64,000 nt of DNA from Nocardioides kongjuensis. Lineage in GTDB: Bacteria > Actinomycetota > Actinomycetes > Propionibacteriales > Nocardioidaceae. Where the stretch lies: assembly GCF_013409625.1 (NCBI RefSeq), contig NZ_JACCBF010000001.1, forward strand, positions 5,397,001-5,461,000, read 5' to 3'. Position 1 is the first letter of the stretch. Each line of letters begins with the position of its first letter. The translations under genes were made by a program, and so were the position numbers. The notes under the pieces are model-generated. The model saw nothing but the letters and a program-made list of their open reading frames with translations, was not told the origin of the DNA and ran no database searches. Below are positions 1 through 64,000 of the stretch, in pieces.

Positions 1-254
1 GCATGCACGGTCCCGCGGACGCGCTTGAGTACGGCGTGAAGGTCACCGGCGCGACCCTGTTCGTGGTCGACGCCGGCGTCGACACGGGCGCGATCGTGGC
101 CCAGACCGTCGTACCGGTGGAGGACGACGACACCGTCGAGTCGCTCCACGAGCGGATCAAGGTCGCCGAGCGCGCGATGCTCGTCGAGTCGGTCGGCCGG
201 ATGGCCCGCGAGGGGTTCACGGTCGAGGGCCGGCGGGTTCGCCTCGGCGGCTGA
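1..254 (+). CDS. purN: Phosphoribosylglycinamide formyltransferase, C-terminal part
   Basis: This is the end of PurN, the 10-formyl-THF-dependent enzyme that converts GAR to FGAR in purine synthesis. The gene runs off the left edge; about 83 residues are visible and the real start lies outside. The visible part begins at the conserved M-H-G stretch that follows the catalytic His region and contains [13 protein letters not shown], whose last Asp aligns with the catalytic Asp of the family. It ends with the usual helix ([13 protein letters not shown]). It lies directly upstream of purH and folD, so three folate-linked genes sit together. Identification is by recalled family pattern and fits the neighbours well. 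Confidence 0.9.
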
Positions 255-270
255 GCCGCCGTAGAATCGG

Positions 271-340
271 CGACACACGACTGGCGCAGGTGGGCCACCA
301 CCAGGGAGTGACGAGTCGGCATCGATCGCCTGGGTGCCCT
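271..340 (+). promoter_or_regulatory. ZTP/ZMP riboswitch (pfl motif) upstream of purH
   Basis: The leader between purN and purH carries the ordered signature of the ZTP riboswitch. Seen: ACTGGCG at 280-286, a hairpin GGTGG (289-293) with CCACC (298-302) around a 4-base loop, then GGGAGTG at 304-310, and CGCCTGGG at 327-334 followed by TGCCC. These are the conserved blocks of the class, in the right order and spacing. Known riboswitches of this class sense ZMP/ZTP, and ZMP (AICAR) is the substrate of PurH encoded 37 bases downstream. The assignment is by eye; no covariance model was run. Confidence 0.82.
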
Positions 341-363
341 CATCGAGACGAACGACCGATGAG
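339..363 (+). promoter_or_regulatory. Hairpin that can hide the purH ribosome binding site
   Basis: CTCATCG (339-345) is exactly complementary to CGATGAG (357-363). The 3' arm runs into the purH ribosome binding site GAGGAG (361-366). The 5' arm begins at the end of the riboswitch core. This is the layout of a translational on/off switch: when the aptamer is folded the 5' arm may be unavailable and the binding site free. The structure is seen; the switching mechanism is inferred. Confidence 0.5.
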
Positions 364-370
364 GAGCCCG

Positions 371-1972
371 ATGTCCACCACGCCCGACCGGATCAAGATC
401 AAGCGCGCGCTGGTCTCCGTCTTCGACAAGACCGGCCTCGACGAGCTGGTGCAGGGCCTCGCGGCCGCCGGCGTCGAGCTCGTGTCGACCGGCGGATCGG
501 CCGCCCTCATCGAGGGCCTCGGCCTCCCGGTGACCAAGGTCGAGGACCTCACCGGCTTCCCCGAGTGCCTCGACGGCCGCGTGAAGACGCTGCACCCGCG
601 CGTGCACGCCGGCATCCTCGCCGACCGTCGCCTGCCCGACCACGTCCGGCAGCTCGAGGAGCTCGAGGTCGCGCCGTTCGACCTGGTCGTGGTCAACCTC
701 TACCCCTTCGCCGCGACCGTCGCCTCCGGCGCGGGCGTCGACGACTGCATCGAGAAGATCGACATCGGCGGTCCGTCCATGGTCCGCGCCGCCGCGAAGA
801 ACCACCCGTCCGTCGCGATCGTGACCGACGGCGCCGACTACGCGAAGGCCCTCGAGGCCGCGCAGGGCGAGGGCTTCACCTACGACGAGCGCAAGGCGCT
901 GGCCGCCAAGGCGTTCGTCCACACCGCGACGTACGACGTCCAGGTCGCCTCCTGGATGGGCTCGGTGCTCACCGACTCCTCCGAGGGCACCGGTTTCCCG
1001 GCCTGGATCGGCGGCACCTGGGACAAGCAGGCGGTGCTCCGCTACGGCGAGAACCCCCACCAGCCCGCCGCGCTGTACCGCTCCGGCTTCGGCCCCGGCG
1101 GCCTCGCCGCCGCCGAGCAGCTGCACGGCAAGGAGATGTCCTACAACAACTACGTCGACACCGACGCGGCCCGCCGCGCGGCGTACGACCACGGCGACCT
1201 GCCGACCGTGGCGATCATCAAGCACGCCAACCCGTGTGGCATCGCCGTCGGCGCCGACGTGGCCGAGGCCCACCGCCGCGCCCACGAGTGCGACCCGGTC
1301 TCCGCCTTCGGCGGCGTGATCGCCACCAACGTGCCCGTCTCGGTCGAGATGGCCCGGCAGGTCGCGGAGATCTTCACCGAGGTCATCGTCGCCCCCGGGT
1401 ACGACGAGGGCGCGGTCGAGGTGCTCCAGGGCAAGAAGAACATCCGGATCCTCGTCGCCGAGCCGCTGGCCCAGGGCGGTGTCGAGACCCGCCCGATCAG
1501 CGGCGGCCTGCTCCTGCAGCACGCCGACCGCTTCCAGGCCGAGGGCGACGACCCGGCCGGCTGGACGCTCGCGACCGGCGAGGCCGCCGACGAGGCCACC
1601 CTGGCCGACCTCGCCTTCGCCTGGCGCTCGGTCCGCGCGGCCAAGTCCAACGCGATCCTGCTCGCCAAGGACGGCGGCGCGGTCGGCATCGGCATGGGCC
1701 AGGTCAACCGGGTCGACTCCTGCAAGCTCGCCGTCGAGCGCGCCAACACGCTCGTCGAGGGCCCTGCCGGATTCGTCGAGCGGGCGCGCGGCTCGGTCGC
1801 GGCGTCCGACGCGTTCTTCCCGTTCTCCGACGGCCCGCAGATCCTGCTCGACGCCGGCGTGAAGGCGATCGTCCAGCCGGGTGGCTCGGTGCGCGACGAG
1901 GAGACCATCGCGGCGTGCGCCGCCGCCGGGGTCACCATGTACTTCACCGGCACCCGTCACTTCTTCCACTGA
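371..1972 (+). CDS. purH: Bifunctional AICAR formyltransferase / IMP cyclohydrolase
   Basis: PurH catalyses the last two steps of IMP synthesis: AICAR to FAICAR with 10-formyl-THF, then ring closure to IMP. The protein is 533 residues, normal for the family. The N-terminal MGS-like cyclohydrolase domain (about 1-190) has the start [13 protein letters not shown], followed by the transformylase domain with [16 protein letters not shown] (Lys-His pair), [11 protein letters not shown] and [11 protein letters not shown] chose ATG 371 because GAGGAG lies 4 bases upstream and the family N-terminus starts there; an upstream in-frame ATG at 290 lies inside the riboswitch. It is followed by folD, which makes the formyl donor. 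Confidence 0.97.
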
Positions 1973-2003
1973 GCCCGACCGGCGCTCTGAGAGGATCGAC
2001 CAC

Positions 2004-2873
2004 GTGACTGCACAGAAGCTCGACGGCAACGCCACGGCGGCCGCCATCAAGGACGAGCTCCGCGTCCGGATCGAGAAGCTGCGCGAGCAGGGGATCACCC
2101 CCGGGCTCGGCACGGTCCTGGTGGGCGACGACCCCGGTTCGCGGTGGTACGTCAACGGCAAGCACAAGGACTGCGCGGAGGTCGGCATCGCCTCGATCCG
2201 CGTCGACCTGCCCGAGGTCGCCACGCAGGAGGAGATCGAGGAGGCCGTCGCCGGTCTCAACGCCGACCCTGCCTGCACCGGCTACATCGTCCAGCTCCCG
2301 CTCCCGCGCGGCCGTGACGAGAACCGGGTGCTCGGCCTGATCGACCCGGCCAAGGACGCGGACGGGCTGCACCCGACCAACCTGGGCTGGCTGGTGCTCG
2401 GCAACGAGGCGCCGCTGCCCTGCACGCCGTACGGCATCGTCGAGCTGCTGCGCCGCCACGACGTCCCGATCGCGGGCGCCGAGGTGGTCGTGGTCGGTCG
2501 CGGCATCACCGTCGGCCGCCCGCTCGGGCTGCTGCTCACCCGGCGCTCCGAGAACGCCACCGTGACCCTGTGCCACACCGGCACCGTCGACCTCGCCGCC
2601 CACGTGCGCAAGGCCGACATCGTGGTCGCGGCCGCGGGCGTGCCCGACATCATCACCGGCGACATGGTCAAGCCCGGCGCGGCCGTCCTCGACGTCGGCG
2701 TGAGCCGGGTCGACGGCAAGATCGCCGGCGACGTCGCCGCCGACGTCTGGGACACCGCCGGGTGGGTCTCGCCCAACCCGGGCGGCGTCGGTCCGATGAC
2801 CCGCGCGATGCTGCTGGCCAACGTGGTCTCCATGGCCGAGAAGCAGGCTGCGAACGGGAAGGCAGCGCGCTGA
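2004..2873 (+). CDS. folD: Methylene-THF dehydrogenase / methenyl-THF cyclohydrolase
   Basis: FolD interconverts 5,10-methylene-, methenyl- and 10-formyl-THF in the cytosol and so supplies the donor for PurN and PurH. It is 289 residues. Visible motifs: YVNGKHKDC (catalytic Tyr and Lys region), [10 protein letters not shown], the Rossmann stretch [11 protein letters not shown] and the C-terminal [14 protein letters not shown]. The GTG start at 2004 follows GAGAGGA (1989-1995). It sits 31 bases after purH and is probably cotranscribed, so it may share the riboswitch-controlled transcript, though its own binding site is separate. Confidence 0.96.
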
Positions 2874-3187
2874 ACGACGAGCCCCACGAGACCCCCGAGC
2901 TCCCCGAGGAGCCGCGCCGGTACCCCTCGACGATCGGCGGCGCCTGCTACATCGCCGTCCTGCTCGTCGTCGGTGTCGGCCTGGTCGTCGCGGCCGCCTC
3001 GGACTGGCGGGTCGGCCTGCGGATCATGTCCGGCGGACTGCTCGTCGCCGCCGCGCTGCGGCTGGGGCTGCCGGAGAAGGACGCCGGCATGCTCGCCGTA
3101 CGGCACCGGTTCCTCGACGTCGGGATCCTGGTCGCCGTCGCGGTCGGTCTCATCCTGCTCGCCGGGAGCATCCCCGAGCAGGGGTGA
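2870..3187 (+). CDS. DUF3017 small membrane protein
   Basis: About 105 residues. A short acidic, proline-rich N-terminus ([16 protein letters not shown]) is followed by three hydrophobic segments ([16 protein letters not shown], a middle helix around [15 protein letters not shown], and [16 protein letters not shown]). This pattern and the place between folD and mdh fit the actinobacterial DUF3017 family, function unknown. No ATG or GTG lies in frame near the expected start. The best start is CTG 2870-2872, which overlaps the folD stop as CTGA and has GGGAAGG 7 bases upstream. The start is therefore less certain than the frame. Confidence 0.75.
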
Positions 3188-3198
3188 GAGCCTCGCAG

Positions 3199-3244
3199 GT
3201 ACGACGAAGGGCCGGTGCCACGCGGCACCGGCCCTTCGTCGTAC
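3199..3244. terminator. Bidirectional terminator between convergent genes
   Basis: A perfect inverted repeat with 21-base arms (3199-3219 and 3224-3244) around the 4-base loop ACGC. It starts just after the DUF3017 stop and ends 20 bases before the mdh stop on the other strand, so it can serve both transcripts. No long T-run follows, as is common in high-GC actinobacteria. Confidence 0.85.
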
Positions 3245-3263
3245 GGCTGTGATCAGCGGGTGA

Positions 3264-4250
3264 TCAGATCAGGCCCAGCTCGGTGACGGCGGCCTTCTCG
3301 TCGGCCAGCTCGGCGACGGACGCGTCGATCTTGCCGCGCGAGAAGTCGTCGATCTCGAGGCCCTGGACGATGCTCCAGTCGCCGTTCGCGGTGGTGACCG
3401 GGAAGGAGGAGACCAGGCCCTCGGGGACGCCGTAGGAGCCGTCGGAGACGACCGCCATCGAGACCCAGTCGCCGGCCGGGGTGCCGTTCAGCCAGTCGCG
3501 GGCGGCGTCGCAGGTCGCGGACGCGGCCGACGCGGCCGAGGAGGCGCCCCGGGCGTCGATGATCGCGGCGCCGCGCTTGGCGACGGTCGGGATGAAGGTG
3601 TCGGCGATCCAGGCCTGGTCGTCGACGACCTCGGCGGCGTTCTTGCCGGCGATCTCGGCGTGGAAGATGTCGGGGTACTGGGTGGCCGAGTGGTTGCCCC
3701 AGATCGTGATCTTCTTGATGTCGGTGACGGCCGAGCCGGTCTTGGCGGCCAGCTGGGAGATCGCCCGGTTGTGGTCGAGGCGGGTCAGCGCCGAGAACCG
3801 CTCCTTGGGGATGTCGGGGGCGTTGCTCGCGGCGATGAGCGCGTTGGTGTTGGCCGGGTTGCCGGTGACACCGATGCGGACGTCGTCGGCGGCGACGGCG
3901 TTGAGGGCCTTGCCCTGGGCGGTGAAGATCGCGCCGTTGGCGGACAGCAGGTCGCCGCGCTCCATGCCCGGGCCGCGCGGGCGCGCGCCGACGAGCAGGG
4001 CGAGGTTGACACCGTCGAAGATCTTCTCCGGGTCGGAGCCGATCTCGACGCCGGCCAGGTTCGGGAACGCGCAGTCGTCGAGCTCCATGACGACGCCCTC
4101 GAGCGCCTTGAGCGCGGGCTCGATCTCGAGCAGGCGCAGCTCGACGGGACGGTCACCGGCGATGGCGCCGCTGGCGATGCGGAAGAGAAGGCTGTAGCCG
4201 ATCTGGCCGGCAGCGCCGGTGACGGCGACCTTGAGCGGGGTGGTGCTCAC
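3264..4250 (-). CDS. mdh: Malate dehydrogenase
   Basis: NAD-dependent oxidation of malate to oxaloacetate in the TCA cycle. The protein has 328 residues, typical of this actinobacterial type. Seen: N-terminal nucleotide-binding [10 protein letters not shown], substrate-binding [15 protein letters not shown] with the paired Arg residues, [13 protein letters not shown] with Asp/Arg, and the catalytic His in [12 protein letters not shown]. The GTG start at 4250 has GAAGGAG upstream. It is convergent with the folD-DUF3017 unit and shares their terminator. Together with icd and sdhCAB nearby it makes the window rich in TCA genes. Confidence 0.97.
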
Positions 4251-4287
4251 GAGGAAACTCCTTCAAGGAACTCGATGGACTCCCGCG

Positions 4288-4293
4288 ACGCTA
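4288..4293 (-). promoter_or_regulatory. Probable -10 element of mdh
   Basis: Read on the minus strand this is TAGCGT. It would give a short leader of about 30 bases containing the GAAGGAG site before the mdh GTG, so mdh looks leadered, unlike many neighbours. No clear -35 was seen. Confidence 0.4.
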
Positions 4294-4346
4294 GCAGCGC
4301 GCAGCCCCGCGCGGGGAGCCGGTCCGGGTGCTGCGACGATGACGCC

Positions 4347-5003
4347 ATGCGGACACGTGCCACGGCGGCTCTCGCGGCGCTCACCCTCAGCGGGGTCGTG
4401 CTGGCCGGTTGCGGGTCGGCCTCCGCACCCAGTGCGCCGACCGGCGTCGACGGCCTGGTGATCCCGACCCCCGACCCGGACCCTGCCGACTTCGTGGCCC
4501 GCATCGACAACCCGTGGCTCCCGCTCGCCGTCGGCTCGAGGTGGGAGTACGCCGACCTCGCGACCGGTGCGGCCACCCTCACCGTCACGGTGGAGGCCGG
4601 GCCGTCGGTCGACGGCGTCGCGACCACCGCCCTGGTCCGCACGGGTGCCGACGGCACCGTCGTGCGCGACCTGTATGCGCAGGACCGCGCCGGCAACGTG
4701 TGGTGGTTCGGCCGCGAGGGCCAGTGGCAGGCGGGGGAGGGCGGCGCGGAGGCAGGTCTCGCCATGCCCGCCGCGCCCCGCTTCGGCGACGGCTTCCGCA
4801 CCGCCTCCGCACCCGGCCTGTCCGAGGTCGCCACGGTCGACGCCCGCGACGAGGAGGTCACGGTCCCGCTGGCGACGTACCACCGCACGGTCACGCTCGA
4901 CGTGGAGGACGCCACCGGCGTCCGGGTCGAGATCTACGCCCGCGGCGTCGGGCTGGTCCGGACGGACGAAGCGGGCCTCGTCGCGTACGACGAGGCCCGC
5001 TAG
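4347..5003 (+). CDS. Secreted lipoprotein of unknown function
   Basis: A 218-residue protein with a type II signal peptide: basic MRTR start, hydrophobic core, and a lipobox Leu19-Ala20-Gly21-Cys22, so it should be lipid-anchored on the outer face of the membrane. The mature part begins with a Ser/Ala/Pro linker and then a compact domain with NPWLPLAVGSRWEYAD, a pattern seen in uncharacterised extracytoplasmic proteins, rich in beta-strand-like Thr/Val stretches. The ATG at 4347 is the only one that gives the signal peptide. It is divergent from mdh and convergent with the aquaporin gene. I do not recognise a function. Confidence 0.75.
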   Translation: MRTRATAALAALTLSGVVLAGCGSASAPSAPTGVDGLVIPTPDPDPADFVARIDNPWLPLAVGSRWEYADLATGAATLTVTVEAGPSVDGVATTALVRTGADGTVVRDLYAQDRAGNVWWFGREGQWQAGEGGAEAGLAMPAAPRFGDGFRTASAPGLSEVATVDARDEEVTVPLATYHRTVTLDVEDATGVRVEIYARGVGLVRTDEAGLVAYDEAR

Positions 5004-5023
5004 GTCACTGCTGGGTCAGGCGG

Positions 5024-6106
5024 TCACTGCGGCGGGCGCACCTGCGTCTGGTCGCTGGCCGGCGGGGCCCATCCGGTCTGCGGGTCCGACGAGGACGGCG
5101 AGGACGGCGAGGACGGCGCCGCGGGAGCGGCCGGCTGCTGGGCCGGGATCCACTGCTGGGCGGCGGGGTCCCACTGCCAGCCGTCCTGGATGATCGGCTG
5201 AGCCTGCTGGACGGGCTGCCCGGCCTGGCCCGGCTGGGCCTGGTGCTGCCCGTAGGCCTGCTGCTGGCCGTAGGTCTGCTGGTTCCACTGCTGGGTGAAG
5301 CCCGGGTCGGACGAGCCGCCGGCGCCGAAGTTCAGCCCGGAGCCGGGGACCGGGTCGGCGCCGCGGCCGAAGACCAGCGGGTACAGCAGGCCGGCGACCG
5401 CGCCACCGATCAGCGGGGCGACGATGAACAGCCAGAGCTGGACGATCGCGTCGCTGCCGGAGAAGAACGCGACGCCGATGGAGCGGGCCGGGTTGACCGA
5501 CGTGCCGGTCGCGGGGATGGCGACGAAGTGGATGGCCGCGAGGGTGAGGCCGATGGTGAGCGGGGCCATGGAGGCCACGGCGCGGTTGCGCTCGTCGGTG
5601 GTGCCGAGGATGACCGTCACGAAGATGAAGGTCAAGATGAGCTCGATGAGCAGCGCGCCGAGCAGCTCGACGCCGCCGTGGTCGCCGAAGCCGTTGGAGC
5701 CCAGCGGGTCGCCGAACTCCCAGCCGAAGTCGCTCGAGAGCGCGGTCAGCGCGAGCAGGAGGCCGCCGACCAGGCCACCGACGACCTGGGCGACGCTGTA
5801 GAGGCCGGCGTCCTTCCACGAGATCCGGCCGCCGAGCGCGGCGCCGAGGGAGACGGCCGGGTTGAAGTGGCCGCCCGAGACCCGGCCGAAGGTGTAGGCC
5901 ATCGCGACGATCGCGATGCCGAACGTCAGGCCGATCGAGGTGATCGCGAACAGCCCGGCGAGACCGGTGGTGTCGCTCGACGCGTTGCTGAAGATGACCA
6001 CCGAGCCGCACCCGAGGAAGACGAGCACCGCCGTGCCGAGGGCTTCGGCCGCGATCTTCTGGACGAGGGTGGGGGGTGTGGACGTGTCCACTGCTTCTTC
6101 TGACAT
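5024..6106 (-). CDS. aqpZ: Aquaporin (MIP family) with long Gln/Pro-rich tail
   Basis: A membrane channel of 360 residues. The core (about 15-265) has six hydrophobic segments and both NPA boxes, GHFNPAVS and TSVNPARS. The selectivity-filter positions appear to be Phe in the second helix, His in AAIHFVAIP, Thr before the second NPA and Arg after it, which is the water-selective AqpZ pattern rather than the glycerol-facilitator pattern. The last 95 or so residues are a low-complexity cytoplasmic tail rich in Gln, Pro and Tyr with one GWQWDPAAQQW stretch, unusual for AqpZ but common on actinobacterial membrane proteins. The ATG at 6106 follows GGAGGAGAAGG. Confidence 0.9.
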   Translation of the reverse strand: MSEEAVDTSTPPTLVQKIAAEALGTAVLVFLGCGSVVIFSNASSDTTGLAGLFAITSIGLTFGIAIVAMAYTFGRVSGGHFNPAVSLGAALGGRISWKDAGLYSVAQVVGGLVGGLLLALTALSSDFGWEFGDPLGSNGFGDHGGVELLGALLIELILTFIFVTVILGTTDERNRAVASMAPLTIGLTLAAIHFVAIPATGTSVNPARSIGVAFFSGSDAIVQLWLFIVAPLIGGAVAGLLYPLVFGRGADPVPGSGLNFGAGGSSDPGFTQQWNQQTYGQQQAYGQHQAQPGQAGQPVQQAQPIIQDGWQWDPAAQQWIPAQQPAAPAAPSSPSSPSSSDPQTGWAPPASDQTQVRPPQ

Positions 6107-6213
6107 GGGCTGGACCTTCTCCTCCGTGGGGCTCCCGAAAACCGCCGGGTTACACGAACCACCCTAGTCATTACTGTGGCCACCGAAGGGGACGTGCGCC
6201 CCGGCATCAGGTA

Positions 6214-6227
6214 TCTTGACGTCAAGA
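6214..6227. promoter_or_regulatory. Perfect 14-base palindrome upstream of icd
   Basis: TCTTGACGTCAAGA reads identically on both strands and lies 33 bases before the icd ATG, between the divergent aquaporin and icd genes. It overlaps possible promoter hexamers (TATCTT at 6212, TTGACG at 6217), so a dimeric regulator bound here would control icd. The identity of the regulator is not known to me. Confidence 0.55.
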
Positions 6228-6251
6228 ATCCCACCCACGGCCCAGGAGTGA

Positions 6252-9121
<2,870 letters not shown>

Positions 9122-9173
9122 TCGGGCCGTCGGGCCGGAAGATATTCGGAGGCGAACTGTCGGCGCCGGAACC

Positions 9174-9179
9174 TACGCT
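9174..9179 (+). promoter_or_regulatory. Probable -10 (TACGCT) of a leaderless transcript
   Basis: TACGCT ends 7 bases before the ATG at 9187, so transcription would begin at or next to the start codon. No ribosome binding site precedes that ATG. Confidence 0.5.
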
Positions 9180-9186
9180 GGTTCCG

Positions 9187-12100
9187 ATGACCACGACGCT
9201 GACCCGCCCCGATGCTCGCGAGCGGCCCGCCGTCGGTGGCGACCCGGCGCGTCGCGTCGACTGGCGCCGCCTGCGCACGCCGGCCGCCGGCTTCGCCGTG
9301 GGCGCGGTCGCGCTCGCGGCACTCGGGCAGGCCCTCGGCACCGTCGTGGCCGGCCGCATCGCCGATCACCCCACCGGGACCCTGGTCGCCTGGCTCGCGG
9401 TCTTCGTCGTGGGTGCCGCGACCGTCGACACCGCCGGTCGCGTCGTGTGGGCCGGGGTGGTCGACCGGGCCGAGGGGCGCCTGCGCGGAGACCTGCTCAG
9501 CGCCGCGCTCCAGCAGCCGCTCGAGCACCTCACCGAGCAGGCGGTCGGCGAGGTCCTCGACCGGGTCGACGACGACACCCACGAGGTCGGCACGCTGCTG
9601 CGCCAGCAGATCTGGATGGCGATGCGCACCGGCTTCGCGTCCGTGCCGATGTGGCTGGTCGCCGGCTTCACCTGGTGGCCCGCGTTCCTGCTGTTCCCAC
9701 TCGTCGGCGCGGTCACGGTCTGGGTGATGCGCCCGGCGCTGGTCGAGATCGCCCGCCGCAAGGTGGTCGAGGAGGCCGCGTGGACCGACCACGCCGCCGC
9801 GCTGGAGGAGGGCGTCGCCGGGCGCGACGACCTGCGCACGAGCCTGGGCCAGGCGTTCGCCGTACGCCGTCTCGCGCAGCTCTCCGCCGACGTCCACGAG
9901 AAGTTCCGCCGGGTGCTGATGGTCGAGGCCCGGCTGGCGATCAAGGTCGGCCTGCTGCTCCACGGGCTGCTCGCCGCGATCGCGATCTGTGGGGTCGCGC
10001 TGGTCAGCGGTGACCACCTCGGCGTCGCGCGGCTGGTCACCCTCTTCCTGGTGACGACGATCTTCGTCGGCCAGATCAACAACCTGGCCCACCAGCTGCC
10101 CGACATCCAGGCCGGGCTCGGCGCCGTGCTCCGGCTGCGCCAGCTGCTGGCCGTCGAGGCCGAGCCCGAGGGCGGTGAGGCGGTCCCGTCCGGCGCGCTC
10201 GACCTGCGCATCCGTCATCTCGACTTCGCCTACAACGAGAGCTCGTTCGCGCTGCGCGACGTCACGCTGTACGTCGAGGAGGGCCACACCCTGGCCCTGG
10301 TCGGCCGCACCGGCTCGGGCAAGTCGACCCTCGCGTCGCTGCTCTCGCGCGCCGCGGAGCCGCCGCCCGGCACGATCTTCCTCGGCGGGGCCGACATCAC
10401 CACGCTCGACCTCCACGAGCTGCGCCGCCGGGTCGGCGTCGTCACCCAGCGCACCGAGATCCTGGCCGGCACGCTGGCCGACAACATCACGCTGTTCGCC
10501 GCCGTCTCGCGCGAGGAGGTCGAGGCGGCTGTCGCCGAGCTCGGCCTCACCGACTGGGTGGCCGGCCTGCCCAACGGCCTCGACACCCTGCTCGGCCCCG
10601 GCGGCACGACGCTGTCGGCGGGGGAGGAGCAGCTGGTCGCCTTCGCCCGGCTGCTGGTGCGCCACGTACAGGTCGTCGTCCTCGACGAGGCCACCGCCCG
10701 GATGGACCCGGTCACCGAGGCCCGCGTCGTCGCGGCCGCCGACCGGCTGATCAGCGGCCGCACCGGCATCCTCGTCGCCCACCGGCTCAGCACCATCGAG
10801 CGCGCCGAGGCGGTCGCGGTGCTCGACCACGGCACCGTGATCCAGCACGGCCCGCGCGACGAGCTCGCCGTCGTCGAGGGCCCCTTCCGCCGGCTGCTCG
10901 CCGCGAGCGACACCGAGGGCTTCGCCGACGCCGAGCTCGAGGCGGTCGAGACCGGGTCCGCGGTCGGTGGCCGCCGTCGTACCGGAGCTGCGCCGCAACG
11001 CCCGGAGGTCGGCGCGGGCTCCTCGCTCGCCCGCGGCACCTGGAACGCCTTCTGGGTGCGCCCGTGGTGGGGCGCGTGGTCGGTGCTGCTGTTCCTCGGC
11101 GGCACGATCTTCGCCCCGCTCGGTGCGATCACCGGCTTCGTCTGGGGCAAGGTCGTCGAGCGGCTCGAGGCGGGGGAGTCCGCGACCTCGCTGGTCGTCG
11201 TGCTCGTCGTCAGCCTGCTGGTCGCGCCGATCCTGCTCGCCGACGCCTTCCGCCGCTACCCGCGGTGGTGGATCGAGGTCATGCTCCGCGTGCGGATGTC
11301 CGTGCTCCTGGGCCAGGTCCGCAGCGAGCGGCTGCCGCGCACGCCGCCCGGTGAGGTGGTCGCGCGGTCGATGGACGCCGACCGCTACGCCCGGTACGCC
11401 GACCGCTGGGTCGACTTCGTCAACGGGCTCCTCATCGCCGCGATCACCATGGTCGCCGGCGGCACGTGGCTCGCCGGCGGTGTGCTGCTGGCCGTGATGG
11501 TGACCAGCGCGCTGGCCTCCTCGGTCGGCCGCCCGATCGCCGGCCGCTCGGCCGCCCGGTCGTCGGCCGCCCGGGCGCGGTTCGGCCGCGCCGTCGTCTC
11601 GGCCGTCGAGTCCGCGCGGACCGTGAAGCTCGCCGGTCGCACCCCGCAGGTCCACGCCCACCTCCGCCAGGTCGACGACGGCCGCGTCGAGGCGGCGGTG
11701 TTCGAGCACCGGGTGCAGGCCGTCCTCGACGGTGTCCCGATCGTGATGGTCCAGGTCGGCGTGGTCGCTGCATGGGGGCTGTACCTGTGGGACGTCTGGG
11801 GGCTGGCCACCGCACTGCTCGTCGCCACGGCGGTCAACGGGTTCGACTGGTTCGGCCGGGTCGCCGGCGCCGTCGTGACCGAGGCCCCCGGCACCCGCGC
11901 CTGGCAGCGGGCGACCGCGGGATTCGCCGGCGGCCGCGACCTGATGGCGATGGCCGAGGGCATCGACCTGGTCGCGGGTGTCGCCCCCGACCCGCCCGTG
12001 CCGACGCGGGTGCCGCTCGAGCGGCTCGAGCTGGCCGGCTACACCGCGGTCCACGACGACGGCACGATCGGGGCCACCGGCGTCGACCTGAGCGTCGAGC

Positions 12101-12696
12101 GTGGCGAGCTGGTGCTGCTGGTCGGCCAGGTCGGGTCCGGCAAGTCCAGCCTGCTGTCCTCGCTGGCCGGCCTGATCGACCACCGCGGTGCGCTGCGCTG
12201 GAACGGCCAGGAGGTCACCGCCCCCGAGACCTTCCTGCGCCCCAGCCAGGTCGCCCACGTCGCCCAGGTGCCGCGGGTGCTGTCGGGCACCTTCGCCGAC
12301 AACATCCTGCTCGGCCACGACCGCGACATCGCCGGGCCGGTCGAGACCGCCCGGATGGCCGAGGACGTCGCCGACGCCGGCGGTCCCGACGCCGTGATCG
12401 GGCACCGCGGCGTCCGCCTGTCCGGTGGGCAGGTGCAGCGCCTCGCGCTGGCCCGGGCCCTGGCCGCCGACGCCGAGCTGCTGCTCGCCGACGACGTGTC
12501 CAGCGCGCTCGACGCCGCCACCGAGATCGAGCTGTGGGCGGCGCTGCGCGAACGGCACACCACGGTCATCGGCGCGACCTCCAAGCGCGCTGCGCTGGCC
12601 CAGGCCGACCGGGTCGTCGTCCTCGTCGACGGCGAGGTCGCCGCGATCGGGCCGTGGCGGGACCTCGCGGGTGACTGGGGTCACCTCGCCGGCTGA
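9187..12696 (+). CDS. Fused ABC exporter with two membrane and two ATPase domains
   Basis: A 1169-residue full-length transporter in the inner membrane, order TMD1-NBD1-TMD2-NBD2. NBD1 (about 340-570) has Walker A GRTGSGKS starting at Gly373, an LSAGEEQ signature, Walker B with Asp500-Glu501 and H-loop His532. NBD2 (about 950-1165) has Walker A GQVGSGKSS from Gly980 and a canonical LSGGQVQR, but Asp1103 replaces the catalytic Glu and Lys1133 replaces the H-loop His. The two sites therefore look asymmetric, one canonical and one degenerate, as in heterodimeric exporters. The substrate is unknown. ATG 9187 fits the leaderless promoter; an upstream GTG at 9118 overlaps the previous gene. Confidence 0.9.
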   Translation: MTTTLTRPDARERPAVGGDPARRVDWRRLRTPAAGFAVGAVALAALGQALGTVVAGRIADHPTGTLVAWLAVFVVGAATVDTAGRVVWAGVVDRAEGRLRGDLLSAALQQPLEHLTEQAVGEVLDRVDDDTHEVGTLLRQQIWMAMRTGFASVPMWLVAGFTWWPAFLLFPLVGAVTVWVMRPALVEIARRKVVEEAAWTDHAAALEEGVAGRDDLRTSLGQAFAVRRLAQLSADVHEKFRRVLMVEARLAIKVGLLLHGLLAAIAICGVALVSGDHLGVARLVTLFLVTTIFVGQINNLAHQLPDIQAGLGAVLRLRQLLAVEAEPEGGEAVPSGALDLRIRHLDFAYNESSFALRDVTLYVEEGHTLALVGRTGSGKSTLASLLSRAAEPPPGTIFLGGADITTLDLHELRRRVGVVTQRTEILAGTLADNITLFAAVSREEVEAAVAELGLTDWVAGLPNGLDTLLGPGGTTLSAGEEQLVAFARLLVRHVQVVVLDEATARMDPVTEARVVAAADRLISGRTGILVAHRLSTIERAEAVAVLDHGTVIQHGPRDELAVVEGPFRRLLAASDTEGFADAELEAVETGSAVGGRRRTGAAPQRPEVGAGSSLARGTWNAFWVRPWWGAWSVLLFLGGTIFAPLGAITGFVWGKVVERLEAGESATSLVVVLVVSLLVAPILLADAFRRYPRWWIEVMLRVRMSVLLGQVRSERLPRTPPGEVVARSMDADRYARYADRWVDFVNGLLIAAITMVAGGTWLAGGVLLAVMVTSALASSVGRPIAGRSAARSSAARARFGRAVVSAVESARTVKLAGRTPQVHAHLRQVDDGRVEAAVFEHRVQAVLDGVPIVMVQVGVVAAWGLYLWDVWGLATALLVATAVNGFDWFGRVAGAVVTEAPGTRAWQRATAGFAGGRDLMAMAEGIDLVAGVAPDPPVPTRVPLERLELAGYTAVHDDGTIGATGVDLSVERGELVLLVGQVGSGKSSLLSSLAGLIDHRGALRWNGQEVTAPETFLRPSQVAHVAQVPRVLSGTFADNILLGHDRDIAGPVETARMAEDVADAGGPDAVIGHRGVRLSGGQVQRLALARALAADAELLLADDVSSALDAATEIELWAALRERHTTVIGATSKRAALAQADRVVVLVDGEVAAIGPWRDLAGDWGHLAG

Positions 12697-12723
12697 CCGG
12701 GACGAAGACATCCGACGTCCCGG
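12697..12723 (+). terminator. Possible terminator after the ABC gene
   Basis: CCGGGACG (12697-12704) and CGTCCCGG (12716-12723) form an 8-base stem with an 11-base loop, starting immediately after the stop codon of the ABC transporter. Confidence 0.5.
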
Positions 12724-12746
12724 AATAGGACGTCGTCCGCCCCGGT

Positions 12747-12752
12747 TACGAT
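12747..12752 (+). promoter_or_regulatory. Probable -10 (TACGAT) of a leaderless transcript
   Basis: TACGAT ends 5 bases before the GTG at 12758 and no ribosome binding site is visible, which supports that GTG as the first codon of a leaderless mRNA. Confidence 0.5.
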
Positions 12753-12757
12753 CCCCC

Positions 12758-13987
12758 GTGACCTCCTCGCCGACGACGACCTCGACCGAGGGGCGCCCCG
12801 AGGTGTCCCACCACCGACCCGCGCTGGCGATCCTGGCGCTCGCGGTCGGCGGGTTCACCATCGGGACCACCGAGTTCATGACGATGGGCGTGCTGCCCGA
12901 GATCGCCCACGGCGTCGACGTGTCGGTGCCGGACGCGGGCCACGTGATCTCGGCGTACGCGCTCGGCGTCGTGGTCGGCGTGCCGATCCTGGCGTTCTTC
13001 AGTGCCGCCCTGCCGCGCCGGGCGATGCTCGTCGGCCTGATGGCCGCGTACGCCGCCTTCAACCTGCTCAGCGCCGCCGCTCCGGGCTACGAGGTGCTCG
13101 CGGTGGCGCGCTTCCTCGACGGCTTGCCGCACGGCGCCTACTTCGGCGTCGCGAGCCTGGTCGCCGCCAGCCTGGTCGTGCCCGAGCGGCGTGGGCGGGC
13201 GGTGGCGAGCGTGATGCTCGGGCTCTCGGTCGCCAACGTCGTCGGCGTGCCCCTGGCCACCTTCCTCGGCCAGCAGGTGGGCTGGCGCACGACGTACCTC
13301 CTCGGCGGGCTGCTCGCCCTCGTCACCGTCGCGATGGTCCTGGCTGCGGTGCCGTCGGTCCCGGGCGACTCCGAGGCGAGCGGACGCAAGGAGGCCCGCG
13401 AGTTCTTCGGCAGCCTGCAGGTCTGGCTGACGATGGCGGTCGGCGCGGTCGGCTTCGGCGGCATGTTCGCCGTCTACTCCTACATCGCCAAGACGGTCAC
13501 CGTCGTCGGCGGCCTCGAGCGCGGCACGGTGCCGTTCTTCGTCCTCGCCCTCGGCCTCGGCATGGTCGTCGGGACCTGGCTCGCGGGCGAGCTCGCCGCC
13601 TGGTCGGTCTACCGCAGCCTGCTGCTGTCCGGGGTCACCGGCATCGTGCTGATGCTCGTCTACTACGCCGCCGCGCCCCACGGCTGGCTGCTGCTGCCGG
13701 TCGCCTTCCTCGTCACCGCCACCGGCTCGGTGCTCGTCGTCAACCTGCAGCTGCGGCTGATGGACGTCGCCGGCGACGCGGTCACCCTCGGCGCCGCCAT
13801 GAACCACGCCGCGCTCAACATCGCCAACGCCCTCGGCGCCTGGCTCGGCGGCCTGGTCATCGCGGGTGGGCACGGATACCGCTCACCGGCCCTGGTCGGT
13901 GCCGGCCTCGCCGCTGTCGGTACGGCGATCCTGGTGGTCTCCGCGGTCGTCCACCGTCGCCAGGGTGTCGCTGCGGCTCCTGCCTGA
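12758..13987 (+). CDS. MFS efflux transporter (DHA1, AraJ/YdhP-like)
   Basis: A 409-residue inner-membrane transporter with about 12 hydrophobic segments. The first helix carries the subgroup signature GGFTIGTTEFMTMGVLPEIA, and DGLPHGAYFGVASLVAA corresponds to helix 5 of drug/H+ antiporters; this subgroup includes YdhP- and chloramphenicol-exporter-like proteins. The GTG at 12758 is chosen because of the TACGAT element just upstream; GTG 12803 would also keep the whole core. It follows the ABC exporter but has its own promoter. Substrate not inferable. Confidence 0.88.
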   Translation: MTSSPTTTSTEGRPEVSHHRPALAILALAVGGFTIGTTEFMTMGVLPEIAHGVDVSVPDAGHVISAYALGVVVGVPILAFFSAALPRRAMLVGLMAAYAAFNLLSAAAPGYEVLAVARFLDGLPHGAYFGVASLVAASLVVPERRGRAVASVMLGLSVANVVGVPLATFLGQQVGWRTTYLLGGLLALVTVAMVLAAVPSVPGDSEASGRKEAREFFGSLQVWLTMAVGAVGFGGMFAVYSYIAKTVTVVGGLERGTVPFFVLALGLGMVVGTWLAGELAAWSVYRSLLLSGVTGIVLMLVYYAAAPHGWLLLPVAFLVTATGSVLVVNLQLRLMDVAGDAVTLGAAMNHAALNIANALGAWLGGLVIAGGHGYRSPALVGAGLAAVGTAILVVSAVVHRRQGVAAAPA

Positions 13988-15141
<1,154 letters not shown>

Positions 15142-15142
<1 letters not shown>

Positions 15143-15648
15143 TGCCGGTGATCGGCGTCGCGGTCGCCATCCCGGAGCCGTGGGCCACCGAGCTGGTGGA
15201 CTACCGGCTGCGGATCGGTGACCCCACCGCCGAGGGCGTGCCGAGCCACATCACGCTCATCCCACCGACCGAGCTGCCCGACGGGCTCGACGAGATCGAG
15301 GCCCACCTGGCCGCCGCGGCGACCGAGGTGGCGCCCTTCCGGGTGCACCTGCGCGGAACGGGTACCTTCCGGCCCGTGTCGCCCGTGGTCTTCGTCAGCC
15401 TCGCCGAGGGAATCTCGCAGTGCGAGCAGCTCGCTGCCGCCGTACGCCGGGGGCCGCTCGCCGTCGAGCTCGAGTACCCCTACCACCCGCACGTCACCGT
15501 CGCCCACCACCTCGACGACCCGACCCTGGACCGGGCGTTCGACGACCTGGCCGGCTTCGACTGCGCGTTCGACGTCACCGACTTCCACCTGTACGTGCAC
15601 CACGAGCAGGAGGGCTGGCGCTCGACCCGCACGTTCCCGCTCGGCTGA
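15142..15648 (+). CDS. 2'-5' RNA ligase / cyclic phosphodiesterase family protein
   Basis: A 168-residue member of the 2H phosphoesterase superfamily. Both HxT/S-type motifs are present: SHITLIPP near residue 36 and HPHVTVAHHL near residue 116. Such proteins act on 2',3'-cyclic phosphate or 2'-5' linked RNA ends, but the substrate here is unknown. It is coupled to trpS by the TGATG overlap and is followed 18 bases later by the YihY gene, so the three probably form one operon. Confidence 0.85.
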
Positions 15649-15666
15649 CCCGGACCGGAGGCTCCC

Positions 15667-16728
15667 ATGAAGCTCGTCGAACGCGCGAAGGCGAAGGTCG
15701 CCGAGCTCCGTGAGCGGTGGCCGCTGGTCGACCACGCGGTGCGCACGCAGGAGCACTACAGCGCCGTGCAGGGCAGCCAGCAGGCCGGCGGGGTGACGTA
15801 CTTCGGCTTCCTGTCCGTCTTCCCGATCCTGGCCCTCGCGTTCTTCGTGGTCGGCTGGGTCGCCCACGTCTACCCCGACGCCCAGGACACCCTCGTCAAG
15901 GCGATCGACGAGGTGCTGCCCGGGCTGGTCGGCAGCGGCGACGGCCAGGTCGACCTCACCGACATCCAGGACGCCGCCGGGACGGTGGGCATCATCGGCC
16001 TCGTCGGTGTGCCGTACGCCGGGCTGGGCTGGCTGTCCTCGGTCCAGTCGGCCCTGACCGTGCTCTTCGAGATGCCCACCCGACTGCGCCCGAGCTTCGT
16101 CATGGGCAAGGTGCGCGACCTGGCCACCCTCGCGGTCCTCGGCGTCGTGCTGTTCTCCAGCGTGATCGCCTCGGCGGTGCTCACCCGGTTCTCCCGCGGC
16201 CTGCTCGACCTGGTCGGGATCGGCGCCCAGCTGGGCTGGCTGGTGGCCGTCCTCGCGGTGCTGCTCGGCCTCGCCGCCTCGGCGCTGCTGTTCTTCTTGA
16301 TGTTCCGCATCCTCGTGGCGCCCTCGCTGCCGGACCGGGCGCTGTGGTCGGGGGCGGTGCTCGGTGCGCTCGGCTTCGAGGTGCTCAAGCAGCTCTCGGG
16401 GCTGCTGCTCACCAGCACCCGCGGACAGCCGGCCTTCCAGGCCTTCGGGATCGCGCTGATCCTGCTGGTCTGGATCAACTACTTCTCCCGGGTGATCCTG
16501 TACGCCGCCGCGTGGGCCCAGACCAGCCCGCTGGCGGACCGCCCGCCGGTGCCGGTCCCCGCCGCCACCGCGATCGCGGCGGCCGCGACGTCCCGCCCCG
16601 ACGCGGACGAGGGCGCCACGGGCTCGCGGGCGCCGGGCCTGCTCGCGTTCGCCGCCGGCAGCGTCGCGGGGGCGCTGGTCGCCCGGGTCGGTCGTCGTAC
16701 CCCACGGTCTGGGAGACTGGGCAGGTGA
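15667..16728 (+). CDS. YihY/BrkB-family inner-membrane protein
   Basis: A 353-residue membrane protein. The N-terminus has the family pattern (about 35 soluble residues, then GGVTYFGFLSVFPILALAFFVVGW), six hydrophobic segments follow, with YAGLGWLSSVQSAL and the C-terminal LLVWINYFSRVILYAAAWAQ characteristic of YihY/BrkB. The last 60 residues are an Ala/Pro-rich cytoplasmic tail. GGAGG lies 8 bases before the ATG. The family was once annotated as ribonuclease BN; that role is not supported and the function is unclear. It overlaps the next small gene by 4 bases. Confidence 0.9.
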   Translation: MKLVERAKAKVAELRERWPLVDHAVRTQEHYSAVQGSQQAGGVTYFGFLSVFPILALAFFVVGWVAHVYPDAQDTLVKAIDEVLPGLVGSGDGQVDLTDIQDAAGTVGIIGLVGVPYAGLGWLSSVQSALTVLFEMPTRLRPSFVMGKVRDLATLAVLGVVLFSSVIASAVLTRFSRGLLDLVGIGAQLGWLVAVLAVLLGLAASALLFFLMFRILVAPSLPDRALWSGAVLGALGFEVLKQLSGLLLTSTRGQPAFQAFGIALILLVWINYFSRVILYAAAWAQTSPLADRPPVPVPAATAIAAAATSRPDADEGATGSRAPGLLAFAAGSVAGALVARVGRRTPRSGRLGR

Positions 16729-16952
16729 AGTTCGAGCGCAAGCACGCCATCCTGCTCCTCGCCGTCGCGGCCTGGAACGTCTTCTCCTTCGGCAACTTCG
16801 CCAAGAACCTCTACCAGGCGTACGACGCGGGGGAGGACCGTGCGACGGGCTACTGGGTCGCCCACACCGTGCTGATCGTCGTGAACTTCGTGATCGCCGG
16901 CCTGCTCGGCTCGCTGGGCTGGAAGGCGCTGCGGGCCTCGAAGGACGCCTGA
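16725..16952 (+). CDS. Small membrane protein of the SCO4848 type
   Basis: A 75-residue protein starting at GTG 16725, which overlaps the YihY stop as GTGA. It has two hydrophobic helices (HAILLLAVAAWNVFSFGNFAKNL and VLIVVNFVIAGLLGSLGW) separated by an acidic loop. Length, sequence style and the place beside yihY and near sdh fit the streptomycete SCO4848 family of small membrane proteins, function unknown. Family recognition is from memory. Confidence 0.75.
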   Translation: MKFERKHAILLLAVAAWNVFSFGNFAKNLYQAYDAGEDRATGYWVAHTVLIVVNFVIAGLLGSLGWKALRASKDA

Positions 16953-16960
16953 GGTGATCC

Positions 16961-18241
16961 CTACGCAGGCGCCCCCAGCAGGAAGTACGTCGTCATCAGA
17001 CCCTTGCCCTTCACATCGACCACCTGCGGGTCGCTGAACATGTAGCGGTCCTCGAGCAGCGCGTGGGTCGCCTCGGAGACCTGGATCCGGTGCGCCCGGC
17101 CGTGGGACTCCATCCGGCTGGCGGTGTTGACCGTGTCGCCCCACAGGTCGTAGGTGAACTTCCGCTGCCCGATCACGCCCGCGACCACCGGGCCGGAGGC
17201 GATCCCGATCCGCATCGCGATCGGGCTCGGCCACGACGGTGAGAGGCGGGTGAGCGTGCGTTGCATGTCGAGCGCCAGCTCGGCGAGCGAGGCGGCGTGG
17301 TTCTCGTCGGGGACCGGCAGGCCCGCGACGGCCATGTAGGCGTCCCCGACCGTCTTGATCTTCTCGATGCCACGCAGGTCGCACAGCGCGTCGAACTCGC
17401 GGAACATCGTGTCCAGGAGGCCGACCAGCTCCTCGGCGGGCAGCGCCTCCGAGACCGGCGTGAAGCCGACGATGTCGGAGAAGAGCACGCTCACGCTCGG
17501 CGCCGAGTCGGCGATCGCGCCGGGCTCGGTGCGCAGCCGCTGGGCGATCGGCACCGGCAGCACGTTGAACAGCAGCTCCTCCGAGCGGGCCCGCTCGAGC
17601 TCGACCGCGCGCTGCCGCTCGAAGGCGGTGCGCCGCAACCGCTCGAGCGCGTAGCCGACGATGACCGCGATCGTGCTCAGTCCGATCGTCGGCGCGACGA
17701 TCGTCTCCAGCTGGTCGGTCCCGCGGGGGAGGGTGAGGCTGACGGCGGCGTAGATCGCGACGGCCGCACCGGTCGCGTGCATCCGCATCCGGAGCAGCCC
17801 GATCGCGCCGATCAGCGTGACCGTCCCGGACGTGTGGACGTACGTCGCGGGCAGGTCCGCCGTACGGGCGAGCACGGTCCCCAGCAGCACCATGATGAAG
17901 CCGACCAGGACCACCGCGCACAGCTGGAGGTGGCGGGCCACGAAGGCGGCCCGCCGCACCAGGACGGCGGCGACCAGTAGCGCCGGCGTGGCGATGGCGA
18001 ACCGGATCACCGCGGCGGCCTCCGCGTCGCCGGACCCGACGACCAGGAAGTCGACGCCGCCGTAGACGACCACGAAGAACACGGCCACCCACACGGCGAT
18101 CCGGGCCTGGCGCAGGCCGGCCGCGTCGTCGTACGCCCGGAACTCACGCTCTGCGTCGGGCTGGTCGAACTCCAGCATCCAGCGCCCCATGTGCAGCGCG
18201 TGCCGCTCCTGCAGCCACCCGCTGAGCACCTTGACCCCCAC
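16961..18241 (-). CDS. Membrane-bound adenylate cyclase (class III)
   Basis: Makes cAMP from ATP. The 426-residue protein has about six hydrophobic segments in residues 45-205, a short coiled linker (LERLRRTAFERQRAVELERARSEE region) and a class III catalytic domain from about 245 to 420. Catalytic features are complete: metal Asp in SVLFSDIVGFTP, second metal Asp in IKTVGDAYMA, the adenine-selecting Lys in EKIKT and Asp in YDLWGDTVN, and Asn/Arg in NTASRME. So it should be an active adenylyl rather than guanylyl cyclase. The GTG start at 18241 has CACGAT 6 bases upstream, a leaderless arrangement. Confidence 0.92.
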   Translation of the reverse strand: MGVKVLSGWLQERHALHMGRWMLEFDQPDAEREFRAYDDAAGLRQARIAVWVAVFFVVVYGGVDFLVVGSGDAEAAAVIRFAIATPALLVAAVLVRRAAFVARHLQLCAVVLVGFIMVLLGTVLARTADLPATYVHTSGTVTLIGAIGLLRMRMHATGAAVAIYAAVSLTLPRGTDQLETIVAPTIGLSTIAVIVGYALERLRRTAFERQRAVELERARSEELLFNVLPVPIAQRLRTEPGAIADSAPSVSVLFSDIVGFTPVSEALPAEELVGLLDTMFREFDALCDLRGIEKIKTVGDAYMAVAGLPVPDENHAASLAELALDMQRTLTRLSPSWPSPIAMRIGIASGPVVAGVIGQRKFTYDLWGDTVNTASRMESHGRAHRIQVSEATHALLEDRYMFSDPQVVDVKGKGLMTTYFLLGAPA

Positions 18242-18260
18242 AGCGGAATCGTGCCAGCCC

Positions 18261-18373
18261 CGCCGACCCGGCGCCTAGGGACCCGAAAAACACGCCGACC
18301 CGGCGGAAAGTGGCTCGTGCGAGGCTATTTTCTGCCGGGTCGGCGCGAATCTGACGCCAGTTCCTGCCGGGTC
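18261..18373. repeat. Nested inverted-repeat element between sdhB and the cyclase gene
   Basis: CGCCGACCCGGCG occurs at 18261-18273 and again at 18293-18305; its complement GCCGGGTCGGCG lies at 18334-18345 and a partial CTGCCGGGTC at 18364-18373. The middle pair forms a long hairpin, 18293-18309 with 18329-18345 (16 pairs plus one G-U), whose loop contains CTCG-TG-CGAG. It follows the sdhB stop and precedes the cyclase promoter, so it can act as a terminator for sdhCAB. The extra copies suggest a dispersed repeat rather than a simple terminator. Confidence 0.7.
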
Positions 18374-19111
18374 AGTGACCGTTCTTCAGCGCGGTGCGCA
18401 GGTCCTTGTTGAGCTGGGAGATCACGTCGAGCGGGATCTCCTTCGGGCACGCCGCGGCGCACTCACCGATGTTGGTGCAGCCACCGAAGCCCTCGTGGTC
18501 GTGCTGGCCGACCATGTCGACGACGCGCGACCAGCGCTCCGGCTGACCCTGCGGCAGCTCGCCGAGGTGGGTGATCTTGGCACCCAGGAACAGCGAGGCG
18601 GAGCCGTTGGGGCACGCGGCGACGCAGCCACCGCAGCCGATGCAGGTCGCGACGTTGAACGCCCGCATCGCCTTGTCGCGCGGCGCCGGCACCGAGTTGG
18701 CCTCGGGCGCCGAGCCGGTGTTGGCCGAGATGTAGCCGCCGGCCTGGATGATCCGGTCGAACGCCGAGCGGTCGACGACCAGGTCCTTGAGCACCGGGAA
18801 CGGCTCGGCGCGCCACGGCTCGATGGTGATGGTGTCGCCGTCGTTGAACGAGCGCATGTGCAGCTGGCAGGTCGTGGTGACCTCCGGGCCGTGCGCCTGG
18901 CCGTTGATCATCAGCGAGCACATGCCGCAGATGCCCTCACGACAGTCGCTGTCGAACGCGACCGGCTCCTCGCCGCTGGTGACCAGCTGCTCGTTGAGCA
19001 GGTCGAGCATCTCCAGGAAGGACATGTCGGAGGAGACGCCGTCGAGCTCGTAGGTGTGCATCGCACCCTTGGCGGCGGCGTTCTCCTGACGCCACACCTT
19101 GAGAGTGACCT

Positions 19112-19115
<4 letters not shown>
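18372..19115 (-). CDS. sdhB: Succinate dehydrogenase iron-sulfur subunit
   Basis: Electron-transfer subunit of complex II, 247 residues. All three cluster motifs are present: [15 protein letters not shown] for [2Fe-2S], [14 protein letters not shown] for the [4Fe-4S] site, and [16 protein letters not shown]. The gene starts at GTG 19115, overlapping the sdhA stop as GTGA. The type matches the second actinobacterial complex II (three-subunit, SdhA with a five-helix cytochrome b) rather than the four-subunit mitochondrial type. A strong hairpin follows the stop. Confidence 0.95.
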
Positions 19116-21175
<2,060 letters not shown>

Positions 21176-21188
21176 GTTCGTTGGCCCC

Positions 21189-21905
21189 TTACTTCTCGAT
21201 GATGCCGACGAGCACGGACAGCGGGACCAGCGAGAAGCCGCCGGCGACCACGATGGCGACGACCCAGCCGGCCGCGCGGGCACGGGCCCGCGACGTGGCC
21301 GAGTTGGTGAAGCCGAGCGTCTGCAGCGAGCTGAAGGTGCCGTGGTGCAGGTGGAGGCCGAGGGCGAGCATCGCCAGCAGGTAGATGATCGTCATCCACC
21401 AGGTGTCGAAGGTGTCGACGACCAGGGCGTACGGGTTGTTGCCGCCGGTGTCGCCGTTGCTGGGGTTGATCTTGACGATCGTGAAGTTGAGCAGGTGCCA
21501 CACCAGGAAGATCAGGATCGTGACGCCGCCCCAGCGCATGGTGCGCGAGGAGATCGACGAGCCGGCGTTCTTCTTGACGACGTACTTCACCGGGCGGGCC
21601 TTGGCCGCGCGGCTGGCGAGGATCGCCGCGCACGCGATGTGGACGATGACGGCGACGAGCAGGCCGACGCGCATGATCCACAGGAAGCCCTCGTGGGGGA
21701 GCATCGGCTCTCCGAGCTCGCGCAGGTGGTGGGCGTACTCGTTGAACGAGTCCTCACCTGCGAAGGCCTTGAGGTTGCCGTACATGTGCCCCAGCACGAA
21801 GCCGATGAACAGCAGGCCACTCACGGCCATGAGCAATTTCAGGGCGATGGTCGTGCGTGCTGCACGGCTGCCCTTCACCAGTTGAGGACGCGTCGTCGAT
21901 GCCAC
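21189..21905 (-). CDS. sdhC: Succinate dehydrogenase cytochrome b subunit (type B)
   Basis: Membrane anchor and quinone site of complex II, 238 residues with five hydrophobic segments. Candidate haem ligands are seen in [28 protein letters not shown] and [15 protein letters not shown], the di-haem type B pattern found with menaquinone. I start it at GTG 21905 ([10 protein letters not shown]): TAGCGT ends 8 bases upstream, giving a leaderless mRNA, and no binding site is visible. An upstream in-frame ATG at 21953 would add 16 residues across the promoter. An iron-box-like site lies further upstream. Confidence 0.92.
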
Positions 21906-21913
21906 GGGGGGCC

Positions 21914-21919
21914 ACGCTA
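21914..21919 (-). promoter_or_regulatory. Probable -10 (TAGCGT) of the sdhCAB operon
   Basis: Read on the minus strand, TAGCGT lies 8 bases before the sdhC GTG, suggesting a leaderless operon transcript. Confidence 0.45.
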
Positions 21920-21962
21920 CTCCCGCTACCGACCAGTAGGTGACCGGGATCATGTGAGATAT

Positions 21963-21981
21963 GCACGTAAGGCAAGCCTAA
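21963..21981 (-). promoter_or_regulatory. Iron-box-like site (IdeR/DtxR family)
   Basis: On the minus strand the site reads TTAGGCTTGCCTTACGTGC. Against the 19-base IdeR/DtxR consensus (TWAGGTWAGSCTWACCTWA) I count 14 matches, with the 5' half and centre best. It lies in the divergent region between sdhC and the molybdopterin oxidoreductase gene, both for iron-rich enzymes. sdh operons are known members of iron regulons in other actinobacteria. Binding is inferred. Confidence 0.42.
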
Positions 21982-22112
21982 CTCGCGACACGTCTCGGCG
22001 GAACCGGCCCGCGGGCGCCGGGCGGCGTCGCCGCGCGAGTGATCACCGTTGTTTATCAACTGATGGCCGAATGATGTTTGACGACGCGGACGGACCGAGG
22101 GACCCTGCAGAG

Positions 22113-24407
22113 GTGAGCAAGACGCGGCCGGACGTTGACCCCCAGGACGACCTCAAGGTCACGCCGCCGAAGACGTACGCCGCCGGCGTGCCCGCCGTCG
22201 CGCACGCGATGGAGTACTCCCTGGCCCAGGCCGGCCCGAAGCGCACCCTGCTCACCCTGCTCAGCCTCAACCAGGCCGAGGGCATCGACTGCCCGGGCTG
22301 TGCGTGGCCGGACCCGAAGCACCGGCACAAGAACGAGTACTGCGAGAACGGCGCCAAGCACGTCAACGACGAGGCGACCACGCGCCGGGTCACCCGGGAG
22401 TTCTTCGCCGAGCACTCCGTGGCCGAGCTCGACACGAAGTCCGACATGTGGCTCAACCACCAGGGCCGGCTGACCGAGCCGATGGTGAAGCGCCCCGGCG
22501 CCACCCACTACGAGCCGATCGGCTGGGACGACGCGTTCGGCATCATCGCCGACGAGCTCAACGGCCTGGCCTCGCCGGACGAGGCGATGTTCTACACCTC
22601 GGGCCGCCTCAACAACGAGGCCGCCTTCCTGCTCCAGCTCTTCGCCCGCTCCTACGGCACCAACAACCTGCCCGACTGCTCGAACATGTGCCACGAGTCG
22701 AGTGGCTCCGGGCTGGGGGAGACCCTGGGCATCGGCAAGGGCAGCGTGTCGCTCGACGACATCCACGAGTCCGACCTGGTCTTCGTCGTCGGCCAGAACC
22801 CCGGCACGAACCACCCGCGGATGCTCTCGGCGCTCGAGCAGACCAAGCGCAACGGCGGCCGCGTGATCGCGGTCAACCCGCTGCCCGAGGCCGGCCTGAT
22901 CCGGTTCAAGAACCCGCAGAAGCCCAGCGGGGTGGTCGGCAGGGGCACGCCGATCGCCGACGTCTTCCTCAAGATCCGCCCCGGCGGTGACCTGGCGTTC
23001 TTCCAGATGCTCAACCGGCTGCTCCTGGAGGCCGAGGACGCCGCTCCCGGCACCGTGCTCGACCACGACTACATCGCGGCCAACACCATCGGCTTCGAGG
23101 AGTTCGCGGCCCACACGCGCACCGTCACCTGGGAGCACGTGCTCGAGGCCACCGGTCTCACGCGGGAGGAGATCGAGGGCGTGCTGCAGGAGGTGCTCGC
23201 CGCCAGGAGTGTCATCGTGTGCTGGGCGATGGGCCTGACCCAGCACAGGCACGGCGTCCCCACCATCCGTGAGCTGGTCAGCTTCCTGCTGCTGCGCGGC
23301 AACCTGGGCCGACGCGGTGCCGGTGTCTGCCCGGTCCGCGGGCACAGCAACGTACAGGGTGACCGGACCATGGGCATCTGGGAGCGGGTTCCCGACAGCT
23401 TCCTCGACGCGCTCGGGCGTGAGTTCTCCTTCGAGCCGCCGCGCCGTCACGGCTTCGACTCGGTGGCCGGCGTGCGGGCGATGCGCGACGGCAGGGCCCG
23501 CGTCTTCGTCGGCGTGGCCGGCAACTTCGTGCGCGCCATGTCCGACAGCGACGTCACCGAGGCCGCCCTGCGGTCGTGCTCGCTGACCGTGCAGATCTCC
23601 ACCAAGCTCAACCGCTCCCACACCGTGTGTGGAGAGACCGCGCTGATCCTGCCGACGCTGGGCCGCAGTGACCGCGACGTGCAGGCCACCGGCGAGCAGT
23701 TCGTGACCGTCGAGGACTCGATGAGCGAGGTGCACCAGTCCCGCGGCCGGCTCGACCCCGCCTCGCCCGACCTGCTGAGCGAGGTCGCGATCATCGGGCG
23801 GCTGGCCCGCCGCACCCTCGGTGAGGGCGGGACGATCCCGTGGGAGGACTTCGAGGCCGACTACGCGCTGGTCCGCGACCGGATCGCCCGCGTGGTGCCC
23901 GGCTTCGACGACTTCAACGCGCGGGTCGCCGTACCGGGCGGCTTCCGGCTGCCCAACCCGGTCAACGAGGGCCGCTTCCCGACGCCCAGCGGCAAGGCCG
24001 TCTTCACCTGCAACGCGCTCGACCACCTCGACACCCCGCCGGGCCACCTGGTGCTGCAGAGCCTGCGCTCGCACGACCAGTGGAACACCATCCCGTACGC
24101 CATGAACGACCGCTACCGCGGCATCCACGACGCCCGGCGGATCGTGATGGTCAACCCCGACGACCTCGCCGAGCTCGGCCTCGCGGACCGTGACCTGGTC
24201 GACATCGTGAGCATCTGGACCGACGGCAGCGAGCGCCGTGCCGAGGGCTTCCGGGTCGTCGCCTACCCGGCGGCGCGCGGGTCGGCGGCGTCGTACTACC
24301 CGGAGACCAACGTGCTGGTCCCGCTGGACAGCGTGGCGGAGGTCAGCAACACGCCCACGTCGAAGGGCGTGATCGTGCGGCTGGAGCGCGTTGCCGCAGC
24401 CGGCTGA
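22113..24407 (+). CDS. FdhF/YdeP-family molybdopterin oxidoreductase
   Basis: A 764-residue molybdopterin-guanine-dinucleotide enzyme of the formate dehydrogenase-like FdhF/YdeP group; physiological substrate uncertain. Seen: QAEGIDCPGCAWPDP with a later YCENGAK, then TSGRLNNEAAFLLQLFARSYGTNNLPDCSN and MCHESSGSGLGETLG, where the Cys is the likely Mo ligand, VVGQNPGTNHPRML, and the C-terminal MGD-binding domain (FPTPSGKAVF, DRYRGI, NVLVPLDSVAEVSNTPTSK). The classical four-Cys Fe4S4 motif is not present in full. I chose GTG 22113, with GAGGGA 10 bases upstream; ATG 22071/22074 adds 13-14 residues. The FUSC gene overlaps its end. Confidence 0.85.
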   Translation: MSKTRPDVDPQDDLKVTPPKTYAAGVPAVAHAMEYSLAQAGPKRTLLTLLSLNQAEGIDCPGCAWPDPKHRHKNEYCENGAKHVNDEATTRRVTREFFAEHSVAELDTKSDMWLNHQGRLTEPMVKRPGATHYEPIGWDDAFGIIADELNGLASPDEAMFYTSGRLNNEAAFLLQLFARSYGTNNLPDCSNMCHESSGSGLGETLGIGKGSVSLDDIHESDLVFVVGQNPGTNHPRMLSALEQTKRNGGRVIAVNPLPEAGLIRFKNPQKPSGVVGRGTPIADVFLKIRPGGDLAFFQMLNRLLLEAEDAAPGTVLDHDYIAANTIGFEEFAAHTRTVTWEHVLEATGLTREEIEGVLQEVLAARSVIVCWAMGLTQHRHGVPTIRELVSFLLLRGNLGRRGAGVCPVRGHSNVQGDRTMGIWERVPDSFLDALGREFSFEPPRRHGFDSVAGVRAMRDGRARVFVGVAGNFVRAMSDSDVTEAALRSCSLTVQISTKLNRSHTVCGETALILPTLGRSDRDVQATGEQFVTVEDSMSEVHQSRGRLDPASPDLLSEVAIIGRLARRTLGEGGTIPWEDFEADYALVRDRIARVVPGFDDFNARVAVPGGFRLPNPVNEGRFPTPSGKAVFTCNALDHLDTPPGHLVLQSLRSHDQWNTIPYAMNDRYRGIHDARRIVMVNPDDLAELGLADRDLVDIVSIWTDGSERRAEGFRVVAYPAARGSAASYYPETNVLVPLDSVAEVSNTPTSKGVIVRLERVAAAG

Positions 24408-25380
24408 CCGGCGCCACGCGGCGCGGGTCGCGCTCGGCCTGCTCGTCCCGGGCCTGGTCCTGCTGGCGCTCGGACGACCCGAGCTGGTGATGTACGCCGC
24501 CTTCGGCTCCTTCGCCGGCATGTACGGCCGGCTCGAGGGCCGCGCGGAGCGGCTGCGCCACCAGTTCCACGGTGCCGGGATGCTGGTGACCGGCGTCGGC
24601 TTGGGCGCGCTGCTCTCGGCCGGCGGCGCCGGACCGGGTGCCCTGGTCCTCGCGGTCACGGCGTTCGCGACCCTGGGCTCGCTGGCCACCGACGGCCTCG
24701 GCCTGCGCCCGGGCGGTCCCTTCTTCGGCATCTTCGCGCTCGGCGCGACGGCCTCGGTCAGCGCCGACCTGGTCAGCCCGGCCGGGGCGGTCCTGATCTG
24801 CGCAGGTACGGCGGCCTGGTGCCTGGCGCTCGGCGTCGCGGACCGCGCGGAGCGGCCGATCCCCGCGGCCCGGCCGGACGGCCTGCCCGTCGGCGCACTC
24901 CGGCAGGCCGGCCGCTACCTGCTGGCGACCTCGGTGGCCGGGGTCGTGGGCATCGGGCTGGGGATCGACCACGCGAACTGGGCGATGACCGCGGCCGCCG
25001 TACCGCTGGCGATCGTGACGGCGGGGGAGCCGCCGGACCTCGCCGCCGTCCTGGACCGGGCGGCGCACCGGATCGCGGGCACCTTCGTCGGGCTCGTCGT
25101 CACGGCGGCGGTGCTGCTGCCCGAGCCGCGGCCGGCGCTGCTGGCCGTCGTGGTGATGGTGCTGGTCTTCCCGACCGAGCTGTTCATGGCCCGCCACTAC
25201 GGGCTGGCGCTGGGATTCTTCACGCCGCTGATCATGATCATGACCGAGCTCGCGGCCCCGTCGGATCCCGTCGACCTGCTGCTGGCGCGCGGGGTCGACA
25301 CCCTGATCGGCGTGGCGGCCGGCGTCGCGGCCGCGGCGCTGGTGCGCGGACGCGCAGGAGTGCCGGCGCTCAGCCGCTGA
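24391..25380 (+). CDS. FUSC-family membrane transporter
   Basis: A 329-residue membrane protein with about ten hydrophobic segments in two blocks, the second with NWAMTAAAVPLAIVTAGE and a soluble stretch AAVLDRAAHRIAGTFVGLVV, which matches the repeated HRxxGTxxG pattern of FUSC/aromatic-acid-exporter-like proteins. It begins at TTG 24391, inside the end of the molybdopterin gene (17-base overlap), with GGAG 5 bases upstream, so it is coupled to it. Export of an organic acid is possible but unproven. Its end overlaps the convergent LysR gene by 11 bases. Confidence 0.78.
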   Translation: MPQPADRRHAARVALGLLVPGLVLLALGRPELVMYAAFGSFAGMYGRLEGRAERLRHQFHGAGMLVTGVGLGALLSAGGAGPGALVLAVTAFATLGSLATDGLGLRPGGPFFGIFALGATASVSADLVSPAGAVLICAGTAAWCLALGVADRAERPIPAARPDGLPVGALRQAGRYLLATSVAGVVGIGLGIDHANWAMTAAAVPLAIVTAGEPPDLAAVLDRAAHRIAGTFVGLVVTAAVLLPEPRPALLAVVVMVLVFPTELFMARHYGLALGFFTPLIMIMTELAAPSDPVDLLLARGVDTLIGVAAGVAAAALVRGRAGVPALSR

Positions 25381-26260
25381 GGCTGACGCCGCGCGCGGCC
25401 TCGACGAAGGCGCGGGTCAGCAGCGACTCGGGCCCGTGCCCGGCCAGGACGAGACCCACCTGGTAGGTACGACGGGGCTTGGGCAGCGGGATCGCGCGCA
25501 GCCCCTCGGGCACACCGAAGGTCGGCAGCCAGGCGTGCGGCACCACGCTGCACAGGCCCATGGACGCGACGTGGGCATAGACCGCGGACACCGTGTCGGT
25601 CTCGACCACCACGTGCGTGTCGATCCCGGTGTCGGCGAGGTGGCCGTCGATGATCCGCCGGTTCTGCATGTCGCCGGTCAGCAGGCACAGCGGCGCGTGG
25701 GCTGCGTCGGCCCAGGTCACGGTGTCGGCGGCACCGTGCTCACCGTCGATCGGGGTCAGGAACAGGTACCGCTCCCGGTAGAGGGGAACCACGCGCACCT
25801 TGCCGAGGGGCTCGCCGTCGACGTAGGTCATCCCCACGTCGATGTCGAAGTCGTTGAGGCGACGCACGATGTCGCGCGACGACATCGACAGCAGCCGGAA
25901 TCTCGTCAGCGGGTGCTGCTCGCGCATCGGCGTGGTCAGCAGCGAGGCCACGCTCAGCGCCGTCGGGATCGCACCCATCCGCAGGGTGCCGGTCAGGCCG
26001 CCGTGCATCGCGGCGATGGTCTGGTCCAGCGAGTCGCGCTCGGCCAGCATCCGCTGCGCCCAGTGCAGCACCTGCACGCCCTCGGGGGTGAACCCCTCGA
26101 ACCGCTGTGCGCGCTTGACGATCTGCACGCCGAGCTCCTGCTCGAGCTTGCGGATCCCCGCCGACAGCGCGGGCTGCGTCACGTGGCACGCCTCGGCCGC
26201 CCGGCCGAAGTGGCCCTCGCGCGACAGCGCGGCGAGGTACTCCAACCGGCGCAGCAGCAT
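25370..26260 (-). CDS. LysR-family transcriptional regulator
   Basis: A 296-residue DNA-binding regulator: N-terminal winged helix with GHFGRAAEACHVTQPALSAGIRKLEQELG, then the LysR effector-binding domain from about residue 90. Its target is unknown; it is convergent with the molybdopterin oxidoreductase-FUSC pair, whose own promoter is 4 kb away, and divergent from the DinB-like gene. ATG 26260 follows the minus-strand hexamer TAGGGT by 6 bases, a leaderless layout that would also suit autoregulation. Confidence 0.92.
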   Translation of the reverse strand: MLLRRLEYLAALSREGHFGRAAEACHVTQPALSAGIRKLEQELGVQIVKRAQRFEGFTPEGVQVLHWAQRMLAERDSLDQTIAAMHGGLTGTLRMGAIPTALSVASLLTTPMREQHPLTRFRLLSMSSRDIVRRLNDFDIDVGMTYVDGEPLGKVRVVPLYRERYLFLTPIDGEHGAADTVTWADAAHAPLCLLTGDMQNRRIIDGHLADTGIDTHVVVETDTVSAVYAHVASMGLCSVVPHAWLPTFGVPEGLRAIPLPKPRRTYQVGLVLAGHGPESLLTRAFVEAARGVSLSG

Positions 26261-26266
26261 GGGGAC

Positions 26267-26272
26267 ACCCTA
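26267..26272 (-). promoter_or_regulatory. Probable -10 (TAGGGT) of the LysR gene
   Basis: On the minus strand TAGGGT ends 6 bases before the ATG at 26260; no ribosome binding site is present. Confidence 0.45.
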
Positions 26273-26314
26273 GGGTTCCCCGGACCTGCGGTCCCGGATG
26301 GCAGAGTGCGACGC

Positions 26315-26896
26315 ATGAGCGACAGGTCCGCCAACGACGGCGTCGGGTCGGAGTCCGGCCTGGCACAGGACGCGTTCGCCCCCAGGTGGGCCGAGGACGA
26401 CCGCCCACGCATCCCGCGGGTGGCCGGCGAGCGTGAGGCGCTCGCGGCGTACCTGGACCACTACCGGGCGACGGTCGAGATGAAGTGTCGCGGCCTGAGC
26501 CCGGAGCAGGCGCGGGCCCGGTCCATGCCGCCGTCGACGATGTCGCTCCACGGCCTGGTCCGCCACCTCGCCGGGTGTGAGCGCTGGTGGTTCCAGCAGA
26601 ACTTCGAGCGGCGCGACGTGCCGTTCCTGTTCTTCACCGACGACAACCCCGACCTCGACTTCGACCTGTCCGCCGACGCGGACTTCGACGCCGACCTGGA
26701 GACCTGGCGCGAGGAGTGTGCCGTCTCGCGCGAGATCGTCGCCGCTCACGACCTCGACGACACCGCGCGACCGCTGGACTGGTACGAGGACGTCGACCTC
26801 CGCTGGCTGGTGCTCCGGATGATCACCGAGTACGCCCAGCACTGCGGACACGCCGACCTGCTTCGTGAGGGGGTCGACGGGAGGACCGGAGCCTGA
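26315..26896 (+). CDS. DinB-family protein (DUF664)
   Basis: A 193-residue protein whose residues 45-190 fit the DinB/YfiT four-helix fold: [21 protein letters not shown] carries the first metal-type His, and [20 protein letters not shown] carries the conserved H-x3-H. These proteins are often thiol-dependent S-transferases (mycothiol in actinobacteria) but the substrate is unknown. The first 40 residues are an unusual polar extension. ATG 26315 has CAGAGT 7 bases upstream and no binding site. Confidence 0.85.
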
Positions 26897-26918
26897 GCAG
26901 CGTGGTGGGGAGCGCACC

Positions 26919-26924
26919 TAGGCT
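26919..26924 (+). promoter_or_regulatory. Probable -10 (TAGGCT) of a leaderless transcript
   Basis: TAGGCT ends 7 bases before the GTG at 26932, without a ribosome binding site between. Confidence 0.5.
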
Positions 26925-26931
26925 GTGCCGG

Positions 26932-27564
26932 GTGAAGCGCCCACCCCTGATCGCCACCGCGTGGCCGCGGCTGCTCTCCGCGGTCGGTGCGGGGGCCGTG
27001 GCCGCACTCCTCGGCTCGCTCGTCGACCTCCAGCTCGCCGTGCTGCTGGCGATCGCCCTCGCCGGGGCGGTCTACATCGTGTTCGGCTGGGTCGTGCTGT
27101 GGCCCATGGACGCCGACGCGACCCGGGTCAACGCGACCCACGAGGACCTCAGCCCCGGGCTCGACGAGGTGGTCGTCGGCGCGGCCGCGCTGGGCGGGCT
27201 CTGCGGCGTGATCGTGCTGCTCCTCGTCGGCAGCTCGGTGTCCGGGCAGACGGACGCAGCCGTCGCGCTGGGTGGGGTGTTCGCGGCCTGGGCGTCGCTG
27301 CACCTGATGTACGCGACCCGCTACGCCCACCTCTACTACTCGGACACCCCGGGCGGGATCGACTTCAACGGCCCGGAACCGCCGGCCTTCCGGGACTTCC
27401 TCTACTTCAGCTACAACCTCGGCATGACCTACCAGGTCTCCGACACCGCCGTGCAGAGCAGTGCGATCCGGGCAGTCGTGCTGCGCCACTGCCTGCTGTC
27501 CTACGTCTTCGGCGCGGCCATCCTCGCCACCACCATCAACCTGGTGGTGGGGATCGTCTCCTGA
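26932..27564 (+). CDS. DUF1345 membrane protein
   Basis: A 210-residue protein with five hydrophobic segments. The stretches [47 protein letters not shown] and [15 protein letters not shown] are characteristic of DUF1345 membrane proteins, whose function is unknown. GTG 26932 is preferred because of the TAGGCT element just upstream. It is convergent with the glycosyltransferase gene. Confidence 0.88.
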
Positions 27565-27581
27565 CCCGGGCGGGCGAGGGG

Positions 27582-28631
27582 TCAGGCGACGACCGGCGCC
27601 GGCAGCGGGTACGACGACGCCACCAGCTCGTCGACGGCGTCGGCCCAGGTCCGGCGCAGCGCCCGCTCCCGGCCCGCCGCGCCGAGCAGGTGCCGGTGCG
27701 GGTCGGCGGCGACCGCGGTGACGGCGCGGACCAGGTCGCGGGGGTCGGTGGCGTCGTACAGGACCCCGGTGTGGAGGTGCTCGACCACGTGGCGTGCGCC
27801 TCCGGCCCGGGGCGCGACGACGGGCACGCCCGAGCCCCCGGCCTCGCGCAGCGCGTGGCAGTCGGTCTCGTGCTCGCCGGGGTGGACCAGGACGTCGAGG
27901 GTCGGCAGCGCCACGGTCAGGTCGCCCCCGGACAGGGGACCGGTGAACCGTGCGTTGGGGAGGCGTCGGGCCAGCCACTCGCGGTCGGGTCCGCTGCCGA
28001 TCACGACGAGCCGGACACCGGGCACGTCGGCCAGTGCCGCCAGGCGGCGTACGCCAGCCGCCTTGTGCAGGCCGCCGACGTACCCGACGACGACCTTGGC
28101 GCTTCCGGACCTCGCGCGCGACCAGGACTGGTGCAGCCACGGGTCGCGCAGCGTGGGGGTGAACGCGAGCGGGTCGACGCCGGGCTCCCACGAGGTGGCC
28201 TCGACGCCCAGCTCCGCGGCCCGGCCGACCATCCACGGCGAGGTCACCATGACCCGGTCGGCGCGCTCGGCCACCTTGGCCCGCCAGTAGTCGGCGGCCA
28301 GGTCGAGGACGGGAGACTGCTCGACCGCCAGGGTCGGTACGCCGGCCCGCGCGGCGTGCTTGAGCGCCTTGCGGCCCACGGCGCGGGGGGAGTGGACCTG
28401 CACGAGGTCGGGTGCGAACCGGTCGATCGCGTCGCGCACCTGCGCGCCGGTGGGCTCGAGCGGGCGGACCCGGACGACGTCGCAGCCCCGGTAGCTCGCC
28501 AGGCCGGGGCCGGGCGCGAGGATCTGCACGTCGTGGCCACGGTCGACCAGCCGGTCGACGGTCGCCTTCAGGGTCGTGGTCGTGCAGTCGAGCGCCGGGT
28601 AGAACGACTCGGTGGCCAGGACGATCCTCAT
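27582..28631 (-). CDS. Glycosyltransferase family 4 (mannosyltransferase-like)
   Basis: A 349-residue GT-B fold enzyme. The N-terminus MRIVLATESFYPALDCTTTTL and SPVLDLAADYWRAK fit the actinobacterial GDP-mannose-dependent group. The donor-binding half shows VVGYVGGLHKAAGVRRLAAL and HPGEHETDCHALREAGGSGVPVVAP, equivalent to the E-x7-E motif. A role in phosphatidylinositol mannoside or other glycolipid synthesis is plausible but not shown. It is divergent from the VOC gene. Confidence 0.85.
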   Translation of the reverse strand: MRIVLATESFYPALDCTTTTLKATVDRLVDRGHDVQILAPGPGLASYRGCDVVRVRPLEPTGAQVRDAIDRFAPDLVQVHSPRAVGRKALKHAARAGVPTLAVEQSPVLDLAADYWRAKVAERADRVMVTSPWMVGRAAELGVEATSWEPGVDPLAFTPTLRDPWLHQSWSRARSGSAKVVVGYVGGLHKAAGVRRLAALADVPGVRLVVIGSGPDREWLARRLPNARFTGPLSGGDLTVALPTLDVLVHPGEHETDCHALREAGGSGVPVVAPRAGGARHVVEHLHTGVLYDATDPRDLVRAVTAVAADPHRHLLGAAGRERALRRTWADAVDELVASSYPLPAPVVA

Positions 28632-28712
28632 GGCCCCAACGGTGAGTGGCCGACATGGCGGGACGCCACCGGCCGGGTGGCGTCGGGGTGAACGGTTGTC
28701 GGTGCTCGCACC

Positions 28713-28718
28713 TAGCGT
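28713..28718 (+). promoter_or_regulatory. Probable -10 (TAGCGT) of a leaderless transcript
   Basis: TAGCGT ends 7 bases before the ATG at 28726 and no ribosome binding site is visible. Confidence 0.5.
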
Positions 28719-28725
28719 GGGTCGC

Positions 28726-29112
28726 ATGGACATGAAGCTCGAGCTGGTGGCCGTGCCCGTGACCGACGTCGACCGGGCCAAGGAGTTCTACGTGCGGGCC
28801 GGCTTCCACGCCGACCACGACCACACGGTCAGCGAGGAGGTCCGGTTCGTGCAGCTCACGCCACCCGGGTCGGCCTGCTCGATCGCGATCGGCAAGGGCC
28901 TCACCACCATGACGCCCGGGACGCTCGACAACCTGCAGGCGGTGGTCGCCGACGCCGACGCGATCCGCGCCGACCTGGTCGCCCGCGGCATCGACGTGAC
29001 GCCGGTGGACGACCAGCCGTGGGGCAGGTTCGTGTACTTCTCCGACCCCGACGGCAACCGGTGGTCCCTCCAGCAGCTGCCCGACTGGTCGGGACAGGCC
29101 GCTGGCGAGTGA
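28726..29112 (+). CDS. VOC (glyoxalase/bleomycin resistance) family protein
   Basis: A 128-residue single-domain protein with two beta-alpha-beta-beta-beta modules: LVAVPVTDVDRAKEFYVRAGF at the start and FVYFSDPDGNRWSLQQLP at the end, the latter with the usual metal-ligand region. Substrate unknown; proteins of this group are often annotated as glyoxalases without proof. ATG 28726 is supported by the upstream TAGCGT. Convergent with the following small membrane gene, 8 bases apart. Confidence 0.87.
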   Translation: MDMKLELVAVPVTDVDRAKEFYVRAGFHADHDHTVSEEVRFVQLTPPGSACSIAIGKGLTTMTPGTLDNLQAVVADADAIRADLVARGIDVTPVDDQPWGRFVYFSDPDGNRWSLQQLPDWSGQAAGE

Positions 29113-29120
29113 CCTCGGCG

Positions 29121-29561
29121 CTACTCGGCAGCCCGGTCCGCGGCGGGCTCGTCCCCGGCGCCCACGGTCCGCGGCGGCAGCTGGCCCTCCTGGATGGCCC
29201 GCGCGACCGAGCCGATCTGCTCGCCGCTCTCGCGCCAGCCCCCAGCCGGGGCGTCCCACCAGATCGTGAAGCCCCGGCGGGCCTCGATCGTCCAGTGCGC
29301 ACCGAACGCGACCCGGGCCAGCGCGGCGAACGGGATGAGCAGCAGGAGCAGCAGGAACTCGAACGCCACGAACAGCGCCAGGATGATGAAGGGAAGGGCG
29401 AGGATCAGCAGGACGATCGCGATGATCGCGCTGACCGGGTCGTCGCCGAGACCGTTGAGGCCGTCGAGCGGACCGGAGCCCGGCGCCTTCAGGCGTCGTC
29501 GCCACGGCACCCAGCGTCGGGTCACTCGCCAGGTCTGGCCCTCGGGATCACGCACCTTCAC
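29121..29561 (-). CDS. Hypothetical membrane protein
   Basis: A 146-residue protein: a basic N-terminus (TWRVTRRWVPWRRRLK), two adjacent hydrophobic helices (SAIIAIVLLILALPFIILAL and LLLLLLIPFAALARVAFG), then a C-terminal domain with HWTIEARRGFTIWWDAPAGGW. I do not recognise the family. The GTG at 29561 is chosen because minus-strand TACGAT ends 7 bases upstream. It is divergent from mutA. Confidence 0.7.
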   Translation of the reverse strand: MKVRDPEGQTWRVTRRWVPWRRRLKAPGSGPLDGLNGLGDDPVSAIIAIVLLILALPFIILALFVAFEFLLLLLLIPFAALARVAFGAHWTIEARRGFTIWWDAPAGGWRESGEQIGSVARAIQEGQLPPRTVGAGDEPAADRAAE

Positions 29562-29568
29562 GCGGTGG

Positions 29569-29574
29569 ATCGTA
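29569..29574 (-). promoter_or_regulatory. Probable -10 (TACGAT) of a leaderless transcript
   Basis: On the minus strand TACGAT lies 7 bases before the GTG at 29561. Confidence 0.5.
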
Positions 29575-29715
29575 GGGCGTGGCCGGTCGCAGGTCGGGTG
29601 TCTCCTCGGATCCGGGCGAGCGTGGCCAGAACCTAACGAGTGCTTGGTGAGTCTCCCGCTACGTTCCGGTAGCCGGAGATATCTCACACCTCGGTGACAC
29701 GGGCGCTGGCACGGA

Positions 29716-29721
29716 TAGGCT
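29716..29721 (+). promoter_or_regulatory. Probable -10 (TAGGCT) of the mutAB-meaB operon
   Basis: TAGGCT ends 8 bases before the mutA GTG at 29730; there is no ribosome binding site in between. Confidence 0.5.
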
Positions 29722-29729
29722 TGCCGCTT

Positions 29730-31463
29730 GTGACTGACTCGCCCCTGACGCTGGCGCAGCCCGAGGACGCGCACACGCGCGCCGAGTGGGAAGCCGCCAC
29801 GGCCGCCGTGCTGCGCAAGACGCGCAAGCTCGGCGACAGCGACCCCGACAGCGCCGTGTGGGAGAAGCTGACCCGCACCACCCTCGACGGCATCGGCATC
29901 ACGCCGCTCGGCCTGCCCGGCGGTCCCGCGACCGCCGTGCGCCCGACGCGCCACGGCGCCTGGGACATCCGCAGCCTGGTCTCCGGTCCCGACGCCAAGC
30001 TGGCCAACGAGGCGGCTCTGGTCGACCTCGACGGAGGTGTGACCAGCCTGTGGCTGGCCGCCGACGCCGACACCGACGTGGCCGCGACGCTGAAGGACGT
30101 GCTGCTCGACCTGGCCCCCGTGGTCCTCGACGCGCCCTCGGCGACGACGAAGGTCGCGGAGGCGTACCTGGCCCTCCCCGGCGCCAAGCACCCCGACAGC
30201 AACCTCGGGATCGACCCGCTCGGCGTGATGCTGCGCGAGATCCCGCTGGCCGTCGACGAGGCCGTCGCAGAGCTGCAGACGCTGGCCCGCAAGGCGAACC
30301 AGAACGACGTGCGCGCCATCGTCGTCGACGCCACCGCGGCCCACGACCTCGGCGCCAGCGACGCGCAGGAGCTCGGCTGGTCGATCGCGGTCGGCGTCGC
30401 CTACCTGCGCTGGCTGACCGACCACGGCCTGTCCGTGGCCGAGGCGGCCGACCAGGTCGAGTTCCGCTATGCCGCCACCGACGAGCAGTTCCCGACCATC
30501 GCCAAGCTGCGGGCCGCCCGCGTGCTCTGGGCTCGCGTGCTCGAGCTCAGCGGGGTCGACACGCCGCTCGCCCAGCGCCAGCACGCCGTCACCAGCCGGC
30601 CGATGCTCAGCAAGTACGACCCCTACGTCAACATGCTGCGCGGCACCGTCGCGGCCTTCGCCGCCGGTGTCGGTGGCGCCGACGCGGTCACGGTGCTGCC
30701 CTTCGACAGCGCCAACGGCCGCCCCGACGCCTTCGGGCGCCGGATCGCGCGCAACGTCAACCACCTGCTCATCGACGAGTCCCACGTCGCCGCGGTCGCC
30801 GACCCGGCCGGTGGCGCGTACGCCGTCGAGCAGCTCACCGCCGACCTGGCGGCTGCCGGTTGGGCGGAGTTCCAGCAGCTCGAGTCCGAGTGGGAGGACG
30901 GCCACGACTTCGACCCGTTCCGCGCCCGGATCGCGGCGGTCGTCGAGAAGCGCGAGGCCGACATCGCCCGCCGCAAGCGCCCGCTCACGGGCCTCAGCGA
31001 GTTCCCCAACCTCGGCGAGACCCTGCCCGAGCGCGACGCGGACCCGCTCAACGACCGGGTCCGCCGCTACGGCGCCTCGTTCGAGGCGCTGCGCGACGAG
31101 CCCGCCGCGCAGCCGGTCTTCCTCGCCACGCTCGGCACCATCGCCCAGCACACCGCCCGGGCCACCTTCGTGAGCAACCTGCTCGCCGCCGGCGGCATCG
31201 CCGTCGAGGTGGCCGGTGCGACCGCGGGCGTCGACGAGCTCGTCGCTGCCTACCGATCGTCGGGCGGCCAGCCGGTCGTCTGCCTCGCCGGCACCGACGC
31301 GGCCTACGACGACTGGGGTGCCGCGGCGGCGGCCGCCCTGCGCGAGGCGGGCGCCCGCCACGTGATCATCGCCGGCAAGGCGACCGACTACGTCGACGAC
31401 AGCGCGGCGATGGGTGTCGACGCGCTGGCGTTCCTCAACCGGACCCGGGAGGCCCTCGCATGA
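29730..31463 (+). CDS. mutA: Methylmalonyl-CoA mutase small subunit
   Basis: Non-catalytic partner of MutB, 577 residues. It has the TIM-barrel part ([75 protein letters not shown]) and a C-terminal remnant of a B12-binding domain that lacks the D-x-H-x2-G motif, as usual for the small subunit. GTG 29730 is preferred; an in-frame start at 29694 lies upstream of the promoter hexamer. It overlaps mutB by 4 bases (ATGA). Confidence 0.93.
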
Positions 31464-33634
31464 GCATTCCGAAGAGCTTCGCGGGCCTCTCGCTCGCTGC
31501 CGACCAGGCCGCGGCCGCCGCGCCGCACGTGCCGACCGGGGAGGGCTGGAAGAGCCCCGAGGGCATCGAGATCGCGCCGTCGTACGGCCCCGCGGACGTC
31601 GCCGCCCTCGCCGCCGATGGCTCGCTCGACACCTACCCGGGGCTGAGCCCGTTCCTGCGCGGGCCCTACCCGACGATGTACACCACCCAGCCGTGGACCA
31701 TCCGGCAGTACGCCGGGTTCTCCACCGCCGAGGAGTCCAACGCCTTCTACCGCCGCAACCTCGCGGCCGGCCAGAAGGGCCTGTCGGTCGCCTTCGACCT
31801 CGCGACCCACCGCGGCTACGACTCCGACCACCCGCGCGTGCGCGGCGACGTCGGCATGGCCGGTGTCGCGATCGACTCGATCTACGACACCCGCACCCTC
31901 TTCGACGGCATCCCGCTGGACCAGATGTCCGTCTCGATGACGATGAACGGCGCGGTGCTCCCGGTGCTCGCGCTCTACATCGCCGCGGCCGAGGAGCAGG
32001 GGGTGAAGCCGGAGCAGCTCTCGGGGACGATCCAGAACGACATCCTCAAGGAGTTCATGGTCCGCAACACCTACATCTACCCGCCGGCGCCGTCGATGCG
32101 GATCATCTCCGACATCTTCGCCTTCACCAGCCAGAAGATGCCGCGGTTCAACTCGATCTCGATCTCCGGCTACCACATGCAGGAGGCCGGGGCGACCGCC
32201 GACCTCGAGCTGGCGTACACGCTGGCCGACGGCGTCGAGTACATCCGCGCCGGCCTCGAGTCGGGCCTGACCATCGACCAGTTCGCACCGCGCCTGTCCT
32301 TCTTCTGGGCGATCGGCATGAACTTCTACATGGAGGTCGCCAAGATGCGCGCGGCTCGGGCCCTGTGGAGCCGGCTGGTGCGCCAGTTCGACCCGCAGAA
32401 CCCGAAGTCGCTGTCGCTGCGGACCCACTCGCAGACCTCCGGCTGGTCGCTGACCGCGCAGGACGTGTTCAACAACGTCGGGCGTACGGCGATCGAGGCG
32501 ATGGCCGCGACCCAGGGCCACACCCAGTCGCTGCACACCAACGCGCTCGACGAGGCGATCGCGCTGCCGACCGACTTCTCGGCCCGCATCGCCCGCAACA
32601 CCCAGCTGCTGCTGCAGCAGGAGAGCGGCACGACGTACTCCATCGACCCGTGGGCCGGCTCCTACTACGTCGAGAAGCTCACCCACGACCTCGCCGAGCG
32701 CGCGTGGGCCCACATCCAGGAGGCCGAGGCCGCCGGTGGCATGGCCGCCGCGATCGAGCAGGGCATCCCGAAGATGCGCATCGAGGAGGCCGCGGCGCGC
32801 ACCCAGGCGCGGATCGACTCGGGCTCGCAGAAGGTCATCGGCGTCAACACCTTCCGGCTGCCGGCCGAGGACCCGCTCGAGGTGCTCAAGGTCGACAACG
32901 ACGAGGTCTACCGCCAGCAGGTCGCCAAGCTCGAGCGGCTGCGCGCCGAGCGCAACAGCGACGACGTCGAGGCCGCCCTGCACGCGCTGACCCGCAGCGC
33001 CGAGAGCGGCGACGGCAACCTCCTGGACCTCGCCGTCAACGCCGCCCGCGCCAAGGCGACCGTCGGTGAGATCTCCGACGCGATGGAGAAGGTCTACGGG
33101 CGTCACCAGGCGGTCATCCGTACGATCAGCGGCGTGTACCGCGACGAGGCCAACCTGGCCAACGACGGCGAGGGCGACACCCTCGTCGCCCAGGCCCGCC
33201 AGGCGACCGACGAGTTCGCCGAGGAGGAGGGTCGCCGCCCGCGCATCCTGGTGGCCAAGATGGGACAGGACGGCCACGACCGCGGCCAGAAGGTGGTCGT
33301 GTCCGCCTTCGCCGACCTCGGCTTCGACGTCGACGTGGGCCCGCTGTTCTCCACGCCCGAGGAGGTCGCGCAGCAGGCGATCGACGCCGACGTGCACATC
33401 GTCGGTGTGTCGTCGCTCGCCGCCGGCCACCTCACCCTGCTGCCCGCGCTGAAGAAGGCGCTGGCCGAGCAGGGCCGTGACGACATCATGGTCGTCATCG
33501 GAGGCGTGATCCCGCCCGACGACGTCCCGACCCTCAAGGAGATGGGCGCCGCCGCGGTGTTCCTCCCCGGCACGGTGATCGCGGAGTCCGCGCTCGACCT
33601 GCTGGCGAGGCTGCGGGCCACGCTCGGTCACTGA
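31460..33634 (+). CDS. mutB: Methylmalonyl-CoA mutase large subunit
   Basis: Catalytic subunit interconverting (R)-methylmalonyl-CoA and succinyl-CoA with adenosylcobalamin; 724 residues. The substrate barrel shows [33 protein letters not shown] and [12 protein letters not shown]; the C-terminal cobalamin domain has Asp604-Gly-His606-Asp-Arg-Gly609, His606 being the lower cobalt ligand, and [13 protein letters not shown]. The sequence fits true methylmalonyl-CoA mutase, not ethylmalonyl or isobutyryl mutase. It is coupled to mutA and to meaB by one- to four-base overlaps. It feeds succinyl-CoA to the TCA cycle enzymes encoded nearby. Confidence 0.96.
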
Positions 33635-34623
33635 TGCAGGTCGACGACCTGCTCGCCGGCCTGCGTGCCGGTCACCGCGCCACCATGGCGCGTGCCATCA
33701 CGCTGGTCGAGTCGACCGCGCCCCGACACCGCCAGACCGCCCGCGACCTGCTGCTGGCGCTCGCCGCCGATGCCCCGACCCGGACGCCCGCCGTCCGGGT
33801 CGGCATCTCGGGGGTGCCCGGCGTCGGCAAGTCGACCTTCATCGAGGCGCTCGGCGGCCTGCTCACGGCCGCCGGGCACAAGGTCGGTGTGCTCGCCGTC
33901 GACCCGTCGTCGGTGCGCACCGGTGGCTCGGTCCTCGGCGACAAGACCCGGATGGCGACGCTCTCGGCCCACCCGAACGCGTTCATCCGGCCCTCCCCGT
34001 CAGCCGGCACCCTCGGCGGCGTCGCCCGCGCGACCACCCAGGCGATGGCGGTCCTCGAGGCTGCCGGGTACGACGTCGTGCTGGTCGAGACCGTCGGCGT
34101 CGGCCAGTCCGAGGTCACCGTGGCCGGGATGGTCGACACCTTCTTGTTCCTCACCCTGGCCCGCACCGGCGACCAGCTGCAGGGCATCAAGAAGGGCATC
34201 TTGGAGATCGCCGACGTCATCGCGGTCAACAAGGCCGACCCCGACGACCCGGCGCGTGAGCAGGAGGCGCGCGTCGCCGCCCGCGACCTCGCCGGCGCGT
34301 TGCGCCTGGTCCGCGGCCACGCCGAGTGGGCACCTCCGGTCGTCACCTGCTCCGGCCTCACCGGGGCCCGGGTCGACGAGGTCTGGGAGCAGGTGCTGAT
34401 GCACCGTGCCCACCTCGGCGCCGACGGGCTCGCCCACAAGCGCGCCGAGCAGCAGCTCGACTTCACCTGGGCGCTGGTCCGTGACGAGCTCGACCAGCGG
34501 CTGCGCCACAGCGCCGGCGTCCGGGCCGTGCAGGGCGACGTGCGCGCGGCGCTGCTGGCCGGCGAGCTCACCGCACCCCTCGCCGCGGACCGGCTGCTGG
34601 AGGCATACGACAGCGATCGCTGA
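33634..34623 (+). CDS. meaB: MeaB-type GTPase, mutase chaperone
   Basis: A 329-residue G3E GTPase that protects and loads methylmalonyl-CoA mutase. Seen: Walker [10 protein letters not shown] starting at Gly60, [29 protein letters not shown] (switch region) and NKAD for guanine specificity. The ATG at 33634 overlaps the mutB stop by one base. The position directly after mutB supports the mutase-specific role. Confidence 0.95.
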
Positions 34624-34630
34624 AGCGGCA

Positions 34631-34636
34631 TAGGGT
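34631..34636 (+). promoter_or_regulatory. Probable -10 (TAGGGT) of a leaderless transcript
   Basis: TAGGGT ends 6 bases before GTG 34643 and begins 7 bases after the meaB stop. Confidence 0.45.
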
Positions 34637-34642
34637 GGGAAG

Positions 34643-35827
34643 GTGGTGGATGCAGCGCTGGCCCTGGTCGACTCCGTCGTCGCGAAGTACGACGACGAGC
34701 TGGTTGAGCTGCGCCGTGACCTGCACCGGCACCCCGAGGTGTCGTGGCAGGAGCAGCGCACGGCCGACCGGGTCGTCGAGCACCTCGAGCGGCACAGCTG
34801 GCGGATCACCCGGATGCCGCGCAGCGGCATCGTCGCCGACCTGGGGGAGAGCGGGCCGACCGTCGCCCTGCGGGCCGACCTCGACGCGCTGCCCGTCGCC
34901 GACCTGACCACCGACCCGTGGACCAGCAGCGTCCCCGGCGTCGCCCACGCCTGCGGCCACGACGTCCACACCAGCGCCCTCGTCGGCGCCGGCCACGCGC
35001 TCGCCGAGCTGCACGCCCAGGGCCTGCTGCACCGGCGGGTGCGGCTGCTCTTCCAGCCCGCCGAGGAGGTCATGCCGGGCGGTGCGCGCCACCTGATCAA
35101 CCACGGCGCGATCGAGGGCGTCGACCGGATCTTCGCGCTGCACTGCGACCCGTCGGTCGACGTGGGCGCGGTCGGACTGCGGTCCGGCCCGATCACGAGC
35201 GCGGCCGACCGGATCGACGTACGCCTCGAGGGCAACGGCGGACACACCTCGCGCCCCCACCTCACCGGCGACCTCACCTTCGCGCTCGCCAAGATCACCA
35301 GCGAGCTGCCGGCCGTGCTGAGCCGCCGGATGGACCCGCGTGCCGGCGTCAGCGTCGTCTGGGGGATGCTCCGCGCCGGTTCGGCCGCCAACGTCATCCC
35401 CGACCACGGCATCGCGAGCGGCACTGTCCGGATCCTCGACGCCGAGGCCTGGGCCTCGTGCGAGGCTGTGGTCCGCGAGGCGGTGCTCGACATCGTGCGC
35501 CCCTACGGCATCACCGCCAACGTCGACTACCTCCAGGGCGTGCCGCCCGTCGTCAACGACCGTGCCAGCGTCGCGATGATCGCGGCGGCCGCCGACGACC
35601 TGCTCGGACTGCACCACCGCACCGAGGTCGAGCAGAGCCTCGGGGGAGAGGACTTCGGCTGGTACCTCGAGCAGGTCCCGGGCGCGATGTTCCGCCTCGG
35701 CACCCGCAGCCCCGGCGGCCCGACCTTCGACCTCCACCAGGGAGACTTCGAGGTCGACGAGGCGGCGATCGGGTACGGCGCCCGGATGCTCGCCGGCGTC
35801 GCGGTCAAGGCCCTCGCCCAGCCGTAG
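34643..35827 (+). CDS. M20-family amidohydrolase
   Basis: A 394-residue metal-dependent amidohydrolase of the M20D (IAA-amino acid / N-acyl amino acid hydrolase) group. Seen: LRRDLHRHPEVSWQE at the N-terminus, ALRADLDALP, metal ligands in AHACGHDVHTSALVG and FQPAEEVMPGGARHLI, the dimerisation domain, and the C-terminal GGEDFGWYLEQVPGAMFRLG. Exact substrate unknown. Two GTG codons stand side by side (34643 and 34646); the first is used. Confidence 0.9.
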   Translation: MVDAALALVDSVVAKYDDELVELRRDLHRHPEVSWQEQRTADRVVEHLERHSWRITRMPRSGIVADLGESGPTVALRADLDALPVADLTTDPWTSSVPGVAHACGHDVHTSALVGAGHALAELHAQGLLHRRVRLLFQPAEEVMPGGARHLINHGAIEGVDRIFALHCDPSVDVGAVGLRSGPITSAADRIDVRLEGNGGHTSRPHLTGDLTFALAKITSELPAVLSRRMDPRAGVSVVWGMLRAGSAANVIPDHGIASGTVRILDAEAWASCEAVVREAVLDIVRPYGITANVDYLQGVPPVVNDRASVAMIAAAADDLLGLHHRTEVEQSLGGEDFGWYLEQVPGAMFRLGTRSPGGPTFDLHQGDFEVDEAAIGYGARMLAGVAVKALAQP

Positions 35828-35865
35828 CTGGTTTCGGCCCGCCGGCCCCTGGCAAGGGTGCAGGC

Positions 35866-36468
35866 ATGTCTCGGACCCTGTCTGCCCCTGCCTCCGGCCT
35901 CGCCACCACCCTCGCCACCGCCGCCCTGATCGGTGCCACCGTCGCCGCGCTCCCGGCCCCCGCACACGCGGCCGTCACCCTCGACTGCACCGGTGGTCCG
36001 GTCACGATCGACGACAGCACCGAGGACTACACGCTCACCGGCGCCTGCTCGGCCGTGATCCTCAACGGCAGCAACCTGACCGTCACCCTGACCAGCGCCA
36101 CGACCGTGATGGTCACCGGCGCCAACGTCGACGTGACCGCCACGGGCGCCATCGGCCCCGTCGTCGTCACCGGGTCCAACAGCTCGCTCACCGCTCCCGC
36201 CGCACCGTCCGCCCGCGTGGACGCCAGCAACGTCGACCTGCGCGTCCCGGCGCTGGACCGTGCAGTGCTCGTCGGGTCGAACAACAAGGTCGTCGCCGAC
36301 CAGGGTGCGACGGTCAAGGTCAAGGGCGCCAACAACCGCGTGAAGTACCGCAAGCTCGCCAAGGTCGTCGTCCGCGGCGCCAACAACACCGTCAAGGTGC
36401 GCGCCGGCAGGACGAAGGTGAGCGTCCGGGGCGCCAACAACGTGGTGCGGGTGCACCGCCGCGGCTGA
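35866..36468 (+). CDS. Secreted DUF3060-like repeat protein
   Basis: A 200-residue exported protein. Residues 1-35 are a signal peptide ending in PAPAHA-A. The mature part contains a short Cys-bounded start (DCTGG ... TGACS) and about seven tandem copies of a V-x-G-[AS]-N-[NS]-x-V unit (for example VTGANVDV, VRGANNTVKV, VRGANNVVRV), which predicts a small right-handed beta-helix or roll. The C-terminus is strongly basic. This fits DUF3060 proteins of actinobacteria; function unknown. Confidence 0.82.
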   Translation: MSRTLSAPASGLATTLATAALIGATVAALPAPAHAAVTLDCTGGPVTIDDSTEDYTLTGACSAVILNGSNLTVTLTSATTVMVTGANVDVTATGAIGPVVVTGSNSSLTAPAAPSARVDASNVDLRVPALDRAVLVGSNNKVVADQGATVKVKGANNRVKYRKLAKVVVRGANNTVKVRAGRTKVSVRGANNVVRVHRRG

Positions 36469-36478
36469 GGCTGGTGCA

Positions 36479-36504
36479 GGAATCGCCTCTGAGGAGGTGA
36501 TTCC
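36479..36504. terminator. Bidirectional terminator between convergent genes
   Basis: GGAATCGCCTC (36479-36489) pairs with GAGGTGATTCC (36494-36504) around the loop TGAG, 10 Watson-Crick pairs and one G-U. It separates the DUF3060 gene from the nucleoside permease gene on the other strand. Confidence 0.7.
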
Positions 36505-36525
36505 CGCGGCGGCGCACCCGGAGGG

Positions 36526-37818
36526 CTAACCCTTCCGGTACGGCACGCCGTCGGCGGCGGGGGCCCGGGAGGCGCCGACGAGGCCGGCGACGGCGATGAT
36601 CGTGACGACGTACGGCAGCATCAGCATGAACTGGCTGGGCACCGGCGAGCCGATCACCGACAGCGCGAGCTGCAGGTTGGACGCGAAGCCGAACAGCAGC
36701 GCCGCGAGGGTCGCGCGGACCGGGTCCCAGCGACCGAAGATGACAGCGGCGAGGGCGATGTAGCCCGCGCCGTCGGTCATCTCCTCGCCGAACTGCGGCA
36801 CCGACACCAAGGTGTACGTCGCGCCGCCGGCACCGGCGATCAGGCCGGCGATGAGCAGGGTGGTGTAGCGGGTCCGGTTGACCTTGATGCCGACGGTGTC
36901 GGCGGCCTTCGGGTGCTCGCCGACCGCGCGGACCCGCAGGCCCCACTTGGTGCGGTAGAGCGCCCAGGCGACGACCGCGACGGCGACGTACATCAGGTAG
37001 ACGAGGATCGTCTGCCGGAACAGCACCGGGCCGATGACCGGGATCTGGCCCAGGACGGGGATCGGCAGCCGGGAGAAGTGCTCGGGGGCGTTGAGCTTGT
37101 CGGGGTTCTCGGTGAGCACCTGGCCGTAGAGGAAGCTGGTCAGGCCGATCACGAGCACGTTGAGGACGACGCCGACGATGACCTGGTCGACGAAGTAGGT
37201 GATCGCGAAGAAGCCGAGCACCAGCGCGACGAGCCCGCCGGCGACCATCGCGGCGACCAGGCCGCCCCACGGGGAGCCGACGATGGTGCCGACCATGGCG
37301 GCGGCGAACGCGCCGAACAGCAGCTGGCCGTCGATGGCGATGTTGACGACGCCCGCGCGCTCGCCGAGGACGCCGCCGAGGGCGCCGAAGACCAGCGGCA
37401 CGGCCAGGGTGATCGAGCCGCCCAGCAGGCCGACCACGGTCAGGCTGTCGCCGGCCGCGGCCCAGGTGAGGAACGCGGTCACCGCGAGGAAGGCGAACAG
37501 GCCGACCAGCCACAACGGCGTACGACGCCCGCGGCTGACCAGCAGCGCGGACGCCGCGGTGCACACGGCGAGCAGCACGACCAGCGTCGCGACCGTCGCC
37601 GTCGACGGCAGGGTGATCTCCGGCAGGTCGAAGAAGTCGGTCTCCGCGGCCAGCTGGAAGGTGGTGTCGCCCGAGCGGGCGCCGAGGGCGACCAGCAGCG
37701 CGACGAGGAGGGTGACGACACCCAGCATGATCGGGGCCTTGAGCGCCGTGCGGAGCGGTACGGCGACCGGCTCGGCCGCGTCGGCGGGGACCGGGACGGT
37801 GATCTTGGTGTCGCTCAT
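36526..37818 (-). CDS. Nucleoside ABC transporter permease, second subunit (NupQ-like)
   Basis: A 430-residue membrane protein with about ten hydrophobic segments and the family stretches LGGVLGERAGVVNIAIDGQLLFGAFAA (split over residues about 150-180), FGLRVRAVGEHPKAADTVGIKV-like region (EHPKAADTVGIKV) and GAGYIALAAVIFGRWDP. It pairs with the permease encoded just upstream; the start ATG overlaps that gene's stop as ATGA. By homology to B. subtilis NupOPQ/BmpA it imports nucleosides. The next genes on the other strand (cdd, deoA) fit this. Confidence 0.92.
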   Translation of the reverse strand: MSDTKITVPVPADAAEPVAVPLRTALKAPIMLGVVTLLVALLVALGARSGDTTFQLAAETDFFDLPEITLPSTATVATLVVLLAVCTAASALLVSRGRRTPLWLVGLFAFLAVTAFLTWAAAGDSLTVVGLLGGSITLAVPLVFGALGGVLGERAGVVNIAIDGQLLFGAFAAAMVGTIVGSPWGGLVAAMVAGGLVALVLGFFAITYFVDQVIVGVVLNVLVIGLTSFLYGQVLTENPDKLNAPEHFSRLPIPVLGQIPVIGPVLFRQTILVYLMYVAVAVVAWALYRTKWGLRVRAVGEHPKAADTVGIKVNRTRYTTLLIAGLIAGAGGATYTLVSVPQFGEEMTDGAGYIALAAVIFGRWDPVRATLAALLFGFASNLQLALSVIGSPVPSQFMLMLPYVVTIIAVAGLVGASRAPAADGVPYRKG

Positions 37819-39022
37819 GCCGTCGCCTCCTTCGGCAGCCGGAAGATAGCTCGCACCAACGGGGGAGCGGCGATGAACAAGACGATCAGCGACTGGATGA
37901 CCAGCACGATCTCGACCGGGATGCCCTCGGCGGCGGCCATCGAGAAGCCACCGGCCTTGAGCCCGCCGAACAGCAGCCCGGCCGCGAGGATGCCCAGCGG
38001 GCGGGACCGGCCGAGCAGTGCCACCGTGATCGCGTCGAAGCCGATGCCGGCGTCCATGTCGACGGTGACGCCGCTGGTCGTCGTGCCGAGGATCTGGTTG
38101 ACACCCGCCAGGCCGACCAGCGCGCCGGCGATCAGCATCACGACCAGGTAGGTGCGGCCGACGTCGATGCCGGCGGCCCGGGCGGCGTCGGGGTTCTCGC
38201 CGACGGCGCGGAAGCGGAAGCCGAGCGCGGACTTGTTGAGCAGCCACCACACGACCGCGACCGCGACGAGTGCGAGCAGGAAGCCGGCGTGCAGGTTGAA
38301 CCGGTCGCCGAGCAGCTTGGGCAGGATCGCCGACTCGGGCATCGCCTCGGACTTGGGGTTGAGCGAGCCCGGCGCCTGGAGCAGGCCCTGCTTGGAGAGG
38401 GCGTAGAAGACGAGGTAGTAGCCGACGTAGTTGAGCATGATCGTGACGATCACCTCGTGCGCGCCGCTCTGGGCCTTGAGGAAGCCGGCGATGCCGGCCC
38501 ACAGCGCACCGGCGAGTGCGCCGGCGAGCACGGCCAGCGGCAGGTGCAGGACGATCGGCAGGTCCGCATTGACCCCGACCCAGCCGGCGGCGGCGCCGGC
38601 CAGCAGCATCTGGCCGCGGCCACCGATGTTGAACATGCCGGCGCGGAAGGCCAGGCCCACGCCCAGGCCGGCCAGGATCAGCGGGCCGGAGAACTTGAGG
38701 GTCTCGGTCAGCGGGCGGATCCGGCCCTGGAAGCCCTGCAGGTTGGTGTTGTAGACCGCGCCGCGGAACAGGGCGGTGTAGGCGTCCGAGATCGAGGTCC
38801 AGACCGCGCTGAAGAAGTCACCGGGCCGGGCGCCGATGTAGCCCGCCGTGGTGCGGACGTTCTCGTCGGTCAGCAGGATCATCAGCGACCCGACGACCAT
38901 GGCGAGGACGACCGACAGCACCGCGACCATCGCGTTGCCCGCGACGATCTCGCGCAGCACGCCGTCGAAGCGCCTCGGCGTGCCCTTCGGCGCCTCGCCG
39001 AACTCGGTCTTCATGTCGGTGC

Positions 39023-39026
<4 letters not shown>
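37815..39026 (-). CDS. Nucleoside ABC transporter permease, first subunit (NupP-like)
   Basis: A 403-residue permease with the conserved FRAGMFNIGGRGQMLLAGAAAG, GAHEVIVTIMLNYV, RFRAVGENPDAARAAGIDV (coupling helix facing the ATPase) and GFDAITVALLGRSRPLGI. It starts at GTG 39026, overlapping the ATPase stop as GTGA. Third gene of the bmpA-ATPase-permease-permease order. Confidence 0.93.
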
Positions 39027-40537
<1,511 letters not shown>

Positions 40538-40615
40538 GGAGGGATCCTCTCGGAGCGGACGATCAGTTGCCAGCAAATGCGCCGTGAACGCCTGGGCGTC
40601 TCCGGCGCGGAATGC

Positions 40616-40649
40616 GTCCGGGGGAGGTCGTTGCCGACCTCCCCCGGAC
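40616..40649 (-). terminator. Strong hairpin between bmpA and the ATPase gene
   Basis: A perfect 15-base stem, 40616-40630 with 40635-40649, around the loop TTGC. It lies 26 bases after the bmpA stop on the minus strand and upstream of the ATPase gene, so it probably terminates most transcripts after bmpA and yields more binding protein than transporter. Confidence 0.75.
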
Positions 40650-40675
40650 CCTGCGTCAGCGCAGGTGAGCCGTCG

Positions 40676-41764
40676 TCACTTGTCGAGGTACGACGTCACC
40701 GGGATGCTGCCGTCGATGATGCCCTGCTTGACCTTGTCGAGCTCGCCCTGGAGCGAGGGGTTGACCTTGGACTCGAAGTTGTGGAACGGCGCGAGGCCGA
40801 CACCGTCGTTCTCGAGCGTCCCGACGTAGGCCTCGGGGTCGAAGTCGCCCTTGCCGGCGGCAACGACGGTCTCGATGGTCGAGGTCTTCATGTTCTTCAG
40901 GATCGAGGTGAGGACCAGCGACTGCGTGTTGGGGTCGGTCTCGTAGAAGTCCGCGTCGACGCCGATCAGCGCGACGTCCTTGCCGGAGTCCTTGATCGCG
41001 GTGAGCGCGCCCTGGTAGATCGGGCCACCGACCGGCAGGATCACGTCGGCGTTCTTGTCGAGGATCGACTTGGCGGTGTTGGTCGCCTTCTCGTTGGCGT
41101 CGAAGCCACCGGTGAAGACGCCCTTGTCGTTGCCCTCCCAGCCGATGAGCTTGACGTCCTTGCCCTTCTCCTTGTTGTAGTAGTCGACGCCCTGCTTGAA
41201 GCCGTCCATGAAGATGGTGACGGTCGGGAAGGGCTGGCCACCGTAGGTGCCGACGGTGCCGGTCTTGGTGTAGTCCGCCGCGGCGTAGCCGGCGAGGAAC
41301 GCGGCCTGCGCGGTGTCGTACAGGATCGGCTTGATGTTGTCGGCGTCCTTGTTGCCGTCGAAGTCGTTGTCGGCGGCGTCGTCGATCAGGACGTACTCGA
41401 TGTCGGGATTGGCCTTCGCCGACTCGACGGTCGCGGCGGACAGCGCGAAGCCGACGGTCACGATCAGGTCGCAGCCCTGGCCGACGAGGTTCTCGAGGTT
41501 CGGCGCGTAGTCCTGGTCGGTCTTCGACTGGACGTCCTTGTAGTCGGTGCCGAGCTCCTTGGCGGCCTCCTTGAGGCCCTCGTAGCTGAGCTGGTTGAAC
41601 GACTTGTCGTCGAAGCCGCCCGCGTCCGAGACGATGCAGGGGAGGAAGTCGCTCTTGGCCGAGCCCTTCTTGTCCTCGTCGGGAGCGTCGCCACACGCGG
41701 CCAGGGCCGCGCTCGCCATGAGCGCCACGGCCGCGGCGGCCGTCGTCCTCTTCCAGGTCTTCAC
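40676..41764 (-). CDS. bmpA: BmpA-type nucleoside-binding lipoprotein
   Basis: The extracytoplasmic substrate-binding protein of the importer; 362 residues. Signal peptide with lipobox Leu21-Ala22-Ala23-Cys24. The mature domain has the BMP pattern: VSDAGGFDDKSFNQLSYEGLKEAAKE, LIVTVGFALSAATVESAKANPD, FLAGYAAADYTKTGTVGTYGG and VILPVGGPIYQGAL. Start GTG 41764, with GGAGGA 6 bases upstream on its strand. First gene of the importer operon and divergent from cdd. Confidence 0.94.
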   Translation of the reverse strand: MKTWKRTTAAAAVALMASAALAACGDAPDEDKKGSAKSDFLPCIVSDAGGFDDKSFNQLSYEGLKEAAKELGTDYKDVQSKTDQDYAPNLENLVGQGCDLIVTVGFALSAATVESAKANPDIEYVLIDDAADNDFDGNKDADNIKPILYDTAQAAFLAGYAAADYTKTGTVGTYGGQPFPTVTIFMDGFKQGVDYYNKEKGKDVKLIGWEGNDKGVFTGGFDANEKATNTAKSILDKNADVILPVGGPIYQGALTAIKDSGKDVALIGVDADFYETDPNTQSLVLTSILKNMKTSTIETVVAAGKGDFDPEAYVGTLENDGVGLAPFHNFESKVNPSLQGELDKVKQGIIDGSIPVTSYLDK

Positions 41765-41868
41765 AGATGTCCTCCAGATCGACGCCCGGCTCCACGTGGC
41801 AGGGCAGATAGTGGTTCTGGTACTCCGGGTGCATCCTCACCCAAGGACGCGATTGCGGGAAGCGCATT

Positions 41869-41909
41869 CGTCGAAACGGTTACCAACTTGGGACATTTCC
41901 CGTCGAAAC
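41869..41909. repeat. Paired direct repeat between bmpA and cdd
   Basis: CGTCGAAAC occurs at 41869-41877 and at 41901-41909, 32 bases apart (three helical turns), in the 187-base divergent region that separates the importer operon from cdd-deoA. The same-face spacing suggests a regulator site serving both promoters; no regulator is identified. Confidence 0.4.
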
Positions 41910-41939
41910 CTGCCCGTGCGCAAGATCCTCGCGATCGTC

Positions 41940-41945
41940 TACCTT
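41940..41945 (+). promoter_or_regulatory. Probable -10 (TACCTT) of cdd-deoA
   Basis: TACCTT ends 6 bases before the cdd GTG at 41952 and no ribosome binding site is visible. Confidence 0.45.
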
Positions 41946-41951
41946 GGCCGG

Positions 41952-42386
41952 GTGGTCGACTGGGACAGCCTCACGCAGGCGGCGAACGACATCGCCGCAC
42001 GGGCCTACGCGCCGTACTCCGGCTACCGGGTGGGCGCGGCCGCGCTCGCCGACGACGGTCGCCTGGTGGTCGGCTGCAACGTCGAGAACGCGGCGTACGG
42101 CGTCACGCTGTGCGCCGAGTGCGGGCTCGTGTCACAGCTGCACGCCACCGGCGGGGGCCGGCTGACCCATTTCGTGTGCATCGCCCTCGATCCGCGCGGC
42201 GCCGGCGACGTGATCATGCCGTGCGGCCGCTGCCGCCAGCTGCTGTGGGAGAACGGCGGTGCCGCGCTCGAGGTGCTGACCCCGCAGGGCGTGCTGTCGA
42301 TGGACGCCGTGCTGCCGCAGGCGTTCGGTCCGGCCGACCTCGAACGGGTCACCGGCATGGACACGACTGGTACAAACGCCTCGTGA
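41952..42386 (+). CDS. cdd: Cytidine deaminase
   Basis: Converts cytidine and deoxycytidine to uridine and deoxyuridine; 144 residues, the tetrameric short type. Zinc site: Cys in VVGCNVENAAYGVTLCAE (with the catalytic Glu) and PCGRCRQ. It starts at GTG 41952 by the leaderless promoter. The stop overlaps the deoA start as GTGA. With the importer and deoA it forms a nucleoside-utilisation block that yields free pyrimidine bases. Confidence 0.95.
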   Translation: MVDWDSLTQAANDIAARAYAPYSGYRVGAAALADDGRLVVGCNVENAAYGVTLCAECGLVSQLHATGGGRLTHFVCIALDPRGAGDVIMPCGRCRQLLWENGGAALEVLTPQGVLSMDAVLPQAFGPADLERVTGMDTTGTNAS

Positions 42387-43669
42387 GCAAGCACGACGCC
42401 GTCGAGGTCATCCACGCCAAGCGCGACGGGGGCACCCTGACCACCAGCCAGATCGACTGGATGGTCGACGCCTACACCCGCGCCGCCGTCGCCGACGAGC
42501 AGATGTCCTCGCTGCTGATGGCGATCCTCCTCAACGGCATGGACCGTCGAGAGATCGCCGACTGGACCGCGGCGATGATCGCCTCCGGCGAGCGGATGGA
42601 CTTCTCCTCCCTGTCGCGGCCCACGGCCGACAAGCACTCCACGGGCGGCGTGGGCGACAAGATCACGCTGCCGCTGGCGCCGCTGGTCGCGGCGTGCGGG
42701 GTCGCCGTGCCCCAGTTGTCGGGGCGGGGCCTGGGCCACACCGGCGGCACCCTCGACAAGCTGGAGTCGATCCCCGGCTGGCGCGCGCTGCTCTCCAACG
42801 AGGAGATGCTGGCGCAGCTCGAGTCGGTCGGCGCGGTGATCTGCGCGGCCGGCGACGGCCTCGCGCCCGCCGACAAGAAGCTCTACGCCCTGCGCGACGT
42901 CACCGGCACCGTCGAGGCGATCCCGCTCATCGCCTCCTCGATCATGAGCAAGAAGATCGCCGAGGGCACCGGTGCGCTGGTGCTGGACGTCAAGGTCGGC
43001 TCCGGGGCGTTCATGAAGGACGTCGACAAGGCACGCGAGCTCGCCGAGGTGATGGTCGCGCTCGGCAAGGACGCCGGCGTCCACACCGTCGCCCTGCTCA
43101 CCGACATGTCGGTGCCGCTCGGGTTCACCGCCGGCAACGCCATCGAGGTCGCCGAGTCGGTCGAGGTGCTCGCCGGCGGGGGACCGGCCGACGTCGTCGA
43201 GCTGACCCTCGCCCTGGCCCGCGAGATGCTCGCCGGTGCCGGCCGCGACGACATCGATCCCGCCGACAAGCTGGCCGACGGCTCCGCGATGGACGCCTGG
43301 CGCCGCATGATCCAGGCCCAGGGTGGCGATCCCGACGCCGAGCTGCCGGTGGCGCGCGAGCAGCACGTCGTCGTGGCGCCCGCCGACGGCGTGCTCACCC
43401 GCCTCGACGCCCTGGCGGTCGGTGTGGCCGCCTGGCGGCTGGGTGCGGGCCGCGAGCGCAAGGAGGACCCGGTGCAGGCCGGAGCCGGTGTCGTGTGGCA
43501 CGCCCGTCCCGGTGACGTGGTGCGCGCAGGGGAGGCGCTGTTCACCCTGCACACCGACACGCCCGAGCGCTTCGAGCGGGCGCTCGCCTCGCTGGAGGGT
43601 GGCTACGAGGTGGCAGCGGCCGGGACGCCGTTCACGCCCCGGCCGCTGGTCATCGACCGCGTGAGCTGA
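42383..43669 (+). CDS. deoA: Thymidine phosphorylase (pyrimidine-nucleoside phosphorylase)
   Basis: Phosphorolysis of thymidine and deoxyuridine (possibly uridine) to the base and sugar-1-phosphate; 428 residues. Seen: family signature SGRGLGHTGGTLDKLESIPG, phosphate and base site KHSTGGVGDK and SSIMSKKIAEGTGALVLDVKVGSGAF, and the C-terminal alpha/beta domain. The GTG start overlaps the cdd stop. The gene abuts allG end to end (43669/43670) with no room for a terminator. Confidence 0.95.
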   Translation: MSKHDAVEVIHAKRDGGTLTTSQIDWMVDAYTRAAVADEQMSSLLMAILLNGMDRREIADWTAAMIASGERMDFSSLSRPTADKHSTGGVGDKITLPLAPLVAACGVAVPQLSGRGLGHTGGTLDKLESIPGWRALLSNEEMLAQLESVGAVICAAGDGLAPADKKLYALRDVTGTVEAIPLIASSIMSKKIAEGTGALVLDVKVGSGAFMKDVDKARELAEVMVALGKDAGVHTVALLTDMSVPLGFTAGNAIEVAESVEVLAGGGPADVVELTLALAREMLAGAGRDDIDPADKLADGSAMDAWRRMIQAQGGDPDAELPVAREQHVVVAPADGVLTRLDALAVGVAAWRLGAGRERKEDPVQAGAGVVWHARPGDVVRAGEALFTLHTDTPERFERALASLEGGYEVAAAGTPFTPRPLVIDRVS

Positions 43670-45088
43670 TCAGCCGCGCGCCCGGGTGCGCCGGGCGAGC
43701 TCGGCCAGCGCAGCGGGGAAGATCGACGCGGGCGGGGTGACCAGGCCGGCGCCGACCTGGCCGACGCCGGCGACCTTGCCGGCCATGCCGGTGTTGATCT
43801 GCGGCAGGATGCCGGTCCGGCACACCGAGGTGACGTCGATGCCGGTGGCGGCACCGGCGAAGTCGAGGACCGGGATCGGCCAGCGGTTGTTCTCGCCGAT
43901 CGTGATCTCCCGCATCCGGCGGCTGGTGGCCAGCGCGTCGGGCACGGTGCCGCCGACGAACCGCACGATGGCGGGCGCGGCGGCCATGGCGAATCCCCCG
44001 ATGCCGGCGGTCTCGGTGATGGCCGAGTCGCCGATGTCGGGGTTGGCGTCGTCCGGGCCGTAGTCGCCGAGGAACAGGCCGTCGGCGAGCTGCGCCGGTC
44101 CGGTGAACCACTGGTCGCCGGTGCCGGAGACCTGGATGCCGAAGTCCGTGCCGTTGCGGGCCATCGCGACGACCATCGTCGAGCCGGGCACGTCGCGCGC
44201 GGCGTCGAGCGCGAGCTTGCAGGCCGGCATCGCGACGTTGAGGAAGAAGTGGTCGTTGCCGCCCATGAACGCGAACGCCTCGGCGACCTCCTCCGAGGAC
44301 CGCGAGGAGCGGACCATCGACGGCGCGATGTCGCGCAGCAGCATCAGGGTCCCGGCGCGGTTGCGGTTGTGCGCCTCGTCGCCCATCTGCAGCATCTGGC
44401 CGAGGATCGCGGTCGCGTCGACCGGACCCGCGGCGGAGACGGCCTCGCCGAGCAGCGGGCCGAGCACGTCGCGCATCCAGCGCAGCCGCTCCAGCACCTC
44501 GGGGCCGTAGGCGCCGTAGCGCAGCACCTTGCCGAGTCCCTCGTTCAGCGAGCAGTAGGTACGACGCCCCGTGGCCGGGTCCTCGAGGACGAACATCCAC
44601 ATCGACGGCGAGACCACGCCGGCCATCGGGCCGACCGCGCTGCGGTGGTGGCACGGCTCGAGGGACACGTTCGCACCCGAGGCGAACAGCGCCTCGGCGT
44701 CCTCCGGGTCCTCGACCAGGCCCTCGAAGGCGGCCGCGCCCATCAGCGCACCGCGCAGCGGGCCGGACGCGCGCGCCCACTCGATCGGCGGACCGGCGTG
44801 CAGGAACTGGCCCTTCTCGAGGCCGAGCAGCTCGGAGGCCGGCGCGACGCCGACGAGCATGGCCTGCACGTCGAGCATCCGGGAGACCGCGAGGGCGTTG
44901 GCGTCGCGGCGCAGCGGGTCGGCGGCCACGGTCGCGAGGTCGTCGGCGGTGCCGTCCATCGGCGGCTTCCACTCGACCCGCTCGACCGGCACGGCCTGGT
45001 TGGCCACGGCGGTGGCGAACATGTCGGCGCCGACCGCGGCGACGGCGGTGGGAGCGGTGCTGGGCAGGCTGACGGTTCGGGCGGTCAT
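43670..45088 (-). CDS. allG: AllG/YlbE family (DUF1116) carbamoyltransferase subunit
   Basis: A 472-residue DUF1116 protein. E. coli YlbE of this family has been assigned as AllG, one of three subunits of oxamate carbamoyltransferase, which splits oxalurate with phosphate into oxamate and carbamoyl phosphate. Seen: VEWKPPMDGTADDL near the start, LEPCHHRSAVGPMAGVVSPSMWMFV, GDEAHNRNRAGTLMLLR, FMGGNDHFFLNVAMPACK and VARNGTDFGIQVSG-like MARNGTDFGIQVSG. The ATG overlaps the allF stop as ATGA. No allantoin-pathway gene is nearby, so the true substrate may differ (see findings). Confidence 0.85.
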   Translation of the reverse strand: MTARTVSLPSTAPTAVAAVGADMFATAVANQAVPVERVEWKPPMDGTADDLATVAADPLRRDANALAVSRMLDVQAMLVGVAPASELLGLEKGQFLHAGPPIEWARASGPLRGALMGAAAFEGLVEDPEDAEALFASGANVSLEPCHHRSAVGPMAGVVSPSMWMFVLEDPATGRRTYCSLNEGLGKVLRYGAYGPEVLERLRWMRDVLGPLLGEAVSAAGPVDATAILGQMLQMGDEAHNRNRAGTLMLLRDIAPSMVRSSRSSEEVAEAFAFMGGNDHFFLNVAMPACKLALDAARDVPGSTMVVAMARNGTDFGIQVSGTGDQWFTGPAQLADGLFLGDYGPDDANPDIGDSAITETAGIGGFAMAAAPAIVRFVGGTVPDALATSRRMREITIGENNRWPIPVLDFAGAATGIDVTSVCRTGILPQINTGMAGKVAGVGQVGAGLVTPPASIFPAALAELARRTRARG

Positions 45089-46560
45089 CGGGCGGCTCCG
45101 TTCACGAGGGCGATCGCGCGGCGGGTGGCCGCGGCGTTGGACAGGTGGACCTCGGCGCCGGCGGCGGCGAGCGCCTCGGCCTGACGGGTGAGGCCCTGCG
45201 GGTCGGTCGACGTCCCGACGCAGGCGACGACGACGGGCACCTCGCGCACCGCGCGGGCAGCGGCGATCGCCGGGGCGAGCTCGGCGGCGGGGTCGTCCTG
45301 GGCGCCGTGACCGAGCACGACGTCCATCAAGATGACGGCGGTGTCGGGGTCGGCGGCCACCTTGGCGAGGTGCTCGAGGCGCAGCGTGGGGTCGATCATC
45401 GGGTGCGCCCGGCCGCGGGTGAGGCCGTCGTCGCCGAAGTCGATCATCACGTGGCCGTCGGCGACCAGGCTCGCGTCGAGCGCGAGCTCCGGCGAGAGCG
45501 GGATGTTGCTGCGGATGCCGCCGAGCTCGGCCGCGGCGAGCAGCATCGCCTCGTCGCACAGGGTGCCGCCGACGAACAGGCCGCGCAGCGCGGTGCCGCC
45601 GTCGGGGGCGGGGGCGGCGGGGGTGCCCCACACCGGCCACTCGGGCACGGCGACGCCGAGGTCGCCCAGCAGCGCCTCGGTCTGCGTGGTCAGGTCGGGC
45701 TGGCCCGCGCCGAGCAGCGCGAAGCGCACCGGCGTGCCGAGGTCGGCGGCGTACTTCTCGACGGCGGCGGCCACCTCGGCGGCCGGGGGCTTGGACACGA
45801 CGACGACGTGGCCGACCGAGGGGTCGGCGTCGAGGCGGTCCAGCGCGGTCCGGGTGGAGATGCCGCCGATGGCGGCGGACAGGTCGCGCCCACCGACACC
45901 GAGCGCGGCGGCGACGCCGACACCCGCGGCGTCGAGCAGCGCCAGGACCTGCTGGCAGCCGGTGCCGGACGCGGCGACGATGCCGACCTGCCCCGGCGTG
46001 ACGGTGTTGGCGAAGCCGAGGCCGACGCCGCCGACGACCGCCGTGCCGCAGTCCGGGCCCATCACGAGCAGGCCGCGGTCGCGCGCGAGCCGCTTCATCG
46101 CGAGCTCCTGCTCGACCGGCACGTTGTCGCTGAAGATCATCACGTCGACGCCGGCGTCGAGGGCGTCCATCGCCTCGACCAGGGCCGAGGCGCCGGGGAC
46201 CGACACCAGCGCCAGGTCGCCGCCCGCCCGGCGCAGCGCGGAGGCGGTGGTGCGTGGCGGCTCGGTGACCTCGCCGCCCGGCGAGCCCTTCCGGGCCGCG
46301 GCCAGGGCGGCGTCGACGGCGGCGAGCGCGGCAGCGAGCGCCGACTCGTCGTCGAGCCGCAGCGCCACGACCATGTCGTTGGTGCTGGTGGCAGGCAGCG
46401 TGAAGCCCATGCCCTGGAGCACCTCCACGTTCAGCTCGGTGGCCATCGCCACCTGGGCGGCGGCGACACCGGGGGTGGCGGCGACGTCCCGGCTCACCTG
46501 CAGCAGCGCGACGCTGTCGGCGTACGCACCGGGCCGGATCTCGACGTGCTCGATGGTCAT
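45085..46560 (-). CDS. allF: AllF/FdrA family carbamoyltransferase subunit
   Basis: A 491-residue FdrA homologue with a succinyl-CoA-synthetase-like fold. Seen: VEIRPGAYADSVALLQVSRDV, NVEVLQGMGFTLPATSTNDMVVAL, FSDNVPVEQELAMKRLARDRGLLVMGPDCGT (in two adjacent parts), VGIVAASGTGCQQV and GLFVGGTLCDEAMLLA. E. coli FdrA has been assigned as AllF of oxamate carbamoyltransferase. The start ATG overlaps the allH stop. Middle gene of the minus-strand unit allH-allF-allG. Confidence 0.87.
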   Translation of the reverse strand: MTIEHVEIRPGAYADSVALLQVSRDVAATPGVAAAQVAMATELNVEVLQGMGFTLPATSTNDMVVALRLDDESALAAALAAVDAALAAARKGSPGGEVTEPPRTTASALRRAGGDLALVSVPGASALVEAMDALDAGVDVMIFSDNVPVEQELAMKRLARDRGLLVMGPDCGTAVVGGVGLGFANTVTPGQVGIVAASGTGCQQVLALLDAAGVGVAAALGVGGRDLSAAIGGISTRTALDRLDADPSVGHVVVVSKPPAAEVAAAVEKYAADLGTPVRFALLGAGQPDLTTQTEALLGDLGVAVPEWPVWGTPAAPAPDGGTALRGLFVGGTLCDEAMLLAAAELGGIRSNIPLSPELALDASLVADGHVMIDFGDDGLTRGRAHPMIDPTLRLEHLAKVAADPDTAVILMDVVLGHGAQDDPAAELAPAIAAARAVREVPVVVACVGTSTDPQGLTRQAEALAAAGAEVHLSNAAATRRAIALVNGAAR

Positions 46561-47378
46561 CGAGTGCTCCCTTCAAGGGCTTCATGGATGGGGGAAACGG
46601 GAAGTGCGAGGTGGGCGCCGAGGAGCATCCCGGCGCCCGAGGTGTGGCCGACGGCCAGCAGTACGGCGACCGCGGCGGCCTCGCCCGTGGCGAGGACCGC
46701 GCGGAAGGGCGCGATCGCCTCGCCGGCGACCGCGTGGCGCAGCAGTGCGGCGGACAGGCCGGTGGTGCGGGGGAGGTGCGCCTCGACCGCCCCGGCGAGC
46801 GCGGAGGTGTCGCGCCCGGCCGCCCGGGCGGCGACCAGCCAGCCGGCCAGCACGTCGTCGCCGACCGGGGTGAGCCCGTCGCCGCGGCCCACCAGGGCGG
46901 GGACGGCGGCCGGGTCGCCGGCGGCGAGCAGGTCGAGGGCGTCGGCCGGCAGCTGGTCGCGGGCGGGGGACAGGTCGGCAGCGAGTGGGGGGAGGGAGGA
47001 AGCGAGCCGCGGGACCGCGAAGGAGACCAGGCGCGTCACCGCGACCGCCAGCGGCCCGACCCGCAGCAGGCCGTCGCCCACGACGACCGGGTCGCCCACG
47101 GCGACCTCGGGCAGCTCGGCGAGCGTGGTCAGCACGCCGCAGGGAACGTGCACCGCGCCCCGGGCGAGCACACCGACGACGCCGACGACACCGCCGACGA
47201 CACCGCCGACGACACCGCCGACGACACCGCCGACGACACCGCCGGCCGCGCCGCCGAGGTCGGCGTACACCGCCTGGCGCCCGGCGTGCACGACCACGCC
47301 GCTCACCGGTGGCTCCGCGAGCAGGGCACGCAGCGCCGGTGAACCGGCACCACCGACCGCTGAATCCACCCTTCGCAC
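46557..47378 (-). CDS. allH: AllH family (DUF2877) carbamoyltransferase subunit
   Basis: A 273-residue DUF2877 protein, the third subunit type of oxamate carbamoyltransferase. The conserved C-terminal half has LVGRGDGLTPVGDDVLAGWLVA and VGHTSGAGMLLGAHLAL. The N-terminal part carries an odd insertion of Gly-Gly-Val-Val repeats (about residues 45-70) encoded by a 12-base tandem repeat. GTG 47378 is chosen because minus-strand TAGCGT lies 7 bases upstream. First gene of allH-allF-allG, divergent from pucR. Confidence 0.82.
   Translation of the reverse strand: MRRVDSAVGGAGSPALRALLAEPPVSGVVVHAGRQAVYADLGGAAGGVVGGVVGGVVGGVVGGVVGVVGVLARGAVHVPCGVLTTLAELPEVAVGDPVVVGDGLLRVGPLAVAVTRLVSFAVPRLASSLPPLAADLSPARDQLPADALDLLAAGDPAAVPALVGRGDGLTPVGDDVLAGWLVAARAAGRDTSALAGAVEAHLPRTTGLSAALLRHAVAGEAIAPFRAVLATGEAAAVAVLLAVGHTSGAGMLLGAHLALPVSPIHEALEGSTR
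47181..47240. repeat. 12-base tandem repeat inside allH
   Basis: Five perfect head-to-tail copies of GCCGACGACACC, preceded by a degenerate copy. On the coding (minus) strand each unit encodes Gly-Gly-Val-Val, so copy-number change keeps the reading frame and alters only the length of a hydrophobic Gly/Val stretch. Confidence 0.9.
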
Positions 47379-47385
47379 TTCTGGG

Positions 47386-47406
47386 ACGCTAACGGCTGGG
47401 TAAGGT
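47386..47406. promoter_or_regulatory. Back-to-back promoters of allH and pucR
   Basis: Only 35 bases separate the two start codons. Minus-strand TAGCGT (47386-47391) lies 7 bases before the allH GTG 47378, and plus-strand TAAGGT (47401-47406) lies 7 bases before ATG 47414. Both mRNAs would be leaderless and each -35 region would fall inside the other gene. Confidence 0.5.
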
Positions 47407-47413
47407 GCATCGA

Positions 47414-48727
47414 ATGGTGAGCATTGCCAACGTCCGGGCAGAAGTCGGGCAAGAGTTGATAGCCACCGGCGGGGGCGGCATCCCGCACGATGGCGTCATG
47501 GACACGGAGGAGCTGGCCGAGGCGCTCGCCCAGCTCGTGCTGGCCGGGGCCGACCTCGGTGAGCTGGTCGCCGCGATCGGCGACGCCCTCGACGTGCACG
47601 TCGCGGTCACGACCACGGACGGCCGCGAGCGCGCGGCGCGCATCGACGACGCCATGCGCGAGCGGATCTCCGCGGCCGGGCTGACCGACGAGACCGGCCG
47701 GCTGCGGGTCGAGTGGCTGGGGGACCGGGGCGGCCACGAGGGCCAGCCGGTGGCCGGCGCCCACGTGCACCGCGAGCCGCTGGCCGCGCCCAACCAGGCC
47801 CTCGGCCACCTGGTCGCGGTGGCCGAGCACGGGATGGTGCCCCAGCAGGTCGTCGCGCTGCAGCGCGCGGCGACGGCCGTGTCGCTGTGGATCACCCGCG
47901 AGCAGGCGGTGTCCGCGGTGGAGAACAAGTACCGCGGTGACTTCCTGCGCGACGTGTTCCTCGGCCGCGCCGGCACCGACGACTTCGTCCGCGAGCACGT
48001 CGTCGGCTTCGGCTGGGACCTGAGCCGCCCGAGCGTCGTGCTCGCCGCGCAGATCGACCCGCAGCCGACGTACCAGGCCCCGGCCTCGGCCGAGGACCGC
48101 CGCCACTGGCAGGAGCGCTTCGCCAACGCCTGGCGCCAGGTCGCCGCCTCCGTCGACCGCGCCATCCCGATCGCCGACTTCGGCTCCGAGGTGGTGGCGG
48201 TGCTGCCGGCCGAGGACGCCGAGGCCACGGCCGCGCTCGTACGACGGCTGGTCGTCGCCGTCGCCGGTGACAAGGGCGGCGGGCGCCGTCCGTTCACCGC
48301 CGGGGTCGGCCGCGTGACGTCGAGCCCGTCCGGGCTGCCGGACAGCTACACCCAGGCGCGCCGCGCGCTCGAGGTCGGCAGGAGGTTCCGGGGACCGAGC
48401 ACGACCACCTGGTTCGACGACCTCGGCCTGCACCGGCTGATCGCGATGGTGCCCGACACCGAGGAGCTGCGGGCCTTCGCGCACGACGTGCTCGGTGAGC
48501 TGGCCGGCTCCTCCGAGGAGGCGGTCACCCTGCGCGAGACGCTGCAGGTCCTGCTCAACACCAACTTCAACGTGGCCGAGGCCGCGCGCACGCAGTTCTT
48601 CCACTACAACACGATGCGCTACCGGGTCGGGAAGCTCGAGCGGATGCTCGGGCCGGTCGCGTCGGACCAGAACCTGCGTCTCGACGTCGCCGTCGCGCTG
48701 AAGGTGCTCGAGGTCGTCAGCCGGTGA
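47414..48727 (+). CDS. PucR-family transcriptional regulator
   Basis: A 437-residue regulator. The C-terminus has the PucR helix-turn-helix pattern LRETLQVLLNTNFNVAEAARTQFFHYNTMRYRVGKLERMLG (spread over the last 75 residues); the middle is a GGDEF-like domain typical of CdaR/PucR proteins. The family controls purine and related nitrogen-compound catabolism. Its position between allHFG and the uracil permease-Mo hydroxylase genes makes it the likely local regulator. ATG 47414 fits TAAGGT upstream; ATG 47499 is an alternative start. Confidence 0.88.
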   Translation: MVSIANVRAEVGQELIATGGGGIPHDGVMDTEELAEALAQLVLAGADLGELVAAIGDALDVHVAVTTTDGRERAARIDDAMRERISAAGLTDETGRLRVEWLGDRGGHEGQPVAGAHVHREPLAAPNQALGHLVAVAEHGMVPQQVVALQRAATAVSLWITREQAVSAVENKYRGDFLRDVFLGRAGTDDFVREHVVGFGWDLSRPSVVLAAQIDPQPTYQAPASAEDRRHWQERFANAWRQVAASVDRAIPIADFGSEVVAVLPAEDAEATAALVRRLVVAVAGDKGGGRRPFTAGVGRVTSSPSGLPDSYTQARRALEVGRRFRGPSTTTWFDDLGLHRLIAMVPDTEELRAFAHDVLGELAGSSEEAVTLRETLQVLLNTNFNVAEAARTQFFHYNTMRYRVGKLERMLGPVASDQNLRLDVAVALKVLEVVSR

Positions 48728-48819
48728 CTGCCGCGGACGTCGTGATGACGGCGGTGTGAACCGGTCGGGAATCGCGGGCAACTTCCGCCAGCAGTTCCCC
48801 GGGATCCTTTGGCGAATGT

Positions 48820-48853
48820 GGCCAGTGAGGTGTGATCTGGCCCTCAATAGGTT
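48820..48853 (+). promoter_or_regulatory. Inverted repeat and -10 of the uracil-degradation operon
   Basis: GGCCAG (48820-48825) and CTGGCC (48837-48842) form a dyad with 11 bases between, directly upstream of TAGGTT (48848-48853), a probable -10. The dyad covers the expected -35 region, so a bound dimer such as PucR could control the permease operon. The remaining leader contains AGGAGGA before the ATG. Confidence 0.42.
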
Positions 48854-48916
48854 GGTGAGTCTCGGGAGCCCCTAGCGGGACCAGTGAGCACAGCCCCAGA
48901 TTCAGGAGGACTCAGC

Positions 48917-50281
48917 ATGTCGATGTTCAAGTGGGAGGTCGTGGATCCCGCGCCGGGCCAGCCGGTCGCGCCGAACCAGCGACTTCCGTGGGGTCGGACC
49001 GTAGGCCTGGGAGCACAGCACGTCGTCGCCATGTTCGGCGCGACGTTCGTGTTCCCGATCGTGATGGGCCTCGACCCGAACCTCGCCATCATGTTCTCGG
49101 GTCTGTGCACGATCGGCTTCCTGCTGATCTGCAACAACAAGGTGCCGAGCTACCTCGGCACCAGCGCGTCCTTCGTCGCCGGTGTGGCCGCCATCCGTGC
49201 GCAGGGTGGTGACTCGGCCGACGTCACCGGCGCGATCCTGGTCGCCGGCCTGGTGCTCGCCGCGATCGGAGTCGCCGTCCACTTCGCCGGCGCCGGCCTG
49301 ATCCACAAGATCCTGCCGCCCGCCGTCACCGGTGCGGTCGTCATGCTGATCGGCTTCAACCTGGCGCCCGTCGTGGCCGGCATCTACTGGCCGCAGGACC
49401 AGTGGATCGCGCTCGCCACCGCGGCGTTCATGGTCTGTGCCGCCGTGCTGCTGCCGGGCTTCTGGTCGCGGATCGCGGTGTTCCTGGCCCTCGTGTTCGG
49501 CTACGTCGCCTCCGTGCTCGCCGACAAGATCTTCGGCGCGATCACCTCCGTGACGCCCGTGTCGGGTGGCCAGGCCGTCGAGCACGACCGCGTCTCCTGG
49601 GCCGGCGTGAAGGCTGCCGACTGGATCGGCTTCCCGAGCGGCAAGCTCGCCGACGGCGTCTCGGTCGTCCACGGCCCGAGCTTCTCGATGACCTTCATCC
49701 TGCTCGTCCTGCCCGGCGTCATCGCCCTCATCGCCGAGAACACCGGCCACGTGAAGGCCGTCGCCGAGATGACCGGCGACAACCTCGACCCGTACATGGG
49801 CCGCGCGATCGCCGCCGACGGCGCCGCCACCGCGTTCGCCAGCGTCTTCGGCGGATCGCCGACCACGACGTACGCCGAGAACATCGGCGTCATGGGTGCG
49901 ACCAAGGTCTACTCCACCGCGGCCTACTACGTCGCCGGCGTCGTCGCGATCCTGCTCGGCCTGTGCCCGAAGTTCGGCGCGATCGTCAACGCCACCCCGG
50001 GCGGTGTCCTCGGCGGCATCACCGTCGTGCTCTACGGCATGATCGGCCTGGTCGGCGCCAAGATCTGGGTCGAGAACAACGTCGACTTCGGCAACCCGGT
50101 CAACATGGTCGGCCTCGCCGGCGGCCTGATCGCCGGCATCGGCGGCGTGACGCTCAAGATCACCGACGACTTCGAGCTCGGTGGCATCGCCCTGGGCACC
50201 ATCCTCGTCATCGTCTTCTTCCACCTCGTGAAGGGACGCTCCGTCGACGCCACTTCGGGAGAGGTGACCAAGAGGCTGTGA
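48917..50281 (+). CDS. Uracil-type NCS2 permease (UraA/RutG-like)
   Basis: A 454-residue nucleobase:cation symporter with about 14 hydrophobic segments. Seen: LGAQHVVAMFGATFVFPIVMG (the QH motif in helix 1), SFVAGVAAI, the Glu-containing IALIAENTGHVKAVAEMTG, and GGSPTTTYAENIGVMGATKVYS. The last motif matches UraA-type uracil permeases and not the xanthine/urate type. AGGAGGA lies 6 bases before ATG 48917. Its stop overlaps the next start (GTGA), so the transporter is coupled to the Mo-hydroxylase genes, which points to uracil or a close relative as their substrate. Confidence 0.88.
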   Translation: MSMFKWEVVDPAPGQPVAPNQRLPWGRTVGLGAQHVVAMFGATFVFPIVMGLDPNLAIMFSGLCTIGFLLICNNKVPSYLGTSASFVAGVAAIRAQGGDSADVTGAILVAGLVLAAIGVAVHFAGAGLIHKILPPAVTGAVVMLIGFNLAPVVAGIYWPQDQWIALATAAFMVCAAVLLPGFWSRIAVFLALVFGYVASVLADKIFGAITSVTPVSGGQAVEHDRVSWAGVKAADWIGFPSGKLADGVSVVHGPSFSMTFILLVLPGVIALIAENTGHVKAVAEMTGDNLDPYMGRAIAADGAATAFASVFGGSPTTTYAENIGVMGATKVYSTAAYYVAGVVAILLGLCPKFGAIVNATPGGVLGGITVVLYGMIGLVGAKIWVENNVDFGNPVNMVGLAGGLIAGIGGVTLKITDDFELGGIALGTILVIVFFHLVKGRSVDATSGEVTKRL

Positions 50282-51140
50282 AGCCCGCACCCTTCGACTA
50301 CGCCCGGCCGGGGACCCTGGAGGAAGCCCTTCAGGCCCTGGCCGGGCACCCGGAGGCCAAGGTCCTCGCCGGAGGACAGAGCCTCGTCCCCCTCCTCTCG
50401 ATGCGGCTGGCCGCACCGGCGGTGCTGGTCGACATCAACGACCTGCCCGACCTGGACCACGTCCGGGTCAGCGCCGACGGCGTCCGGATCGGCGCCCTCG
50501 CCCGGCACGCCGCGGTCCTCCGTGATCCCGACGTCGCCCGGGTGCAGCCGTTGGTCCCGCTCGCGCTGGCCAACGTCGCGCACGCGACGATCCGCAACCG
50601 CGGCACCACCGTGGGCTCGCTGGTCCACGCGGACGCGGCGGCCGAGATGCCGATGGTGCTGCGGCTGCTGGACGGCTCGCTCGACGTCGTCGGCCCCGGC
50701 GGGCGTCGTACGATCCCCGTCGCCGAGCTCTACGTCGGCCCGCTCGAGTCCAGCCTCCACCACGACGAGATCGCGGTCGAGGCGTTCTTCCCGGCGCTGG
50801 CCAAGCACACCGGGGTTGCGTTCGAGGAGATCGCCCGCCGGCACGGCGACTACGCCATGTGCGGTGTCGCGGCCGTCGTCACCGTCGACGGCGACCGGGT
50901 GGTGTCGGCCAGGGCCGGCTACCTCTCCGTCTCCGACATCCCGACCGTGGTCGACCTGACCGATGCCCTCGACGGCTCGATCAGCGACGCGTCGCTGGCT
51001 GCCGCCGCCGAGGTGGCGCTGGAGCAGCTCGAGCCGGAGACCGACATCCACGCGACGGCCGACTACCGCGCGCACCTCGCCCGGGTGCTGACCGCGCGGG
51101 TCGTGACCGCCGCCCACGAGAACGCACGGGAGGCACGCTC

Positions 51141-51144
<4 letters not shown>
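50278..51144 (+). CDS. Molybdenum hydroxylase FAD subunit (CoxM-like)
   Basis: Medium, FAD-binding subunit of a xanthine dehydrogenase-family enzyme; 288 residues. FAD contacts are visible in KVLAGGQSLVPLLSMRLA and RGTTVGSLVHADAAAEMP. It passes electrons from the Fe-S subunit to NAD or another acceptor. Start GTG 50278 overlaps the permease stop. I infer it belongs to a uracil/thymine dehydrogenase with the next two genes. Confidence 0.9.
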
Positions 51145-51637
<493 letters not shown>

Positions 51638-51641
<4 letters not shown>

Positions 51642-54028
51642 CGACCAAGATGATGGGCGCGAAGGTCCAGCGCGTCGAGGACGACCGGTTGGTGCGCGGC
51701 ACGGGACGCTACGTCGACGACGTGGCCCCCGACGCCCTGCACGCCGCCGTGCTCCGCAGCCCCCACGCCCACGCGCGGATCGTGTCGATCGACGTCGACG
51801 CCGTCCTCGACATCGACGGCGTGCACGCCGTGTGGACCCACGAGGACCTCGAGGGCGCGATGGCGGACCCGCTGCCGCTGCTCATCCCGCACCCGACGCT
51901 GACCCACGGACGCACGCAGTACGCGCTGGCCAAGGACGAGGTCAACTACGTCGGCGAGGCGATCGCCCTGGTCGTCGCCGAGGACCGCTACGTCGCCGAG
52001 GACGCCCTCGCGCAGATCGTCGTCGAGTACGAGCTGCTGCCCGCCGTGGTCGGCATCGAGGCCGCCCGCTCGGCAGCGAACCTGGTCCACGACGACGTGC
52101 CCGGCAACGTGGCGGCGCGGATGGAGCAGTCCAACGGCGACGCCGCCGCGGCCATCGCGGCGGCGCCCCACACGCTCTCCCTCGACCTGAAGATCGAGCG
52201 CAGCGCCTGCATGCCGATGGAGGGGCGCGGCACCGTCGCGCGCTGGGACCCCGACCAGAACCGGCTGCAGGTGTGGACCTCGACGCAGACCTCCACCGGC
52301 GTGCGTGCCGCGGTCGCGGCCAAGCTCGGTCTCGACCTCGGCCAGGTCGACGTCATCACGCCCGACGTGGGCGGCGGCTTCGGCGTCAAGATCGTGCACC
52401 CGTGGCCCGAGGAGCTGCTCGTCCCGCTGGCCGCGCAGAGGCTCGGCCGGGCCGTGAAGTTCACCGAGGACCGCCGCGAGCACTTCATCTCCTCGGCCCA
52501 CGAGCGTGCCCAGGAGCACCACGTCGAGGTCGGCTTCGACGACGAGGGCCGCGTGCTCGGCCTGGACGTCCGGTTCTGGCACGACCACGGCGCCTACACG
52601 CCGTACGGGCTGATCGTCCCGATCATCACCTCCACGCAGCTGCTCGGGCCCTACAAGCCGGGCGCCTACCACGTGCAGTTCGACTCGCTCTACACGAACA
52701 CGGTGATCGTCACGCCGTACCGCGGGGCCGGGCGGCCGCAGGGCTGCTTCGTGATGGAGCGGACGATGGACGCGATCGCCGCCGAGCTGGGTCTCGACCG
52801 GGCCGACGTACGGGCCGCGAACTTCATCCAGCCCGACGAGTTCCCCTACGACCAGGGCCTGATCTTCCAGGACGGTCGCGAGCTGAAGTACGACTCCGGC
52901 GACTACCCGGCGATGCTCGACAAGATCAAGGAGCTCGTCGACTGGGACCACTTCGAGGACTTCCGCTCGGCGAAGGCCGCGGAGGGCAAGCGGGTCGGCC
53001 TCGGCCTGGCCTGCTACGTCGAGGGCACCGGCGTCGGCCCCTACGAGGGCGCGCACGTGCACATCGAGACCTCGGGCAAGGTCAAGGTCGCCACCGGCCT
53101 GACCTCGCAGGGCCAGGGCCACCAGACCGCGTTCGCACAGATCGTCGCCGACGAGCTCGGCGTGCGTTTCGAGGACGTCGAGATCACCACCGGCGACACC
53201 CGCCGGATGCCGTACGCCGTGGGCACCTTCGCTTCGCGTGCGGCGGTGATGAGCGGCTCGGCCATCCACCTCGCCGCGAAGCGCGCGAAGGAGAAGGCCC
53301 TGCGGATCGCGGCCGACGCGCTCGAGGCCGACGTCGACGACCTCGAGATCGTCGACGGCGTGGTGAGCGTCAAGGGCACCGACTCGTCCATCCCGCTGGG
53401 AACGATCGCCGTGCTGTCCAACCCGCTGCGCTACGCGTTCGACGAGGCGTCCAAGGCGGCCACCCAGTTCAACGTCGGCGACCCGACGAAGCCGCCGGTG
53501 GCCGAGGACGACGAGCCGGGCCTGGAGGGCAAGGACTTCTACTCGCCGCCGCGCTCGACCTTCGCCTCCGGCATGCACGCCGTGATCGTCGAGACCGACG
53601 TCGAGACCGCGGAGATCCGGATCCTCAAGTACGCCGTGGTCCACGACTGCGGCCACCTGATCAACCCGATGATCGTCGAGGGCCAGATCCACGGCGGCGT
53701 CGCGCAGGGCGTCGGTGGCGCGCTCTACGAGCGGATGGCGTACGACGAGTCCGGCCAGCTGCTCAACGCGTCCTTCATGGACTTCCTGATGCCGTACGTC
53801 ACCGAGGTGCCGACCAGCATCGAGATCGACCACCTGGAGACCCCGTCTCCGCTCAACCCGCTCGGCATCAAGGGTGCCGGGGAGGCCGGCGTGATCCCCG
53901 GGTCCGCTGCCTTCGCCGCCGCCATCGAGGACGCCGAGCGGCTGCCCATCACCGCCATGCCCATCTCGCCGTCGGAGCTGTTCGCGCTCCGCCTGGCCCA
54001 CGCCCCCCACGCTGAGGAGTCGAAGTGA
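51638..54028 (+). CDS. Molybdenum hydroxylase large subunit (CoxL-like, likely uracil dehydrogenase)
   Basis: Catalytic Mo-cytosine-dinucleotide subunit, 796 residues. Seen: GTGRYVDDV and [10 protein letters not shown] at the start, [11 protein letters not shown] for cofactor binding, the active-site loop Pro-Tyr361-Arg-Gly-Ala-Gly-Arg366, and the catalytic Glu749 in [10 protein letters not shown]. The loop lacks the Cys of true CO dehydrogenase, so this is a hydroxylase of an N-heterocycle. With a uracil permease upstream and a barbiturase-family enzyme downstream, oxidation of uracil to barbiturate is the best guess; purine or hydantoin oxidation remains possible. Confidence 0.88.
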
Positions 54029-54657
54029 AGATCTCCGGTCAGAACACCATCGCCGCCCCCGTCGAGAAGGTCTGGGACGCGATCCTCGACCCGCGGGTCC
54101 TGGTCGCGACCATCCCCGGCTGCGAGCAGCTCGAGGCCACGGGCGAGAACGCCTACGCCATGACGGTCAGCGCCGGTGTCGCCGCGATCAAGGGGACCTA
54201 CTCGGGCTCCTGCCTGCTCGAGGACCTGCGGGCCGGTGACGGGCTGACCATGAAGCTGAAGGGCGCCGGCGCACCCGGCACCATCGACGCGACCGTGCTG
54301 GTGAGCTTCAAGGACGACGGCGGCCAGACCGTCCTGTCGTACGACGCCGACGCAGTCGTCGGCGGCATGATCGGCGGCGTCGGCCAGCGGATGCTGACCA
54401 GCGTCTCGCGCCGGATGGCCGCCGAGTTCTTCGGCAACGTGGAGAAGGTGATCGCCAACGGGCTGCCGACCGCGGCTGCCGGCGGCGCTCCGGTCGAGAC
54501 CGTGTCGGCCGAGGGGGCGCAGGTCTTCGCGGCCCCGGCCAAGGTCTCGTCGGTCCCCTCGGTGGGCGGGGAGTCGTTCCTCATGGGCGTGGCCGTCGGC
54601 GGTGGCCTCGTGCTCGCCGGCGTCATCGTGGGCGGGCTGCTGGGCCGTCGGCGATGA
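54025..54657 (+). CDS. CoxG-like SRPBCC-domain protein
   Basis: A 210-residue protein: residues 1-150 are a CoxG/SRPBCC domain (SGQNTIAAPVEKVWDAILDPRVLVATIPGCEQLE), then a Pro/Ala linker and a C-terminal hydrophobic helix (FLMGVAVGGGLVLAGVIVGGLLG) ending in RRR. In carboxydotrophs CoxG is thought to anchor the Mo enzyme to the membrane; a similar role here fits. GTG start overlaps the Mo subunit stop. Confidence 0.88.
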   Translation: MKISGQNTIAAPVEKVWDAILDPRVLVATIPGCEQLEATGENAYAMTVSAGVAAIKGTYSGSCLLEDLRAGDGLTMKLKGAGAPGTIDATVLVSFKDDGGQTVLSYDADAVVGGMIGGVGQRMLTSVSRRMAAEFFGNVEKVIANGLPTAAAGGAPVETVSAEGAQVFAAPAKVSSVPSVGGESFLMGVAVGGGLVLAGVIVGGLLGRRR

Positions 54658-54718
54658 ATCACCCCACGAAGCTCCTCTCCTCCGCTTCGCTCTCCCGAAC
54701 AACGTCGTGGGGACCCCG

Positions 54719-56104
54719 ATGATCTCGGTCGACTCGACCGCACGGGACCAGGCGGCCGCCGTACGGCGTCGCGAGATCTCGGCGCGCGAGCTCCTCGACC
54801 TCCACCTCGACCGCATCGCCGAGCGCAACCCCGAGCTGAACGCGATCGTCTCGCTCGACGAGTCGCGAGCACGTGAGGGGGCGCTGGCCGCTGACGAGGT
54901 GCTCGCCTCGGGCGCCGAGGTGGGAGCGCTGCACGGCCTGCCGTTCGCGTTCAAGGACACGCACGCAGTGGGAGGCTGGCGCACGACGTACGGCTCCACG
55001 GTGATGGCCGACAACGTGCCGGAGCGCGACGAGCTGATCGTCGAGCGGGTGCGCGCCGCGGGGGCCTTCACGATCGGCAAGACCAACGTGCCGGAGTTCG
55101 CGGCCGGGTCGCACACCTTCAACAAGGTCTTCGGCACGACCCTGAACCCGGTCGACCCCACCCGCTCGGCGGGCGGGTCCAGCGGGGGAGCGGCCTGTGC
55201 GCTCGCCGCCGGCATGGTCCCGCTCGCCGACGGCTCCGACATGGGCGGCTCGCTGCGCAACCCCGCGTCGTTCTGCGGCGTGGTCGGGATGCGGCCGAGC
55301 CTGGGCCGGGTGCCCGAGTGGCCGCTCTACAACCAGTGGGAGACCACGTCGGTCGGTGGTCCGATGGCCCGCAACGTGCGCGACCTCGCACTGCTGCTGT
55401 CGGTCATGGCCGGCCCGGACCCGCGGGCCCCGCAGGCGCTGGGGACGCCGGGCGCCTCCTTCGCGGACCCGGCCGCCGCATCGCTGGCCGGGCTGAAGGT
55501 CGCGCTCAGCGTGGACCTCGGCGGCGCGCTCGAGGTCGACCACGAGGTGGCCGCCGTCGTCGAGGCCGCCGGCCGTGCCCTCGCCGGTGCCGGGGCGGCC
55601 GTCGGCTCGGCGTACCCCGACCTGTCGCTCGCCGAGGACACCTTCCGGACCCTGCGCGCCTGGCACTTCCAGGCCAAGCTCGGCTCGCTGCTGGCCGAGC
55701 ACCCCGACGACTTCAAGCCGTCGCTGGCCGACAACATCCGTGCGGGGGAGTCGCTCACCGGCGCCGACGTCGCGCGGGCCTACACGCAACGCACCGCGCT
55801 GTCGGAGACGATGCGGGCCTTCTTCGGCGACCACGACGTCCTCGTGCTCCCGGTCTCCCAGGTCCCGCCGTTCCCGGCGACGCAGGAGTTCCCGACCGAG
55901 ATCAACGGCAAGCCGATGGCGACCTACCTCGACTGGATGCGGTCGGCGTACTTCATCACCGTCACGGGCTGTCCCGCCATCTCGGTGCCCTTCGGGACCA
56001 CCTCGTCGGGGCTGCCTGTGGGGGTCCAGCTGGTCGCCCGGCACGGCGCCGACCTGCAGCTGCTCGAGGTCGCGCTCGCCGTCGAGGAGCTGGCTGCTCG
56101 CTGA
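54719..56104 (+). CDS. Amidase-signature family amidohydrolase
   Basis: A 461-residue amidase with the full Ser-cisSer-Lys triad: Lys79 in FAFKDTH, Ser154 in AGGSSGGAA and nucleophile Ser178 in DMGGSLRNPASFCG (24-residue spacing as in malonamidase and FAAH). Family substrates range over many amides, including malonamate. In this cluster it could hydrolyse ureidomalonate or malonamate, the expected products after barbiturate ring opening. ATG 54719 is used; GTG 54707 is an alternative. It ends the operon before the repeat element at 56.1 kb. Confidence 0.88.
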   Translation: MISVDSTARDQAAAVRRREISARELLDLHLDRIAERNPELNAIVSLDESRAREGALAADEVLASGAEVGALHGLPFAFKDTHAVGGWRTTYGSTVMADNVPERDELIVERVRAAGAFTIGKTNVPEFAAGSHTFNKVFGTTLNPVDPTRSAGGSSGGAACALAAGMVPLADGSDMGGSLRNPASFCGVVGMRPSLGRVPEWPLYNQWETTSVGGPMARNVRDLALLLSVMAGPDPRAPQALGTPGASFADPAAASLAGLKVALSVDLGGALEVDHEVAAVVEAAGRALAGAGAAVGSAYPDLSLAEDTFRTLRAWHFQAKLGSLLAEHPDDFKPSLADNIRAGESLTGADVARAYTQRTALSETMRAFFGDHDVLVLPVSQVPPFPATQEFPTEINGKPMATYLDWMRSAYFITVTGCPAISVPFGTTSSGLPVGVQLVARHGADLQLLEVALAVEELAAR

Positions 56105-56127
56105 GCCCTGGTCGGTGTCGGGTCAGA

Positions 56128-56235
56128 TTCACCGGCCGACCGGTGAAACTCGCGCTGGGACGAGGAAGCATCCTCGTCCCAGCGCTAGTTTTGTCGTCCA
56201 GGCGACAGTTTCACCGGCCGGCCGGTGAAACTGTC
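56128..56235. repeat. Nested palindromic element between amidase and hyuA
   Basis: Four stacked structures: palindrome TTCACCGG-CCGA-CCGGTGAA (56128-56147); hairpin with 15-base perfect arms 56152-56166 and 56171-56185 and loop AGCA, extendable outward by AAACT/AGTTT; short TGTCG-TCCAGG-CGACA stem; and a perfect 32-base palindrome, 56204-56235, with half-site GACAGTTTCACCGGCC. The two palindromes share the core TTCACCGGCC, so the block looks like a compound repeat rather than one terminator. No protein is encoded. Confidence 0.85.
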
Positions 56236-56323
56236 ACCCCGCCAGACACCCACTCCGGGTGCAACATCTGCCCACGATCAGCCGATCCATCGGCAGAAGA
56301 TGCCGTCGTGCAGCGCGACGTGG

Positions 56324-56339
56324 CTCACTTGAATGTGAG
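56324..56339 (+). promoter_or_regulatory. Inverted repeat overlapping the hyuA -10
   Basis: CTCAC (56324-56328) and GTGAG (56335-56339) flank TTGAAT (56329-56334), which ends 7 bases before the hyuA ATG and could be its -10 in a leaderless transcript. A second dyad, GCCGATCCATCGGC, lies at 56281-56294. Both are candidate operators. Confidence 0.4.
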
Positions 56340-56341
56340 TC

Positions 56342-58420
56342 ATGACAGCGAGGCGGATCAGGATCGGCATCGACACGGGCGGCACGTTCACCGACGTCGT
56401 TGCCTTCGACGAGGACAGCGGTGAGGTCGTCACGACCAAGACCCCGAGCACGCCGGGGAACCCGGCCGACGGGTTCCTGGCGGGCATCGACAAGGTGCTG
56501 GGGATCGCGGGGGCGCAGTTCGACGACGTCGTCGCCGTCAGCCACGGCACCACGGTCGCGACCAACCAGCTGCTCGAGGGCAAGGTGGACGCGCTCGGGT
56601 TCATCACCACCGAGGGCTACGAGGCGATGCTCGAGATCGCCCGGCAGTCGGTGCCGGACGGCTACGGCAACTCGTACTTCTGGGTGAAGCCGGACCGGAT
56701 CGTGCCCCGGGACCTGGTCAAGGGCGTCGGCGGCCGGCTCGACTTCACCGGTGCGGAGATCCGCGCGTTCGACGAGGCGAAGGCCCGCGAGGTCGCCCGC
56801 TGGTTCAAGGCCAAGGGCATCGACACCCTGGGCGTCTGCTTCCTGCACGCGTACGCCAACCCGGCGCACGAGGAGCGGATGCGCGAGATCCTCGCCGAGG
56901 AGCACCCGGACGCCGTCGTCTCGATCTCCAGCGAGGTGCTGCGCGAGTACCGCGAGTACGAGCGCTCGATGACCACCCTGGTCGACGCCGCGGTCAAGCC
57001 GAAGCTGAGCCGCTACGTCAACAACATCAAGGACCGGCTCGCCGCGCAGAGCGGGCGGACCGTCCCGTTCTACGTGATGAAGTCCAACGGCGGCGTGCTC
57101 TCGGCCGACGAGGTCGTCCACCAGCCGATCACCACCGTGCTCTCCGGCCCGGCCGCCGGCGCCCTCGGTGCCGCGCTGATCGCCAAGGTCGCGGGCTTCG
57201 ACAAGGTGCTCACCTCCGACGGCGGCGGTACGTCGACCGACGTCTCGGTCGTCATCGACGGCGACCCGACGCTGACCACCGAGGGCAGCGTCGGCGTGTA
57301 CCCCTCCAAGATCCCGATGATCGACGTCGTCACCGTCGGCGCGGGCGGCGGCTCGATCGCCTGGCTCTCGCCCGAGGGCACCCTCAAGGTCGGCCCGCAC
57401 TCGGCCGGCGCCGACCCCGGCCCGATCTGCTACCGCAAGGGCGGCTCCGAGGTCACCATCACCGACGCCCACGTCTTCCTCGGCCGGATCCCTCCCCACC
57501 TGCTCGGTGGCGAGATCCCGCTCGACGTCGACGCCGCCAGCGCGGCGATCCAGCAGCTCGCCGGCAAGCTCGGCATCTCCGCCGAGGCCTGCGCCACCGG
57601 GATCCTCGAGATCTCCGCGTGGAACCAGGCCAACGCGCTGCGCCAGGTGACCGTCAAGCGCGGCCTCGACGTCCGCGACTTCACCCTCACCACCTTCGGT
57701 GGCTCGGGGTCGCTGCTGCTGTGCCGCCTGATGGACATCCTCAACGTCCCGACCGTGCTGGTCCCGCCGAACCCCGGCAACGTCTCGGCCTTCGGCCTGC
57801 TCACCGTCGACGTCAAGAACGACTACGTGCAGACCCACGTCGCGCTCCAGGAGAACCTGGACCCGGCCGACCTGCAGCAGGAGTACGACGTCCTCACCGC
57901 CCGCGCCGCCGAGGCGCTGAGCAAGGAGGGGTTCGCGCAGGCCGACCACGTCTTCGTGCGGACCGCCGACGTGCGCTACTTCGGCCAGGCCTTCGAGGTG
58001 CGCGTCGGCGTGCCGGACGGGCCGGTCACCGAGGACACCCTGGCCACGGTCGCCGAGCGCTTCCACGCCGAGCACCGCGTCCTCTACGGCTACGACTTCT
58101 CCGGCGACGCGTCGCAGCAGGTCGAGGTCGTCAACCTGCGCGTCTCCGGCGTGGGCCCGATCAAGCGCCCCGAGATCCTGCGCGCCGACGGTGCGAAGCC
58201 GGCGCCGCAGCAGACGGGCTCGCGCTCGATCTGCTTCGACGCCGAGGCGGGGTACGTCGAGACGCCGGTCTTCTGGCGCACCGACCTGCCCGCCGGCCAG
58301 GTGCTCACCGGCCCGGTGATCATCGAGGAGTTCGGCTCCACCGTGCCCATCCACCCCGGCTTCACCGCCCGGGTCGACGACTACGCCAACATCATCGTGA
58401 CGCGCTCGGAGGAGAGCTGA
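56342..58420 (+). CDS. hyuA: Hydantoinase/oxoprolinase A subunit
   Basis: A 692-residue ATP-dependent amidohydrolase subunit of the 5-oxoprolinase/N-methylhydantoinase A family. Seen: actin-like phosphate motifs GIDTGGTFTDVVAF and SDGGGTSTDVSVV, VSHGTTVATNQLLE, GPAAGALGAA and TVGAGGGSIAW, and the C-terminal VIIEEFGSTVPIHPGF. The family opens cyclic imides or lactams with ATP hydrolysis. It works with HyuB encoded next. The ring it acts on here is unknown; a barbiturate, dihydropyrimidine or hydantoin-like ring would fit the cluster. Confidence 0.93.
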   Translation: MTARRIRIGIDTGGTFTDVVAFDEDSGEVVTTKTPSTPGNPADGFLAGIDKVLGIAGAQFDDVVAVSHGTTVATNQLLEGKVDALGFITTEGYEAMLEIARQSVPDGYGNSYFWVKPDRIVPRDLVKGVGGRLDFTGAEIRAFDEAKAREVARWFKAKGIDTLGVCFLHAYANPAHEERMREILAEEHPDAVVSISSEVLREYREYERSMTTLVDAAVKPKLSRYVNNIKDRLAAQSGRTVPFYVMKSNGGVLSADEVVHQPITTVLSGPAAGALGAALIAKVAGFDKVLTSDGGGTSTDVSVVIDGDPTLTTEGSVGVYPSKIPMIDVVTVGAGGGSIAWLSPEGTLKVGPHSAGADPGPICYRKGGSEVTITDAHVFLGRIPPHLLGGEIPLDVDAASAAIQQLAGKLGISAEACATGILEISAWNQANALRQVTVKRGLDVRDFTLTTFGGSGSLLLCRLMDILNVPTVLVPPNPGNVSAFGLLTVDVKNDYVQTHVALQENLDPADLQQEYDVLTARAAEALSKEGFAQADHVFVRTADVRYFGQAFEVRVGVPDGPVTEDTLATVAERFHAEHRVLYGYDFSGDASQQVEVVNLRVSGVGPIKRPEILRADGAKPAPQQTGSRSICFDAEAGYVETPVFWRTDLPAGQVLTGPVIIEEFGSTVPIHPGFTARVDDYANIIVTRSEES

Positions 58421-58421
58421 C

Positions 58422-60419
58422 ATGTGCCTGAGCTGCCAGACCATCCACAACGGCGCCGCACCGGCCGACCACGCGCACGACACCCACACCGGCTCGCGCC
58501 GCGCGCCCACCCAGTTCCCGTTCGGGACCCTGACCGCCGACGCCGGCCGCAGCGCCGACCCGGTGCTCGTCGAGATCGTCCAGGGCTCGCTCGCCGCCGT
58601 CGAGCACGAGGTCGAGACCGCCATCGCGCGGACCAGCCGCAGCCCGATGATCCGCGACGCGCACGACTTCCGCGCCGGCATCCACGACCGGCTGCTGCGC
58701 AAGCTGACCGGCCGCTCCTACTCCGCGCTCGTGCACCCGGTCGCCCGGGACTTCCCGATCGAGGAGATGCAGGAGGGCGACGTCTTCTTCCACAACGACG
58801 TCTACCTCTCCGAGGGCGGCATCGGCCACCTTCCCGACCTGTGCGTCACCGTCCCGGTGTTCGCCGGCCTGGATGGGGAGCGCCGCGTCGTCGGCTTCAT
58901 CCAGGCCTTCGGGCACCACGACGACATCGGCGGCGCGGTGCCCGGCTCGATGCCCTCGCACGCCACCAGCGTGTTCGAGGAGGGCCTCGCGGTGCCCCCG
59001 ATCAAGCTGTGGGACGCGGGCGTGCCCAACAAGGCCGCGCTGCGGATCATGACCCGCAACTCCCGGATGCCCGAGTCGCTCGCCGCCGACCTCGACGCCG
59101 AGTGCTCGGCGTGCCTGATGGGTGCACGGCGCCTGGGCGAGCTGTTCGACCGCTACGGCATCGAGACCGTCGAGGCCTGCTTCGACGCCGTCATCGACCG
59201 CTCCACCGAGACCTACCGCCGCGAGATCCTCTCCAAGATCCCCGTCGGCAGCTGGACCTGGGAGGACTACGCCGAGCACGACGGCGTCGACGAGCCGCAG
59301 CTGCACACCCAGCGGATCACGCTGACGCGCACGGCTGCCGACGACCCCGAGGGCGAGCGGCTGATCCTCGACTTCGACGGAACCGGTCCGCAGGCCAAGG
59401 GCCCGATCAACCACTGCGGCGACTACTCCGACGGCGTCTTCCTCAAGAAGTGGCTCGCGCCGATCCTGCGCAACCTCGCCGACACGCCGGAGCGGATGGC
59501 CGAGCTCGACGTCAACGAGGGCGTGGTGCCGCTGATCGAGATGCGGTTCCCGCCGCCGGGCACGCTGCTCACGCCGGTCTTCCCGGCACCGACCAACGCG
59601 CGCACGTTCGTCATCCTGCGCCTGCTCGGCGTGCTCGCCGGCGTCATCGCCAAGGCGGTCGACGGCAAGATGCCCGCCGACCAGGAGACGATCCGCTACA
59701 CCGGCGTCTACGGCGAGGACCTCGACGGCCGCTCGTACCTCATGCGCGAGGTGCTCGGCGGCGGCTCCGGCGGTCGCTACTACGCCGACGGCGAGGACAC
59801 GATCCACGTCGTACCGGACTCGCGGAACCTCCCCACGGAGTTCACCGAGTCGCGCTTCCCGTTCGTGGTCGAGTCGCTCGGCCTCGCCATGGACTCCGGC
59901 GGCGCCGGCCAGTTCCGCGGTGGCCTCGGCTACGAGAAGCACATCCGGATGCTCAAGGACGCCAACTTCATGTCGATCGCCGACCGCTCGATCCTCGCCT
60001 GCTGGGGCGTCAAGGGCGGCAAGGCGGGCAAGCCGTTCCAGGTCACCATCGACCCGGGCGGCCCGAACGAGCGCGAGGTCGACGCCCTCGCCGACTCCGA
60101 GCCCGTCGTGACCGGCGAGACCATCCGGATCCGCACCACCGGTGGCGGCGGCTGGGGCAACCCGCTCGACCGCGACCCGGCGCTGGTCGTGCGCGACGTC
60201 GTGTGGCGCAAGGTCTCCGCGGCGTCAGCGCTCGACGACTACGGCGTGGTCCTCACCGGCTCGCTCGACGACGACACCCTCGGGTACGACGCCGACGCGA
60301 CCGCCGCCGAGCGGGCCTCCCGCCCGGTGCCCGCAGCCGACGACGCGTTCTTCGACCGCGGCCCCGGCTACGGCGTACTCGCCGGGGGCGCGACCGCCGC
60401 CGCGGTGGACGTGCTCTGA
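58422..60419 (+). CDS. hyuB: Hydantoinase/oxoprolinase B subunit
   Basis: A 665-residue HyuB partner. Core motifs: DPVLVEIVQGSLAAVEHEVETAI, RDAHDFRAGI, GDVFFHNDVYLSEGGIGHLPDL, FGHHDDIGGAVPGSMP, DFDGTGPQAKGPINH and SGGAGQFRGGLGYE. The first 35 residues are an extra Cys/His-rich piece (MCLSCQTIHNG ... HAHDTH) not usual for the family. GGAGGAGAG lies 7 bases before ATG 58422, one base after the hyuA stop. Confidence 0.93.
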   Translation: MCLSCQTIHNGAAPADHAHDTHTGSRRAPTQFPFGTLTADAGRSADPVLVEIVQGSLAAVEHEVETAIARTSRSPMIRDAHDFRAGIHDRLLRKLTGRSYSALVHPVARDFPIEEMQEGDVFFHNDVYLSEGGIGHLPDLCVTVPVFAGLDGERRVVGFIQAFGHHDDIGGAVPGSMPSHATSVFEEGLAVPPIKLWDAGVPNKAALRIMTRNSRMPESLAADLDAECSACLMGARRLGELFDRYGIETVEACFDAVIDRSTETYRREILSKIPVGSWTWEDYAEHDGVDEPQLHTQRITLTRTAADDPEGERLILDFDGTGPQAKGPINHCGDYSDGVFLKKWLAPILRNLADTPERMAELDVNEGVVPLIEMRFPPPGTLLTPVFPAPTNARTFVILRLLGVLAGVIAKAVDGKMPADQETIRYTGVYGEDLDGRSYLMREVLGGGSGGRYYADGEDTIHVVPDSRNLPTEFTESRFPFVVESLGLAMDSGGAGQFRGGLGYEKHIRMLKDANFMSIADRSILACWGVKGGKAGKPFQVTIDPGGPNEREVDALADSEPVVTGETIRIRTTGGGGWGNPLDRDPALVVRDVVWRKVSAASALDDYGVVLTGSLDDDTLGYDADATAAERASRPVPAADDAFFDRGPGYGVLAGGATAAAVDVL

Positions 60420-60438
60420 GGAACCACGGGAACCGACG

Positions 60439-61179
60439 ATGAAGGTCGCGATCCTCGGGGGATCCGGCAAGACCGGTCGCGCCGTCGGCGCGGCCCTGGC
60501 CCAGGCGGGCGTGGCGACACGCCCCCTGGGCCGGGCCGCGTTCGACGACCTGCCGGCCGCCCTGGCCGGCGCGGACGCCGTGCACGTGATCGCCCCCAAC
60601 CTGCACCCCGACGAGCCGGCGTACGTCGCCGCGGTGCTCGCCGCCGCCACCGAGGTCGGCATCGGCCGGGTGGGCTACCACTCGGTGGCCTCGCCCTACG
60701 TCCCCGCCATGCCGCACCACCTGGGCAAGGCCGTCTCGGAGGACCTGGTCCGCCGCTCCGGCCTGGCCTGGACGATCATCCAGCCCTGCGCCTACGTGCA
60801 GAACCTGCTGCCCGCCCTGCGCTCCGGCACCCTCGACGTGCCGTACTCCGTCGACACCCCGTTCGGGATGGTCGACCTGCACGACGTCGCCGCCGCGACC
60901 GCGGTCGTGCTCACCGGCGAGGCGCACGTCGGCGCGACGTACGAGCTCGGTGGGCCAGCCCTCGTCTCGATCGCGGACGTGGCCGCAGCAGCGGGTGTGA
61001 CCGCCCGCCGGGTGCCTGCCGGGAGCGACGTGCACCCGTGGCTGCAGGCGATGTTCGACTACTACGACGACCACGGCCTGCCCACCGGCGGTGTCCCGCT
61101 GGCCGCCCTGCTCGGTCGTCGGCCCGCCTCGGTCGCCGAGGTCCTGGCCCGTGATCTCGCTGCCGATCCCGGGGCGTGA
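60439..61179 (+). CDS. NmrA-like NAD(P)-binding protein
   Basis: A 246-residue atypical short-chain dehydrogenase: N-terminal VAILGGSGKTGRAVGAALAQAG for the dinucleotide, then HHLGKAVSEDLVRRSGLAWTIIQPCAYVQNLLP and a DVAAATAVVLTG segment typical of the NmrA/SDR5 group. No catalytic Tyr-x3-Lys is obvious, so it may be a sensor or a reductase. It is 19 bases after hyuB and likely in the same transcript. Role in the pathway unknown. Confidence 0.85.
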   Translation: MKVAILGGSGKTGRAVGAALAQAGVATRPLGRAAFDDLPAALAGADAVHVIAPNLHPDEPAYVAAVLAAATEVGIGRVGYHSVASPYVPAMPHHLGKAVSEDLVRRSGLAWTIIQPCAYVQNLLPALRSGTLDVPYSVDTPFGMVDLHDVAAATAVVLTGEAHVGATYELGGPALVSIADVAAAAGVTARRVPAGSDVHPWLQAMFDYYDDHGLPTGGVPLAALLGRRPASVAEVLARDLAADPGA

Positions 61180-61184
61180 GGACC

Positions 61185-61203
61185 GCTGGCAGGTGTTGCC
61201 AGC
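61185..61203. promoter_or_regulatory. Inverted repeat upstream of carbamate kinase gene
   Basis: GCTGGCA (61185-61191) and TGCCAGC (61197-61203) form a 7-base stem with a 5-base loop, in the 90-base gap after the NmrA-like gene. It may end the upstream transcript or be an operator for the downstream promoter. Confidence 0.4.
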
Positions 61204-61257
61204 CTTCTGCTCCGGAGTTGGCTGTTCCTCACGATGAACGAGGGTGATCCGGCTCAC

Positions 61258-61263
61258 TAGGTT
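61258..61263 (+). promoter_or_regulatory. Probable -10 (TAGGTT) of the carbamate kinase operon
   Basis: TAGGTT ends 6 bases before ATG 61270, without a ribosome binding site. Confidence 0.5.
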
Positions 61264-61269
61264 CGCTGC

Positions 61270-62205
61270 ATGAGGATCCTGCTGGCGCTCGGCGGCAACG
61301 CGATGACGTCCCCCGACGGCAAGGCCCGTCCGGAGGACCAGATCGCGGCCGCGACCGAGGCGATGGAAGCCGTGGCCGACCTGGTCGCGGCCGGTGTCGA
61401 CGTCGTCATCACCCACGGCAACGGGCCGCAGGTCGGCAACCTGCTCGTCAAGAACGAGCTGGCCGCCACCGTGGTCCCGCCCGTGCCGCTCGACTGGTGC
61501 GGTGCCCAGACCCAGGGCACCCTCGGCGACATCTTGATGAACGCCCTCGACGGCGCGCTCGCCGCCCGGGGCCTGACCCGGCCCACGGCCGCCCTGGTCA
61601 CCCGCACCCGGGTCGACGCCGCCGACCCGGCGTTCGCGAAGCCGAGCAAGCCGGTCGGTCGCTACCTGTCCGCCGACGAGGCGCGCACCATGATCGAGCA
61701 CGGCGAGACGTGGGAGGACCGCGGCGAGCGCGGCTGGCGGCGGATGGTCGCCTCGCCCGAGCCGCTCGAGGTCCTCGACGCCCCCGCCGCGGTTGCCCTC
61801 GTCGAGGCCGGCTTCGTCGTCATCGCCAACGGCGGTGGCGGCATCCCGACCGTCCGCAACACCGACGGCAGCCTGGCCGGCGTCGAGGCGGTCATCGACA
61901 AGGACCTGGGTGCCGCCCTGCTCGCCCAGGCGATCGAGGTCGACCTCCTCGTCATCGCCACCGACGTCGCGCACGCCGTGCTCGGCTTCGGCACCCCCGA
62001 GGCCGCCGACATCGGTCAGGTCAGCCTCGACCAGATGCGGAAGTACGCCGCCGACGGCCACTTCGCCGGCGGCTCCATGGGCCCGAAGGTCGACGCGGTG
62101 TGCCGCTTCGTCGCCAGCTCGGGTCGCCGCGGCGTCATCACCGACCTCGGCAGCATCCTCGCGGCCGCCGAGGGCCGCGCCGGAACCATCGTCACCCCCA
62201 ACTGA
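61270..62205 (+). CDS. Carbamate kinase
   Basis: Transfers phosphate from carbamoyl phosphate to ADP, giving ATP and carbamate (which decays to CO2 and NH3). The protein has 311 residues with LLALGGNAM at the start, [41 protein letters not shown] and [14 protein letters not shown], all typical of ArcC/AllK. No arginine deiminase or ornithine carbamoyltransferase gene is near, so its carbamoyl phosphate should come from the allHFG-encoded enzyme. It precedes the ring-opening amidohydrolase gene by 23 bases. Confidence 0.95.
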
Positions 62206-62228
62206 AGAACCCCGAAAGGAACCCGACC

Positions 62229-63335
62229 ATGCCTTCTGCCATCGAGGTCCGCAAGGTCCCGATCCACTCCGTCGCCGACGCGTCCGAGCTGGCCAAGCTC
62301 ATCGACGACGGTGTCTTCAAGGCCGACCGCGTCATCGCGATCATCGGCAAGACCGAGGGCAACGGCGGGGTGAACGACTACACCCGGATCATCGCCGACC
62401 GTGCCTTCCGCGAGGTGCTCGTCGACAAGGGCGCCCCGGTCGACCAGGTCAAGCAGGTCCCGATCGTGTGGTCCGGCGGCACCGACGGCGTGATCAGCCC
62501 CCACGCCACCATCTTCGCCACCACCGACGTCGCCGAGGACGACCCGAGCCGCGAGGAGCAGCGCCTCACCGTCGGCTTCGCGATGAGCGAGCCGATCCTG
62601 CCCGAGGAGATCGGGTACGTCGCGATGATCGAGAAGGTCGCCGCCGGCGTGAAGGTCGCCATGGAGCGCGCGGGCATCACCGACCCGGCCGACGTGCACT
62701 ACGTGCAGACCAAGACCCCGCTGCTGACCATCCACACCATCCGCGACGCGCACAGCCGCGGCAAGCAGGTCTGGACCGAGCACACCCACGAGTCGATGGA
62801 CCTCTCCAACGGCGTCACCGGCCTCGGTATCGCCGTCGCCCTCGGCGAGATCGAGATGCCGACCGACGCCGACGTCATGAACAACCGCGACCTGTACTCC
62901 TCGGTCGCCTCCTGCTCCTCGGGCGTCGAGCTCGACCAGGCCCAGATCGTCGTCGTCGGCAACGCCAAGGGTGTCGGCGGGCGCTACCGGATCGGCCACT
63001 CGGTCATGAACGACGCCCTCGACCAGGACGGCATCTGGAACGCCATCAAGGACGCCGGCCTCGACCTGCCCGAGCGCCCGCACTCCTCCGACCTGCAGGG
63101 CCGCCTGGTCAACGTCTTCCTCAAGTGCGAGGCGTCCCAGAACGGCGAGGTCCGCGGTCGCCGCAACGCCATGCTCGACGACTCCGACGTGCACTGGCAC
63201 CGCCAGATCAAGTCGTGCGTCGGTGGCGTCACCGCTGCCGTGACCGGCGACCCGGCGGTCTTCGTCTCGGTCTCCGCCGCCCACCAGGGCCCGGAGGGCG
63301 GCGGCCCCGTCGCCGCCATCGTCGACCTGGGCTGA
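62229..63335 (+). CDS. Ring-opening amidohydrolase (barbiturase / cyanuric acid hydrolase family)
   Basis: A 368-residue member of the AtzD/TrzD/barbiturase family, which hydrolyses barbiturate to ureidomalonate or cyanurate to carboxybiuret. The three-fold repeat with Ser-Lys sites is visible: [13 protein letters not shown] near residue 80, [24 protein letters not shown] near 225, and [22 protein letters not shown] at the C-terminus. The family cannot be split by eye, but the uracil permease and Mo hydroxylase nearby and the lack of biuret or allophanate hydrolase genes favour barbiturase. GAAAGGA lies upstream of ATG 62229. Confidence 0.9.
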
Positions 63336-63357
63336 TCGCCGGGACCGACGTCCTCCC

Positions 63358-63395
63358 GGATCCCCGTCCCTGCCCACCGGCAGGGGCGGGGATCC
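63358..63395. terminator. Terminator after the ring-opening amidohydrolase gene
   Basis: A 17-base stem (63358-63374 with 63379-63395, one G-U pair) around the loop CACC, between two convergent genes, so it can act in both directions. Confidence 0.8.
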
Positions 63396-63412
63396 GTCAT
63401 GTCCGGGGAAGG

Positions 63413-63817
63413 TCAGCGCGCCGGCGGTGCGAAGACGCCGAACTGGTTGCCGGCCGGGTCCTTCAGGTAGGCGAACGTCGGCACGCCCGGGCCGACGTCC
63501 AGGTGCTGGCTCACGACGGTGCCGCCGAGCTGCTCGGCCGCCGCGCAGGTGGCCGCGACGTCGGCCACCAGGATGGAGAACACGGCGTGCCCGGGCATCT
63601 GCCCGGCGGTGCCGAAGACGCCCCCGGACGGCCCACCGCCCCCGGGGGCGGTGACCAGGCGGTAGTCGAGGCCGCCGGCCTCGGAGGCCTCGTCGGTGGC
63701 GAACGTCCAGTCGAACAGGCCGCCGTAGAACTTCTCGGCGGCGCCGGGGTCGTCGGTCGCGACCTCGAACCACGCGACGGTGCCGGGCGCGGGCGGGGCA
63801 AGGGGAGTGCTGGTCAT
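63413..63817 (-). CDS. VOC-family protein
   Basis: A 134-residue glyoxalase-fold protein: GTVAWFEVATDDPGAAEKFYGGLFDW opens the first module and PTFAYLKDPAGNQFGVFAPP closes the second. Substrate unknown. The ATG at 63817 follows GAGGAG on the minus strand. It is convergent with the barbiturase-family gene and probably unrelated to it. Confidence 0.88.
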   Translation of the reverse strand: MTSTPLAPPAPGTVAWFEVATDDPGAAEKFYGGLFDWTFATDEASEAGGLDYRLVTAPGGGGPSGGVFGTAGQMPGHAVFSILVADVAATCAAAEQLGGTVVSQHLDVGPGVPTFAYLKDPAGNQFGVFAPPAR

Positions 63818-63878
63818 CGGAGCTCCTCGGTGAGTGGAAGGGGGAACACGACCACCGTCGCAAGGCTTCGCGACAGCC

Positions 63879-64000
63879 CTATGTCGGAGTTCCCGACGCG
63901 ATTCCGAGCAGCTCCTCCGGGCGCAGCGCCGACGCCGGCAGCGGCCCCAGCGCCTCCGCCAGGGCCGGGTCGCGCGGCCGCCGCGGGCCGCGGGCGAGCG
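63879..64000 (-). CDS. C-terminal fragment of an unidentified protein
   Basis: On the minus strand a frame with strong GC3 enters from the right edge and stops at TAG 63879-63881. The last 39 residues read as an Arg/Ala/Leu-rich tail with ALAEALGPLPASALRPEELL. Too short to identify. It may be a real gene end because the codon pattern matches the neighbours; the rest is outside the window. Confidence 0.4.
   Translation of the reverse strand, partial: LARGPRRPRDPALAEALGPLPASALRPEELLGIASGTPT

Follow-up and report, generated by a model that had tools for sequence, protein, structure and literature searches.

A predicted phosphorolytic branch of oxidative pyrimidine breakdown in Nocardioides kongjuensis and other barbiturase-bearing actinobacteria

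The window, a stretch of 64,000 nucleotides from the genome of the soil actinobacterium Nocardioides kongjuensis, most probably contains a pyrimidine-catabolic island (Table 1) in which, judged from its genes, the last nitrogen step would be phosphorolytic, catalyzed by AllFGH together with a carbamate kinase (CK); we put the probability of this reading at about 0.78. It is based on the gene families encoded, on the overlap of the allHFG genes, on the almost invariable presence of AllG where barbiturase occurs, on the AllG clade set apart in the tree, and on the lack of both AllG and CK in the sampled Rhodococcus genomes. The substrates of the hydroxylase, of AllFGH and of the amidase and the direction of flux are what we infer.

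In the proposed route nucleosides would be imported, then deaminated and then split, and uracil would be oxidized to barbiturate by a three-subunit molybdenum hydroxylase. Ring opening by barbiturase would yield ureidomalonate, an acylurea acid that exceeds oxalurate by one CH2; from it the AllF-AllG-AllH complex would form malonamate and carbamoyl phosphate with Pi, and CK would use the carbamoyl phosphate to generate ATP. Malonamate would be cleaved to malonate and ammonia by an amidase differing between lineages, the candidate in N. kongjuensis being the amidase-signature enzyme at 54.6–56.1 kb. If this is true, one ATP per ring is conserved in oxidative uracil breakdown, and the actinobacteria bearing the cluster (22 of the 396 genomes sampled across the phylum) need no urease, the route proceeding via malonamate rather than urea. 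A function would then be at hand for many FdrA, DUF1116 and DUF2877 family genes in bacteria other than enterics, and the recently identified AllFGH transcarbamylase family would have more than one substrate.

Gene content of the window

An earlier note on this DNA had placed allH-allF-allG at 43670–47378 and a carbamate kinase at 61270, and both assignments were borne out. The former lie on the minus strand and encode together the three subunit families of the AllFGH oxamate carbamoyltransferase, as recognized by Pfam and, for AllF, by the nearest solved structure, that of E. coli FdrA (3dmy, E 6e-68). Since stop and start codons overlap as ATGA at every junction, the three genes very probably form one operon. 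CK has the AA-kinase fold and matches NCBIfam carbamate kinase models (NF009007, 295 bits, above the cut-off of 266; TIGR00746, 322 bits, under the cut-off of 358); it is 40% identical to E. coli AllK and ends 23 bases before the start of the barbiturase gene. In 74 of 80 named loci CK is found on the strand of barbiturase, 12–156 bases 5′ of it; close relatives are favored among these loci, which are the best 80 of 537.

Table 1. Genes of the presumed pyrimidine island (positions within the window)
Feature	Position	Strand	Basis or remark
Bmp/nup nucleoside-type ABC importer genes	37815–41764	−	Pfam BPD_transp_2, ABC_tran, Bmp
Importer parts: permease; ATPase; Bmp binding protein	37815–39026; 39023–40576; 40676–41764	−	
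Cytidine deaminase	41595–42386 (as listed ORF)	+	Pfam dCMP_cyt_deam_1 over cut-off
Pyrimidine-nucleoside (thymidine) phosphorylase	42383–43669	+	Pfam Glycos_transf_3, PYNP_C, Glycos_trans_3N
allG, proposed ureidomalonate phosphorylase (carbamoyltransferase) subunit	43670–45088	−	PF06545 E 4e-96 (profile run on longer ORF 43670–46585)
allF (FdrA-like) subunit	45085–46560	−	Ligase_CoA, CoA_binding
allH subunit	46557–47378	−	PF11392 E 5e-19
PucR-type regulator, divergent from allHFG	47405–48727	+	GGDEF_2, HTH_30
Uracil/xanthine (NCS2) permease	48884–50281	+	Xan_ur_permease E 7e-65
Molybdenum hydroxylase FAD subunit (proposed uracil/thymine oxidase)	50278–51144	+	FAD_binding_5, CO_deh_flav_C
Molybdenum hydroxylase 2Fe-2S subunit	51141–51641	+	Fer2_2, Fer2
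Molybdenum hydroxylase molybdopterin subunit	51638–54028	+	MoCoBD_1/2, Ald_Xan_dh_C (on longer ORF 51284–54028)
CoxG-like protein	54025–54657	+	COXG E 4e-24
Amidase-signature enzyme, candidate malonamate amidase	54602–56104	+	PF01425 E 2e-104; start uncertain, 54602–54719
hyuA, hydantoinase/oxoprolinase A, ATP-dependent family	56342–58420	+	PF01968, PF05378, PF19278
hyuB, hydantoinase/oxoprolinase B	58422–60419	+	PF02538 E 5e-134
NmrA-like NAD(P)-binding protein	60439–61179	+	NmrA
Carbamate kinase, immediately 5′ of barbiturase	61270–62205	+	AA_kinase
Barbiturase (barbiturate to ureidomalonate)	62229–63335	+	PF09663 E 2e-142 (on ORF 61497–63335)

Nucleosides are the likely cargo of the importer, and the real start of the cytidine deaminase is probably nearer 41.9–42.0 kb. 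The top NCBIfam models for the NCS2 permease are RutG and uracil permease, both under their cut-offs. The molybdopterin subunit of the hydroxylase scores 1525 bits with NF040766 (CODH_aero_grp5) and carries the motif PYRGAGR, the motif of true CO dehydrogenase being AYxCSFR. If the proposed route is true, the enzyme named aerobic CO dehydrogenase (group 5) by the NCBI model would be a pyrimidine oxidase in these clusters.

The barbiturase scores 666 bits against PDB 5hwe (Barbiturase) versus at most 311 bits against cyanuric acid hydrolases, and N194, H324, K328, V348 and S349 are all present, the signature of Bar, Group VI of the AtzD/Bar family, being Asn194, His324, Lys328, Val348 and Ser/Ala349 (PMC3758960, in excerpt). 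Signature and closeness to the characterized Bar thus place the protein in Group VI, and on the same grounds its identity as a cyanuric acid hydrolase was rejected. The NCBIfam cyanuric acid model NF052395 is also exceeded (470 bits; cut-off 360). In the order the residues were read at 30 of 61 PF09663 places, and all 30 have NHKVS; they were also read in all 27 PF09663 genes of the phylum sample, where 10 of 22 barbiturases have Gly at the fifth position instead of the published Ser or Ala. In viral contigs no barbiturase was found.

Co-occurrence with barbiturase and the contrast with Rhodococcus

The earlier note had asked for a survey of barbiturase-positive genomes for allFGH. In the order (245 genomes) AllG is present in all 59 genomes with a gene of the barbiturase family (PF09663) versus 10 of 186 without one, the Fisher value of 1e-46 overstating the case because congeneric genomes are not independent of each other. 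Of the 61 PF09663 places, 56 share a contig with AllG at a distance of 5.9–39.5 kb. Across the phylum (396 genomes) AllG was found in 22 of 22 genomes with the barbiturase-type residues NHKV versus 27 of 374 others; no AllG was found in the five other PF09663 genomes, which have RTRGG or F at position 194. Chance adjacency was rejected, the co-occurrence being far beyond chance, with the reservation that related genomes do not count independently.

Several distant families of Actinomycetota carry the same gene set. In other families the genes form a same-strand operon, bar – permease-like – CK – allH – allF – allG – xdh – coxG, which is complete in four loci (L241, L242, L246, and L252) and partial in others; Pfam identified AllH in 9 of 10 gap ORFs of other clusters (10 of 13 listed ORFs were run). 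There are exceptions, AllG having been searched genome-wide for 40 of the 80 named loci: a metagenome-assembled genome of 2.6 Mb (G282, locus L119) has barbiturase with adjoining CK and no AllG match, another genome (G562) has AllG and no CK match, and in an Arachnia genome (G260) the CK found adjoins a second AllG rather than barbiturase.

The AllG sequences themselves point in the same direction. One clade (SH-aLRT 96) takes in 68 of the 98 AllG rows, and these 68 all come from genomes with PF09663; the clade includes the AllG of the window and excludes both the E. coli oxalurate enzyme and the second AllG copy of N. kongjuensis; in this quick tree, supported by SH-aLRT values only, the window AllG thus does not group with the characterized E. 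coli enzyme. The rows represent 30 of the order's 74 AllG places plus later-added stretches; after removal of identical rows and six loci, one AllG (G170/G260, L042/L157) was no longer represented.

Ureidomalonase is known from Rhodococcus erythropolis. In the published pathway barbiturase is followed by ureidomalonase, with malonate and urea as products (PMC3758960, in excerpt), and the amidase beside coxG could accordingly be a ureidomalonase and AllFGH an accessory or alternative branch, which we consider unlikely. The three Rhodococcus genomes sampled, all of one lineage, share with the window barbiturase, permease, PucR regulators, hydroxylase, coxG, and HyuAB, but differ from it in lacking AllG (none genome-wide) and CK (none genome-wide at E 1e-20); because HyuAB was found there (genome search, wider stretches), AllFGH and CK are the missing genes among those compared. 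All three have urease, and directly after barbiturase an amidase with 41–43% identity to that of the window. The window does not show this arrangement, an amidase beside barbiturase without AllFGH and CK. A urease is encoded in N. kongjuensis, too, so that urea would not be wasted there; however, 27 of 37 AllG-positive genomes have no urease match, and in these urea would probably be a dead end. Moreover, the Rhodococcus amidases form a long branch of their own (1.33), and outside Rhodococcus nearly all genomes with barbiturase have AllG and CK, whereas orthologues of the window amidase with at least 64% identity were found in 6 of 39 genomes and a close one is missing from the other 33; most AllG- and barbiturase-positive genomes tested are without it.

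The distribution of the amidase bears also on the malonamate step, which is not conserved. That an amidase-signature gene is present, as the earlier note had stated, holds, but the malonamidase role assigned to it is weakly supported, given this distribution and the scores: the protein, a generic amidase-signature enzyme, reaches at most 86 bits against malonamidase E2 chains versus 171–207 bits against GatA, urethanase, and biuret hydrolase chains.

The placing of AllFGH and CK after barbiturase has thus gained strong support from co-occurrence, operons, the AllG clade and the joint absence in Rhodococcus; the reaction with ureidomalonate itself stays a prediction. On balance, we favor the view that phosphorolysis is the older and commoner oxidative pyrimidine pathway among barbiturase actinobacteria and the published urea-releasing version a Rhodococcus derivative, in which AllFGH and CK were lost together and which relies on amidase and urease; AllFGH plus CK would in that case serve as a general module for acylurea phosphorolysis, used with different ring-opening enzymes. 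Genes for a CoA-transferase III and a carboxyl-transferase lie near barbiturase in Rhodococcus, Janibacter, and Aeromicrobium and point to malonate activation; tblastn with these genes gave no match in the window or the next 20 kb.

Oxalurate and other acylureas

The carbamoyltransferase AllFGH of E. coli acts on oxalurate/oxamate and was assayed in the reverse direction (PMC11326118, in excerpt). As AllFGH of the window belongs to this oxalurate family, it might simply serve purine (allantoin) catabolism as an ordinary oxalurate phosphorylase that happens to lie in a nucleobase island. The absence of allantoin-pathway genes claimed in the earlier note is correct for the window, where tblastn with E. 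coli AllB, AllC, AllD, and AllE found nothing at E 1e-6. It does not extend to the genome as a whole, in which allantoinase (561 bits, C1:721660), HIU hydrolase and an AllE-like gene are encoded. Nevertheless, Ldh_2 (PF02615, AllD-type), to which the known oxalurate-forming dehydrogenase belongs, has no match genome-wide, and the AllD-type source of oxalurate is thus missing. A second allFGH and carbamate kinase set lies outside the window at C1:882.9–888.5 kb. In the operons of other families allFGH is interleaved with barbiturase and hydroxylase genes, the AllG clade has rows solely from PF09663-positive genomes, and allFGH beside an AllD homologue (54%) exists separately, in phylum locus L268, with lower identity to that of the window. 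An oxalurate role is therefore highly improbable.

Quite unlikely, too, is that AllFGH acts on another acylurea of the route, such as the methyl homologue derived from thymine or a product of HyuAB rather than of barbiturase. HyuB is conserved in all 38 genomes tested (best match 72–95% identity), and in a sister AllG clade AllFG occurs with hydroxylase and HyuAB (hydroxylase-hyuA-hyuB-allF-allG) in genomes in which no PF09663 gene was found; because barbiturase is absent there and CK is located elsewhere in the genome, the substrate of this clade may differ. Every row of the main clade, however, comes from a PF09663-bearing genome, and HyuAB does not track AllFGH, since Rhodococcus keeps HyuB without AllG and CK.

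Relation to known systems

With E. coli AllFGH/AllK (EC 2.1.3.5, EC 2.7.2.2) the proposed system shares the three subunit families, a carbamate kinase and the expected type of substrate, an acylurea with a terminal carboxylate. It differs in sequence (identities of 38% for AllF, 47% for AllG, and, over 136 residues, 37% for AllH), in AllG clade and in its neighbors, which are barbiturase and molybdenum hydroxylase rather than AllB/C/D/E. In comammox Nitrospira allFGHK likewise lie beside another route of organic nitrogen, but there with biuret/triuret hydrolase genes and without barbiturase, and are termed oxalurate degradation genes (PMC12625717, in excerpt). The ureidoglycine carbamoyltransferase of Rubrobacter xylanophilus likewise phosphorolyzes a catabolic ureide and has an adjacent carbamate kinase gene, but it acts on allantoate and is a pseudo-ATCase, belonging to the classical transcarbamylase family (PMC4016543, in excerpt). 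Among the matches listed from the open-licence literature no description of a phosphorolytic barbiturase-AllFGH branch was found, in agreement with the earlier note, which knew of none.

A comparison of AllF within and outside the barbiturase-linked clade, from 34 usable rows, gave one position, on which none of the above relies. In AllG two positions differ: position 288 is Pro in 82 of 86 clade rows versus Ala in 22 of 23 others, and position 340 is Leu in 82 of 86 versus Phe in 19 of 23, the 86 rows including duplicates.

The pyrimidine island and its barbiturase

The source genome is a single contig (C1) of 5.67 Mb that contains the window at C1:5397001-5461000, and a pyrimidine island occupies the window's right third (see the table). 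The junctions allH/allF and allF/allG are both ATGA overlaps, and 23 bases separate the end of the carbamate kinase gene from the start of the barbiturase gene. By the available sequence tests the barbiturase is genuine: its top PDB match is 5hwe with 666 bits, the cyanuric acid hydrolase entries reaching at most 311, and all five residues of the barbiturase signature (N194, H324, K328, V348, S349) are present. The signature as listed in PMC3758960 has Ser or Ala at the fifth position, Gly not being included in that list; NHKV followed by S, G or A was found in 146 of the 156 loci compared (some of them duplicate stretches of one genome), and 10 differ. Two stretches, L257 and L258, from genomes without any genome-wide AllG match, carry a divergent AtzD/Bar-like protein (39-40%) adjoining an amidase; L257 has a molybdenum hydroxylase next to it as well.

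One hydroxylase subunit deserves a remark: NCBIfam NF040766, made for aerobic carbon-monoxide dehydrogenase, gives it 1525 bits (cut-off 950). This name is probably wrong and the protein a pyrimidine oxidase, because its motif is PYRGAGR and its gene neighbours include barbiturase.

Features of the window and of related stretches (L, fetched stretch; C1, source contig)
Feature	Position	Remark
Methylmalonyl-CoA mutase-type gene	window 29694-31463	could be relevant to thymine-derived methylmalonate, or a coincidence
Nucleoside-type ABC importer		island
Cytidine deaminase		island
Pyrimidine-nucleoside phosphorylase		island
allH, allF, allG	window 43670-47378	island, minus strand
Tandem repeat in allH	window 47180-47244	12 bases, perfect, 5.4 copies; codes for a Val-Gly-rich stretch
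PucR regulator		island
NCS2 permease		island
Molybdenum hydroxylase, three subunits		island
Subunit matching NF040766	window 51638-54028	
coxG		island
Amidase-signature enzyme	window 54602-56104	island
hyuA, hyuB		island
NmrA-like protein		island
Carbamate kinase, barbiturase		island
Second molybdenum hydroxylase set	L285 (C1:5461001-5481000), 756-4518	just past window end; 36-55% to the first set
Second allFGH with own carbamate kinase	L005 (C1:876001-895000), about 6911-13476	includes a luciferase-like monooxygenase gene; no barbiturase
Another luciferase-like monooxygenase gene	L005, 2611-4212	
Amidase, 51% identical to the window's	C1:873.7 kb	about 8 kb from the second allFGH set
allF-allG, two carbamate kinases, divergent PF09663 protein (SSKGS)	L175 (genome G241), 7059-16734	AllG is the tree neighbour of the E. 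coli protein; may belong to a further acylurea route

Substrate of the AllFGH complex

The earlier note had proposed that the window's AllFGH cleaves ureidomalonate with phosphate to malonamate and carbamoyl phosphate, from which carbamate kinase would form ATP. AllFGH of E. coli is the oxalurate enzyme; for want of oxalurate, its activity was measured in the reverse direction (PMC11326118). The source genome was checked for an allantoin pathway. Allantoinase is present, and genes for HIU hydrolase, malate synthase and an AllE-like protein (31%) are nearby; a genome-wide search found no match to the Ldh_2 family, and therefore the known source of oxalurate is missing. By elimination and chemistry, ureidomalonate, an acylurea acid, is most likely the substrate of the window's AllFGH. 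Phosphorolysis and urea release would both yield malonate, two ammonia and carbon dioxide as end products; phosphorolysis would gain one ATP and not need urease. The AllG of the second set in the source genome belongs to a different clade.

Co-occurrence and gene order

The proposed survey of barbiturase-positive genomes for AllG bore out the association. In the order set (245 genomes) the barbiturase/cyanuric acid hydrolase family PF09663 occurs in 59 genomes and AllG in 69, with both in 59 of 59 and AllG alone in 10; 30 of the PF09663 places were read for residues, all being NHKVS, and the remainder were judged by score. The stricter count is 58 of 58, because in G241 the sole PF09663 protein is divergent (213 bits, SSKGS) and AllG lies outside the main clade. 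In the phylum set (396 genomes) PF09663 occurs in 27, AllG in 49 and both in 22, all 22 having NHKV followed by G (10), A (7) or S (5). The five without AllG (G334, G465, G475, G476, G580) have RTRGG or F at position 194, one protein being truncated. Both genes lie on one contig in 17 of the 22, 2.7 to 43 kb apart (13 within 10 kb).

Since the surveyed genomes are related, p-values for co-occurrence do not measure independent events; gene order, which changes from family to family, makes the stronger case. Families f19, f42 and f50 have a one-strand arrangement of barbiturase, a gene resembling a permease (27-31% to that of the window), carbamate kinase, allH, allF, allG, hydroxylase FAD, FeS and Mo subunits, coxG. 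It is complete in L241, L242, L246 and L252, partial in L243, L245, L247, L248, L249, L251, L253 and L254, and lacks carbamate kinase in L250; L244 is arranged differently. Ten of 13 gap ORFs were tested, and nine are AllH by Pfam, the tenth (L147) being probably in the wrong frame. A cytosine-deaminase-like amidohydrolase is also found in L247, L254 and L252, the last with a carbon-nitrogen hydrolase too. Of the 80 named loci (the best 80 of 537 relatives found by barbiturase, the nearest named ones being Pimelobacter simplex and Nocardioides daeguensis), 74 have carbamate kinase 12-156 bases upstream of barbiturase. The other six are L121, L142 (a cut-short stretch), three Rhodococcus loci and L107 (carbamate kinase 8 kb downstream).

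A quick tree was made from 98 AllG rows. Of these, 68 form one clade (SH-aLRT 96), every row coming from a PF09663-positive genome; E. coli AllG and the source genome's second AllG fall outside. The sister group of this clade is five rows from PF09663-negative genomes. Three of these loci (L261, L262, L265; no PF09663 match in their genomes) read hydroxylase-hyuA-hyuB-allF-allG without barbiturase, and here HyuAB may open the ring in its place; carbamate kinase (42-44%) lies on other contigs in these genomes (G316, G419, G441). The remaining two loci are short contigs carrying a permease.

Rhodococcus, urease and the amidase

Forty genomes drawn from the named loci (best 80 of 537) were searched for AllG. 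It was found in 36 and is absent from three Rhodococcus/Rhodococcoides genomes and a 2.6 Mb MAG, which has carbamate kinase beside barbiturase. A carbamate kinase search of 40 genomes gave 36 positives, with no match at E 1e-20 in the three Rhodococcus genomes and G562. HyuB (72-95%) is present in 38 of 38 genomes searched, including Rhodococcus; the R. erythropolis copies of hyuA and hyuB are about 10 and 12 kb away from barbiturase. The Rhodococcus clusters retain the remaining genes, plus an amidase directly 3' of barbiturase; Rhodococcus sp. IEGM 1409 has them on two separate contigs, the FAD gene being outside the stretch read. The Rhodococcus barbiturases nest among those of AllG-positive genomes, which suggests that AllFGH and carbamate kinase were lost together.

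Urease is present in all three Rhodococcus genomes, and among 37 AllG-positive genomes, several of them drafts or MAGs, the match is strong in 8, weak in 2 and absent in 27 (p 0.03, the genomes not being independent). Kim and Kim describe a similar pattern among enteric bacteria, from which E. coli O157:H7 departs (PMC11326118).

The window amidase may serve some lineages as malonamate amidase. It has a homologue at E 1e-70 in 16 of 39 genomes, with at least 64% identity in six (G000, G245, G253, G276, G257, G260). Of the named loci (best 80 of 537), 23 have a match of at least 40% within 10-kb flanks: 20 at 58-94% and three, from Rhodococcus, at 41-43%. In a tree of the amidases, those from Rhodococcus form the closest outgroup and have a long branch. 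The few neighbouring genes inspected in Intrasporangiaceae included no malonamate amidase candidate. Near barbiturase in several genera (L080, L113, L127, L130) there are genes for CoA-transferase III and a fused carboxyl-transferase, likely a route from malonate via malonyl-CoA to acetyl-CoA.
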